Source: Malania oleifera
Lineage: Eukaryota > Streptophyta > Magnoliopsida > Santalales > Ximeniaceae
NCBI RefSeq assembly: GCF_029873635.1
Contig: NC_080420.1
Span: 52,467,457-52,531,456, forward strand
Length of the DNA: 64,000 nt
Direction of reading: 5' to 3'
The translations under genes were made by a program, and so were the position numbers. Below are positions 1-64,000 of the stretch, piece after piece (position 1 is the first letter of the stretch; every line of letters starts with the position of its first letter). Below the pieces are notes generated by a model, which worked only from the letters and a program-made list of their open reading frames with translations, was not told where the DNA came from and searched no databases.

Positions 1-935
1 ATAAAGCTAAGTCATGGTTATATTCCCTTAAACCTCATTCTATTGCATTTTGGGAAGAAATGCAAAGAGACTTCTTAAAGAAGTTTTTCCCACATAAAAA
101 AACCATTGATTTGACCAAACAAATTCAAAATTTTTCTGAAAAACTAAATGAAGAATTTCATCAAGTGTGGGAACGCTTCAAGGAGCTTCTACAAACCATT
201 CCACATCATGGTCTAGATACTTGGCAAATTGTGAACTTTTTCATGCAAGGACTTTCACCTAAGAATTGCCATTATATAGACTTGATGTGCAATGGTGACT
301 TTTTAAACAAATCACCTGAGGATGCATTAGATTACTTTGATGTTTTGGTGGAATGAGCCCAAACATGGGGTACTCCTCAATCCGTTGGAACATCAAGCCA
401 CCCTGGTATTCAGAGTGGAGGAGGGAAGTACCAACTCAAAGAAAAGGACGATGTGTTAGTTAAGATTGCAAACCTCACAAGGAAAATGGAGGCTTTGCAA
501 ATGAAAAAGGTAAACGAGGTTACCACTAGACCTAGATTGGAAAATGTTTGTGCAATTTGTGAGACCCAGGAACACTCCACTAGTGAGTGTCCCACCATTC
601 CCTCTGTGAAGGAAGTGATTAGTGGTCAGGCAAGTGTAAATTCTTTGAATCAATTCAAAAGGCCCTTCAACAATCCATACTCTGAAACTTGCGACAAAGG
701 GTGATCAAATCACCCTAACTTTAGTTGGAAGAATCAAGAGGTGGCTAATCCTTCATTTGCTGCTCAAAGTTTCAATCACCATGCCCCACCAAATTTTCAA
801 GGGCAAGGAGCCCAATTCCATCAAAGTCAAGGTTCTCAGGGGTATGCTCAAAATCTTCCTCAAGCATATGCCCCTCCAGGGGAAAAAAATCCTCCACCAT
901 ACCAAGCCCCTCATAAAATAAGTTTGGAGGATTAA
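1..935 (+). pseudogene. Athila gag remnant (capsid part and zinc knuckle)
   Basis: Residues coded from position 60 (MQRDFLKKFFP..., EEFHQVWERFKELLQTIPHHG) match the plant retrotransposon gag capsid domain. A CCHC zinc knuckle of spacing CX2CX4HX4C is coded at 549-590 (CAICETQEHSTSEC). A Gln/Pro-rich linker follows at about 741-935. In life this protein would pack the element RNA in cytoplasmic particles. The same capsid segment recurs at 8560-8773 in the neighbouring copy. Broken fossil. Confidence 0.85.
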
Positions 936-2689
936 ATGCAACAATTCATAGCCCACACGAGTCAATCAATTTCTCAAATCACTCAATCTATTGGGGATGT
1001 GAAAGCTCAAATTACTAAGTTGAACACCACTGTTGGGGCACTTCAACAAGAAAAAGATAAATTTCCTTCTCAAACCCAAGCTAATCTAGTGGATCAACAT
1101 AGTATTGCGAGTACTAGTGACTTTGAGGTGACTATGGAGCATGCTAAATCCATTACCCTTAGAAGTGGTAAGAAATTTGAAAGAAAAATTCCACAAAAAG
1201 ATATTTCAAAAAGAAATGATGAAGGCTCTTCAAGCAATGTTTTCAAGGAGCCTATTCATAAATCTAAGAGTAATGAGGTGATGCAAGAGCCCCAAGAGAT
1301 TGAGGGTGAGAAAGTTGTTGCAAAAGATCCAATAATCATTTCGTACCCACGGAGACTCAAGGCTCCTCAAAAGGGGAGGTGTGATGTCGAAATGCTTGAA
1401 TTGTTCCAACAAGTGAAGGTGAATATACCTCTGCTTGATGCCATAAAGCAAGTGCCTGCATATGCTAAATTTTTAAAGGGTCTGTGCACTGTGAAGCGTA
1501 AGCATAATATGCATAGCAAAGTCCTTTTGGCTGAACAAGTGAGCTCAATCTTGAATGCAACTACACCTCCCAAATACAAAGACCCTCGGAGCCCGATCAT
1601 TTCCATAGTGATAGGGGAATTCAAATTCAAGCGTGCCTTGCTTGATTTGGGGGTGAGTGTGAATCTTCTCCCCTACTCTATGTATGAAAAACTTGGGTTG
1701 GGAGAGTTGAAGCCAACAAATATGACCTTAGAATTGGCAGATAGAAGTATTAGAATCCCTAAAGGAGTTGGGGAGGATGTTTTAGTACAAGTGGATCAAT
1801 TCTTTTACCCTATTGATTTTGTGGTACTGGATACTCAACAAGTGGTGACCAAAAATTCTCACATCCCCATTATCCTTGGTAGACCATTCCTTGCTACAGC
1901 AATGCTAACATCCAATGTAGGAATGGTTTAATGAAAATCTCATTTGGGAACATGACTGCTGAACATAACATGTTTAATGTCATGAAGCAAGTTGGAGATG
2001 ATGGTGATGTGTTTGAAGTTAATAGCATTGATGTTATTTTGCAGGAACACTTGGATGCCTTCTCTTGTGAAGACCCTCTTGAAGCATGCCTGGTGAATGT
2101 TGTAGAGGATGACTGTGTTGAGAACCTTGAAGCGGAGCACTTCCGCTCTTTTCTTAATATAGTTAAGGCCTTTGATGTTCATGGTAGGACTCCTAAATTT
2201 GAGGAGTTAACTCCTTTTGAGACTAAAATTTTACCATCTCATGTCCAACCACCCAAGCCTGAGCTAAAACCATTGCCATCACATTTAAAATATTCTTTTC
2301 TAGGTGAGGGAGAGACTTACCCAGTGGTGATCTCCTCTACCTTAGAGGAAGCCCAAGAGGCCAAATTGTTAGAGTTGTTGAGATCCCATAGGAGTGCTAT
2401 AGGATGGAGCATAACTAATATCAAGCGTATTAGCCCCTTGGTCTGCACACATAGGATTTACCTTGAGGAAGATGCCAAACCTTCTCGCCAACCACAGCAT
2501 AGATTGAACTCTATAATGAAGGAGGTAGTTAGCAAGGAAGTCTTGAAGCTTTTCGATGGGGGTATCATTTGCCCCATCGCTGATAGCAAGTGGGTGAGTC
2601 CCACTCAAGTGGTACCGAATAAGTCGGGAGTGACTGTGATTATCGATGAGAATGATGAGTCAATTCCAACTTGTATTCAAACGGGTTGA
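936..2689 (+). pseudogene. Athila protease and pol N-terminal region remnant
   Basis: A long frame from 936 holds a low-complexity, coiled-coil-like N-terminal part and then an aspartic-protease domain at about 1610-1920 (core ALLDLGVSVNLLPYSMYEKL, then ILGRPFLATA). Athila clade proteases often carry DLG where retroviral proteases have DTG. From 1931 to 2689 the linker to the reverse transcriptase is coded, with the phrase LEEDAKPSRQPQHRLN that normally sits just before the RT fingers. Fossil with several breaks. Confidence 0.82.
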
Positions 2690-3955
2690 CGTGTGTGCAT
2701 TGATTACAGAAAATTCAACTCTTACACTAGGAAGGATCATTTCCCGCTTTTGTTTTTGGACCAGGTCCTAGAGAGAGTGGCTAGTCACTATTTCTACTAT
2801 TTTTTGGATGGGTATTCTGGTTACAATCAGATTGAGATTGCCTTAGAGGACCAAGAAAAAACTACATTCACTTGTCCTTTTGGCACATTTGCTTACAAGA
2901 GAATGCCATTTGGATTGTGTAATGCACCGGGAACTTTTCAACGGTGCATGATAGGTATCTTCAGTGACATGGTTAAGGAAATTGTGGAAGTCTTCATGGA
3001 TGACTTCTCCGTTTTCGGTGACTCTTTTGAGGGATGCCTGGGAAATTTAGGTTGTGTCCTCACTAGATGTGAGGAGAAAAATCTCGTCTTAAATTGGGAA
3101 AAATGTCACTTTATGGTGACACAAGGTTTTGTGTTGGGTCACATTATTTTTTCTAAGGGTATAGAGGTAGACAAGTCCAAGGTAGAAATTATTTCAAATT
3201 TGCCTACGCCAACTTGCATCAAGGACGTGCGGTCCTTTCTTGGACACTCAGGTTTTTATAGAAGGTTTATAAAATATTTTGGTGCCATTGCACGTCCTTT
3301 GTGCAACCTTCTTGCTAAGGATGTTCCATTCGAGTGGACAAATGCATGTGAAGCGGCTTTTTCAAAACTGAAAAAAAAAATGTTAATTTCTCTAACTGTA
3401 ATGCAACCACCAGATTGGAACATGTCTTTTGAACTTATGTGCAATGCAAGTGATTATGCCATTGGAGCGGTGCTAGGGCAGAGGAGAGATAATAAACCTT
3501 GTGTGGTGTACTATGCTAGTAGAACTCTTAATGATGCACAAATGAATTACACCACCACAGAAAAAGAGTTACTAGCAATAGTTTTTGCATTGGACAAGTT
3601 TCAGTCATATCTCATTGGTTCACTAATTGTTGTTTTTACAGATCATGCTGCGCTCAAGTATCTGCTCTCTAAGCAAGATGCTAAGACAAGGCTCATCCAG
3701 TGGATCTTGCTCCTTCAAGAATTTGATTTAATTATTAAAGACAAGAAAAGAGTTGAAAATGTTGTGGCTAATCACTTCTCCCGACTGGTATTTGATAACC
3801 CTCTACAGCACATCCTTATCAGAGATAGTTTCCCGGATGAACAACTATTCCTTGTGGCAAACCTACCTTGGTATGCCGACATTGTTAACTATCTCGTGTC
3901 TGGGCAACTTCCATCACATTGGAATGCCCAAGATAGGAAAAAAATTTCTGGCTAA
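2690..3955 (+). pseudogene. Athila reverse transcriptase and RNase H remnant
   Basis: RT motifs run in order: CIDYRKFN, LDGYSGYNQI, FGTFAYKRMPFGLCNAP, and the catalytic motif VFMDDFSVFG near 3000. After a connection segment (FLGHSGFYRRFIKYF) comes RNase H with the DAS-like NASDYAIGAVLGQ, a TEKELLAIV glutamate motif and TDHAALKYLL, about 3430-3790. In a live element these copy the RNA into DNA and remove the template. Part of the Athila fossil. Confidence 0.9.
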
Positions 3956-5085
3956 GGTCAAACATTTCTTTTATGATGACCCATACTTGTTTAAATATTG
4001 TCCAGACCAGATTTTGAGAAGATTTGTGCCAAATGAAGAGACTCAAGGTGTCATCTCATTCTGTCATAGTGAAGCCTGTGGTGGGCATTTCTCTTCAAGA
4101 AAAACCACCGCAAAAATTTTACAAAGTGGTTTTTACTGGCCCACTATTTTTAAAGATGTTCATGAATTTTGCAAACGGTGTGACAGATGCCAAAGGTTAG
4201 GAGGGATCACACATAAAAATATGATGCCCTTAAACCCTATTTTGATCATTGAAATTTTTGATTGTTGGGGCATCGATTTTATGGGTCCTTTCCCCTCCTC
4301 CTTTGGCTATCTGTACATTCTTTTAGCGGTGGACTATGTATCCAAATGGGTAGAGGCTATTCCAACAAGAACTAATGATCATAAGGTGGTGATCAAGTTT
4401 TTTAAAGAAAATGTTTATCTCGTTTTGGGATGCCTAAAGCAATCATTAGTGATGGCGGCTTACATTTCTATAATAAATCTTTTAAAAATTTAATGAAAAA
4501 ATATGGTATCGCCCATAAAGTTTCAATGGCCTATCACCCATAAACTAATGGGCAAGTAGAATTGGCTAATAGGGAGATTAAAATTATCCTTGAAAAAATG
4601 GTAAACCTGAACCGTAAAGACTAGTCCTTGAGATTAGTTGATGCGCTTTGGGCATACCACACTGCTTTCAAAACCATTTTGGGTATGTCTCCTTATAAGA
4701 TAGTTTATGGCAAGGCTTGCCATTTACCTGTGGAAATGGAACAAAGAGCCTACTGGGCCATTAAAACTTTGAATTCCAATCTTGGAATGGCCGGTGACCA
4801 TCGTCATTTGCAATTAAATGAACTTGAAGAATTAAGAATAGATGCTTATGAGAACTCTAGAATTTATAAAGAGAAGGTAAAGGGTCTTCATGATGAACAT
4901 ATTATGAGGAGACAATTTGAACCTAACCAAAAGGTCTTATTGTACAATTCTAGGCTTCACTTGTTTCCAAGTAAGCTAAGATCTCGTTGGATAGGTCCTT
5001 ACATAGTAAGGGCGATTTACCCTCATGGCACTATGGATATTGAAAATTCCAAAGATGGTAATGTTTTCAAGGTAATTGCGTAATC
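3956..5085 (+). pseudogene. Athila integrase remnant
   Basis: The HHCC zinc domain is coded at about 4050-4200 ([10 protein letters not shown]... CKRCDRCQ), followed by the catalytic core start ([27 protein letters not shown]) and the C-terminal part from about 4628 ([39 protein letters not shown]). Ends with the SRWIGPYIV motif usual in Athila and Tat integrases. The coding is broken in more than one place, as expected for an old copy. Confidence 0.88.
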
Positions 5086-6503
5086 TTATGCGCTTGGAAA
5101 CGTACCCAAACCTATTTTGGAGATTTACCTCCGTGTTACACTGCGAAGAAGCGGAATTGTTGATCCTGTGTGTTACTCTAGGATCCCTCAACTTAGACCA
5201 CATAGTTCGTGGTCTTGTATCAATATTTCATTTCTTGATTTTTATTATTATGTTATTGTATACTTATTTCAATTTTTTTAATATTGTTTCTTTATTCTTT
5301 TGCATTGTTCCTTGTTCTCACGTGTTGTCTTTTAACCACTTTTGCCAAGCTGGCATCATGCATATCACTTTAGAAAAATGAAGGAACAATGGTTACATTC
5401 AAGCTGGGGGGAGAGGAGGTTTACCTTACCTGGTACTTCGGTCTCTTGTGCAGAAAAAAATAAAAAAAGAAAAAAGAAAAAGAAAAAGAAAAAGAAAAGA
5501 CCCTTAGACAAAACTCTCGTTCACGGCCTCACCCCTCAAGTGAAAAGATAGGAGGTCGCCCTTTCTATGTGTGTTTCAATCCCATTTATGTTTGGGTATT
5601 TAACTATGTGTTTGGATAGGTTAGAATTTGTGATGGTCATAGGAAATGTCCTAAGCCACATTGAAAGCCATCACAATTTTGATTCCCTTTCCTTCTTACC
5701 CAAATACATTACCACCAATGAAAGTCCTTGAATTTCCGTGTGTTTCAATGTTGAATAATTTTAATGAATCATGTGCCACTAACATGCAACTTATCAATAT
5801 TATAATTTATTACTTAGTTTTCGAGACTTGTTTCCATCTGTGTTGTTTTTCTATTCATGTGAATTATACTTGAAATTGCTAATACTCTTGTTCACATGAG
5901 TTCTTGGGTGGATGTTTACCCTATTTTCAATGAGAGATTTTATTTCTAAGAGACACCATGGTAAGGTATTGAGGTCAAAACTTAAAAATGGAATGATCTG
6001 AATTCATCTGCATTTGGATAACTTGGATTATTTTCAATGGCTAAATTCACTTACACATTGAGAGTTGGATTGATGCGTTTGAGTTTTTCTCTAAAACTTT
6101 GTATTACTTATAAGTAAATTAATTAATTGAGCATTCTATTTATTGGACTAGTTTAAAATTCATAAGTTGATAAGGGAGTTCTTGTTTTAAGTTTTATTTT
6201 TTGTTTTAAGGTAGTAGTAGTTTGTTTTATTTTATTTTGTTCTTTTATTTTTATTTTTACTATAGTCATTGCTATTTTCTTTTGACAGCATGAATGATGT
6301 TTATGGGTATCATCTCTGCAAGCCCTCACGAGACTTAACTCGTCCACTAGGGGGAACCTAGGGGTTTAAAGGCTTGTTGCATGCGCTAAATGCAATCGTG
6401 TTTCCCTACGAAAGTGGCTTTATTTTCCAATTTTGTACTTTATTTGAAGTTTTCTTTAAAATTATTTTTATTGCTAGGGACTAGCAATGTGCAAGTTAGG
6501 GGG
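5086..6503 (+). other. Athila post-integrase region, no protein recognised
   Basis: About 1.4 kb between integrase and LTR. In many Athila elements an envelope-like gene sits here; I see no convincing one. A purine stretch (AAGCTGGGGGGAGAGGAGG) lies at about 5401 and an A-rich run near 5455-5500. The polypurine tract next to the LTR is at about 6495-6503 (AGTTAGGGGG). Confidence 0.6.
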
Positions 6504-7552
6504 TGTGATTAGTACATAATATTGCATATTTATGAACATTTATACGCCATATTAGTGCACATAAATAAGTAAATCATCTACATAACATGCATATAGAACT
6601 TATTGTGTGATTTTTGTGATTTGTAGGTAAATTGCAATAAATAATTGATTAGCCCTTGGGTGGAGTATGGAATGGCTGCAAAGACTTTAAGGATTCAAAG
6701 TACTAATTTGTGAAGTGAGGAAGGTGTTTGGAAGAATTGAATAACATCCAAGAGTGCTTTAATTCGGGTCAATTGAAGTAATGTAGCAGTTTTGTGCAGC
6801 ATTGTTAAATCAGTCATAACTTTTGATGCAGTTATCCAATTTATGCAAACTTGGTTGCCTTTCAAAGAAGACTTCAAGACGTACACATTTTCATTTCACG
6901 AGAAAGTCCAAATTACAATGTTTAGCCATCCAAACTTGAGCTAGAAAAAAGGTGATGAGATTAAACAATAAATTTCAACAACACAAGGAGTGCAACTACC
7001 ATTTTGGTAGCCGAAGGTGTTTTTGGTAGGTATAGGAGTGTAACTAATATATTGTGTTAGGTTTTGGAGTGGGAGCAGTAGTTTTTCAACTTATAAATAA
7101 GAGGCTTGTGTTAGCCTTGAAAGAGGGGGGCAGCTACCTCATTTTCTTGTATTCTTTCTCTCATTTCCTTGTAAACATTCGGAAGTGTTTAATTTAAGTA
7201 TTTCTTCTTTTCATTCTAATGGCCAACTAAATTTCAAGTTAGGCTAAGGGTGGAGTCCTACATCCCATTATTGGTAATTCTCATCTCAGTCATCAAGTAT
7301 TTTATGTTAAAATTGATTAATGTTCAATGATCTTTTTCTAAAAACTTTTGGTTTTGTAAACTTCTTGATTGATTGTAGACAAGTTAAATCTTGTCACAAC
7401 CAATGCTTTTTGTTCTTACATTCTAAAAGTTTGCTAAAATATTTTCATTTGACATTAATCAACAATTTTTGTCAAACCTATGCTTGACAATGACATTTTC
7501 CTACGCTTGGGAATTGGACAATGATAAAAAAAAATAAAAAAAATGACAAGCA
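6504..7552 (+). mobile_element. Shared Athila LTR
   Basis: Starts TGTGATTAG or two bases later, right after the purine tract AGTTAGGGGG, and ends ...GACAAGCA five bases before a primer site. About 1.05 kb. Because it has the 3' end of one internal region on its left and a primer site plus gag on its right, it acts as 3' LTR of the left copy and 5' LTR of the right copy. The exact first base is uncertain by two. Confidence 0.8.
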
Positions 7553-8773
7553 TTTTTGGCGCTGTTGTCTGGGATTCAATTTAAGTTTGGAGAAAAAAAA
7601 AAGTGCATAATACGATATATCTATATATATATGTACATACCATGGCTAGTTTTTCTACCGCCTACTTGTACTAACTATTATATATGTTTATTTATTTATT
7701 TATTTTGTACATTTATTTGTATTTACGATTCCTTGTTTTCCTTGGACAGTTGTATCGCCTGAACTGTTTATATTAACTTGTAGTAACATTTTCTTTCTTT
7801 TACAGGAACTATTTTTTTTTTCTTCATTTTCTTGAATTTTGTTATCATAGTGTATGTTGAGTTGGGTTCGTGGTGGAACTAATAGGCTAGTTAGAGAGTG
7901 GCCTTCTAGATTAGTTCAACGTCACTTAGAATTCTCGGAAGAACCCTCCAAGCACCTCCATCCATAAATTTTCAAAGAGGACCCTCATCCTTTAGAGGAC
8001 CAATGGCGTTGGAACCACAAAATAACCAAGAACTTCCACATAAGAGGGATGGAAATGGAGGTCCAATTCATTCTCCCAGGAATGCTCCACCCCAATATGG
8101 AGAAGCCAACCCCTTATTCGCTCAAGTTAATCAAGGGGATGACAACAACCAACCCTTTTGCCAAGGTCAAGTGGGGCAACTGTCTTTCTTTGGAAATCAA
8201 CGCAATATGCAAGACCAAGAAGGAATGGGGGCACAACAATTTCAAAATTTTCAAATTTTTCAAAATACCCCAAATTATCAAAATGTCCCTATTGTTCCTG
8301 TCATTCAACATGCAAGAACATTAGGAGATTATTTCAATCCTCCAAGGTCTAGTGAGCCCTCTTGTATCTTTTTACCAATGTAAGCTCACCACTTTGTGTT
8401 GGAACCTGAAATGATTAAGATGGTGCCCACAGTTCATGGGATGGATTCAGAGTCCCCTTACTTACATCTAAAGGAATTTGAAGAGGTTTGTTCAACTCTT
8501 ACTAACCCCGTTGTCCCTGAAGACATGGTTAAACTTAAGCTTTTCCCTTTTTCTTTAAAGGATAAAGCTAAGTCATGGTTATATTCTCTTAAACCTCATT
8601 CTATTACATCTTGGGAAGAAATGCAGAGAGACTTTTTGAAGAAGTTTTTTCCCACACAAAAAGCCATTGATTTGACCAAACAAATTCAAAATTTTTCTAA
8701 AAAACCGATTGAAGAATTTCATCAAGTGTGGGAACGCTTCAAGGAGCTTCTACAAACCATTCCACATCATGGT
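7553..8773 (+). mobile_element. Athila-type element, copy 2: leader and start of gag only
   Basis: The leader (7553-8002) is AT-rich. Gag starts with MALEPQNNQELPHKRDGNGG at 8003 and continues with the capsid region at about 8396-8773 (MVPTVHGMDSESPYLHLKEFEEVC, ending EEFHQVWERFKELLQTIPHHG). The last ~215 bases are about 90 percent identical by eye to positions 1-215. After 8773 the sequence changes abruptly to a minus-strand copia piece, so only the 5' fraction of this copy is present. Fossil. Confidence 0.85.
7557..7577 (+). promoter_or_regulatory. Primer-binding site, Athila copy 2
   Basis: TGGCGCTGTTGTCTGGGATT resembles the TGGCGCCGTTGCCGGGGA primer site common to Athila-type plant elements, where a host tRNA 3' end primes minus-strand synthesis. 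It sits five bases after the LTR end, the normal spacing. Confidence 0.75.
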
Positions 8774-9079
8774 TCGGGTTCTTACACTTAGTGCCTTCAT
8801 ATGTAACTTCTAATTTTTCAATATACTCATCTTTAGTTTTGGGTACATTTACATTATCAACTACTTTCATGGGAACATGGCTTCCCTTAGAAACAATTTT
8901 CCACACTTTTCAATCCATATTTGAAAGATATATAATCATTTTACGCTTCCAATGGGTGTAATTTACACCGCAGAAAATAGGTGGTCTAGTGGACGAGTGT
9001 CCCTCACCGAATGGAGTTACACCAATGTGTGTCATGTGATCTTTTTACAAAATGAAGAATTAGTCTATGTAAACCCACT

Positions 9080-9090
9080 CTGATACCAAA
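9080..9090 (-). promoter_or_regulatory. Primer-binding site of LTR A element
   Basis: On the minus strand the sequence next to the LTR reads TTTGGTATCAGAGT, matching the TGGTATCAGAG site complementary to the 3' end of initiator tRNA-Met used by most plant copia elements. Confidence 0.85.
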
Positions 9091-9918
9091 TGCTAATTCA
9101 GGTGTAATCCCAAGCGGAGTGAATTTGGTATTTTAAAAATCTTTAAGATTATTTTACCACTTAACCCCTATTTCTATATTTAACAAATTAATTGCAGGGG
9201 TTTGAAATTGATTCAAATTATTATCTCAATAAATTCCATTTTACCCAATTAATTATCAAGTCTGTGTGAGGTTATTCAACATATACACATGCAAGATAGG
9301 TAATGAAATGCGTTACGGAAATTAAAAGGAGTAAAGGGAGAGAGAAGGCAAACACAATTTTTACGAGGTTCAGCCAACTCGACCTACATCCTCACCTTGA
9401 GCAACCCACTTAAGGATTCCACTAAATCCCTACTTCTTTAACCGGGACGGAGTTTCCCTTACATCTACTGCTTACAAGAGGCACAACTTCCTCTTCACCC
9501 GGTTTACAACCCGAAACATAATGACAATATAGAATTTCAAATCTGCAAAACAAGTCAATATTGCTTTTAACAAAACTAGTGAGTACAATGGAAAACCTAA
9601 CACATATCCATATGATAAAACTTGAAACTTAGTATGTATGTAACGATGTAATCGTTATATGAATGATATGTTTCAAAAAATTTCCTTTTGATCAAATATC
9701 CCAAAATAATTATATAAGTAAATGCTTTGGAGAACTTAGGATTTTAGTTCAACTTACTAGATGCAAGAATACGAAATGTGATCTTATTAAAAAATTGGTA
9801 TTGAATATTATGAAGATCTAAGTTCTTGCTATCAAATAATTTGTGAAGTTGAATCTTTGAATAAATAAAAGACTTTGAGTATTGCAAAGATTTAAACGCT
9901 ACTTGTCAGACCAATATT

Positions 9919-9953
<35 letters not shown>

Positions 9954-9967
9954 TATATATATATATT
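9919..9967. repeat. Compound microsatellite (TC)n(AC)n(AT)n
   Basis: Direct reading: runs of TC, then AC, then AT inside LTR A. Confidence 0.95.
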
Positions 9968-10496
9968 GAGAACCTCTAGACTTTTCTATCACGTAGATTT
10001 TGCAATAACCAAAATATTGGGTCTTTGAATGAAAATAAGAACTTGAAGATCACCAAATATTAAATGTTTAGAAAATCCTTTCACAATTAAATTTTTATGT
10101 AACAACACAAGGATTTTTCTTTTTCAATAATAGTAATTGATGTATGAGTATGAGATATAAAAAATCTTCAAGATATCTATATATTGAAAATGCAAACCAA
10201 TCCCTTGTTTAATAAACCCCAATCACCAGAGCTTGCTTTCAAGATATGTAAATGAAATTCCTTCGAAAAGCTGAGATGATTTGCCTAAACTTAATGAATA
10301 TAGTTGGAGTGCAGGCGATCATATAACAATATGTTCAAGTTTCTTAATATTATCCAAAGAGTTTTGGGGGCACTAGGGTTTAGAGGTTGATTATATAGGT
10401 AAACTTGGCCTTAGGATAAGTCCTGGTCGTTCGATCAAATTGATCAAGTGTATAACCCACGTGTTCTCTCATTAAAGATTAAATTTTTAAACTTTC

Positions 10497-10775
10497 CACA
10501 GGTTCAAACGACTGAGGTCTAAGGTTTAGACGTTTGATGTTCCTTAAAGCTTCTAAAAATTGAACTGGACACAGGGTTAGACGTCTAAAGTTGAGGTTTA
10601 GACTTCTAAAGTCCCTACTTTAGACGACTGAACTTAAGGTTCAGACGTCTGAAGGTGTTCTGCCTGTTCTATGTTTTAGCAATTAATTCTTCAGAAGACT
10701 GAACTAATTCTTCAGTCTTCCAAGGAAATTCTTCAGACATCTAAGGGTAATCCTCAGTCCTCTGAGTAGTCCATC
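10497..10775 (-). repeat. Palindrome array in U3 of LTR A (TTCAGACGTCTGAA core)
   Basis: About ten degenerate copies of a TTCAGACNNCTGAA motif lie spaced by roughly 20-40 bases. One copy, 10640-10653, is a perfect 14-bp palindrome. In LTR orientation the array lies just upstream of the TATA-like stretch at 10392-10398. Confidence 0.75.
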
Positions 10776-11212
10776 TTTAATTTTTTTTTTATTTTCAAAA
10801 ATCATTTTTGCTTTCTTGCTTTGCTTCTTCATAAAATATTTTTCAGGGTTTTAAATAGAGTCTCTAAGTCAATGAAGAACCTCTAAAAGATTTTCATGAG
10901 GTGCATGAGTCCTAAGATCAGTTTAGGATATATTTTGAGTTTCGAATTAAATCATATGAAATATGTAAATACATTTAGTTCTAAATACCCATTCCCATGA
11001 CAATCTAGTACTTGCCGCTTACATCTTCATTCTTTCACTCTTTTATTCCCATGGATTGTGCCCAAATGTATATACTTTAATCCTCATAGCTTCCATGACT
11101 TTCTAACCTTCTGTGCATGCTAAATATTGTTCATGTTCACAATCTCAATGCACAGATCAAATACCAAATGATTTGTCATTATCAAAACGAGGTTGAACTC
11201 ATAGAGTCAACA

Positions 11213-11714
11213 GTACGGTCGACCGAACATGCATTTTTAATGCATTTCGATCCTATTCCCTATGTATATTAACCCTATTCATATAATGATTAATGTTTAA
11301 TACTATAGGGCATATTTTTATAAATTTTACGGATTCCTAAGGTCAGTCTAGGTCTTCTTTAGGACACCGAAAAAATCTGGCGTCGGTCGACTGAAGGGTG
11401 ATCCCTAAGGTCTTTCTAAGGTCATGATTTTGTGTGGGGACCTAAAGTCGTTCTAAGGTCTTTGAGCTTGTAGTTCCTACATGCATGATATGCATTAAAT
11501 ATTACAAACCTTTTTCGTATTTACTATTACAAACCCGAATTGAATAAGAATATAAATTACAGCATCAACTAATCTTCAGGGTCTTCAGGCTTCAAGCTTT
11601 CACGTGCCATCAAATATGAACTTGCCAATAAGATCCTGTACACAAACTTGAAAGCCATCAAATATAAAAAATATTTGTCATTATCAAAATTGGGAATTAC
11701 CCATAGGGTCAACA
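11213..11714 (-). mobile_element. SIRE-type LTR fragment D
   Basis: On the minus strand it begins TGTTGACCCTATGGGT at 11714 and runs through TTTTGATAATGACAAA and CAGTCGACCGACGCC, closely following the start of the solo LTR at 46889. It stops at 11213, the outer edge of LTR A, so LTR A appears to have inserted into it. Only the first ~500 bases of the LTR are seen. Confidence 0.75.
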
Positions 11715-12211
11715 GCTGCTTGGAACAAAGTTCCCCAAGGAAGCTACTTGGCGAAGACGAACGTGTCCTAAAATTGGCTCGGATTAGCCGAATTCGGCTT
11801 GACATTGGTTTTACATCAGCTCGAATAAGCTGTCTCCCCCCAATATGGCTCAGCAAAGAAAATATCATTCTAATATTGGCTCTGATCCACTGAATCTGGT
11901 TTGCATCGGCTCGAATAAGTCGTTTCCCTCCAATTTGGCTTGGCATCAGCTCGGCATCGACTCGGGTCAACCGCATTCCTTCAATCTGGGTCATCAAATC
12001 TGGTTGTGTCTTAATATCAACTCGGATTAACCGCATTCCTCCAATTCAGCTTTTCAAAGCCATGTGCATCTTAATATCGACTCGGCATCGGCTCAAATTA
12101 GTCGTTTCTCTCCACTTCGACTTGGTAACCAAAAAAAAAAAAAATAGAAATAGGACAACTCTCGAACTTTCAAGAACAAGTTCCAAAAATTCAAAACTAA
12201 AGGGGGACAAT
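11715..12211 (+). mobile_element. Tat-type gypsy 3' untranslated region with degenerate tandem repeats
   Basis: At 11775-12125 a 60-80 bp unit recurs imperfectly, containing phrases like ATCGGCTCGAATAAGTCGTT, TCCCTCCAATTTGGCT and CTCGGATTAACCGCATTCC. It yields spurious repetitive reading frames on the minus strand. A purine tract AAAGGGGGACAA at 12200-12210 precedes the LTR. Tandem repeats between the last gene and the 3' LTR are known in Tat/Ogre/Retand elements. Confidence 0.65.
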
Positions 12212-12700
12212 TGATATACCCTAAATATATATCAGGGTCAAAACAGTCCATTTGTCATAATGGAGCATTAAGGTGCAGCAGCAATCAGGGCCATCATCGC
12301 TTAAGGATAGCTGCTCTGGAGGGGTCAATCCCATGCAGGTCAGAGTGGCCCATGCCCGAGCCACTGACAGCTGTTATTAGCTCCTTAAAGGCCAGAGCGA
12401 TTCACGCCCATGCCATAACTGACCAATAAATGGCCATACACCCTTAGGTCAACTTCAACCACTATAAGTAGGGACCTGAGCAAGAGGCCAAGGTAAGTCA
12501 CTCTCAATCCAATTTACTATTGCATTCAACCTTTTTGAAGTGTTCCCTTACTTAGGCATCAGAGTGATCCCCTAGAGTACACCCAAAGTCCTCCAAGCCT
12601 ACTTTGTTTTCACACTTTTCAGGTCATCAAAAGTCGAAGAGCAACGTCGCAGGTCCCAACCATTTTTATCTCGCAACACTCAGTTTTCTAATATTTAGAT
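12212..12700 (+). mobile_element. Tat-type gypsy LTR (right end not resolved)
   Basis: Starts TGATATACCCTAAATA after the purine tract. A TATA-like CACTATAAGTAGGG is near 12461, and the downstream phrase TTAGGCATCAGAGTGATCCCC near 12554 is typical of Tat-family LTRs. I cannot fix the 3' end; sequence character changes near 12690-12720. Confidence 0.6.
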
Positions 12701-13404
12701 TTGCTAAATTTTCTCTTTTTTATCAATAAAATTAAAATGAAAGAAATAATATGCAAAAAAAAATCCGCGTTTAGATTGTAATAACAAAGTCCATAATCCA
12801 GCATATATTTTAATCAAAATATGGTCATCCATCATTCAAAATGCGAAAGAAATATAACATAATCCAAAATAAGCATGTGAACTAAGATGGTTTAGGAGAA
12901 AATAAATAAGAGAGCTAAGCACAACAAAATAGTAGCATCAAACATTTCAACCCAGTTTAGTGTTTTTGACTTTTCTGCTATCTTCAAGCACTTATCCTTA
13001 TTCCTTATTCAAAATTCTTATGCAGTAAGCTCAATTTGCTTCATATTTTCTTTCTTTTGATTTTAGATAATTTTTTTCTTTTTGCATATAAATACCCAAA
13101 ATTCATATGGTTTTCCAAATCTCGATACTTTCTAAGTTGGCCTTGTATAATCCAAGATTTCTTCATTTGTGGCCAACAATGCTATTCTTGTATTTATTTG
13201 TTTCAATATTATTGTTGTCAATAATCTCATAAACTCTTCTTTAAGATTTTCCATTTCAACTAGTTCAATATCCTTGTATTAATTGGGATTAAGTGACTTT
13301 CCATATATTGAACAAGGAGAAATTTTCTTCTTAAATTTGACTATCTTGAATTTTATAGACTATTCCTAATATATTTGGAGTTTTTAGTTTGTGAACTAGG
13401 CCTT
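12701..13404. other. AT-rich spacer, possibly further minus-strand copia sequence
   Basis: No open protein is recognisable. Parts such as 13130-13200 give short copia-gag-like peptides on the minus strand, in line with the gag remnant to the right, but too weak to call. Confidence 0.4.
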
Positions 13405-15345
13405 TTATCTAGGTATCCATACTTTCTTGGGTCCGGATGGTTTAGTAAGTGATATTTCTTTTATTCTCCAAATTTGTCTAGTTTTTACACCCTTTCTCTT
13501 TGATGGACATTCAAACTTAATGTGCCATTTCTCCTTACATAGAAAACAAGTGGTATGTATGTAAGCATTTAAGGAGGTGCTAGTATAGTCTTTGGAGGCT
13601 TTTGCAAAGTACCCCATGTAGAGGTTTTTTTTCCTTGTATTCTTAACTCCATTGAATCCTTTGCCTTCATTATTCAAGGACATTCTTTGTGCGCCAATTA
13701 TTTTATCAAGATTTTATTTTCCTTTAGTGAAGTTGTAGATGATTTTGGCTTGATCATCAATTTTTTTCTTAAGATCACAGATTTATGAGTTTTGTATATT
13801 TTTACCATTTTCTTGATTTTGAGACATTTGGCTCATTTTGTTTTCTAGTTCTGAAATATATAGATTTTTCTCATTATCAATGGAAGTTTTGGATCTTAGA
13901 TCTTCCAATTCTTTCGTCACCTTGTCATTCTTGCTTTATAATCTCTTGATTTTTAAATCCTTTTCTTTTTCAGCAAGATTTTTAGATTCTAATTCTTCCA
14001 TTACAGCTTCATTCTTATTTTTCAACGACATATATCATTTGGTCACTTTAACTAGAATCTTATGAACCTTGAATAATTCACTTTGTAGTCCTTTATAAGA
14101 TGGTATACTCTCATCATTGGATTCATCATTTCTAGATTCACTGCATGATTCATTAAAAGATTTGGATGAGGAACTTTGTTCATCATAATCGTCTTATGCC
14201 ATAAAGCAAGTATAAGCAACTTCTTGGTTGCTTGATTCACTTTCTGAACTATTGGAACTAATATTGTCCCATGTAGTTGCCTACATGGCCTTTTTCTTTT
14301 TCTTCTTAGAATCCCTCTTAATTTGTGGACAATCCAATTTAATATGCCCAACTTTCTTACAATTATGACAAGTAGGGGGTTCCATTTTAGTTTCTTTTTT
14401 ACTTGTTTCCTCTTCATCTGATTTGGAGTCCTCGAATTTTCTTATAAATTTATTCTTCTTTCTAAGGATTTTCTCAAGTTTCTTGGTTATGAAGGCTATA
14501 TCATTTACATCCATCACTTCTGCATCTTTATCACTAGAGCTTTCACTTAAGGCTTTAAATGCAATGGACTCCTTGTTTTTAGATTTTCCACTTTTTCGTT
14601 TATTGTCATCTCATAAGTGAGTAGAGAACCTATTAATTCATCTAGGGAGGTATTTTTCAAATTTCTTCCTTCAGTTATTGTAGTGGCCTTAGGTTATCAA
14701 ATAGGTGGAAGTCCTCTAAGAATTTTTCGAATCATTTCATAAGTTGAGTAATTTTTTCCTAAGGCATTGAGGGTGTTTATTAACCTAGTGTACATACTAA
14801 TGATGGTTTCATCCGGGTTCATCCTAAAGGCCTTATACTCGCTTGTGAGCATGTTGATTCTATTATCTCTAACATCAACCTTCCTTCATAGGTTACTTCT
14901 AGTTTATCCCATATTTCTTTGACTGATTTACATGTCATGACCCTATTGAATTCATTTACATCAAGGGCACAATATAGTGCATTCATAGCACTTGAATTTA
15001 CTTGCAACATGTTAAAATCATTGCCCATCATCTCATTTTCATCTTTAGGTATTTCTTTACCATCCATTGTTTTAGAGGGGATGTGGTCACCATGTGTGAC
15101 AACTTTCCAAGCTTTCCAATCCATGGTTTGCAGGTATATCCTCTTTCATTGTTTCCGAAAAGTATAGTTGACTCCACAAAAGAGAGGCGGTCTATATGAG
15201 GATTAACCTTCGGCAAAGGAAGATACACCTTCCAAGATTCAGCTTTTATGTATGTAGCTGACAAAAGCCCTATTATTAATACACAAAATATACTAGATTT
15301 TTCAATATGAAACACAATAGATATTTTCAACCACTCATCCAAAAC
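13405..15345 (-). pseudogene. SIRE-type copia gag remnant of element G
   Basis: On the minus strand, from right to left: a UBN2-type gag segment (MDWKAWKVVTHGDHIP, ALDVNEFNRVMTCKSVKEIWDKLEVTYEG; 15124-14819), a first zinc knuckle CHNCKKVGHIKLDC near 14335-14380, Lys/Glu/Ser-rich coils, and a second knuckle CFLCKEKWHIKFEC with the following GPKKVWIPR near 13405-13550. Two CCHC motifs and GPKKVW are usual in SIRE/Maximus gags. The pol region that should follow is not recognised. Broken fossil. Confidence 0.8.
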
Positions 15346-15349
15346 TCAT

Positions 15350-16013
15350 ATTTCAAACCAATCACTTTCAAGATTAAACATCGTTGTTGATTTTCTTTTA
15401 ATGACTTTTGAGTCATGGGTGTTAATCAATCAACATACTCCCTTATCATTTCCGCAATAAGATTTGATCAACTAACGTACTCCCTTTTGGTTTCTGCAAT
15501 CCCAAAGTCAAATTAATTTTTAGTTTATTTAATATCCTTTCCACATAGTTTATATGAGCAGAAAATTTAAAAATAAACCATACAGTTAATATGAATGGAA
15601 AATTAAAGAGAGTAGGGAAGAGAGTGAGACATGAGTTTTACAAGGTTCGGTTATACCTGCCTATGTCCTCGCCTTAGGCAACACACCTAAGGATTCCACT
15701 ATACCACTCCTTTACGGGCGGTGCAAATCTTCTACAACACTCCTTCAATAGGCTAGAGCCCTCCTCTCTAAGCGATACCCCACACTCAGTTACACAAGAA
15801 TTCCTCTTCTTGCAAATCCAACAATCCAACAATCCTGAATCATCACAAAAACAAAAAACAAATGGTGTACAATGACACTTTCTACAAGAGTTGATTAGTA
15901 CAATTGATTAGCACAATATACTTCAATAATAATCAATGTAGAAAGAATAAAGCTCAAGATAATATCACCAAGGTTCTTTAGATTTGAAAAATCTCAATAG
16001 AAACTCAAAGAAC
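15350..16013 (-). mobile_element. LTR G, left part (3' half of a minus-strand SIRE LTR)
   Basis: Contains the SIRE U5 block in reverse (15642-15678, reading AAGGCGAGGACATAGGC on the minus strand) and ends at the CATGG target site at 16014-16018, where element B interrupts it. The LTR resumes at 25130. The boundary with the gag leader is not resolved; I found no primer site there. Confidence 0.65.
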
Positions 16014-16018
16014 CATGG

Positions 16019-17909
16019 TGTTGATCTCATTGGTCACACCTAGTTTTGATTATGACAAATACTCTTGGTACTGATGGTTGTACTAAGAAGTGCATGTAGG
16101 TTCACCTTGTGCGCGCTTTAGGACTAAAAGACGTATCATGATGGCGTGCAGTGTTCGTGCCAAAGACTGAAGATCTATGTATTTGTATTCATTTGATTAT
16201 TTCTTCATTCTGGGATGTAATTTATTATGAACTGTGCATGTGTATGACTTGTAATAATTTGCATCATGCATGATAGGTAGGCATGCTCAAAATGACCATA
16301 GTTCGACTTTAGGTACCTACCAAACCTATGTCGTGTAAAGCCGCTCGGGCGACCGAACAAGTCAACACGTTGACTTAGCTTCGAGCAACCGAACCTCTTT
16401 TGAACGTATCTTTCTCGAGCACCTGAATGCTTGTTAGAGCACTTTTCAACTACTCGAGGGACCGAATGTCTACATTCAAATAGAAGCTCGAGTGACCGAA
16501 CTGCCTGGTTCGGTTAACAAAACTCAGCTTCGGACACCCGAACCTTGGATATTTGGCTACTAACTTTGGTTTAGCCAACCGGTCCTCAACTCGGGCACCC
16601 GAACCTCTTAGAGTTGAATTTTTGACTGTGTCTGTTTGGGAACCTGAACCTCTTGCCGGACGACCGAACCTTGCGGGTTAAAATAAATTTTACTGATTTT
16701 TTAAATGAGGTAAACTGGGTTAATTTGCTTAATGGTCTTTTAAACAATTTTAATTATACCCACTATGTCCCCAACAGTCAAAAAAATCCTTCTTGCCTAG
16801 ATATACTCATTCATTTGTCTTAATTAGCAAGGATTAGAAAACTTGATTAGGGCAAAAATTCTCTCAACTTTCAAAACCCTAAAAACCCTATATTAGCCAA
16901 ATATTTCTTCTAAAAATTCACATACTCCTCATTTTCTTTATCTAAGCATTGTAAGTATCTCTAAAAGGCTATTGTGCTTAAATCTCTCTAGTTTATACTC
17001 TCTCTTCGTATATTGATTGATTTATTTTATTTGAGAGTATAGCCTAAAGTTCTTCCACCGATTTCATTTGATAAATCGAGTATGGAAAGACTTTGAGGGT
17101 TTTGGTTCTTGCATTATTGTTGCAAGTTTCCTAAACCTAGATTTTGTGTGCAAAAATATTTTTATAAAAAGTTAGTCTTTCAAACAACTCCATTGTGCTT
17201 TATACATTGAAATTCCTATTGAGTTTGTTTGATTTATCTTGCTTAGCATATTTCAAACCCTGATCTGATTTTGTGATATTCAAATAGTGTAATTCAAATC
17301 TTGCTTAGATATACACTCTAGATCTGGACTAAAAATATATACTTGATTGAGTGTTTAGCACACATTAGAGCACTGAGCATATTTGCATATCATTCATGCT
17401 TGCATTATTGATTGAGCTATATTGGTGCACACAGCTGCTTGTGTTGAAGTGCATTTCCGTGTACAAACAATTTATACACATTGGTTGTATTCCAAGCACG
17501 GGCTTGAAGAGAGAGACTAGCCGTATGGAATAGTCCTGGATTGGCTTAGACCCAGTTAGGAAAGCTAGGTGAGCCATCCTGTTAAGGCGTGTCGGTTGAG
17601 GTCAACCCCTTGAATTGACCTGGTTATATAAGGTGTTGCTCCACCCGTTTAAGTGAGCATTATTGTGGTAATCCTTGTGCCGGTATGGCCAAGGTGGGGA
17701 CATAGGCACAGTTGGCCGAACCCCGATAACATATCGTGCATGTTCTTTACATTTTCGTAATTTACATTTACTACATGTGTATGTTTGTTTGATGATTGCA
17801 TAGGCTGACCTTAGGCTAAATTACATTGTTGTTAAAATATGTAGACCTAGGTAACAAATTTTTTAAATACCCAATCCCCCCCCCTTTTGGGGTTGCACCG
17901 TAACTATCA
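16019..17909 (+). mobile_element. 5' LTR of element B
   Basis: Begins TGTTGATCTCATTGGTCACACC-like sequence and ends GCACCGTAACTATCA, directly before the primer site. It carries TTTTGATTATGACAAAT at 16044-16060, a palindrome array at 16338-16680, the block AAGGTGGGGACATAGGC at 17691 and a C-run near 17877-17884. Confidence 0.9.
16338..16680 (+). repeat. Palindrome array in U3 of element B 5' LTR (CTCGGGCGACCGAAC core)
   Basis: Around ten copies of an imperfect palindrome of the form CTCGGGCNACCGAAC spaced 20-50 bases. The same array recurs in the 3' LTR at about 23515-23880. A TATA-like stretch follows at 16797-16806; it is better preserved in the 3' LTR (TATATATA at 24003-24010). Confidence 0.8.
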
Positions 17910-17923
17910 ATTGGTATCAGAGC
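17910..17923 (+). promoter_or_regulatory. Primer-binding site of element B
   Basis: ATTGGTATCAGAGC directly follows the 5' LTR and matches initiator tRNA-Met. Confidence 0.9.
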
Positions 17924-17961
17924 CTCGTCACTTAAACTTAGACGTTATTTAGTAAAAGATC

Positions 17962-19269
17962 ATGATGACTCGTGTTAGTGCATCCCCTTCATGTGAGGGA
18001 AGATTAGTCACACACCCACCTGTATTTTGTGGTATTGATTATGCTATATGGAAATTTAGAATGATTGTGTATGTGCAAGCTCTAAATTGGAAATTTTGGA
18101 AAGTCATTGATCAGGGTGATTTTGTGTGTATGAAGTCTATTGGGTGTACTAATGTTCCTAAATATGAGTTTGAAATGAATGATCATGATAGGGACTTAGT
18201 GCAAGTAAACTTTAATGCCATGAATACCTTACTGCATGCTTTATATTCTAATGTTTTATGTGAGGTCATGGATTGTAGTAGTGCTAAGCAGATTTGGGAT
18301 GAACTTGAGTGGAGATATGGTGCGTCCATGCAAAAGGGAGTCATCTCTCCATGTGACTCAGGCTTCACTAATCTTAAGGAAGGTAACCAGTGTTATGTAG
18401 CTTTAACTTTTGATGAGGTTATTTCAGTCCCTTCTGTCTTTGTAGATGAATATGAGTATGATTCTTGTGCTGATTTGAATACTGCATCTGATACTGAATC
18501 ATATGATAGCACTGATAGTGAAAGCATGCTTACTTATCAGGAATTGCAAATTGAATATCTTAGGACTCATAAGTTACTTGTTAAATGTAATAAGAAATAT
18601 TATGTTTTGGAAAACAAGTATGAAGCATGCATGAAATAATGTGACTCTAAAGTTTTTGCTGAAAGAGAAAATATTTTGAAAATCAATAGTCTAGAAAGCA
18701 AGAATGAATCATTGGAAAATGAGTTAACTGTTTTGAAATCTAAAACTTCTAATGATGATAATAAAGATTACTTGATTGCAGATCTTGAAAGTAAAGCAAA
18801 CAACATGTCTAAAGAACTCTTGAAACTTCAGAATGTTTGCAAAAATTTGGAGAACTCAAAAATTCAAGATCTAGAGAATAAAATAGAAGACTAATCTAAG
18901 ATCATCTTTAAGTTCACTAGAGGCAAGGAAAACTTTGATAAACTGTTAGGTGCACAAAAGATGACTTTAGATAAAGAAGGTATAGGTTACAATGGGATTG
19001 AAAACAAGAAAAGAAAGAACCTATACATGGGGTACTTTGTAAAAAAGTCGAAACACTATGCCAGTACCTCCTCTAGTCCATACACTCACACCACATGCAT
19101 CTTATGTAAAAAGAAGGGGCACACAAAATTTGATTGCCTGTTTAAAAGAAAAGGTGTGAAACCCAAGCAAGTATGGAAAGTCAAAGTATCACCAAATTCT
19201 AACCCATCAAATATAAAAAGAAGAAAAATGGTATGGATGGTTAAGAAAGAAAAGGAAGGACTTGCTTAA
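17962..19269 (+). pseudogene. gag remnant of element B
   Basis: The frame opens MMTRVSASPSCEGRL, then a UBN2-like gag core (PPVFCGIDYAIWKFRM, NWKFWKVIDQGDF, NVLCEVMDCSSAKQIWDELE). An acidic segment and a Glu/Lys-rich coiled coil (18676-18894) follow. The C-terminal part at 18961-19269 has NLYMGYF and a CCHC knuckle CILCKKKGHTKFDC with KPKQVWKVK. This is the SIRE gag plan. The gag is broken but most of its length is visible. Confidence 0.85.
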
Positions 19270-20107
19270 ACAGGAATTACATAATCACATAGCTCTTCCT
19301 TAGTAGTTAGGATTAGATGTAGGGGGTAGCATTCTCTAAAAGGTTAGGTAGTGGCTTGGGGCTAATTAATATGAAATCTTGTATATTCACCATTCCAAAA
19401 GCATACCAAGCATCTTGGAGAATTAAGCCAATATGTAAATTCAAGTACAAAACCAATCTGGCCTAAATGAATATTCTTGTTGGTTTAAATATATATCATT
19501 GGTTGTTTAAATAAAAATCCTCTCCTAAATGGACATGGCATGAGTGCCTTTCATTTAAACTTCAAGTCACTTAACACTTGCTCAAATATGAACATCTTAC
19601 GTTAAGCATACTTAGTCCATTGTTCAGCTTTGAGGTTTGGAATTAAAGTCATAAATCCTGCCCTAATCTTACGTTGAAGCCATTTCATTGTCCTAACTCC
19701 TACAGATAATCCATAGGGTCTCTTGCTTTAAGAAATAGATCAAATATGAATAAATAGACCTAGGTCGGGTGACCAAACCTATAAGCACATTTGCACTTCG
19801 GTCGACCGAACTAGAAGGTTAACCACGTCGTTGACCTCATTTCGGGCGGCTGAATCTTCATGTTCAAATCTACTCGGGCCGCTGAACTGTCTTCGGGTCC
19901 CCAAATATATATTCGGGCTACCAAACTGAGCATTTTGGGCGACCGATTGAGTTAGTTTAAAATCTGTTCGGGCAGCCGACCCTCGAAAATACAAAATGGC
20001 CCTTGAAATTCAGCCAACCGAACCTTTCTTCGGGCTGCCGAATAGACTTAGTAAGCCCTCATAATTAAAGCTATTCGGGCGACCAAACCAATGCTCAGGC
20101 ACCTGAA

Positions 20108-20159
<52 letters not shown>

Positions 20160-20259
20160 GGTTCTCCGCGAAAAATGGTTCATTTTCTCCACACATTTGA
20201 GAGCCTCCTTAGCTTTTTCTCTCACAGCCTTCCCCAGCCTTCTGTTAGATTCATTTCCA
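19270..20259 (+). other. Interior spacer of element B with palindrome array
   Basis: No protein seen. At 19761-20106 there are about nine motifs such as CGGTCGACCGAAC, TTCGGGCGGCTGAA and ATTCGGGCGACCAAAC, of the same kind as the LTR arrays. They end at a (CA)n(TA)n microsatellite (20109-20159), about 100 bases before the envelope-like frame. Confidence 0.7.
20109..20159. repeat. (CA)n(TA)n microsatellite
   Basis: Eighteen CA units followed by seven TA units, read directly. Confidence 0.97.
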
Positions 20260-21403
20260 TGGCCAGAGATGAGATACGTGTTGCCACGGGTGTCCCATTG
20301 GATCAGTGGTTTCCCATACCCGATCGAAGAATAAAATATGAGAGAGTGTTTCGTCTGAAGGATCTCATTCTAGGAAAAATCCTCGATATCGAATTCATGC
20401 AAACCCACTTCAACAATGTTCTAAACATGTTTCAATATTAGGGATGGTACGAGCTCATCGCCTTTCAGCCCAGGGGGATGTACCTACTGCTCGTCCGGCT
20501 CTTCTATGCAACCTTGCCCAAGATGGCTAAGGCTATTACACCATGGTACTAGAGACAAACATCCACTTCGATGATGCATACCTGGTGGAGACTTTTGACA
20601 TCCAGCATGGCGACTTCATTTGCCCCGATTCCTCCTCCACTTGGATAGCCGAGCAGGACTTCACTGTGAGTAACTTTTTCAATTTGGTCATGACAAACCC
20701 TGTGGCTGACTTGACCTATACCCCCAGCTACAGATCCTTGACTTTGGAGGCAAAGGTGGTACACCACCTGATTTCCTATAATATTTTGCCCAAGTTAGGA
20801 TCGAGGGATCATGTGTCCTACTTGGACTGCTTCGTCATGTGATGTCTCCTTACTAGGAAGAATCTAGACCTACCTAGATTGATCCTACAGTGGATGTTTG
20901 TCAACCCCATGGGAAAGAGGATCATTTTGCCCTACGGTGGCATTCTATCTAGGATATTCGTTAGGGAAAGGCTGAATAGGTCACCACTAGCTACCATCAA
21001 GAAGGTGCGACCCTATGACGTCTTCAACTCCATACCTTAAATTTGATGGGATATGAGCTGAGTGGCAACATGTGGTTGCCTACTACACATGAGAGAAAGC
21101 TAGGAGGTCCCACAGGAGCTACCCCATATACCGTCTACCGTCGAGATCATAGTAGCCATCATAGATCTCTCCGCCTCATTTCAGGAGTTTCGAGTCTCCA
21201 TGACTGAGCAGGCATCTTCTTCTCAGGCTAGACTTGACTCCCTTACAGCGAGTTCACTGACTTCCAGTCTGAGGTGCGGGCTAACTTCCATATCCTTGGT
21301 AAGTGGCTGCGAGAGATGAATGACGAGGATATCAGTGAGGATGACCAGATGGAGTTGAGTGAGGAGGAGGGAGATGACGATTATGACGATGGAAAGACCT
21401 AGG
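20260..21403 (+). pseudogene. Envelope-like / plant transposon-protein domain remnant in element B
   Basis: Peptides coded here (MARDEIRVATGVPLDQWFPI near 20260; RLFYATLPKMAK; TLEAKVVHHLISYNILPKLG; ILPYGGILSRIF) resemble the domain called putative plant transposon protein, found in the region after integrase in Athila, Tat and some SIRE elements and often described as envelope-like. A Glu/Asp-rich tail (EDDQMELSEEEGDDDYDD) closes it at about 21330-21400. Broken in several places. Assignment is from memory of the family, not from a search. Confidence 0.55.
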
Positions 21404-22214
21404 AGTGCTTCATAAGGATCCAATCCGTCATTCTACAGCTCCTTATTTGATCATCTATTTTATTTTATTCAGATACATTTTTTTATTTGGTCTGTATCTA
21501 TACTTAAAGCAGCTTATATATCTGTTCCAATTTGACTTTCATATTCACCACTCACATAGAGATACTATGATATGGTGACTGTGCTTTTGATCATGATATA
21601 TATATATATATATATATATATATCTACAGTACTTTGATTTGCATGTGTTTGTGTTTAAATGGTTATTCTATTGAAATACATGCTTAGTATAGAAAACCTC
21701 CTGCATGGCGGATGCAGTGGATGAGAATTGTCTGCTGGTAGATTATAGGTTCTCGCATGCTTTACTCTTGAAATATTGCCTCTTTGAGAATCATTTTTGT
21801 GCAGGTTAATTTTAGGAAATGTCCTGTTTACAGCTGGCATGCTACCAAATTTTCTGCAGACATTTGCCCAAAATATTTGAGATGATTTGCTTTGTTGTGT
21901 GCAAATGTGATTTATACTTAAAGTCTAAATACTTATGCTTGACTCATTTGCGTTAAATGGTTAAACTCCTTGGGGCTGGTTGTGCATATTTATTTAGAAT
22001 ACTGGCAGATTCTTATGGATTGCTCACATCTTCAGACAAAATGCTGCTAAAATTTTTGAAATCTTTGCACATAACCTAATATCATTTTCTTAATACTAAA
22101 CTCCTTAAAACTTGAGTGTGTTTCAAAGATAATTTGTGAATTTTACTCATTGATTTATAAATAAAATGCATATTCTTAGGGGGAGTCATTTATATAAAAA
22201 TTATTAGTCTCTGG

Positions 22215-22270
<56 letters not shown>

Positions 22271-23038
22271 TGCATTCACTGCTATATCTTTTGGAAAATA
22301 TAATAACAATTGGTATCAATGTACACATCTTGGTAAATCTATATTTGAAATCACGTTCATTTCAAAACTAACAATAAGTCCTTATAACTAGTGGTATTGT
22401 TTTAACAATTGGTATCTTCTCTACCACTTAGTTATAACAATTGGTATCAGACTCACACGTTTAATATACTATACTTTATGGGCATACTTGTTTGTTTTGG
22501 AAACCAAAGATGATTATGATAAAATTAACTTTAAAATATTTTTGAAAGGATGAGTGAAAACCAAATAAAAGATTCATCTTTATCCTTGCATAATCATCCA
22601 TTTGGGGAGTATAGAACATTAAAATTGTTAACATGCTGCATGCTTCTTTCATTTCCTTGATGCATATTCTATTTGGGTTAATTAATTGAAATATGCTATA
22701 TACTATTCATTATACCTTCAAACAAGTCACTTAGGTACAAAGTTATAATTGGGAATTGTCTACTTTCAAACGGCATGCTGCCGAATTTTTTAAGTCTTCC
22801 CAATATACTTCTTGTATCTAATTGATGTCCTTTGCCTTCGCGCTTTATTGCTTACCCCTTTTTGCTGTTGCCAAAAGGGGGAGAAGAGGCAAAAGTGGGT
22901 ATTACTGTGGTTATTATTGTGTTCTATTTTACTTATATCTGTTATTACCCATATCTTTATGCATAATGTCAGGGAGAACCTTTCTTGGCTAAACCCACTT
23001 TTTCATAAGGTATTTGTTATCATCAAAAAATGGGAGAT
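21404..23038 (+). other. 3' untranslated part of element B with TA microsatellites and polypurine tract
   Basis: Mostly AT-rich with no gene. (TA)n tracts lie at about 21597-21623 and 22217-22268. Repeated phrases AACAATTGGTATC occur at about 22306, 22405 and 22437. A purine patch CCAAAAGGGGGAGAAGAGG is at 22873-22891 and the tract AAAAAATGGGAGAT ends right before the 3' LTR. Confidence 0.7.
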
Positions 23039-25124
23039 TGTTGACCTCATTGGTCACACCCAGTTTTGATTATGAAAAATACTCTTGGTACTGATTATTA
23101 TACTAAGAAGTGCATGCAGGTTTACCTTGTGCACGCTTTAGGAGTGAAAGACGTATCATGGTGGCGTGCAGTATTCATGCTGAAGAATGAAGATCTATGT
23201 GTTGTATTTTGTATTCATTTGATTTTTTCTTCATTCTGGGATGTAATTTATTACGAACTGTGTGCGTGTATGGCTTGTAATAATTTGCATCATGCATGAT
23301 AGGTAGGTATGCTCAAAATGACCATAGTTTGACTTTAGGTACCTACACAGACCTTAGGGATCACCCTTTAATCGACCGACACCGAATTTTTTCCGATAGG
23401 ATAGAAAGTCCTTAGGTCTCTAAATAAAGGCACTAATAAGTCCCCATTATCATCTTCATAGCAGAGGAATTACAATTGGTCAACATTGGATTGAAAATTG
23501 AAAAGGTTGAGAGGGTTTGGGCGACCGAACCTATGCCGTGTAAAGCGGCTCGGGCGACCGAACAAGTTAACACGTTGACTTAGCTTCGAGCAACTGAACC
23601 TCTTTTAAACGTATCTTTCTCAAGCACCAGAATGCTTGTCAAAGCACTTTTCAACTACTCGGGGGACCGAATGTTTACGTTCAAATAGAGGCTCGGGCGA
23701 CCGAACTACCTGGTTCGGTTAACCGAACTCAGCTTCGGGCACCCGAACCTTAGACATTTGGTTACTAACTTTGGTTCAGCCAAGCGATCCTCAACTCGGG
23801 CACCTGAACCTCTTAGAGTTGAATTTTTGACTGTGTCTATTTGGGCACCTGAACCTCTGGCTGGGCAATCGAACCTCGCAGGTTAAAATAATTTTTACTA
23901 ATTTTTTAAATGGGGTAAATTGGGTTAATTTGCTTAATGGTCTTTTAAATAATTTTAATTATACCCACTATGTCCCCAATGGTCAAAAAAATCCTTCTTG
24001 CCTATATATACTCATTCATTTGTCTTAATTAGCAAGGATTAGCAAACTTGATTAGGGAAAAAATTCTCTCAACTTTCAAAATCCTAAAAACCCTATATTA
24101 GCCAAATATTTCTTGTAAACATTCATATACTCCTCATTCTCTTTATCTAAGCATTGTGAGTATCTCTATAAGACTATTGTGCTTAAATCTCTCTAATTTA
24201 TACTCTCCCTTGGTATATTGATTGATTGATTTTACTTGAGAGTATAGCCTAAGGTTCTTCCACCAATTTTATTTGATAAATTGAGTGTGGAAAGACTTTG
24301 TGGGTTTTGGTTCTTGCATTATTGCTGCAAGTTACCTAAACCTAGATTTTGTGTGCAAAAATACTTTTATAAAAAGTTAGTCTTTCAAACAACTCCATTG
24401 TATTTTATACATTAAAATATCCTATTGAGTTTGTTTGATTTATCTTGCTTAGCATATTTCAAACCCTGATCTGATTTTGTGATATTCAAATAGTGTGTTT
24501 CAAATCTTGCTTAGATATACACTCTAGATCTGGACTGAAAATATATACTTGATTGAGTGTTTAGCACACATTAGAGCACTGAGCATATTTGCATATCATT
24601 CATGCTTGCATTATTGATTGAGCTATATTGGTGCACACATCTGCTTGTGTTGAAGTGCATTTCCGTGTACAAACAATTTATACACATTGGTTGTATTCCA
24701 AGCACGAGCTTGAAGAGGGAGACTAGCCCTATGGAATAGTCCCGGATTGGCTTAGACCCGGTTAAGAAAGCTAGGTTCGCCATCCTGTTAAGGTGTGTCG
24801 GTTGAGGTCAGCCCCTTGAATTGACCTGGTTTTATTAGGTGCCGCTCCACCCATTTAAGTAAGCATTATTGTGGTAATCCTTGTGCCAGTGTGGCCAAGG
24901 TGGGGATGTAGGCACAGTTTGCTGAACCCCGATAACATATCGTGCATGTTCTTTACATTTCCGCAATTTACATTTACTACATGTGTATGTTTGTTTGATG
25001 ATTGCATAGATTAACCCTAGGATAAATTACATTATTGTTAAAGTCTGTAGACCTAGGTAAAAAAAATTTTAAATACCCAATTCACCCCCCCCCCCCCCCT
25101 CTTGGGGTTGCACCATAACTATCA
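23039..25124 (+). mobile_element. 3' LTR of element B
   Basis: Begins TGTTGACCTCATTGGTCACA and ends CACCATAACTATCA followed by the duplication CATGG. Contains the palindrome array (23515-23880), TATATATA at 24003-24010, block AAGGTGGGGATGTAGGC at 24897, and a C-run near 25085-25099. Confidence 0.92.
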
Positions 25125-25129
25125 CATGG

Positions 25130-25881
25130 CTTTAAATAAGCAAATTCTCTATAGAAACTTCAGCAAGAGTTTGAGCAAAAGAGAGCTTTTGAGAAGTATT
25201 TGCAATATAGCTTGATTGCTATTTGTATTCCTTGGTGTTTTAAAATCCTTGGATTTAAAGGGTATTTATAGAGTTTATAACGTGTATTTCGTGTTCCCAA
25301 GTGACTTGGAGTGTTTCCCAAGTTTTCATAATGTTTAGTATTCAAAAAGTCAAATTTGGAAACTTCCCGTTATTTTTTAAAATTTGAAATCTTGAAGAGT
25401 CAGTCAACTGGAAACAGAGAGTCAATCATCTGGATAGTTAAAAACACAGAGAATTCAAAGTAAGCAAGGAGTCAATTGACTAGAAACATTGAATCAGTCG
25501 CCTGGGTCCTCTCGGGTTGCTGTTCAGTCGCCTAGAGAGATTATGTCAGTCGCCTGGGATGTTGACAGCTTCAACTAGCCTTTAGTATTTTGGGTATAGC
25601 TTTCACTATACAACTCCAATTTTAATGTTCTTGGTATTAACAGAAAGCTAAGAAAAAATCCTACAACTTTTACGATGATCATTTTTGAAGATAAAAATCT
25701 TTTGATAGAGAAACTTTCACATCAATGTGGATATAGAAAAAAGAATAGAATTTGGAAAATCCTGTTTTGGTGCTTTTCATTCAAAAAATGATTTTTTAAC
25801 CTTTTTGAAATAACTTTTGACCTTATAAAAATATTTTTCAAGTATTTAAAAGGTATCTAGGTCCATTTAATTAACCTAAGA
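25130..25881 (-). mobile_element. LTR G, middle part
   Basis: Continues the minus-strand LTR broken at 16013. In reverse orientation it holds a TATA-like TATTTATAGAGTT near 25262-25274 and, at about 25395-25560, an array of GAGTCAGTCAACTGG / CAGTCGCCTGG motifs. It ends at the target TAAGA (25877-25881), where a Tekay LTR is inserted. Confidence 0.75.
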
Positions 25882-28057
25882 TGTAGAGACCCGAACCCAT
25901 AAATGAGGAAAATAAATAAGAAAAGGGGTAAAAAGGGAATTACAAAAGGGTTCATCGACGATGGCGGTATGTTTGTCGACGAAGTCCCTTCGACTCTTCG
26001 TCACTGAAATTCAAAGAATCTTCATAGAAGAGATATCGAGCAAAACCAACGAAAATATTTGGAAAGGGTTCGTCAACGAAGGTAAAGCTTCGTCCATGAA
26101 CTGAGTGGCTGGTTCGTCGACGAATTTGACTTGGTCAAAGGTTCTATAAATATCATTTTTGGTTGCTTAAGGGTGAAGAAAACCTAAAAGCTCTCTCTCT
26201 CTCTCTCTACGATCCTTCACCATTTGTCATATGTTTCTACGATCGAAAGTTTCTGCGTGGAACAGGGGAGGAAACTCTACAGTTATAGCGAATCAGATCG
26301 TCGTTTTGAAGATTTTTAGGATTTTTCCTAAAATCAAGGTAAGGATCTGAATTCATTTTCATTTTAGTAGATCTGTAGTAGATTGAATAATATTGAAGTA
26401 TTGTTCTTCCGTTTATAGGTTTTGAGAACCCAATTCATTGTTTTAGGAGACGTAGAGTTCACGTTTTGAAATTCTGAAATGTGTAATGGGATTTGTTTAC
26501 ATTAGTATTTTTAGAAAACTGAACCACTAGAAAGTTGGCTTATGCCTTTATGCTCATTTTGATTGCTTATCTGCAAAATTTTACCAAGTATAAATGTTGT
26601 TTCTTATAATTTTACGATTTTACTATTTTTGGAAAAAATAGGGGTTTTGGCATATGAACTCCAAACTTTCCAAAACTACTTTAACTAATTTTAAAACTAA
26701 AGTAGGAACTTCTTGATACTCGTGTTTGCGGTCCAAATGGTATTTTTCGAGTTATACACTGTTTATAGCGGATTTTGACGAAATGAACGTGACATATGAT
26801 ATGAAATGGAACATACTGAACTGAATACTGATAAATGAACTGCGAAAACTAAAATTCCATTTTGTTATCTAAAAATGTTGAAAACAAGTGTCAGTTAATC
26901 ACCGAGCTTAATTTGTAAAAAGGGTTGAACCGAGAGCATTTGTGTCGGTTAACACCACTGTCTGACAGAAAGAATGAATGCATGAAAGATTCCATGATTG
27001 TGATTGTGAAAATACTGGAACTGCATAGGTTGTTATGTTTTATTGTAAATTATATATATCATTGATTGGGACCACAACTTGTTACTAAAAGAGTTGAAAA
27101 ACACTCCGAAGAAGTTGAAAGATACCCTAGGTTATTTGAGGCTTTAAATAGTTAGAGGCGCGGTTCCATTGCTTAATAAGGTGTAGTACAACCACACAAG
27201 TGAATCAGTATGGGTATCGAGATAGTCAGCTTGCAGGAGTGTATGGGGCCACTGGTGAAATAATGGACCAAGTGGGGCAATCGGACTATATCTATGATGC
27301 TTGACAGTGCCTACATGAATAGGGCTCTGTCAGAGTTATCAATGCACAACCCATGCCACAGGGTAATTAGACATTTTTCTGAAAGTTTCAAAGCTGGTCA
27401 TTGTCCTAAATTTTCATATACATGATTTAAAAACTGAAATGGGCAAAGTCACAGGGTTGAGTACCGTATGGAGGGAATCATACAATGTATGGGCATGTAC
27501 CCTACCCTAACCTCTAGGACTCTCATTTGTAATGATGTCGTATTATGTTTATATATCTCTGATAGTATTGTACTGTGTATGTAATACTGTGCAACTATTT
27601 TTAATTGGAATAAACTCAAGTAGTCACGTGCTGATGTAATATCTTCCATCTTACTGAGAAGTGTCTCACTTGAATCTTACAACCTTTGTTTTAGGTCTTA
27701 CAAGACATCAGTCCTAGTCCTTCTAGAAGGACTTTGGTGCATATAGTCTTGTTAGTAGGGTAAGTTTTTGTATTAGTACTAGATTGTTAGCCTGGTAGAA
27801 TGTAAGAGGGTGTAATATGTTTATGTTTTAAACATGGGATCTTTTGTACTAAGGAATATAGATAGAACTCTAGTATATGTCTAATAGAACCCTGAATGAG
27901 AATTTTTATGTTTTCACTATGCATGAATACAAATAGTATGAGTTACACCCATTTTTCCCTATTTAGGGTAGGTTGTTTATATATGCTTATTAGATACATG
28001 TATGACAGAATATGTGTAGTAGCACTCTGGGTTCGTATAAAGGACTGGGGCGTTACA
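25882..28057 (+). mobile_element. Tekay/Del-type gypsy solo LTR
   Basis: Starts TGTAGAGACCCGAACCC and ends GGGGCGTTACA, flanked by perfect TAAGA duplications (25877-25881 and 28058-28062), with no interior. A TATA box TATAAATA is at 26145-26152, a (CT)n run at about 26193-26208. Solo LTRs arise by recombination between the two LTRs of one element. Inserted into LTR G. Family assignment rests on similarity to the LTR at 33889-35948, which is joined to a Tekay-type integrase end. Confidence 0.88.
25951..26128 (+). repeat. Palindrome array in U3 of the Tekay solo LTR (TTCGTCGACGAA core)
   Basis: Motifs TTCATCGACGAT, TTTGTCGACGAA, TTCGTCAACGAA, CTTCGTCCATGAA and a perfect 12-bp palindrome TTCGTCGACGAA at 26113-26124. 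The array stops about 20 bases before TATAAATA. Confidence 0.85.
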
Positions 28058-28062
28058 TAAGA

Positions 28063-28431
28063 GCTTCATGTATCCATATTGAAATCGAATGAAGTACTTA
28101 CATGAGACTTCTTAAACTTAAGCACTCTAAGCAGTAAGTCTTCATGTGTAGCTTCCATTCTTCAATTTGAATTTGGCTTTAAGTTTCATCTACAACTTCA
28201 TGCTTCAATATACTTCAAGCTTTATTAGATCATCTTTGAATCTATGCTTTAATACTCTTTAAGCTTCATTTGATCATCTTTCTTTGGATTATAAGCTTTC
28301 AATAATCATTGTAAGCACTTGACTTTTTATTCACATACTTGAGTCCTAAAATAACATCACTTAACCAAATATGTTAAATTTCTCTAATGTGTTATCATCA
28401 AAACAAGATTTTAAGCCTTGCAAGGCCAACA
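28063..28431 (-). mobile_element. LTR G, right part (5' end of the minus-strand LTR)
   Basis: On the minus strand it begins TGTTGGCCTTGCAAGGC at 28431 and carries TTTTGATGATAACACA at 28390-28405, matching the starts of the other SIRE-type LTRs. It joins the middle part across the Tekay insertion. Confidence 0.8.
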
Positions 28432-29017
28432 AATTTGCATAAAATTAAATTTACATTGTTATTTAAATGTTATGATGCGCGTGTGTGTGTGTGTGTGTGT
28501 TTTTTTTTTTTTCTAACCTTTTCCCTTTTCTCTTTAAATTTTTAAGGAATATGATTTTGTTGAGTTCTGTTATGCTTGGCATCCATTGATCTTGTTTATG
28601 TACATTATAGCAATTTAATATTTAGCAGTCTACTTATTATAAACACTTGAAATGTTGTGATTTGGAGATCTCAACACTATTTTTCTAAAATGACCCAACT
28701 GCTAGTAGTTCAGTTATGGAAACCACTATTTTGAATTACTATAAGTTATAAATATATTATAGCTAAATTAAAGGGAGAAGATGCAATTTTCTGTCATCGG
28801 GTTAACATTTCAAAAAATAAAATACATTGCTTGTGTTTGAAAAATATTATGTTTGTACTCATTCAGTCATCGTTGTCGTCATTGAATTTTGAGGACCTAG
28901 TTTAGGTTGCCAACATTTTGGTGACTATTTTGAAATCAAATAAGTTAGAGTACCAAAATATTGATACATCCAACTTATCTTTTTCTGTCTTTGAAAATGG
29001 AGTTGTCGCTAAGAATT
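28432..29017. other. AT-rich spacer
   Basis: No gene or element recognised. A (GT)n run followed by 13 Ts lies at 28481-28513. A 30-base phrase near 28435 (TTTGCATAAAATTAAATTTA) recurs with small changes near 33475. Confidence 0.6.
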
Positions 29018-29870
29018 TAGGTATACTCTCAAGAGGGGGGGGGTGAATTGGGTTTTTTAAAATTTCTTTGTAACCTTAAGTTTGTAAATACCTTAGTTAA
29101 AAATTAACCCCAACAAATTTTATTTCCAGCAATCACACAATCACAACTATATTGATCAGCAACCTTACAAGAACATCCAATAATTCGTAATATGACAATG
29201 TAATGTTTCAATCTAAATTCAATCTCTTATATGAATGAATGATATTGAAAATCAATTGTTGAATTCTGAGAAAAAAATATCAATATATGATTAATTAGAA
29301 ATGTCATAACTTTTTATATTTAGAATCTAAATTTTTCCTTTACTCTCTTAATCATTCCTTGAAATTTTTTTGAGAGTATTTATGTTTGGGCATTTATTTT
29401 TATAGCACTTACTCTCATTTGTTCGTATATCTGAGAAAATCATTTTGAGATTAAGCTTTGAATTTCTCCTGTTCATTTTGTTAATGAATATTATTGGAGA
29501 AAATTTTTGAAAGACTTAAGCACACATTTTTACATTCATATTTTCTTATGCTTGGAAAAGTCTTATTGTATTTATGCTTTCATAAATAAAATTTTATTTT
29601 GCAAGAATCATTTGAAAAATTAAAACCCTAGGTTCTCCTACTTTTCATTAACAGTATTTTTGGAGAAATTTTTATTAGGGTCAAAACCTTTGAGTATTTA
29701 TCATACACAAAATTTTCAAAGGTTGAAATATCATTTTGAGAAAAACACTCATACTCTACCGAGCACAAAAATTCATATCATACTAGAGTGCATGTTTTAG
29801 AGCTTCATTGTTGTACATCTTTGTTCGTCTTCAGAAGCATTTTTATATGTACAAAACTGTTTTATAGACC

Positions 29871-30190
29871 GATTGGTTTCAACCTGTTAATTGAACTGGG
29901 GATTCTCTACCCTATAAAAGAGACCTGTTGAGTTCAACCCGTAAATTGAACTGGAGAGTCTTTGCCACACAAGAGAGACCGGTTGGGTTCAGTCTGTTAA
30001 TTGAACTAGGGAGTCTCTACCGTATAAGAGAGACCGGTTGGGTTCAGCTCGAAAATTGAACAGAGGAGTCCATACCTCATAAGGGAGACCAGTTCGACTT
30101 AGCCTGGTAATTGAGTTCGGGTATTTCTCACTCTGTAAGGAGAGGTATGTAGGTTGGGGCTAGCCCTGTAATGTGATCTGGGATATTCCT
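29871..30190 (+). repeat. Tandem repeat of about 60 bp in the LTR
   Basis: Five or so imperfect units, each containing GAGACCGGTTGGGTTCAG, TGTTAATTGAACTAGGGAG and TCTCTACCGTATAAGA. Period about 60-62 bases by eye. Confidence 0.8.
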
Positions 30191-30317
30191 CGCCCAAGAA
30201 GGAGAGGAGGTTGTAAACGGTTTTTGCTCGACCCGTAAGTGAGTAGGGTTAGTGGTACCCTTGGGGGGTATGCCCAAGGCGGGGACGTAGGCTGTTTTAG
30301 CCGAACCTCGATAATAA

Positions 30318-30323
<6 letters not shown>

Positions 30324-30386
<63 letters not shown>
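30324..30386. repeat. (CT)n microsatellite
   Basis: About 31 CT units, read directly, between the U5 block and the LTR end. Confidence 0.97.
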
Positions 30387-30391
<5 letters not shown>

Positions 30392-30642
30392 AAATTCTTG
30401 CGCTTTAAGTTCTACATGTATATGCTTGCTTATATTTATTGTCATAATCTCTTGCATACACACATTTAAATTTAAATGTGATATCCTCCACATGTGTATG
30501 TTAGTACATATAGCTTAATCACTTTACATACATGCATGTATTTTGAATGAGATATGATATATGGTGAATCGACGCATAGTTTAAATTAGTCAAAAAGTTT
30601 TAAAACCCAATTCATCCTCTCTTAGGATCACACCAATTCCAA

Positions 30643-31775
30643 CAATGTGGTACAATCGATTAAGTGAGTACTTTGTGAAAGAGAGATTCATAAATGATCT
30701 AATTTGTCCATGCATTTTTATTAAAAGATCAGAATCTGGATTTTCTATAATTGATGTTTATGTTGATGATTTGAATTTAGATGTGACTCTTGAAGAGCTC
30801 ATTAAAACTGCTAATTATTTAATGGTAGAATTTGAGTTGAAAGATTTAGGAAAGAAAAAATATTGTCTTGACCTACAGATTGAACATATAAATGGCAAAT
30901 TTTTTGTTCATCAATCTAAATATATCGAAAAGCTAATAAGGCAATTCTATATGGACAAAGTTCATCCTTTGGATCTCCAAAGATAGTGCGATCACTTGAT
31001 TTCAAAAAGGATCAATTTTGACCTCATGATGAGAGGGAGGAATTAGTTGGTCCTAAAGTATCATATTTAAGTGTTATCAACTCTCTAATGTATCTAGCCA
31101 ATTGTACAAGACCTGACATTGCATTTGTTGTAAATCTACTTGTAAGGTATAGTTCTGCTCCTACTTGGCGTCATTGGAATGGAATTAAACACATTCTACG
31201 CTATTTGAGAGGTACATCTGACTTGAGTCTATTCTACTCATTTGATTCCAAATCTCAATTAGTAAGATATGCAAATGCTGGACATCTATCTGATCCTCAC
31301 AATACAAAATCTTAAATTGGATATGTATTTCTTTACGGAAAAAACTGTTATATCATGGAAAATAGTAAAGCAGACGATTGTAGCAACATCCTCCAATCAT
31401 TCTAAAATACTAGTTATCCATGAAACTAGTAGAGAATGCGTGCAGTTCAGATCAATGATTTCTCATATTCAAACAAATTGTGGTCTTCAATTAATCAAGG
31501 ATATTCCAACAATTTTATATGAAGACAATGCTGCATGTATAGTTCAACTAAGAGGAGGATACATAAAAGGTAACAAAACAAAGCATATCTCTCCGAAATT
31601 CTTCTATACTCATGAACTCTACAAGAATGGTGATATAGATGTTCAGAAGATCTGATCAAGTGATAATCTTATAGATTTGTTCACCAAAACTTTACTTACT
31701 ACAACAGCATTCAAGAAATTGGTTCATTTCATCGGAATGAGACACCTTAAAGATCTTAACAAAAGTAGTTAATAT
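30643..31775 (+). pseudogene. Ty1/copia reverse transcriptase C-terminal part and RNase H remnant
   Basis: Peptides MWYNRLSEYFVKERFINDLI, DVYVDDLNLDVTLEELIK (catalytic YVDD), ELKDLGKKKYCLDLQIEH and YMDKVHPL are the plant copia RT end. RNase H signs follow: YLANCTRPDIAFVVNLLVRY, GIKHILRYLRGTSDLSLFYS, YEDNAACIVQLRGGYIKGNK and KHISPKFFYTHEL. The left edge is an LTR end, so the LTR piece seems to have landed inside this pol gene. Broken fossil. Confidence 0.88.
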
Positions 31776-31778
31776 ATG

Positions 31779-32000
31779 GGTGACATCCAAGGGAGAGTGT
31801 TATGAAAAATAGGTTATGGAAAATTTGGATGTCACCCCATCTTCCACCACTTCGGTTTTCCACCCCAATAAATGCATTGGTATCATATTGTCCTATAAAA
31901 TAAATTTTATGTTTTAATTTAAGATATATTGGTTTTTTTTAAAAAAAAAAAATTTGAAATCTATTTTTCGCAATTTCATTTTATTTCGTACATAAACAGA
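31779..32000 (+). mobile_element. Polypurine tract and start of copia LTR (right end unresolved)
   Basis: CCAAGGGAGAG is followed at 31798 by TGTTATGAAAAATAGG, the usual junction of polypurine tract and LTR start in this copia group. A perfect 10-bp inverted repeat GGTGACATCC / GGATGTCACC (31779-31788 and 31827-31836) spans the junction. I cannot see where the LTR ends; no second copy is present for comparison. Confidence 0.55.
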
Positions 32001-33540
32001 TTTTCCAAAAAAATTGGTTAATCTTTTTAAAGCTAACTCATTAAAAAAATAGTTTTATTTTAATAGGATTTTTTAAATGATAAATCAGGTGAAAAAACTG
32101 TCATTTATTTGTATAATTTTATATAAAAAATAATATATTTGTGAAAAACTCGTAAATGGTTCAGTTCATCCATTTTCGTGCAAGGCGCGTGCTATAGGTG
32201 CGTGTGCATCACAAACACGCACCTGATGCATAGGGATCGATGCGAAACACACAGAATCAATGGACATAGAAAACACTGCCGAAGATATGGCGGTTTATTT
32301 CTGGGAAATCGGAATGCTGCCCAGATGCCTCCAAATGGGTCTGCATCCACCCAATCACACCCTCTTCAACCACCGTTGCTTTTTCTCCGATCACTGCGTC
32401 CATCTATCTTTTCACGTGAACTTTTCATCCGTACCTGCTGGCAAGCAGGCATAGGTCAGCTTTTAATAGCAAGGCCCATCATAGCTCAGGGGAAATATTC
32501 AATGCTTTCCAATGGAAATAACTTTCTTCATAAATGATTCAGGCGCGTTTCAACCTTTAAATAATGTATGAATTTTGAGCGCTAAATTTAATATATTAAA
32601 ATTAAAATTAATATATTTTTATATTATATTTTATTTAAATCCGTGCAAATTTAAATTTGAAATCTCTTTCAAACATGATGTAAATTTTTAGGTCACATAC
32701 AGTATAGATTATTTTCTAAAAAAAAAATATGGTTATTTCTAAAAATAAAATAAATATTTAAAAATACAATCAAAAATAGGTAGAAGTAGAATTTTAATAT
32801 TGAAGACTGCTTTGAAACTAACTACTTTAACTTTGACAATAAAATTAGTGTTTGAAAAGGTACTTATTTTTAACTATTAAGTGTTTATTTATTTTACTAC
32901 TTAGTTAATACCATAGGTAAATGTCAAGAAACTTAATTTCTGCTTTCAGCTCAAGTTGTCAAATCGCAATTTCTACTTTCAACTCAAATTCTTAAAACAC
33001 AAACCTAGTAGCTAATCTTCCCAATTAAATATCATTACAATCTACAGAGCAGATAATTTATGGGAAGAGGCAAAGAATATAATTTGTACATGTTACCCAA
33101 TCTAGTCATGATTAAATTAGGAGGCTAGAATAATTCCCACTCAACCATTCTTCAATATTAGCTACTAGTTTTGATTTGATTCTATCTACTCTAATTTTGA
33201 CGTGTTCTAAATTAAATTAGTTATGAATTAAAATGCATGTCTCAAATCTCATAAGCCCATTTTTTGGAGATCTTACAAGTCATTTTTAAGACTTTTTATC
33301 TTCTAGACATGATTTGATCGAATAATATAAGTACCATCATTCACAAAGAGAGCCTAAACAAAGTAATGCAGTGTGTAGGAGTGGAAGTTTAGACAATTCT
33401 TTATTGGCTGCATGCACGGTGTTTATCAAAATGTGTGTTGCTGATGCAACTATATTCGTAGCTTTTATATAGTTTGCATAAATTAAATTTACATTGTGTT
33501 ATTTATGGTGTGACTCTTATACTTTATGTGTTTATAAACA
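32001..33540. other. Low-copy-looking region with a GC-richer island, no gene recognised
   Basis: AT-rich flanks surround 32170-32540, which is richer in GC and has two overlapping open frames (from 32178 and from 32260, MDIENTAEDMAVYFWEIGML). Neither resembles a family I know. A 9-bp perfect hairpin GGTGCGTGT / ACACGCACC lies at 32197-32205 and 32215-32223. The island could be a host exon or promoter fragment, or nothing. Confidence 0.3.
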
Positions 33541-33579
33541 AAGGGAGGAAAAATATATGGATATGTTTTTGGTGCAGAG

Positions 33580-33888
33580 CAGCAACAGGGACCTATCGAC
33601 GAGTGCCCTGTCCTCGTCGACGAGTAGATCTCTAGAGTAAGAAAAACTCAGAGTTTCAAAGCTACCGAGAGTAGATTTAAAGAATTCTTGACGAGTGGCT
33701 AGACTAGTCGACGAGTGTCATTCTTTGCCTCGTCGACGAATCCCCTATTCTCGTCGACTAGTGTTTCTGGGCTACGAGCAATTTTTTGAATTTAAAAATT
33801 TGAACGTTGGGGTGGCTAGGTAATAAGAGGGAAACCTCTGAGAGACTGTTATATATGTCATTTTGGGTGTGTATTGACAGAGTGAGTG
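33580..33888 (+). mobile_element. LTR fragment of the CGTCGACGAG family
   Basis: Holds about eight motifs such as CTCGTCGACGAG, TAGTCGACGAGTG and CTCGTCGACGAATC in the U3-array style of the Tekay LTRs, but in plus orientation and on the other side of the TGTAACGACC start at 33889. It looks like an older related LTR into which the next LTR inserted. Ends not resolved. Confidence 0.55.
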
Positions 33889-35948
33889 TGTAACGACCTG
33901 CTTATATATCATATAAGAAAGCATAATAAATAAAATAGTCAACCCGAACCTGTGGGTAACAGGGATATCTATTATACATAGCAGAACCTAGGCAGCAATA
34001 GATGTAAATCATCATCTCATAATCACAAAGTACATAATACCAGAGTCAAATATAATCAAAAACACGGTGTTTATATACAAACTCCCAAAAAATACAAAAA
34101 TATCTCTAGGATCCCACATCAAAATCTCTTAATCTTAGTTCAAACTTACCCTCCTAACAGGGTAGCACAACTAACTCAACGGCGACCTCAATCTACCGGT
34201 CTTTCTGGGTTTCCTGAAAATTATTTAATGTTCGGGGGTGAGACACTTCTCAGTAAGGGAAAATAAATTAAATACAACTGTGTGACAACATGAACATTTA
34301 ATGCTATAATACATATATAGTACATTTTATATTTTGGAAAACATTCATGATAACATATCTAAATAATCATAACTTTCATAATTTCTAATAATTTATTTGA
34401 TCATGAAATATCTGATATAACTGATAATACTGAAATTTACCCAAGATGTATAACTAATTGATGTCATGTATTACCCCTCATGACGGGTTGTGCAACCCGA
34501 AGGTGGGACCCGGCAATGGTTGGCCGACCACTGCCGAGTCAAAAACGTATGTAAGTACGATGGGCCCACCACACTCTAGTCTAGACTATCAGGTGGACAT
34601 CTACAACTCTACACTGAAAGTCATATCGACTATCCATCTCCTACCCCCTTGTGGGGCGGTTAGCACAAGTCTGAACATAGTAATCTGATTTGTATAGTTA
34701 CGGTACCGTGCTCCTATAACTGAACTAAACTATCATCTGGGTTCTGATAACATATAATATATGATAATATATTTGTCTAACATAAATAAATTGATAGCAT
34801 TTTCTAAAATAACATACATATATATGACCTTGCGCCAGTTTCTTTTATATCTGCGGCCTTACGCCGAACATTCATAAATACGCCTTGTGCCGAAATCATA
34901 CATAAAACATGACCTGGTGCCGAAAATTTCATACATATCATTCTGAGTAAATAATTCATTTATCATGTATTTTAAAATCATAATGTACTGCATTATTTCA
35001 TGATCTCTGAAAAACATGCTTAATTCTTAAAATTGTCATATCATAATACCTTCCATGTAAAATAATATTCATGCCACACATTGCTGTATAAAATCATACA
35101 TTGTATTATAAAATCATAATTTATAACATTTCATACATATATATACATTTCAACATAATATCAGTATTTTCCCAAATATGCATTTTCTCCATAATATACA
35201 AGTATAATACATGCTTTCCTGAAAATTAATTTACTAATAAATAATAATAATTTGTATGAAAAATAACTGTTTTAGTTTATTCTCTTACCTGACTTCTGAA
35301 AAAAAGACCCCCCTAAAGTACACATCTTGCACCTGCAGGGTTCTCCTGTTCAACACCCTGAAAACAACAACTCTCAGTACTAAACTTTAGTATTTTTTTG
35401 AGAATATCATTTCCTATAACTATGGAAAGACCAAATTTTACATAAAAAGCCTTACCTTAAACCAAGGATGAATTTCAACTCGGTCCCACGAACGATCTGC
35501 TCTAGCAGATTTGGAGAAAACTTCTCCAAAAGCGTTGTGATGGCCTCAGATTGTCGATCCGGTGAACGTTGGAGCCGAAATCGAAGAGAGATGAGAGAGA
35601 AACCGTAGAGAGAAAAGGGAGTGAGGATTTTCTGATTTTTCTGCGTAAAAATCTGAGGTTTGGGCTATTTATACAATGGGCTTTGTCGACGAGCCATGTC
35701 ACCTCATCGACAAGGTCAAGAGGAAATTCATCGACGAGCTCTCCCCTTCGTTAACGAAATTCAGAGTTGCCCAAAACATCCTCTCGGTATCTTCTAGTCA
35801 ACGAAGGTGTGCTTCGTCGACGAGCCTATACTGCCACATCGTCGACGAACGCCAAGCGTTCATCGACGAAGTCTGTTGTTGCCTTTTTCCTATTCCCATT
35901 TTCCTCTCCCTTCATTATTTAAATACCATTATTCTTTGGGTCATTACA
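33889..35948 (-). mobile_element. Tekay/Del-type gypsy 3' LTR
   Basis: Bounded by TGTAACGACC on the left and GGTCATTACA on the right, 2060 bp. On the minus strand the polypurine tract AAGGAGGGGAGAA (35949-35961) immediately precedes it, so this is the 3' LTR of a minus-strand element. A TATA-like CTATTTATAC is near 35664, and the array of TCGTCGACGA motifs (35685-35880) is upstream of it in LTR sense. The part from 35481 is repeated at 45220. Confidence 0.85.
35685..35880 (-). repeat. Palindrome array in U3 of the Tekay 3' LTR (TCGTCGACGA core)
   Basis: Includes exact TCGTCGACGA at 35814-35823 and 35839-35848 and several variants (GTCGACGAGCC, CATCGACGAGCTC, TTCATCGACGAAG). Confidence 0.85.
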
Positions 35949-36262
35949 TTCTCCCCTCCTTATAAAATTTTGTCCTCGAAATTTACTATTTATATAACTC
36001 ATCATTCCTTAAAGGCAAAACAAACTACTTATATTCTTACTTACCCTCACTTATGGCAGAGGAATACCGTGGTTACATTTCAAGTTCTGGGAGAATACAC
36101 AAGTAAAATAAAAATTCCCCCAAAACTAAAATATTACTAACTAACTAAATTATTACATGAGCCTGCAATAGAAACATTATATAATCACTTACATTTCCTT
36201 GATCATTACTGACTCCCGAGGAACAACCGAGGGTATTTTGGTCTAATCTATTCTTCGAACTC

Positions 36263-36540
36263 CTAAGAAGCCTCTTCTATTGCATGATTCCACCATAGAA
36301 CCTTTACTAGAGGAATCTTCTTATTACGTAGTTCCTGTTTCCTTCTATCCACTATCTTTACTGGTACCTCTTCATATACTAGTGAATCACTAAACTCTAA
36401 TTCACCATAACTAATAATATGAGAAGGGTCTAAGACGTATTTCCTCAACATGGAGATATGGAATACGTCATGTATCCTGGATAGCACAGGTGGTAAAGCT
36501 AACCTGTAGGCAACCAGTCTCATTTTCTCTAAAACTTCTG
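36263..36540 (-). pseudogene. Tekay integrase C-terminal remnant
   Basis: The minus strand codes RLVAYRLALPPVLSRIHDVF, HISMLRKYVLDPSHIISYGE, and RRKQELRNKKIPLVKVLWWN. This is the end of chromovirus (Tekay/Del) integrase, in the right order with the polypurine tract and LTR to its left. Everything upstream of this in the element is absent; at about 36540 the sequence becomes Tork copia. Fossil. Confidence 0.82.
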
Positions 36541-36791
36541 GGCCTATCTATAGCTATACTATGATGTTGCTAGTTTCCTAAGTTATAACTCCCTGCATTC
36601 TAAATATTGTCATCTTTGCCATGAGTCTCTAACTCCACCTGCACCATATGCTTGTTGCTATTGTAGTTTTCTGCCACCTGTTTCTCTTCTTCCTAAGTAT
36701 GCTACAACATGGCTTTCTCATCAAAAAGCACATCTCTACTAATCACCGCCTTGTTTGCCTTCAGATTCCACAGCTTGAACCCTTTCACCCC

Positions 36792-38000
36792 TTAGTAATA
36801 CCTTAGAAAGATGCATTGTCTAGACTTTGCAACAAGTTTTGATCTCTCCTCACTAGAAACATGTGCATAGGCTGGACATCCAAACACTCTCAAACCAAAG
36901 TAGTCTACCATGCTACTTGCACACACCTCCTTTGCTACTTTCCCATCTAGTGTTACCCTTAGTGATCTATTAAACAAGAAACACGCCATATTTACTACCT
37001 CTACCAAGAAGTTCTTTACAAGCCCTGCATTCAACCTAAGACACCGAACTCTTTCAGCTATTGTTCGGTTCATCCTTTCCGCTACACTATTTTGTTGTGG
37101 TGTCTTGCGTACTGTGACGTGTCTCCTAATTCCATTCTGCTCACACAACTCCATGAACCTTGAATCAGTGTGCTCATTACCATTGTCTGACCTAAGGCAT
37201 TTGATTTTTCTCCCAGTCTGGTTTTCTACTTCAGTTTTCCATATTTTGAACTTGGCAAACGTCTCTGACTTGTATTGTATGAAGTACACCCAGACCTTTC
37301 GTGAGTAATCATCAATAAAACTCACAAAATACAAACGTCCTCCTCATGATGCTACCTTTACCTACCCCCAAACATCTGAATGAATGTAGTCAAGAATTTC
37401 TCCAATCTTGTGTGTGGCTGTCATGAACTGCACCCTATTATGTTTCCCAAGTACACAATGCCTATAGAAACTCAGCTTGCATGTTTTGACAACCTTCAAA
37501 ATATTTCTCTTATAAAGCTCTATCATCCCACTCTCACACATATGCCCTAACCGAATATGCCACAAGACCATACTATCTGACTCAAACTCTGTACCTACAA
37601 CTCCACCTACAACTGCAGTACCTAGCAGTGTATAGATATTTCCTGGTAATTTCTGCCCCTTCACCACGGTTAGAACACCTTTACTCACATTCATTACCCC
37701 ACTTGCAGACTTGTAACTAAACCCATTACAATCTAAAGTTCCCAATGAAATCAAATTCTTCCTTAACTCCGGTATATGCCTAACATTGCACAACATTCTA
37801 ATAATGCCATCAAACATTTTAATTATGATATTCCCTATTCCAATAATTTTGCATGAAGCATCATTTCCCATAACAGAACAAGAATTTACCAAACTGTAGG
37901 TGGTGAACCAATCTTTGTTTGGTATCATGCGATAGAAGCACGCCGAATCTAAGATCCAAGAATCCATGAGACTATATGAACCGGATGATACAAAAAGCAT
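36792..38000 (-). pseudogene. Copia GAG-pre-integrase and integrase core remnant (left block)
   Basis: At 38000-37362 the peptides SWILDSACFYRMIPNKDWF, ELRKNLISLGTLDCNGFSY and VLWHIRLGHMCESGM are the end of protease and the GAG-pre-integrase zinc domain. At 37334-36792 FVSFIDDYSRKVWVYFI, CLRSDNGNEH, TPQQNSVAERMNRT and the DRS/FGCPAYAHV segment are the copia integrase core with its D-D-E pattern. Fossil. Confidence 0.9.
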
Positions 38001-38079
38001 ATCCTTGTCACCACTTTCTGAGTCTCATTCTTTCACTTCATTTGCAGATTTTTATGAACCCTTTTTATTTTTTGCATTC

Positions 38080-38830
38080 CCCTTCTTCCTCTCTGGACAA
38101 TCTAGTTTTATGTGTCCCTTTTTCCCGCACTTAAAACATCATATGTCCTTCCTTTTCCTAGAATTTGATCGAGATTTTATGTTACTTCGCCCACTTTGGA
38201 ACTTGCTTCTCCCACGTTTGTGGTTACCCTTCACCATGAGCCCTTTACCATGTAGATTCTCATCTCTGGCTTTCTTCCTCTAATAAGAGCTCTTGTGATC
38301 TCTTCCAATTCGAGAGTTTCCTTTCCCCACATCAGAGTTGTAACCAAATTCTTATACATATCAGACGCAGGTAGGGAATTCAGTAGCATCAACGCCTTGT
38401 CTTCATCTTCGAACTTCACATCAACTCGCTTTAGATCACTGATGATCTAATTGAACATGTTGATGTGCTGGTTCGGATCTGAAACCTTTAACATCTTAAG
38501 CCTATACAGTTTCTTCTTAAGATACAAATTGTTCATCAACGACTTGAACATATACTGACTCTCTAGTTACAGCCAAACTGCTGCCGATGATTTCTCATCC
38601 ATGTCGTGATACATCGCGTCATCAGCTAGACAAAGCCTGATAATCGCCACAGCCTTTGCTTCCAATTCCTTCCAACTCATGTCGTCCATGCCTTCCGACT
38701 ACCCTCTGTATAATTCCTTCACTATACCCTGCGACACTAATAAGTCTTTAACCCTCCTTTGCCATAGTATGAAATTTTCCAATTCGTCGAACTTGACAAT
38801 GTTGAACTTTGTAAAAGAAATTCTAGCCAT
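38080..38830 (-). pseudogene. Tork copia gag remnant (left block)
   Basis: On the minus strand gag opens MARISFTKFNIVKFDELENF, continues with a UBN2 core (KFEDEDKALMLLNSLPASDM, NLVTTLMWGKETLELEEITR) and has a CCHC knuckle CGKKGHIKLDC-like near 38085-38140. Matches Tnt1-like gag plan. Fossil. Confidence 0.82.
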
Positions 38831-38859
38831 TGTAACAAAAAATTCCAATACCAATTTAT

Positions 38860-39360
38860 TGTGAAAATTAACGTGCAACGAAAACCCATATCGTGTAATG
38901 TAGCAACTAACGATGAAAAATACGAAAACACAATCACATCAATAATAAGGAAAGCAAATAAACAATGACCCAAGAATTAACATAGTTCGACAATGTGCCT
39001 AGGTTCACGGGAGCAAGTGACAACTGAAATTCATTATTTATCAAAATTAGGGTTACAACATTGTATATATGCTAACCCTACACATATAGAGGGATTAGAA
39101 AGTTCCCTAAATGCCTCTGTATTAATCTCCGGAGGATTTGCCTCCGAGTCCCCAACCTATTGATCTTTGAAATTCAAAATTCAAAAATAGCATCGAACAA
39201 AATCGTCAACGGTTTTTTACTGAGACTGAAACGGTCGACGATTTCAGACAAAACATCAATGGTTTCTTTCTGAGCCTAAACCGTCGATCTGACTATTGAT
39301 CAAACCGTCAACTATTTTTTCCTACCAACGAGTTTCTTTTTTTTTTTTTTTTTGTCAACA
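38860..39360 (-). mobile_element. Tork copia 5' LTR (left block)
   Basis: 501 bp; on the minus strand begins TGTTGACAAAA at 39360 and ends TTAATTTTCACA at 38860, next to the primer site. TATA-like TATATACAATG on the minus strand near 39062-39070. In LTR sense, upstream of it (39205-39330), is an array of ATCGTCGACCGTTT-like motifs. The second-block copy is 50949-51454. Confidence 0.8.
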
Positions 39361-39430
39361 TAATTTCTCTATATATATGTTTCACTCAATATAAGTCACA
39401 CACTACAATAATAAAATTAGTGATGCATAT

Positions 39431-39457
39431 TATTATTATTATTATTATTATTATTAT
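39431..39457. repeat. (ATT)n microsatellite upstream of the CAR gene
   Basis: About nine to ten ATT units here against five to six at the same place in the right block (51521-51537). Confidence 0.9.
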
Positions 39458-39484
39458 GTAAGTAGAATAAATGCTATTTCACAC

Positions 39485-39491
39485 TATAAAT
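39485..39491 (+). promoter_or_regulatory. Candidate TATA box of the CAR gene, left copy
   Basis: TATAAAT, about 250 bases before the start codon, downstream of the Tork LTR and the ATT repeat. Same sequence in the right copy near 51562-51568. Inferred from position only. Confidence 0.45.
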
Positions 39492-39741
39492 GTGGATCTC
39501 CCAGCTCCAAAAGCAAAAGACAGAAAGACCGAGACTGGGCATCAACAGATTAAAGCGGGTTTAAATAGATAGATATAATCTGTGGGCAGAACGCTTGTTG
39601 TGCGGGCCCGATGACGAAGACTAAATGAATAAAAACAAAAATTGTGAAGCAGCATAAAATCCCAGAAGCAGTGGACGTGAGGGGAGAGTCCCAAGCTCTC
39701 ATCTTCCGGCACCGTCTTTGATATTTCCGGTGCGCACAACC

Positions 39742-41657
39742 ATGGATAGGCTGATGGGCCTTCTCAGACTGCGAGTGCGCAGAGGGATCAATTTGGCCGT
39801 TCGCGACACCCGCAGCAGTGATCCTTACGTCGTCATCACCATGGGCGAGCAGGCATCTCTTCATCATTCTCTTCTTTCATTTCCAATTTTTTATGCTCTA
39901 ATTTTTTTCCCCGTGTTCTTGACTTTGAACTCTATTTGATCATAGATGAATTGTTTCTGTACCTAATCTTTGATTTGCTCATGTCGTTGGTGTGCTTGTT
40001 TTTTTTCGCGTTCATTAAGCCATTAGGTTCTGAAAGCATTTAAAAATAACTTTATATTTGTTTTATTTATTTCTGTTATTATTATTATTATTATTATTAT
40101 TATAGAGGATTATGAAATTGTCAACTTATTTTTTAATTTTAGGCATAATACACCCATCTTCTTAATGTCCGAACGAAGTCAATTGCAAGACCTCAGATGC
40201 AGTTGGCTATCCATGGTCAGTTGTGGGTCTGCCTTTTATTGTTCTTGCTGTGTTCTTTTGAGGATTCTGGAGAAGGTGCCTAGCTTGTACCATCCATTGC
40301 TGAAACTCTAGCTAATTTTACTTCAAATTTCAGTGTATCTGTTGGTTTTTCTGTTCAAATTCAGGAAGGGATAACGCCTTCAAATGCCCAAATTTGCACT
40401 TTTCATGATCCTAAAATTTGATGATCTGTTATGCTATTGTGTTTTTAAAGCCATCCAGATGCATTGCTTTGGTATTCTAACTCTAGTACACTTTGCTGAT
40501 GGGTTGAATTTAATGTTGGTTCTCTGAAATTTGTGGACATGCTGCAAGATGGTTTGTAAAGGGAACACTCTATGCTTGTTTACTGAAGACTTGTATTCTG
40601 TGTTATCACTCTCATCTCTGGTTAGATGAATTGATGCAGAAACTGAAGACTGGCGTGGTGAAAAACAATTGCAATCCTGAATGGAATGAAGAACTGACTC
40701 TCTGTGTTGCAGATCCTGATGTTCCCGTCAAGATGGTAAGTGGTAACCGAATTTTCACTTGGTGCTATACGATTACCAATTCCATGATGCTTATCTTGGA
40801 ACAGACAGGCCATGTTATGGATGCATGAAAATTAAAAGTAAATTCCAAAATGAAGACCAACTTTCGATTTTGAAAGCTGCTTTAAGAATTAATAGCAACT
40901 TTTAAACTCAGATCTGTTTTCATACTTAAAAGCAGTTTTCAATTTCATAGGCTACTTTTAATTTCGATAGCTTATTTTTCAGTTAATTTATTATATCAAC
41001 GTGACCCATTTGTGCAAATTTTCTGTCCAGATAATTTATGGGGAAATTGTCACTATACTAAAATACATCCAAAAAATGCTTTTTAGCGTCATTTGCATTG
41101 TTTTTCGTACTTAAATGTAGTTTTCAATTTCATAGGCTACTTTTAATATCGATAGCTTATTTTTCACTTAATTTAATATGTCAGCTTGACCCATTTGTGC
41201 AATTTTCTGTCCATATAATTTTTGGGAAATTGTCACTATTAACATACATCCACAAAATGCTTTAGTATCATTTGCATTATGCCTGCTTGTTTTTCCAGTT
41301 ATTGAAGAGTGGCAAGAACTACATTTGCTGCAGGAAACCCAAACTAAATTCTGTTTTCCATTGCAGATTGTGCATGATAAAGACACATTCACTGTAGATG
41401 ATAAAATGGGCGAAGCAGAGATTGACCTAAAACCTTACCTGGAGTGTGTGAAAAAGCACGTAGACGTCCAACCAACAGGCACTGTAATCTCAAGGATTCA
41501 ACAGAATAGGAAGAACTGCCTCGCCCAGGAGAGTTGTATTGTCTGGAACAATGGAAAACTGGTCCAAGACATGTGCCTCCAATTGAAAAACGTAGAGTGC
41601 GGAGAAGTGGAGGTACAACTCGAGTGGATTAACGTTCCTGGTTCCAAAGGTCTTTAG
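39742..41657 (+). CDS. C2-domain ABA-related (CAR) family protein, left copy, 3 exons
   Basis: Exons 39742-39852, 40640-40735 and 41367-41657 give 165 residues, the usual CAR length. Start: first ATG of MDRLMGLLRLRVRRGINLAV. The C2 calcium-site aspartates are in place: D22 and D27 (RDTRSSDPYVV), D73 and D75 (HDKDTF), D80/D81. The C-terminal half (KPYLECVKKH, NRKNCLAQES, VWNNGKLVQD, ECGEVEVQLEWI) is the CAR-specific insertion and last strands. CAR proteins bind membrane phospholipid with calcium and bring PYR/PYL abscisic-acid receptors to the plasma membrane (family knowledge). Both introns are phase 0; intron 1 appears to start GC rather than GT, intron 2 is GT-AG. No break in the frame. The right copy codes the same protein. 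Confidence 0.9.
39853..40639 (+). other. CAR gene intron 1, left copy (likely GC-AG)
   Basis: Exon 1 ends ...GGCGAGCAG and the next bases are GCATCT; exon 2 starts after TTGATGCAG with AAACTGAAGAC. The protein join EQ-KLKTGVV matches the conserved CAR phrase KQKLKTRV, so this boundary is needed by homology. A GT at 39913 would add exactly 20 in-frame residues. An (ATT)n repeat lies near 40078-40103. Confidence 0.65.
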
Positions 41658-42925
41658 AGTCCAGGTACGCTTTTGTATATGTTTGTTGTATGTAACAGAC
41701 GTAATGTTGGAGTGGATTGGTTTAAGTCCTGTACTGGATTTGAGGAAGTGCTTCATATTCTAATTTATTTCGCCATAAACAAGGTATGTGAGGAAGCAAG
41801 CAATGTCTATTCTGCTCATTTTATTGTTATTGTAATTATAGTAACAAGCTTTGGAGTCTAGGAAAACAAAAGAGAAAAAAGTTACAATTAATTTTCTAAT
41901 AAGTGGGCATAATTTTCTGGTATCTTAGGCACAAAGAGTAAGATGTCTAATTATTTGATTTGTGCATGTGTTTGGACTCGGCAAGCTTTAGCTATAAACT
42001 GTGGAGTTCTATTTGTATTTGAATGAATTGGTTTAATTTAATTTGATGAAGGACTTAAAAAAAACCTTGGTCCTAATCAATTTTCTTGTATTTTGTGCTT
42101 GTAATTCCCTCACCTTCTGTTTGGGAGCTTAGTGGCACCTTGCTTCTGGAACCCAAAAAAAAGTACAACATTGTATTGAATTTTATTTAAATCCATACAA
42201 TATAGATCTACCTCAAAAACTTGAAATTCATGCTCTTACCTACAACCTCAGAGAAAAAAAATATTCTCAGAAAGAATTTATGAGCTTCTTGAACTTCTTT
42301 AATGAGTTGAGGGTAACTTTAATTGTATGGTTAGATGAGTGGTATCTAATTTAAGAAATTAATAACTCTCAACATCATTGGTAAGTCATATATGCATAGA
42401 CTTTGGATTTATCTTAATACTGGTTCAATATTTTGAATAGATCTAATATGCTAAGCTTACCACACTTGGATTTAGCTTAATAAAGTTTTGAATAATTTAG
42501 TTTGAATCATTTGGATTTGATTCGTGAAACTATGATCAAATTTCTTTGATTAATTTAATATTTTAGATTTGACTTACTTGTCAACCTCCAATGCCACATC
42601 TCTAATTTTTTTTACTAATGAGTACAAGTTGTTCTTGATTAAGGCATGTTATAAGCCATGCTTTGCATGCCTTAGGGGGTCTAGACTTGAAGAGCCTTTT
42701 AATAATAATAATAATACATTATTATTATTGTTATAGACATTGATTTGCATGTGATGGACCATATTTTCTCTCAATCTCTTTCTTCCCTCCATTTTAAGAC
42801 TTCTTCCATGGTAAACCTTCCACCTTGTATGGATTCATCCCTGACAAGTGAAGGATGCTTGCCTTTCCAATTATTTATTTATTTACTAAAAGGGATTTAG
42901 TTTACTATAAATATCTTTTTTTGGC
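41658..42925 (+). other. 3' flank of the CAR gene, left copy
   Basis: AT-rich, no further gene. A (AAT)n / (ATT)n inverted pair near 42700-42733 could fold. Poly(A) signal not clear. Confidence 0.6.
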
Positions 42926-43614
42926 ATTTACTGTTCGTTACAAATCTCGCACCCTTTTTGACTTTGTAGGGAGACGAAAAATGTAAATAAAAAAAAATAC
43001 AAACTACAAAATTATAATAGAATGTATATTAAAATTTTGTATGTACGACCTTTAGTTTTTTTTTTTTCTCTGATTAATCCTCCTTTGAAATACTGTTGAG
43101 GGTTATAGTAACTTGATCTCTGGCGGAACGAATCTTGTCTAAGTCTTCATCTCGACAACAAAGACAATTTTGTAGGCGAAGTTGGACATGTTTTGTTTGG
43201 GGCTTGAATAAAAATAGTTGGATTTTTGGAGGGGTTGAGTGTGGAAACTTAGGGAATTGATAGATTTGTAAAGATGATGAAAATTTTTTTTTTTGTTTTT
43301 TACCATTCGTAGACAAAAAAAAAAAAAACTTTGCCTTTGTTAACAAAGTAGTTGGTGATTTGCCCAGAGGAGTGGGTGGAGTGTGAGATAAAGATAATGA
43401 AGAGACCACTTGGAGTAGCTAGGTAGTGGATGGAGATTTTTATTTTCTCTCTCTTTGCTTTCTTCTTCCTTGCTTTGGTATAAGAGGAGATGCAAGAGTT
43501 GTGCGTTTGTTGGAGCTGGGTAGCAAAAGACAATGCTTGAGTTAGTTTGGGGGGGGAAAAAAAGATGGACAGTGAAGGAGTGGAGACTAAGAATTCCTAA
43601 GGAAATGTGTATAT

Positions 43615-43655
<41 letters not shown>

Positions 43656-44238
43656 ATCTCTCTCTTTGCGGGACTGATTGATATGATTTTTTTGGTAGGA
43701 GAGATCGATTATCGCTATATTCATCTGGGTATATGGAAACGTTAACGAATTTGGCCACAGGAAAACAACCGTTTTTTTTTTTTACCTGATGGTAATGTTT
43801 TTTACCGAGACTAAAATTCGACGTCGCGGCGAACTTCTTTCGCTGTAGATGTAGGCATTTTTTTAACAAACTGGCTAGATCGGTACCCAATAACCATTGG
43901 CAATACAACTTTGGACAAAAGTGTTCAGATCGATGTGGTATAGGTAGTGACCTTTTTTGGTCCACCTGAGAGGCAACACTTTCGACAAAAAGTCTTAGAC
44001 TGGCGCGATTCTAAACTTGTGGCGGCGGCACTTCCGACAAAGACTATTGTTAGCTCTCGATGGAATCTTAAAGGAGGAATAACAGAAGGGAAAAAAAGAA
44101 ACCAAAGGTTGCACCTCTAAAATTTGAATATAATCCACTAGATACTTGTTGTAGTTTGATTTATTTTAATTTTATGTGGGCCGTTTTATCTCCCACAAAG
44201 TCAAAGGTGCAAGCAAGAATTTGCAGTAAACAAATCTT
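42926..44238. mobile_element. Inverted-repeat unit U1, left block copy
   Basis: Left edge near TTTACTGTTCGTTACAAAT with GCACCCTTTTTGACTTTGTA; right edge the reverse complement near 44180-44235 (CACAAAGTCAAAGGTGCAAG...TTTGCAGTAAA). The interior holds a (CT)n run at 43619-43665 and segments shared with U2 and U3 further right. Equivalent to 55017-56293. Class unknown. Confidence 0.6.
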
Positions 44239-44289
44239 TAAAAATATATATAAATAAAATAAAAGTTTACGAGATGTCATCAAATACAG

Positions 44290-45216
44290 ATTTAGACACT
44301 TTGATAAGAGTACAAGTGACAAAAATACATCATGAATAAAAATAGCTCTATAGCGTTTACAAAAATACAAATTACAAAGGTGTGGACATATTTCCAAAAA
44401 AAAAATCAAAGAAAGAAAAATCATTGTCGGGTCGAATCTTATGACTTTTGTCAAAAGTACACCGCCAAAGTTGTGAGAAGCTCGCCAGAAATCACACTTT
44501 GGCGACAAGTGCTGCGCCAAGTGAGGAAACTCGCCTTTTGATCTACGACTTTTGTCAAAAGAGTTGTAGCCCAAAGTTAAGAAAGCTTGCCAAATCTACA
44601 CTTTTGTCGAAACAGTGTCATTGCAAAAATGGAATAAGCTGCCCAGTCTATGACTTTTTCCAAAAGTTCGCTTACCAAAGTTGGAGAAAAATCACTGGGA
44701 TCTAGACTTTGGCTGAAAGTGTATTCGCCAAAGTGTGCCAAGAAAAAAAAAAATCATTCCGGCGCCTGATTTGTTGTGTGAATGGATACGTTGGTCCAAG
44801 GTAGCAATTTCCAATGGATGTTGGCACCGATTTCTTTTTTTGGGGTTGTTTGGCAAAAATTCGCCATCCAGGTGGAAGAAGTTCAATGGCGAATCAATTT
44901 GAAGTATCCAGTCAAAAACACTACCACCAATCAGGGAAGAAGAAAAACAGTGTTGTCGGTGCCAAATTCATTGCGGCTAATAACGGAATGAAGATGGCGA
45001 GATTCCGGATCTTCCTATAATATCAATCCTCTTGTAAGCCAAAAAAAAAAAAAAAAAAAAATCAAAACCAAGTATCAACCAAAAAAAAAAAGAAAATATA
45101 CAACTTTCCTCGTAATTCTTCGTCTCACTATCCTCCTTCTTCTTCACTGTCCATCGTTAGGCAACTCTAGCCTTGCCTTTATTATTGCCTAGTTTAAGCA
45201 AAATAACAACTCTTAC
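44290..45216 (+). mobile_element. Inverted-repeat unit U2, left block copy, cut by the gap
   Basis: Matches 56340-57224, including subterminal repeats with CCAAAGTTG and CTCGCC phrases (44430-44740). Runs directly into the Ns. Many small length differences from the right copy. Confidence 0.65.
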
Positions 45217-45219
45217 NNN
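45217..45219. other. Assembly gap (three Ns)
   Basis: Three unspecified bases between ...AACTCTTAC and AATCGGTCCCACG. They mark a join between contigs, not a biological feature. Confidence 0.99.
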
Positions 45220-46308
45220 AATCGGTCCCACGAATGATCGGCTCTAGCGGATTTGAGAACCCTTCTCCAAAAGCGTTTGTGGCCTCAGATTGTCGATCCG
45301 GTGCGTGAAAGTTGGAGACGAAATCGAAGAGAGATGAGAGAGGAAACCGTAGAGAGGAAAGGGAGTGGGATTTCTGATTTTTATGCGTAAAAATATGAGG
45401 TTTGGCTTTATACAATGCGGTTTGTCGACGAGCCATGTCACCTCACGCAAGGTCAAGAGGAAATTCATCGACGAGCTCTCCCCTTCGTTAACGAAATTCA
45501 GAGTGCCCAAAACATCCTCTCGGTATCTGCTAGTCAACGAAGGGTGCTTCGTCGACGGAGCCTATATGCCGTACATCGTCGACGAACGGCCACGCGTTCA
45601 TCGACGAAAAGTCTGTTGTTGACCTTTTTTTTTTTATATCCTATTCCCCATTTTCCTCTCCCTTATTATTTAAATACACCATTATTCTTTGGGTCAATTA
45701 AATTATACCTCCATCTTTCTCCCTCTATAAAAATTTGGGTCTCCGAAATTACTATTTATATAACTCATCATTCCTTAAAGGCAAAACAAACTAATATTGC
45801 TTACTTACCCTCACTTATGGCAGAGGAATACCGTGGTTACATTTCAAGTTCTGGGAGAATACACAAGTAAAATAAAATTCCCCCCAAACTAAAATATTAC
45901 TAACTAACTAAATTATTACATGAGCCTGCAATAGAAACATATATATAATCACTTACATTTCCTTGATCATTACTGACTCCCGAGGAACAACCGCGGGTAT
46001 TTTGGTCTAATCTATTCTTCGAACTCCTAAGAAGCCTCTTCTATTGCATGATTCCACCATAGAACCTTTACTAGAGGAATCTTCTTATTACGTAGTTCCT
46101 GTTTCCTTCTATCCACTATCTTTACTGGTACCCTCTTCATATACTAGTGAATCACTAAACCTCTAAATTCACCATAAACTAATAATATGAGAAGGGTCCT
46201 AAGACGTATTTCCCTCAACATGGAGATATGGAATACGTCATGTATCCTGGATAGCACAGGTGGTAAAGCTAACCTGTAGGCAACCAGTCTCATTTTCTCT
46301 AAAACTTC
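45220..46308 (-). mobile_element. Tekay 3' LTR end, polypurine region and integrase end (right block)
   Basis: Counterpart of 35481-36540: U3 palindromes (45421-45610), LTR edge near 45690-45705, integrase C-terminal coding near 46027-46300. Noisier than the left copy, probably because it lies at a contig end. Confidence 0.75.
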
Positions 46309-46888
46309 TAGGCCTATCTATAGCTATACTATGATGTTGCTAGTTTCCTAAGTTATAACTCCCTGCATTCTAAATATTGTCATCTTTGCCATGAGTCTCT
46401 AACTCCACCTGGACCATATGCTTGTTGCTATTGTAGTTTTCTGCCACCTGTTTCTCTTCTTCCTAAGTATGCTACAACATGGCTTTCTCATCAAAAAGCA
46501 CATCTCTACTAATCACCGCCTTGTTTGCCTTCAGATTCCACAGCTTGAACCCTTTCACCCCTTAGTAATACCTTAGAAAGATGCATTGTCTAGACTTTGC
46601 AACAAGTTTTGATCTCTCCTCACTAGAAACATGTGCATAGGCTGGACATCCAAACACTCTCAAACCAAAGTAGTCTACCATGCTACTTGCACACACCTCC
46701 TTTGCTACTTTCCCATCTAGTGTTACCCTTAGTGATCTATTAAACAAGAAACACGCCATATTTACTACCTCTACCAAGAAGTTCTTTACAAGCCCTGCAT
46801 TCAACCTAAGACACCGAACTCTTTCAGCTATTGTTCGGTTCATCCTTTCCGCTACACTATTTTGTTGTGGTGTCTTGCGTACTGTGAC

Positions 46889-49201
46889 TGTTGACCCTAT
46901 GGGTCATACCCTATTTTGATTATGACAAATACTCAGGTATTTAATGATTGCTAAGTTGATGTGCAGGTTTATCTTGGCAGTATCCTATGATGGCACTCGG
47001 AGACCCGGAGGAAAACGAAGACTCTGAAGACCCTTGATATAATTGAGTTGTTGTAATTTATATTCGGGTCTGTAATAGTTAAGTAGGAAAGGTCTGTAAT
47101 AGTAAATAGGTCTTTGATTTGTGATAAGCTCACACACATCACATGCATGATAATACGTAAGCTCAAACCAAACCATGAATGAGAAAGGACCTTAGACAGA
47201 CCCTAGGGTGTACCCTTCGGTCGACCGACACCGGACTTTTTTTTGTGTCTTCAAAATTGGACCCCAAGTGGCCTTAGGACACACACATATGCACATATGT
47301 TTATTAGGCACTTAAAATTGATTGAGTTGGGTCAATTCGGGACCGAAATGCACACTTGGTGCACTTTCGGTCGACCGAGCCAAACAGTTCAAATTGGCCC
47401 GGTCGACCGAAACCGGTCCGGGTCAACTATTTGACCCGGTCCCGGTCGACCGACCCCTTACAGGTCATTTGACCTCGGTCGACCGAACCACCTGGGAGTC
47501 AACTATTTGACCCCCCGATCGACCGACCACTTTTGTTCGTCAATAACTTGGTCGACCGAAGGGCCTCGGGAAAATTCCCAGCGGTCCGGTCGACCGAGCC
47601 ATGTAGTTCAAAAAGTGTCCAGTCGACCGAAACTCGGAGATTTCAAAAATCGCCCTTACCCGGTCGACCGACCCCTTAGTTCAAAATGCCCTCGGTCGAC
47701 CGAGCTACTTGAGTGCCGGTCGACCGAGCTACTTTTGGTCGACCGGACCTCTCGGGTTGCCCTATTTTTTTTTACCGCGATTAAATGGTTTAAGCAGGGT
47801 TAAAATATTTGAAAGGTCATTAAACTTTCCTAATTATTCCCAATAGGTCCCCAACGGTTATATTTCAAGGGTTGTCTATAAATACCCCCTCATTTGGGAT
47901 AATTAGTATGGGATTAAAAATATTGATTAAGAGAAATTCTCTGAAAATCCCAAATCCTATAATATTCATATCCAATCCCCATTCACTCATGCTTACCTTC
48001 TTCGATCTCTTAAATCCTCTGTAAGTCGATTGAGTGTTTATATTTAATAGGTTTGCTCTCCCATTCATATTTGATTGATTTATTTTCATTGAGAGCTAAA
48101 CCTAAGTATTCTTAGGAGACTTTGTTAATAAGTCTATCCTAAGAAGACTTTGATAGATCTTCTAAGATTTGCACCTTCATTGCAACATCTTAAGAAGATT
48201 GTATTTGTTTTTGGTTGCAAAACATTTTCAAAATACATTCAAATATCTAGCGTGCTTTGTCTTGATAAAGCTTTAAAGAGATATTTGTTTGTGTGAGAAA
48301 AATCTTTGTTGCAATATTCATTGATTTATATCCATAGTTGAATACAAAGATTAAATTCCTTTTGCAAACCAAACTTATACATTGCTAGAGCTTCATATAC
48401 ATATATATATATATATATATATTGAGAAAACTTGTTGATTGAAATATATGAAGTTTGGATAATATCTTTGTTTGAACACTTAGATTGAATAGCCTGTGAT
48501 ACAAAGATCATTTAGGTTTGCACTCTCACGTACTCATTACAACGATAGTAAATCTATTTGAGAGTTGACATCTTAGACCACACTGAGCTGACAAATTATT
48601 TCATATTTGTGGTGTATATTATTGCGCGAATTTGGGTACATATCTGCTTTACTTGAAAGTACAATCACTATACCATTTCAGTATAATACACATTGGTTGT
48701 ATTTCCAGGCACGGGCCTAAAGAGGGAGACTAGCCCTGGAATAGTCCCGGATTGGGTTAGACCCGGTTAGGAAAGCTAGGTGCGTCGTCCTGTTAAGGCG
48801 TGTAGGTTGAGGTCAGCCCCGCTAATTGACCTGGTTAAGGTTGAGGTCAGCCCTGTGTTAATTTGACCTAGTTGTAAACGGTGCCGCTCCACCCTTAAGT
48901 GAGCTATTAGTGGAATCCTCTAGCTTGCGAGCTTAAGGCGGGGACGTAGGCACGGTTGGCCGAACCCCGATAACATATCGTGTGTTCATTTATATCTCCG
49001 CACTTTATATTTACCGCACATGTATGTTATGGGTGAATGATGCGTATGACTTAAATTTCACATTATACTTATCTACGCGTTTGGAAATTGAATAGGCAGA
49101 CCCTAGGTTGTGTATATACTGCTGTTTATCCGGTTCAACCTAGGTGATAAATTTTAAATTTCCAATTCACCCCCCCTCTTGGGAATACACCAATTCTAAC
49201 A
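46889..49201 (+). mobile_element. SIRE-type solo LTR C
   Basis: 2313 bp from TGTTGACCCTATGGGTC to ...CACCAATTCTAACA, with perfect GTGAC duplications at 46884-46888 and 49202-49206. The left block at 37111-37120 (ACTGTGACGTGT region) shows the empty site. TTTTGATTATGACAAAT at 46914-46930, U3 array 47217-47755, TATAAATA at 47877-47884, (AT)n near 48398-48421, U5 block AAGGCGGGGACGTAGGC at 48935, end block AATTCACCCCCCCTCTTGGG near 49162. Confidence 0.95.
47217..47755 (+). repeat. Palindrome array in U3 of solo LTR C (TCGGTCGACCGA core)
   Basis: At least ten GGTCGACC cores in about 540 bases, spaced about 20-150. Four are the perfect 12-bp palindrome TCGGTCGACCGA (47217, 47367, 47475, 47692). 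The array ends about 120 bases before the TATA box. Confidence 0.92.
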
Positions 49202-51820
49202 GTGACGTGTCTCCTAATTCCATTCTGCTCACACAACTCCATGAACCTTGAATCAGTGTGCTCATTACCATTGTCTGACCTAAGGCATTTGATTTTTCTC
49301 CCAGTCTGGTTTTCTACTTCAGTTTTCCATATTTTGAACTTGGCAAACGTCTCTGACTTGTATTGTATGAAGTACACCCAGACCTTTCGTGAGTAATCAT
49401 CAATAAAACTCACAAAATACAAACGTCCTCCTCATGATGCTACCTTTACCTACCCCCAAACATCTGAATGAATGTAGTCAAGAATTTCTCCAATCTTGTG
49501 TGTGGCTGTCATGAACTGCACCCTATTATGTTTCCCAAGTACACAATGCCTATAGAAACTCAGCTTGCATGTTTTGACAACCTTCAAAATATTTCTCTTA
49601 TAAAGCTCTATCATCCCACTCTCACACATATGCCCTAACCAAATATGCCACAAGACCATACTATCTGACTCAAACTCTGTACCTACAACTCCACCTACAA
49701 CTGCAGTACCTAGCAGTGTATAGATATTTCCTGGTAATTTCTGCCCCTTCACCACGGTTAGAACACCTTTACTCACATTCATTACCCCACTTGCAGACTT
49801 GTAACTAAACCCATTACAATCTAAAGTTCCCAATGAAATCAAATTCTTCCTTAACTCCGGTATATGCCTAACATTGCACAACATTCTAATAACGCCATCA
49901 AACATTTTAATTATGATATTCCCTATTCCAATAATTTTGCATGAAGCATCATTTCCCATAACAGAACAAGAATTTACCAAATTGTAGGTGGTGAACCAAT
50001 CTTTGTTTGGTATCATGCGATAGAAGCACGCCGAATCTAAGATCCAAGAATCCATGAGACTATATGAACCGGATGATACAAAAAGCATATCCTTGTCACC
50101 ACTTTCTGAGTCTCATTCTTTCACTACATTTGCAGATTTTTATGAACCCTTTTTATTTTTTGCATTCCCCTTCTTCCTCTCTGGACAATCTAGTTTTATG
50201 TGTCCCTTTTTCCCGCACTTAAAACATCATATGTCCTTCCTTTTCCTAGAATTTGATCGAGATTTTATGTTACTTCGCCCACTTTGGAACTTGCTTCTCC
50301 CACGTTTGTGGTTACCCTTCACCATAAGCCCTTTACCATGTAGATTCTCATCTCTGGCTTTCTTCCTCTAATAAGAGCTCTTGTGATCTCTTCCAATTCG
50401 AGAGTTTCCTTTCCCCACATCAGAGTTGTAACCAAATTCTTATACATATCAGACGCAGGTAGGGAATTCAGTAGCATCAACGCCTTGTCTTCATCTTCGA
50501 ACTTCACATCAACTCGCTTTGGATCACTGATGATCTAATTGAACATGTTGATGTGCTGGTTCGGATCTGAAACCTTTAACATCTTAAGCCTATACAGTTT
50601 CTTCTTAAGATACAAATTGTTCATCAACGACTTGAACATATACTAACTCTCTAGTTACAGCCAAACTGCTGCCGATGATTTCTCATCCATGTCGTGATAC
50701 ATCGCGTCATCAGCTAGACAAAGCCTGATAATCGCCACAGCCTTTGCTTCCAATTCCTTCCAACTCATGTCGTCCATGCCTTCCGACTACCCCTCTGTAT
50801 AATTCCTTCACTATACCCTGCGACACTAATAAGTCTTTAACCCTCCTTTGCCATAGTATGAAATTTTCCAATTCGTCGAACTTGACAATGTTGAACTTTG
50901 TAAAAGAAATTCCAGCCATTGTAACAAAAAATTCCAATACCAATTTATTGTGAAAATTAACGTGCAACGAAAACCCATATCGTGTAATGTAGCAACTAAC
51001 GATGAAAAATACGAAAACACAATCACATCAATAATAAGGAAAGCAAATAAACAATGACCTAAGAATTAACATAGTTCGACAATGTGCCTAGGTTCACGGG
51101 AGCAAGTGACAACTGAAATTCATTATTTATCAAAATTAGGGTTACAACATTGTATATATGCTAACCCTACACATATAGAGGGATTAGAAAGTTCCCTAAA
51201 TGCCTCTGTATTAATCTCCGGAGGATTTGCCTCCGAGTTCCCAACCTATTAATCTTTGAAATTCAAAATTCAAAAATAGCATCGAACAAAATCGTCAACG
51301 GTTTTTTACTGAGACTGAAACGGTCGACGATTTCAGACAAAACATCAATGGTTTCTTTCTGAGCCTAAACCGTCGATCTGACTATTGATCAAACCGTCAA
51401 CTATTTTTTCCTACCAACGAGTTTCTTTTTTTTTTTTTTTTTTTTTTGTCAACATAATTTCTCTATATATATGTTTCACTCAATATAAGTCACACACTAC
51501 AATAATAAAATTAGTGATGCATATTATTATTATTATGTAAGTAAAATAAATGCTATTTCACACTATAAATGTGGATCTCCCAGCTCTAAAAGCAAAAGAC
51601 AGAAAGACCGAGACTGGGCATCAACAGATTAAAGCGGGTTTAAATAGATAGATATAATCTGTGGGCAGAACGCTTGTTGTGCGGGCCCGATGACGAAGAC
51701 TAAATGAATAAAAACAAAAATTGTGAAGCAGCATAAAATCCCAGAAGCAGTGGACGTGAGGGGAGAGTCCCAAGCTCTCATCTTCCGGCACCGTCTTTGA
51801 TATTTCCGGTGCGCACAACC

Positions 51821-52152
51821 ATGGATAGGCTGATGGGCCTTCTCAGACTGCGAGTGCGCAGAGGGATCAATTTGGCCGTTCGCGACACCCGCAGCAGTGA
51901 TCCTTACGTCGTCATCACCATGGGCGAGCAGGCATCTCTTCATCATTCTCTTCTTTCATTTCCAATTTTTTATGCTCTAATTTTTTTCCCCGTGTTCTTG
52001 ACTTTGAACTCTATTTGATCATAGATGAATTGTTTCTGTACCTAATCTTTGATTTGCTCATGTCGTTGGTGTGCTTGTTTTTTTTCGCGTTCATTAAGCC
52101 ATTAGGTTCTGAAAGCATTTAAAAATAACTTTATCTTTGTTTTATTTATTTC

Positions 52153-52186
<34 letters not shown>

Positions 52187-53740
52187 GAGGATTATGAAAT
52201 TGTCAACTTATTTTTTAATTTTAGGCATAATACACCCATCTTCTTAATGTCCGAACGAAGTCAATTGCAAGACCTCAGATGCAGTTGGCTATCCATGGTC
52301 AGTTGTGGGTCTGCCTTTTATTGTTCTTGCTGTGTTCTTTTGAGGATTCTGGAGAAGGTGCCTAGCTTGTACCATCCATTGCTGAAACTCTAGCTAATTT
52401 TACTTCAAATTTCAGTGTATCTGTTGGTTTTTTCTGTTCAAATTCAGGAAGGGATAACGCCTTCAAATGCCCAAATTTGCACTTTTCATGATCCTAAAAT
52501 TTGATGATCTGTTATGCTATTGTGTTTTTAAAGCCATCCAGATGCATTGCTTTGGTATTCTAACTCTAGTACACTTTGCTGGTGGGTTGAATTTAATGTT
52601 GGTTCTCTGAAATTTGTGGACATGCTGCAAGATGGTTTGTAAAGGGAACACTCTATGCTTGTTTACTGAAGACTTGTATTCTGTGTTATCACTCTCATCT
52701 CTGGTTAGATGAATTGATGCAGAAACTGAAGACTGGCGTGGTGAAAAACAATTGCAATCCTGAATGGAATGAAGAACTGACTCTCTGTGTTGCAGATCCT
52801 GATGTTCCCGTCAAGATGGTAAGTGGTAACCGAATTTTCACTTGGTGCTATACGATTACCAATTCCATGATGCTTATCTTGGAACAGACAGGCCATGTTA
52901 TGGATGCATGAAAATTAAAAGTAAATTCCAAAATGAAGACCAACTTTCGATTTTGAAAGCTGCTTTAAGAATTAATAGCAACTTTTAAACTCAGAACTGT
53001 TTTCATACTTAAAAGCAGTTTTCAATTTCATAGGCTACTTTTAATTTCGATAGCTTATTTTTCAGTTAATTTATTATATCAACGTGACCCATTTGTGCAA
53101 ATTTTCTGTCCAGATAATTTATGGGGAAATTGTCACTATACTAAAATACATCCAAAAAATGCTTTTAGCGTCATTTGCATTGTTTTTCGTACTTAAATGT
53201 AGTTTTCAATTTCATAGGCTACTTTTAATATCGATAGCTTATTTTTCACTTAATTTAATATGTCAGCTTGACCCATTTGTGCAAATTTTCTGTCCATATA
53301 ATTTTTGGGAAATTGTCACTATTAACATACATCCACAAAATGCTTTAGTATCATTTGCATTATGCCTGCTTGTTTTTCCAGTTATTGAAGAGTGGCAAGA
53401 ACTACATTTGCTGCAGGAAACCCAAACTAAATTCTGTTTTCCATTGCAGATTGTGCATGATAAAGACACATTCACTGTAGATGATAAAATGGGCGAAGCA
53501 GAGATTGACCTAAAACCTTACCTGGAGTGTGTGAAAAAGCACGTAGACGTCCAACCAACAGGCACTGTAATCTCAAGGATTCAACAGAATAGGAAGAACT
53601 GCCTCGCCCAGGAGAGTTGTATTGTCTGGAACAATGGAAAACTGGTCCAAGACATGTGCCTCCAATTGAAAAACGTAGAGTGTGGAGAAGTGGAGGTACA
53701 ACTCGAGTGGATTAACGTTCCTGGTTCCAAAGGTCTTTAG
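51821..53740 (+). CDS. C2-domain ABA-related (CAR) family protein, right copy, 3 exons
   Basis: Exons 51821-51931, 52723-52818 and 53450-53740 code 165 residues identical to the left copy; I see only a silent change in exon 3 (GAGTGC to GAGTGT). Same GC at the first donor. Introns also nearly identical, differing by single bases and an ATT repeat length. This is far closer than ordinary paralogues of different age, and the copies are probably two alleles placed in tandem across the gap. Function as for the left copy: calcium-dependent phospholipid-binding C2 protein expected at the plasma membrane in abscisic-acid signalling, by family membership. Confidence 0.9.
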
Positions 53741-55016
53741 AGTCCAGGTACGCTTTTGTATATGTTTGTTGTATGTAAAAGACGTAATGTTGGAGTGGAT
53801 TGGTTTAAGTCGTGTACTGGATTTGAGGAAGTGCTTCATATTCTAATTTAGTTCGCCATAAACAAGGTATGTGATGAAGCAAGCAATGTTTATTCTGCTC
53901 ATTTTATTGTTATTGTAATTATAGTAACAAGCTTTGGAGTCTAGGAAAACAAAAGAGAAAAAAGTTACAGTCTAATTAATTTTCTAATAAGTGGGCATAA
54001 TTTTCTGGTATCTTAGGCACAAAGAGTAAGATGTCTAATTATTTGATTTGTGCATGTGTTTGGACTCGGCAAGCTTTAGCTATAAACTGTGGAGTTCTAT
54101 TTGTATTTGAATGAATTGGTTTAATTTAATTTGATGAAGGACTTAAAAAAAACCTTGGTCCTAATCAATTTTCTTGTATTTTGTGCTTGTAATTCCCTCA
54201 CCTTCTGTCTGGGAGCTTAGTGGCACCTTGCTTCTGGAACCCAAAAAAAAGTACAACATTGTATTGAATTTTATTTAAATCCATACAATATAGATCTACC
54301 TCAAAAACTTGAAATTCATGCTCTTACCTACAACCTCAGAGAAAAAAAATATTCTCAGAAAGAATTTATGAGCTTCTTGAACTTCTTTAATGAGTTGAGG
54401 GTAACTTTATTTGTATGGTTAGATGAGTGGTATCTAATTTAAGAAATTAATAACTCTCAACATCATTGGTAAGTCATATATGCATAGACTTTGGATTTAT
54501 CTTAATACTGGTTCAATATTTTGAATAGATCTAATATGCTAAGCTTACCACACTTGGATTTAGCTTAATAAAGTTTTGAATAATTTAGTTTGAATCATTT
54601 GGATTTGATTCGTGAAACTATGATCAAATTTCTTTGATTAATTTAATATTTTAGATTTGACTTACTTGTCAACCTCCAATGCCACATCTCTAATTTTTTT
54701 TTACTAATGAGTACAAGTTGTTCTTGATTAAGGCATGTTATAAGCCATGCTTTGCATGCCTTAGGGGGTCTAGACTTGAAGAGCCTTTTAATAATAATAA
54801 TAATACATTATTATTATTGTTATAGACATTGATTTGCATGTGATGGACCATATTTTCTCTCAATCTCTTTCTTCCCTCCATTTTAAGACTTCTTCCATGG
54901 TTAACCTTCCACCTTGTATGGATCATCCCTGACAAGTGAAGGATGCTTGCCTTTCCAATTATTTAATTTATTTACTAAAAGGGATTTAGTTTACTATAAA
55001 TATCTTTTTTTTGGCA
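53741..55016 (+). other. 3' flank of the CAR gene, right copy
   Basis: Nearly identical to 41658-42925; no gene recognised. Confidence 0.6.
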
Positions 55017-55686
55017 TTTACTGTTCGTTACAAATCTCGCACCCTTTTGACTTTGTAGGGAGACGAAAAATGTAAATAAAAAAAAATACAAACTACAAAA
55101 TTATAATAGAATGTATATTAAAATTTTGTATGTACGACCTTTAGTTTTTTTTTTTTCTCTGATTAATCCTCCTTTGAAATACTGTTGAGGGTTATAGTAA
55201 CTTGATCTCTGGCGGAACGAATCTTGTCTAAGTCTTCATCTCGACAACAAAGACAATTTTGTAGGCGAAGTTGGACATGTTTTGTTTGGGGCTTGAAATA
55301 AAAATAGTTGGATTTTTGGAGGGTTGATGTGTGGAACTTAGGGAATTGATAGATTTGTAAAGATGATGAAAATTTTTTTTTTTGTTTTTACCATTCGTAG
55401 ACAAAAAAAAAAAAAACTTTGCCTTTTGTTAACAAAGTAGTTGGTGATTTGCCAGAGGAGTGGGTGGAGTGTGAGATAAAGATAATGAAGAGACCCACTT
55501 GGAGTAGCTAGGTAGTGGATGGAGATTTTTATTTTTCTCTCTCTTGCTTTTCTTCCTTCTTTGGTATAAGAGGAGATGCAAGAGTTTTGTGCTTTTGTTG
55601 GAGCTGGGTAGCAAAAGACAATGCTTGAGTTGTTGAAGATGGACAGTGAAGGAGTGAGACTAAGAATTCTAAGGAAAGTTGTATAT

Positions 55687-55737
<51 letters not shown>

Positions 55738-56293
55738 TTGATGCTTGATCTTGATTTTTTTTGGTAGGCGAGATCCGATCTCGCTATCTTCATCTGGTAA
55801 TATGGACACGTAACGAATTTTGGCACCGGAAACACCGTTTTTTTCCCTGATGGTAATGTTTTTTACCAGATACTTAAAATTCGACGTCGCCGGCGAACTT
55901 CTTTCGCTTAGATGTCGGCATTTTTTAACAAACTGGCCTAGATCCGGTACCAATAACCATTGGCAACTACTACCTTTGGACCAAAGTGTTCAGATCCGAT
56001 GTTGGTAGTGATTTTTTTTCCCACCTTGATGGCAACACTTTCGACAAAAGTCTTAGATCTGGCGATTTTCTCAACTTTGGCGGCGGCACTTTCGACAAGC
56101 TATTGTAGCTCTCGATGGAATCTTAAAGGAGGAATAATCAGAGGGAAAAAAAGAAACCAAAGGTTGCACCTACAAAATTTTAATATACATTCCACTATAT
56201 AATTTTGTAGTTTGTATTTTATTTTATTTTTATTTGCATTTTTTATCTCCCTACAAAGTCAAAAGGGTGCAAGATTTGCAGTAAACAAATTCT
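55017..56293. mobile_element. Inverted-repeat unit U1, right block copy
   Basis: Ends are inverted copies: TTTACTG...CTCGCACCCTTTTGACTTTGTAGGGAG on the left (55017-55065) and CTCCCTACAAAGTCAAAAGGGTGCAAG...CAGTAAA on the right (56253-56289), with homology reaching over 150 bases inward. Interior includes (CT)n at 55690-55733. No transposase. Foldback or MULE-like origin is possible, but class is undetermined. Confidence 0.65.
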
Positions 56294-56476
56294 TTAAAAA
56301 ATATATATAAATAAATAAAAGTAAAGATGTCAAATACATATTTATACACTTTGTAAGAGTACAAGTGACAAAATACATATGTATAAAAATATGCTCTATA
56401 AGCGTACAAAAATACAAATTACAAAGGTGTGGACATATTTCAAAATCAAAAAATCAAAGAAGAAAAATCATTGTCG

Positions 56477-56770
56477 GTGTCGAATCTATGACTTTTGTCG
56501 AAAGTACACCGCCAAAGTTGAGAAGCTCGCCAGATCTACACTTTTGTCGAAAGTGCTGCTGCCAAAGTTGAGAAACTCGCTTGATCTACGACTTTTGTCA
56601 AAAGTGTTGTCGCCAAAGTTAAGAAGCTTGCCAAATCTACACTTTTGTCGAAAGTGTCATTGCAAAAATTGAAAAGCTCGCCAGATCTATGACTTTTTCC
56701 AAAAGCTTCGCTACCAAAGTTGAGAAAATCATTGGATCTAAGACTTTTGCTGAAAGTGTCCTCGCCAAAG
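56477..56770 (+). repeat. Subterminal ~60-bp tandem repeats of U2
   Basis: Units share CTTTTGTCGAAAGTG, CCAAAGTTGAGAAGCTCGCC and AGATCTACGAC. About five to six imperfect copies; counterparts in reverse at 61540-61775 (U3) and 44430-44740 (left block). Confidence 0.85.
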
Positions 56771-57027
56771 TGGAAAAAAAAATCACTGCCGGCGCCGAAT
56801 CGGAATACGTTGGTCCAAAGGTAGCAATTTCCAATGGTTGTTGGCACCGGATCTGGGTTTGTTTGTCAAAAATGTCGCCATCCAGGTGGAAGAAGTTCAC
56901 TGGCGACATCAAATTTGAAGTATCCAGTCAAAAACACCACCATCAGGGAAGAAAAACAGTGTTGTCGGTGCCAAAATTCATTGCGCGTCTATATAACTGG
57001 ATGAAGATGGCGAGATCGGATCTTGCC

Positions 57028-57035
57028 TATAAATA
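57028..57035 (+). promoter_or_regulatory. TATA box in unit U2
   Basis: TATAAATA inside CTTGCCTATAAATATCCAAGC; conserved in U3 on the minus strand (61268-61275). Suggests the unit once directed its own transcription rightward here. Confidence 0.55.
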
Positions 57036-57321
57036 TCCAAGCCTCTTGTAAAGCCAAAAAAAAAAAAAAAAAATCAAAACCAAGTATCAAGCCAAAAAAA
57101 AAAAAGAAAAAAATATACAACTTTCCTCGTAATTCTCGGTCTCACTCCTTCTTCACTGTCCATCTTTAGCAACTCTAGCCTTGCCTTTTATTGCCTAGTT
57201 TTAGCAAAAGAACAAAACTCTTACATCTCCTTGAATACCAAAGAAAGAAGAAAAGCAAGAGAGAGAAAAATAAAAATCTCCCTCCACTACCGATCTACTC
57301 TGAGTGGGTTTGGTGGCTGTC

Positions 57322-57325
<4 letters not shown>

Positions 57326-57385
<60 letters not shown>
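57326..57385. repeat. (CT)n microsatellite
   Basis: About thirty CT units, matched by an (AG)n run at 60936-60988 in the inverted copy U3. Confidence 0.97.
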
Positions 57386-57387
<2 letters not shown>

Positions 57388-57978
57388 CCCACTCCTCCGA
57401 CAAATCAACAGCTACTTTGCTAACAAAAGGCAAAGTCAAATTTATTTTTATTTTTTTGTCTACCAATGGTCAAGGGAAAAAAAAAGTTTTCATCATCTTT
57501 GCAAATTTGTCCTCCAAATTGCCTAAGTTCCACACATCAGCCCTCCAAAACTCTAGCTATTTTTATTTCAACCCCCAAACAAAATACGTCCAACTTCGCG
57601 ATCAAAACTTCGACTACAAGATTGTCTTTGCCTCCGAGGTGAAGACTTGGACAAGATTTGCTCCACCAGATATCAAGCTACTGTAGCCCTCGACAGAATT
57701 TCAAAGGAGGATTAATTAGAGGGAAAAAAAAAAAACTAAAGGTCGTACCTACAAAATGTTAATATACATTATACTATATAATTTTGTAGTTTGTATTTTC
57801 TTTTATTTTAATTTTCATTTTTTCATTTCCTTAGAAAGTCAAAAGGGTGCGAGATGCCTGACCTTGACCCAAAAATTGCGGTGCATTTTTTGGCTACAAA
57901 GAAAGGCTCGCGACCAGTGAAACAACCCCAACGCCAATTTTGCCTAGAGCTTATCTCGCAAATCGAAGAAGAAGTAAA

Positions 57979-58273
57979 TGTTGACTCTACGAGTCCAATT
58001 TGTTTTTTGATAATGACAAATCACTTGATATTTGATCTGTACATGGAGTTTGTGAACAGTAACTACATGAACTATATTAAGCATGCATGGAAAGATAACG
58101 AGTCATGGAAGCCTTCAAGTAAAACTAACAAATCTTGGCAAGATCCATGGAAATCAAAGAGCGGCAAAGTTCAAGAACAACTTGAGAATGGGTATTTAGA
58201 ACTCATGTACTTACATTTTCATATTATTTAATTTGAGGCTCAACATAACTGAGAAAGACTTTAGGATTCATGC

Positions 58274-58324
<51 letters not shown>

Positions 58325-60181
58325 TTAGGGGACATTCATGGACTTAGAAATGTTGTTAAAATCTTGAAAAAAGTTTTTATAAAAGAGCCAAGAAAGAAAG
58401 CAAAGCAGATTTTTAAGTTAGAAAGGAAAAATTAAAAAAAAAAGGCACTTCAGGAGCCTGAACTCAACTTCAGTAGCCTAAAAAAATTTTTCGGTTACCT
58501 GAAGATTAAGTTTAGTAGCGTGAAAAATTAATGGGAAACACAGAACCTGACCGAGGCACTTCGGTCGCCTAAATTGAGGACCTCAGGCGCCTGAACTTGT
58601 CACTTCAGGAGGTTGAACCCCACTTTGGTTGCCTGAAGTCGCGAGAAAGTTTAAAAATCAGATTTTTATTAAAAGAACTCGCGAGCTTTTTCTTTGATCC
58701 AACGGTTGAGATCAATTCTAAGGGTAAGACACTATATATACTGAATATCTAAACCCTAGAACGAGCGTAGACACAAGAAAGAGAAGAACACACCTTATTG
58801 AAAGAATATTGAAAATTTGCTCCTATTGCTATACGATTGCCTACACTTCAATCTCTAATCTTCGAGCTTGGGCAAATCAACTCAGATTCTCAAAGGGAAC
58901 TTGTTTACTCAAGTGTACTTCAATCTAGTATTGAGGTTTGATCTTTCAAGTTTTTATTCTTAAGAACTTCTCATCTCATCTCATTACGTGCTCTTGATTT
59001 TCATTAGAAAAGTTTTGATCTTGAGTGTGCATATTCGTATAAAAATTGATTTTTGAAAAGATCATTACTTGAGAGAGCTTAATTAACTTGGTTGGTTGAT
59101 TTTTGATTCAAGAGTATATAAATATACATATATATCATTCATTGAGCTTATTATTGAAAAACCTATTTTGATTAAAACGTTGATCTTGAAAGTACCTATA
59201 CGTATACATAGTTATTCTAAACAAGATCATTACTTGATTTAAATTGTGTGGTTGATTGAAATGTTTGATTCAAGTGTGTGTTATCTAAAGGAACTATATT
59301 TTAGTTATATTAACTCTTGATTAAATATCCTTGGTACTTATAACTATACATTTTATTAAGAGATATTTTCTGAAAAATAATATATTCGATTTGGGATTGA
59401 ATACTTGAAATAAAACTTTGTGATTTTGATTGATTTAATATTCAAGACAAAGTTTTGTTAACAAGTTCACTTCAAATATACTTGTGCTTTTTTACAAAGT
59501 GAATCAGGAACCCTAGTATACTCCAAAACATTTTTAATATATCTTTACTTAGAAGTTTTGATTAAATAGGGATTTGGTTGAAGTATATCATACATAAAAC
59601 GATTGTATCGTTTTCATACAGTCATGAGTTTCAAGTTATATCATATGTTAATGTATTAGGAAATTGAATTGTACTCACAAGCTTTTGTTAGAAGCATTGT
59701 TTTGGGTGTTATTTTTTAGATTCTATTGTATACACGGTTCGGTGTGTGAACCGGTGTGTGAGGAGAGAGTTGTATCTCTTGTAAGTAGTGGAGTAGGAGA
59801 AAGTTGTATCTCTTATAAGTAGTAGAGTAGGAGGGAGTTATACCTCTTGTAAGCAGCGGATTGTAAGGGAAGCTCCGTCCCAATTTAAGGAGCAGGGATT
59901 TAGTGAAACCCTTGAGTGGTTGCTCAAGGCGAGGACGTAGGCCAAGTCGGTTGAACCTCGTCAAACTGTATTTGTCTTTTCTCTTCTCTTTACTCTTTAT
60001 TTTCAGCACTGTATTTAAATTGAATATATTGCATGCATAGGTTAGATAGTCTTACACTTAAGTAATTGAGTAATAAGAATTTATTGGTAAATATATAAGA
60101 AGGGTTTAAGCGGTAAATAAGTGTCAAAGATTTTTTAAATACCCAATTCACTCCCCTCTTGGGATTACACTCGATTCAACA
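57979..60181 (+). mobile_element. SIRE-type solo LTR E
   Basis: 2203 bp from TGTTGACTCTACGAGTCC to TTGGGATTACACTCGATTCAACA, with perfect GTAAA duplications at 57974-57978 and 60182-60186 and no interior. TTTTGATAATGACAAA at 58005-58020, U3 array 58445-58645, TATATATA at 58733-58740 with AAACCCTAGA, (AT)n at 58279-58322, U5 block AAGGCGAGGACGTAGGC at 59926. It sits in the spacer between units U2 and U3. Confidence 0.94.
58445..58645 (+). repeat. Palindrome array in U3 of solo LTR E (TCAGGCGCCTGA core)
   Basis: Motifs such as CTTCAGGAGCCTGAAC, CTTCGGTCGCCTAAA and a perfect 12-bp palindrome TCAGGCGCCTGA at 58583-58594. TATA box about 90 bases downstream. Confidence 0.85.
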
Positions 60182-60186
60182 GTAAA

Positions 60187-60932
60187 CAAGTTAATCACTG
60201 TCGGCGTGTTCAGATCCAACACTGATAGTATTTTTTTTTTTTTTCACTTTGGCGGTGACACTTTTGGTAAGAGTTGTAGGTACGGCATTTTTCTTTTGTG
60301 TTTTTTGTTTTTTTTTTTCTCAAGGCCTTTTTTTTGTTTTTTTTTAAGGCCTTTTTTTTTTTTTTTTTTTTTAATTTGGCCTCTTTTTTTTTTTTTTTAA
60401 TGAGGAAGAGATGAGAGGCAAAGTCGTCCCACCGGGCGTGCCAAGAATTTGTTTGCTACAAATCTTGCACCTTTTTGACTTTGTATGGAGACTAAAAATG
60501 CAAATAAAAAAAAATACAAATTACAAAATTATATAATAGAATATATATTAAACTTTTGTAGGTACGACCTTTGGTTTTTTTTTTTTTCCTCCTTTGAGAT
60601 TCTGTTGATGGCTACAGTAGCTTGATCTCTGGTGGAGCAAATTTTGTCCAAGTCTTCACCTCGATGGGAAAGACAATCTTGTAGGTGAAACTTTGATTGC
60701 GAAGTTGGTTGGACGTATTTTGTTTGGGGGTTGAAATAAAAATAGTTGGATTTTTGGAGGGCTAATGTGTGGAACTTAGGGAATTTGGACGACAGATTTG
60801 CAAAGATAATGAAAGCTTTTTTTGTTTTTTTAACCATTGGTAGACAAAAAAATAAAAAAATTTGACTTTGCCTTTTGTTAACAAAGTAGTTGTTGATTTG
60901 TCGGAGGAGTGGGTGGAGTGTGTGTGTGTGTA

Positions 60933-60993
<61 letters not shown>

Positions 60994-61883
60994 AACAGCC
61001 ACCAAACCCACTTGAAGTAGCTACATAGTGGAGGGAGATTTTATTTCTCTCTCTCTTACTTTTCTTCTTTCTTTAGTATTGGAGAAGATGTAAGAGTTTT
61101 GTGCTTTTGCTGGAGCTATGCAGCAAAAGGCAAGGCCAGAGCTGCTGAAGATGGATAACGAATAAGGAGTGAAACCGAGAATTACGAGGTAAGTTGTATA
61201 TTTTTTTTTCTCTTTTTTTTTTTCTTGATACACAATCTTGACTTTTTGGCTTGGCAAGAGGCTTGGGTATTTATAGGCGAGATCTGATCTCTCCATCTTC
61301 ATCCGATGATGTTGATGCGTAACAAGTTTTGGCTCCGGTAACACTGTATTTCTTCCCTGATGGTGATGTTTTTGACCAAATACTTCGCATTCGACGTCCC
61401 CGACGAACTTCTTCCACTTGGATGGCGACATTTTTTGACAAACGGGCCTAAATCCGGTGCCAACAACTATTGGCAACTGCTACCTTTGGACTGACGTGTT
61501 CAGATCTGGCGTCAGCGTTGATATTTTTTTCAAGATTGGCGGTGACACTTTCTGCAACAGTCTTAGATTCGGTGATTTTCTTAACTTTGGCGGAGGTGCT
61601 TTTGGCAAAAGTCGTAGATCCGAGGAGCTTCTCAATTTTGGCGGCGACACTTTCAACAAAAGTGTAGATCCGGCGAGCTTCTCAACTTTGGTGGCGGCAC
61701 TTTCGACAAAAGTGTAGATCTGACGAGCTTCTCAACTTTGGCAACAACACTTTCAACAAAAATCGTAGATCTGACACCGACAATGATTTTTCTTCTTTGA
61801 TTTTGAAATCTGTTCACATCTTTGTAATTTGTATTTTATACGCTTATAGAGCATATTTTTATACGTATGTATTTTTTCAGCTA
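60187..61883 (-). mobile_element. Inverted-repeat unit U3 (mirror of U2) with T-rich inner flank
   Basis: 60187-60440 is T-rich spacer with a fragment of the subterminal repeat. 60440-61883 mirrors U2: end sequence CTTGCACCTTTTTGACTTTG (about 60465), a minus-strand frame ending with EDLDKICSTRDQATVAINRI-like coding near 60590-60660, (TG)n(AG)n at 60918-60988, TATA box on the minus strand at 61268-61275, and ~60-bp repeats at 61540-61775. The outer edge is interrupted at 61884 by the next LTR. Confidence 0.7.
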
Positions 61884-63869
61884 TGTTGGCCTAACTAAGT
61901 TTTTCAATCTTATTTTGATGATAACAAATGGAGGATGTTTTAACTTGTGTTGTTGAGTGACTTTATTTCAGGTCTAAGTAAAAGGACAATCATGGTTAAT
62001 CATGGAAAGTATACTGGAAATCGAAGTCAATCAAGTGAAAGTTTCTCAATATATTGAAGTAATGAATGACAAATGAAGAGCTTAAAGGCTAAGCAGGACT
62101 TGGAGTAAAGACTGAACCTCAAGAGACTGCAAGACTTAGTGATTAAGGAGATCATGCTTAGAAGAATGTTTATAAGTACTTCAAATTTATTACTATTTAG
62201 ATATGTGAAGCTTTGTAGGATAAGAAGACTTAGAAACCATTTCTTCTAAAACCTTTGAAAATGATTTTGAAAGAGTGGTACTTAAGTTTTTCAAAATGAA
62301 CTAGAATTTAAAAATCAAAAATGAAAAAAAGAGGACTGGTCAGCCGACTGACTAGAACACACCTTGTTTGGCCAGCCGACTAACAAGCATAATGAATGGA
62401 AAAACATCTGTCCAGCCGACTGACCATTTTTGAACTGGGATCAGTCAACCGACTAACTCCCTGGTCTATCCAACCAACTGACTATTTTGAACATAATTGA
62501 GTCAGCTGATTGACAATTTATTAGAATTATTCTTTTGAGAGACAGAATGGTGTCAGCCTCCTGTCTAGCCGACTGACAATTTATCCGAATTATTTTTTGA
62601 GAGACAGAATGGTGTCAGCCACCTGTCCAGCCGACTGACTAGTACAAAAATGACCCAATTGAGTGAGTCGGCCGACTGATTCTACAGAAATTTTAAATTT
62701 CGAACTATACGAGAAGTTTTTCAAAATTGATTCTATGATTTAATATATTTTGAAAAGTTGCCTAAATACTCCATGTTAAATAAGGAAATTATTCTTTAAG
62801 AAGTCTATAACTACCTCTTTTGCTCAATGAAAAAACACGTTCAAGCAATACACACTTTCTACGCTAAAGTTCTCATAAAGCTCATACTTGCTCACACTTT
62901 TGTTAGGGGAAACTCTACGAAATTGTCGATTGATTAAAAAGCTTTCGTTCTGATTTGCAACTAAAATCTCTATATCAATAAAAAAGAACCATTGGTGACT
63001 TCTAAACCTTGAGCTTCACATTTTTTATTTAGTTTTGGTTTTGAAGTACGATTAGTGATTTAAGTTGTACAACTTGCTTTGTGTTTGAGAGTATTTTTGT
63101 GCGCAGATATCCATTCATTTCTACTAGATCTTTGACGGTTCAAGGTATAGTTGGATCGTTACACCAAGCATAGGTTGTTGCTTGGAGAGGTTTCTCTTCC
63201 TAAAAAAGGGTTGGTTGTTGTAAAGGTTTTTGTTCCACCTGGAAGGAATAAGGTATAGTGAAATCTTTAGGTGGTTGACCTAAGGCGAGGACGTAGGCTG
63301 GGGTAAGTTGAACCTCCTAAAAACACCGTCTCACTCTCTTCTCTTATTCTCTTTAAATTCCAGCAACAATATAAAATGCGTTGATGTATTAATCTTACAA
63401 GCAACCTTGGATATTAAATAAACCTAAGATTAAAATTGATTGGGTTGATTATCATTGATTGCGGAAACCGAAAGCAAGTACATTGGTTGATCAACTCCTA
63501 AATTCTTTTAACTAAGGGTTTATTTAAAATCTGAGTTATTGAAAAGAGTGATTGAATGTTTTATTAATTTTCAGTTCAAAGGTCAACTACACGACTTGCA
63601 CATTCATATACAAGACTGTTGAATATTACAAGGCATATATTGATTACTTGTATTGTGTTTGTTTGGTTTGAACAGTTAATCAATTGGTTGTGTATGTTGT
63701 GGTTATGGATTGAATAGAAGAAGTAAATATTTGTATGGATTGCCTAATCAACAAGAATATAAGAAGTTTTAAAAAAATTTGTAAAAAGTCAAGAACTCAT
63801 AAAAAGACTCTTAAGGAATTTTAAATAACCTAATTCATCCCCCTTCTTGGGACTACACCTTAGGTTTCA
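61884..63869 (+). mobile_element. SIRE-type copia 5' LTR (LTR F)
   Basis: 1986 bp from TGTTGGCCTAACTAAG to CTACACCTTAGGTTTCA, followed by a primer site and gag. TTTTGATGATAACAAA at 61913-61928, U3 array 62338-62690, TATAA near 62806, U5 block AAGGCGAGGACGTAGGC at 63282, end block TTCATCCCCCTTCTTGGG near 63835. Rest of the element is outside the window. Confidence 0.9.
62338..62690 (+). repeat. Palindrome array in U3 of LTR F (GTCAGCCGACTGAC core)
   Basis: About ten copies of an imperfect palindrome CAGCCGACTGAC; one stretch AGTCGGCCGACT (62666-62677) is perfect. Includes a ~62-base direct duplication at about 62512-62636 with GAGAGACAGAATGGTGTCAG in each unit. Confidence 0.85.
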
Positions 63870-63882
63870 ATTGGTATCAGAG
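63870..63882 (+). promoter_or_regulatory. Primer-binding site of LTR F element
   Basis: ATTGGTATCAGAG directly after the LTR; matches initiator tRNA-Met. Confidence 0.9.
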
Positions 63883-63926
63883 TACGGTTATAGCAAATCC
63901 TAACAAATAGCTATATAAATATCTAG

Positions 63927-64000
63927 ATGGCACAAATAGGAGTAGCTTCCTTTGGTGAGCGTCAATCCTCAACTAGACCGCCCATTTTTTGTGGACTCAA
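63927..64000 (+). pseudogene. Start of SIRE-type gag (runs off the right edge)
   Basis: The frame opens MAQIGVASFGERQSSTRPPI and then FCGL, the usual N-terminus (RPPxFCGxNYxxWK) of SIRE gag. Only 24 codons are in view, so whether this element is whole cannot be judged; it is treated as a fossil here. Confidence 0.75.

Follow-up and report, generated by a model that had tools for sequence, protein, structure and literature searches.

SIRE-like, Tekay-like and Tork-like LTRs of Malania oleifera carry CG-centred dyad arrays ahead of TATA-like boxes

LTRs of SIRE-like, Tekay-like (gypsy) and Tork-like (copia) elements of Malania oleifera carry arrays of CG-centred, dyad-symmetric boxes upstream of TATA-like boxes, which confirms the central observation of an earlier note on the same DNA. 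On balance, these arrays probably represent promoter-proximal (U3) enhancers composed of repeated dyad-symmetric sites for dimers of DNA-binding proteins. The analyzed window comprises 64,000 nt (GCF_029873635.1, NC_080420.1 positions 52,467,457-52,531,456, forward strand), and within it the motif coordinates reported earlier were reproduced for A, B (both LTRs), C, E, F, Tekay and Tork with its duplicate (Table 1). The cores, previously labelled "GC-core", are actually CG-centred. Their description as palindromes holds for examples such as the perfect 14-mer of array A, but the motifs of B, F and Tork as quoted are imperfect. Likewise, the arrays are indeed upstream of TATA, but "just upstream" fits them loosely: distances read off the sequence are 8-20 bp in both Tekay families, approximately 95-130 bp in SIRE arrays A, B2, C, E and F, and approximately 130 bp in Tork, where the TATA is the least certain of all. 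A second TATA-like stretch lies beyond the other side of the array in the window Tork copy.

Table 1. Dyad arrays and associated TATA-like boxes in the window.
Feature	Positions	Strand	Remarks
Array A, core TTCAGACGTCTGAA	10503-10766	minus	SIRE-like; perfect 14-mer at 10640
TATA-like box of A LTR, CCTATATAAT on minus strand	10390-10399	minus	aligns with TATA region of E
Array B, left LTR of element B, CTCGGGCGACCGAAC type	16344-16669	plus	SIRE-like
Array D, internal to element B, outside LTRs	19764-20106	plus	upstream of open frame starting near 20267
Array B, right LTR	23516-23873	plus	SIRE-like
TATATATA (TATA) of right B LTR	24003-24010	plus	
Tekay-like array, core TTCGTCGACGAA	25951-26124	plus	
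TATAAATA of Tekay-like LTR	26145-26152	plus	20 bp past last box
Array T2, core CTCGTCGACGAG	33592-33761	minus	spacing Tekay-like as read on this strand; array alone
T3 array, second Tekay-like family	35682-35870	minus	TATAAATA at 35666-35673 minus, 8 bp off
T3, tandem-duplicated copy	45421-45608	minus	
Tork-like array, 5 boxes	39202-39315	minus	TATA-like box 39064-39071 minus (uncertain)
Tork-like array, tandem-duplicated copy	51291-51404	minus	
Array C, core CGGTCGACCG	47217-47746	plus	12 boxes in 47367-47746 and a lone box at 47217
TATAAATA of LTR C	47877-47884	plus	130 bp past last box
Array E, core TCAGGCGCCTGA	58449-58637	plus	4 boxes, 49-bp step, 4 boxes; TATATATA from 58733
Array F, core TCAGCCGACTGA	62339-62680	plus	TATAAC at 62806

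The motifs are strongly over-represented. TCRGNCGNCYGA was found 84 times in the window at a threshold of at least 8/10, whereas 10 first-order Markov simulations averaged 22.9 and never exceeded 30, and TTCGTCGACGAA at least 10/12 was found 21 times (mean 1.8, maximum 5 in the same number of such simulations). A search for strict palindrome clusters (5/6 pairs, CG centre) recovered only four of the window arrays (33.6k, 35.8k, 45.6k and 47.4k); since the remaining arrays are too imperfect for it, scans for repeated motifs were used. In the 400-bp motif scan, 17 of 202 shuffled windows reach 5-6 copies by chance alone, and the weak 5-copy rows of that scan are therefore not evidence. One candidate, L069 (TTTCGTCGAAAT), was set aside because it is AT-rich and hard to interpret. 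Genome-wide, exact tandem pairs numbered 6681 for the SIRE C core, 4078 and 1386 for the two Tekay cores, 367 for SIRE A, 88 for Tork and 40 for SIRE E, while reversed control cores for all six gave 0 pairs. For two of the six, permuted palindromes matched in composition and CG content served as a further control and also gave 0.

The SIRE cores all vary a single motif, TCRGNCGNCYGA, and are not mutually independent: a symmetric motif with variable positions spans all arrays from A to F, and arrays A and E can be aligned as relatives. The earlier view that simple shared descent does not explain the arrays is thus wrong within SIRE; between SIRE, Tekay and Tork it stands, as far as the sequences can tell. 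The CGG-CCG core signature of Sirevirus arrays is present in B, C and D and is replaced by CAG-CTG in A, E and F. The letters that differ among families sit at ±2 and ±4 of the dyad in SIRE, and on its outer flanks in Tekay and Tork. Read from its far end, array A consists of two groups of 4 boxes separated by a 50-bp step, followed by 2 boxes closer to the TATA-like box. In the Tekay-like family with core TTCGTCGACGAA, 5-8 boxes at a threshold of at least 9/12 occur in all 30 fetched copies, the window copy included, and in the column-majority sequence of 30 Tork copies AACCGTCGACGGTT is present in 2/5 boxes.

Domain matches separate the gypsy and copia elements. A Ty3-type integrase (SH3_Tf2-1, E 7.9e-23) was identified at the Tekay-like locus L038, in a frame that stops approximately 275 bp before the LTR; another fragment (L021) had no Pfam family, and in the one fragment searched for a chromodomain at the integrase C-terminus, Pfam gave no match with E of 5 or lower. 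Copia-type reverse transcriptase (L068; RVT_2, E 4.8e-26) was found upstream of the Tork LTR and Pol_BBD (L055) downstream of it. The names Tekay and Tork are provisional and follow the earlier note.

Boxes of SIRE and Tork are spaced near whole helical turns. Among the matches listed, 182/190 pairs lie within a quarter turn of a multiple of 10.5 bp (A 49/50, E 40/40, C 46/50, Tork 47/50), while Tekay pairs are barely in phase (58/100 among the matches listed, baseline 52%). When the modal spacings of all six cores were pooled, R at 10.5 bp was 0.61 (p 0.00015 vs uniform spacings), with a broad period peak (R 0.59-0.62 across 10.25-11.5 bp); SIRE C alone was higher at 9-9.5 bp (R 0.78) than at 10.5 (0.71), and Tekay alone higher at 11.5-12 bp (R 0.71-0.72) than at 10.5 (0.51). 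A further periodicity test, first made on partly hand-chosen intervals, was repeated with automated box calling in 15 arrays, in which B1 was omitted as a copy of B2 and T3 was kept alongside Tekay. These calls, which contain 12-15-bp register errors in F and L073, gave R 0.42, 0.38, 0.40 and 0.56 at 10.5 bp for four thresholds with a phase of 0.2-0.4 bp; at the three lower thresholds (R 0.38-0.42) the peak falls anywhere within 10.25-11 bp. Neither the intervals inside one array nor the places belonging to one family are mutually independent.

The two Tekay families share a grid, 21,25,21,50,20,24,20 in one and 21,25,19,47,20,45 in T3 (p 5.5e-5 vs pooled SIRE and Tork intervals), with spacers that are close to unrelated. 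At E <0.03, BLAST between their LTRs matched nothing but the arrays, and pooled spacers were 27.6% identical vs 27.2% when shuffled, four single-copy comparisons with T3 giving 28-38% vs 26-27% shuffled. Box identity between the families is 82%, a value inflated by calling all boxes with one pattern. SIRE A and E also have one grid with different cores (21,21,21,50,21,22,21 and 20,21,21,49,22,22,20). The match between the Tekay and SIRE A grids has p 6e-5 against pooled intervals, a pool that includes A, but permuting the order of the intervals within A weakens this to p 0.048. For this reason we treat as speculative, and rather doubtful, a reading in which gypsy and copia share a grid of two sets of four dyads at approximately 20-25 bp with a step of approximately 50 bp, where one multi-dimer host assembly would read the geometry while box and spacer letters drift from family to family.

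Among the roles suggested earlier, dimeric transcription-factor sites fit best because of the near-helical SIRE and Tork spacing and the Tekay grid kept with unrelated spacers, although the Tekay phase is barely above baseline. Each box would be bound by a homodimeric protein, most likely a host transcription factor. Spacing near whole turns in SIRE and Tork could place neighbouring dimers on the same face of the DNA and allow them to act cooperatively on the promoter. Family-specific letters may result from binding of related proteins, or from following one changing protein.

Another possibility, which we consider unlikely but worth weighing, is an RNA role, in which U3 palindromes within read-through or genomic RNA would fold into hairpins or pair into duplexes that are diced to siRNAs, allowing host recognition, or that serve the element as dimerisation signals. 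All ten folded stretches (nine arrays and one more Tekay copy) were stabler than dinucleotide shuffles on both strands, with z from -1.8 (Tork) to -12.0 (C), and palindrome regions of maize Sireviruses are described as sRNA hotspots in the accessible text of PMC5311732 and PMC10760457. Such stability does not discriminate, however, because any palindrome folds by its very design, and near-helical spacing is not something that an RNA role predicts. Within boxes, C-to-T and G-to-A changes occur at similar rates (Tekay 116/638 and 111/610; A 40/240 and 36/216; Tork 128/498 and 112/488, p 0.33), indicating no clear preference for G-U-tolerant changes. By count, the Tork C-to-T share is raised in boxes (128:112 vs 224:402 outside, p 3e-6), but the respective rates, 0.257 and 0.230 in boxes and 0.192 and 0.151 outside, attribute this mostly to base composition. 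The read-through hairpins proposed earlier would be stable and could have a role, but box decay shows no clear RNA-tolerated bias. Dyad partners do not change together more often than expected in Tekay or Tork (odds ratios 0.66 and 0.38); the odds ratio for A is 1.77 in 8 copies. Boxes with both partners changed are still complementary in 21/26 cases for Tekay, 30/50 for Tork and 15/21 for A, as decay at symmetric CG sites alone would yield. Symmetric CG/CHG methylation platforms, boxes that exist to be methylated or to sense being methylated, seem very improbable to us. Every core, as read, has at least three symmetric CG or CHG sites, but neither extra CG nor extra CHG loss was found inside boxes: CG deamination in boxes vs outside was 0.192 vs 0.248 for Tekay (p 0.0004), 0.262 vs 0.284 for Tork and 0.157 vs 0.203 for A, and CHG deamination was 0.247 vs 0.276 for Tork and 0.186 vs 0.186 for A. 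The suggestion that boxes are special methylation targets was therefore not borne out. CHH deamination was higher in boxes than outside, though not significantly (Tork 0.187 vs 0.128, p 0.08; A 0.103 vs 0.067, p 0.25). Methylation would also not need specific flanks, yet the CG-matched permuted palindromes form no tandem pairs.

The arrays could also be targets of a sequence-specific anti-silencing or regulatory protein of the element itself, with a separate target in every family, comparable to VANC and its motif arrays; to this reading we assign a small probability. In the accessible text of PMC5735166, VANC targets of Arabidopsis VANDAL are likewise short motifs in dense non-coding tandem arrays that differ among related families and whose repeat units evolve together. 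Unlike the arrays here, VANDAL elements are DNA transposons with a TE-encoded binder and methylation is lost; the VANC21 motif repeats in a single orientation and is not described as palindromic, the word "palindrome" being absent from the main text (PMC5735166). The extra array D ahead of an open frame in element B would suit such a protein, but none was found: two ORF pieces tested had no Pfam family above its cutoff, and L038, the sole Tekay-like locus with an integrase match, leaves little space for a gene in the approximately 275 bp before the LTR. A similarly low probability is given to neutral, functionless local expansion via slippage, template switching or unequal exchange. Tandem arrays form readily in LTRs, and the alternation of 33- and 40-bp intervals in SIRE C suggests a duplicated unit of approximately 73 bp. 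Within families, no box-specific constraint was found for Tork or A (A/T columns changed in boxes vs spacers 0.080 vs 0.077 and 0.030 vs 0.023), and that for Tekay is weak (0.043 vs 0.068; p 0.007 by cell, 0.15 by column). However, spacers should then travel with boxes, whereas the Tekay families keep boxes and grid with spacers near random; near-helical SIRE and Tork spacing would be unexpected, and the site upstream of a TATA-like box repeats in three lineages.

Repeated or symmetric transcription-factor sites occur before TATA in the U3 of other copia elements, such as the BI/BII boxes of Tnt1 and the heat-shock elements of ONSEN; these sites have known stress factors and few copies, and we know of no grid that they have in common with gypsy elements. 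A literature search on the Tnt1A U3 gave no match. Other parallels are the repeated motif (RM) boxes of Sireviruses, which are palindromic, family-specific, present in at least 8 copies per element and located in the upper LTR half shortly before TATA, with extra boxes before ENV (Bousios et al. 2010, PMC2829016). In the accessible text of that paper, they are termed Sirevirus-specific and missing in classic copia elements, and no common binding factor could be identified. The Vitis RM CGGTCGACCG is the core of window array C and the Usier RM GTCGGACGTCCGAC resembles A; the SIRE part of our findings is prior art (PMC2829016). New are the arrays in one Tork-like copia and two Tekay-like gypsy families; the SIRE-like cores here also add CAG-CTG forms to CGG-CCG, and neither helical spacing nor a conserved grid is among the features described in the accessible part of PMC2829016. 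As reported in PMC5311732 and PMC10760457, maize Ji, Opie and Giepum have palindrome clusters with strong predicted secondary structure in the cis-regulatory LTR part; that work included sRNA mapping, whereas ours uses sequence alone. Tekay or Tork palindrome arrays were not described in the accessible literature searched (including PMC10794571, PMC6911290 and PMC11963269), a coverage that leaves out most subscription journals.

That gypsy and a second copia lineage of one genome carry arrays, together with the SIRE and Tork spacing, makes this oddity testable. The predicted binder would bind a dyad centred on CG, would be sensitive to box phase, and would be the same or a related protein in the different lineages. 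Transposons would then be keeping the geometry of a promoter as its sequence is replaced. The finding is also relevant to whether array regions are chiefly promoters or chiefly silencing triggers.

The SIRE clade name is provisional and follows the earlier note; we use "SIRE-like" because the octamer 10 bp before the 3' LTR of element B differs at 2/8 bases from the Sirevirus AGGGGGAG. Element B has AT before the TG of its 3' LTR, as in the Sirevirus AT/TG attachment site, together with TSD CATGG, TGGTATCAGAG after the 5' LTR and a gag-like match below the Pfam cutoff. For A, an ORF of L007 contains a CCHC knuckle. Array D, which was absent from the earlier list, resembles the pre-ENV repeat cluster of Sireviruses (PMC2829016, accessible text). 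Exact AGGGGGAG copies are present further upstream in element B, at 22178 and 22876, similar to the extra PPT copies of Sireviruses.

LTR retrotransposons crowd the 64-kb window of plant DNA, and their LTRs carry rows (arrays) of short palindromic boxes upstream of TATA-like boxes. All motifs listed in an earlier note were found at the positions it gave, and they are CG-centred dyads. A single symmetric motif, TCRGNCGNCYGA, fits the cores of the SIRE-like arrays A-F; at a threshold of at least 8 of 10 matches it occurs 84 times in the window, whereas ten simulations averaged 22.9 occurrences and never exceeded 30. The Tekay core TTCGTCGACGAA (at least 10 of 12 matches) occurs 21 times (simulated mean 1.8, maximum 5, ten simulations). 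The proposal that each family has its own core thus holds at the level of detail, although the SIRE cores are variants of one site.

Positions of elements, arrays and duplicated units in the window
Feature	Positions	Strand	Remarks
Array A, SIRE-like	10503-10766	minus	
Element B, SIRE-like	16019-25124		5-bp TSD CATGG; TGGTATCAGAG directly 3' of the 5' LTR
Array D	19764-20106		Inside element B; on one side is a gag-like ORF, on the other a short unassigned frame that opens near 20267
Tekay-like array	25951-26124	plus	
Tandem duplication, one unit	35480-45216		
T3 array (second Tekay-like family)	35682-35870	minus	
Tork-like array	39202-39315	minus	
Tandem duplication, other unit	45222-57224		
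LTR C, SIRE-like	46889-49201		TSD GTGAC; interpreted as a solo LTR

Tekay, Tork and SIRE are putative clade assignments taken from the earlier note and general background. Gypsy and copia identities count as tested because Pfam domains adjoin the LTRs at three loci: a Ty3-type integrase end precedes the Tekay-like LTR at L038 (SH3_Tf2-1, E 7.9e-23), while Tork-like LTRs adjoin a copia RT at L068 (RVT_2, E 4.8e-26) and, at L055, a copia Pol beta-barrel. A second Tekay-like fragment, L021, matched no Pfam family, and a search of one Tekay-like fragment for the Pfam chromodomain gave no match at E up to 5. In element B the AT/TG junction of Sireviruses is present, as are exact upstream copies of AGGGGGAG, but the terminal octamer is two bases off AGGGGGAG. 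The position of array D resembles that of the pre-ENV boxes of Sireviruses; no pol domain was found among the ORFs of this stretch put to Pfam. Array A lies on the minus strand, and its tail, containing a TATA-like box (10390-10399, minus), aligns with the tail of E. Two lone CGGTCGACCG-type dyads close to array A (11213-11396) are perhaps remnants of another SIRE LTR. The units of the tandem duplication (~10-12 kb, ~95% identity) each hold one Tork-like and one Tekay-like LTR; LTR C splits one of them, so its insertion could be dated relative to the duplication. Three further arrays (L072, ~8593-9133; L073, ~2642-2909 and 9029-9204; locus coordinates) and one doubtful candidate (L069) were found in six 10-kb stretches at two hand-picked places.

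For Sireviruses, Bousios 2010 (PMC2829016) describes boxes that are palindromic and specific to each family and lie upstream of TATA, with additional ones before ENV, and says that classic copia elements lack them. The Vitis Sirevirus core given there, CGGTCGACCG, is the core of family C here. Among family-specific motif arrays, the closest analogue is the set of VANC target arrays (PMC5735166). As far as the literature searched shows, the occurrence of arrays in LTRs of Tekay-like gypsy and Tork-like copia elements is new, as are near-helical spacing and conservation of the grid (the ordered box-to-box spacing) between families.

Five to eight boxes at near-constant positions were present in all 30 fetched Tekay-like copies, including the window copy (44 matches were listed and 30 loci taken, on the basis of similarity to a query containing the array). 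Majority spacings are 21, 25, 21, 50, 20, 24, 20 in Tekay-like copies; 24, 28, 21, 29 in Tork-like copies (30 of 41 matches); and, in window direction, 22, 52, 21, 22, 21, 50, 21, 21, 21 in A (8 copies of 41). In 67 intervals from nine arrays, partly chosen by hand, the best period was 10.25 bp (R 0.534; at 10.5 bp R 0.527, phase 0.15; p 5e-5 by jitter). Automated box calls in 15 arrays at four thresholds gave R of 0.42, 0.38, 0.40 and 0.56 at 10.5 bp, with a phase of 0.2-0.4 bp and a broad peak.

Counts per core, taken over the first 40-50 listed genome places, indicate strong near-helical spacing in SIRE and Tork, and almost none in Tekay: against a baseline of 52%, 49/50 places of A, 40/40 of E, 46/50 of C and 47/50 of Tork were in phase with 10.5 bp, compared with 30/50 and 28/50 for Tekay TTC and CTC. 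Places of one family are homologous, and these counts are therefore not independent trials. Tekay steps alternate between 20-21 and 24-25. Modal spacings pooled over six cores gave R 0.61 at 10.5 bp (p 0.00015) and 0.62 at 10.75-11. Not every core peaks at 10.5 (SIRE C 9-9.5, Tekay 11.5-12); common to the cores is a near-zero phase at 10.5 bp (+1.19 for A, +0.62 for E, +0.55 for C, -0.85 for Tork, +1.33 and +1.88 bp for Tekay) rather than a 10.5-bp peak.

One grid is common to the Tekay-like family and T3 (21, 25, 21, 50, 20, 24, 20 versus 21, 25, 19, 47, 20, 45; p 5.5e-5 when tested against intervals pooled from SIRE and Tork). By BLAST, the array alone matches between their LTR regions at E <0.03. 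With copies pooled, box identity was 82% and spacer identity 27.6%, versus 27.2% shuffled; in four single-copy comparisons boxes reached 69-76% and spacers 28-38% (26-27% shuffled), the box figures being inflated because one pattern was used to call boxes, which leaves the spacer figures unaffected. A and E, which can be aligned as relatives (72% over 278 bp), keep one grid; their identity is 63% in boxes and 49% in spacers (30% shuffled).

Exact tandem pairs of cores (starts no more than 48 bp apart) were counted in the whole 1.49-Gb genome: 4078 for TTCGTCGACGAA, 6681 for CGGTCGACCG, 88 for CCGTCGACGG, 367 for CAGACGTCTG, 40 for CAGGCGCCTG and 1386 for CTCGTCGACGAG, absolute counts being governed by element copy number. 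Backward-read controls, which also lose the CG sites, gave 0 pairs for all six cores; palindromes matched in composition and CG content, obtained by permuting the half-sites of TTCGTCGACGAA and CGGTCGACCG (2/6 cores), also gave 0.

The symmetry, the near-helical SIRE and Tork spacing, the conserved Tekay grid with near-random spacers and the location, in three lineages, ahead of a TATA-like box favour recognition of the dyads at the DNA level by protein dimers, which would bind the boxes at the promoter with a putative effect of activation, repression or anti-silencing. An RNA or siRNA role, as suggested for maize Sireviruses, may exist alongside DNA-level recognition. C-to-T and G-to-A decay of boxes proceeds at similar rates on both strands, and RNA-tolerated changes are not clearly favoured. 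Joint change of dyad partners was sought in Tekay and Tork copies and not found. Symmetric methylation had also been proposed as a role for the boxes. C-to-T or G-to-A changes make up 227/272 box changes in Tekay, 240/303 in Tork and 76/104 in A, a pattern that methylated DNA would give. In Tork, C-to-T makes up a larger share of changes by count inside boxes than outside them (p 3e-6), mostly through base composition. Decay at CG and CHG sites in boxes is equal to or slightly below that outside, which counts against a special methylation role. Within families, conservation of A/T columns was not clearly higher in boxes than in spacers, and the decay results give no support to selection on single inserted copies, as we would expect if most copies are dead.

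Some of the longer spacers of array C (~47419-47437 and ~47495-47516) contain a second dyad, GTCAA...TTGAC, a W-box-like inverted pair. TTGAC would also be obtained by deamination of the central CG in GTCGAC boxes. A similar dyad occupies 26125-26139, after the last Tekay box and ahead of TATA. Between array and TATA there is a TTTGATCCAACGGT-like stretch in E (58693-58706) and in A (10426-10439, minus; altered in the window copy), and CCCAACGGTT in C (47850-47859). Two tandem arrays of ~50-bp units (56484-56778 and 61536-61775) are mutually inverted inside a larger inverted similarity. About four 55-bp units (AGACCGGTTGGGTTCAACCC...) at 29866-30094, outside any identified LTR, also contain short dyads.
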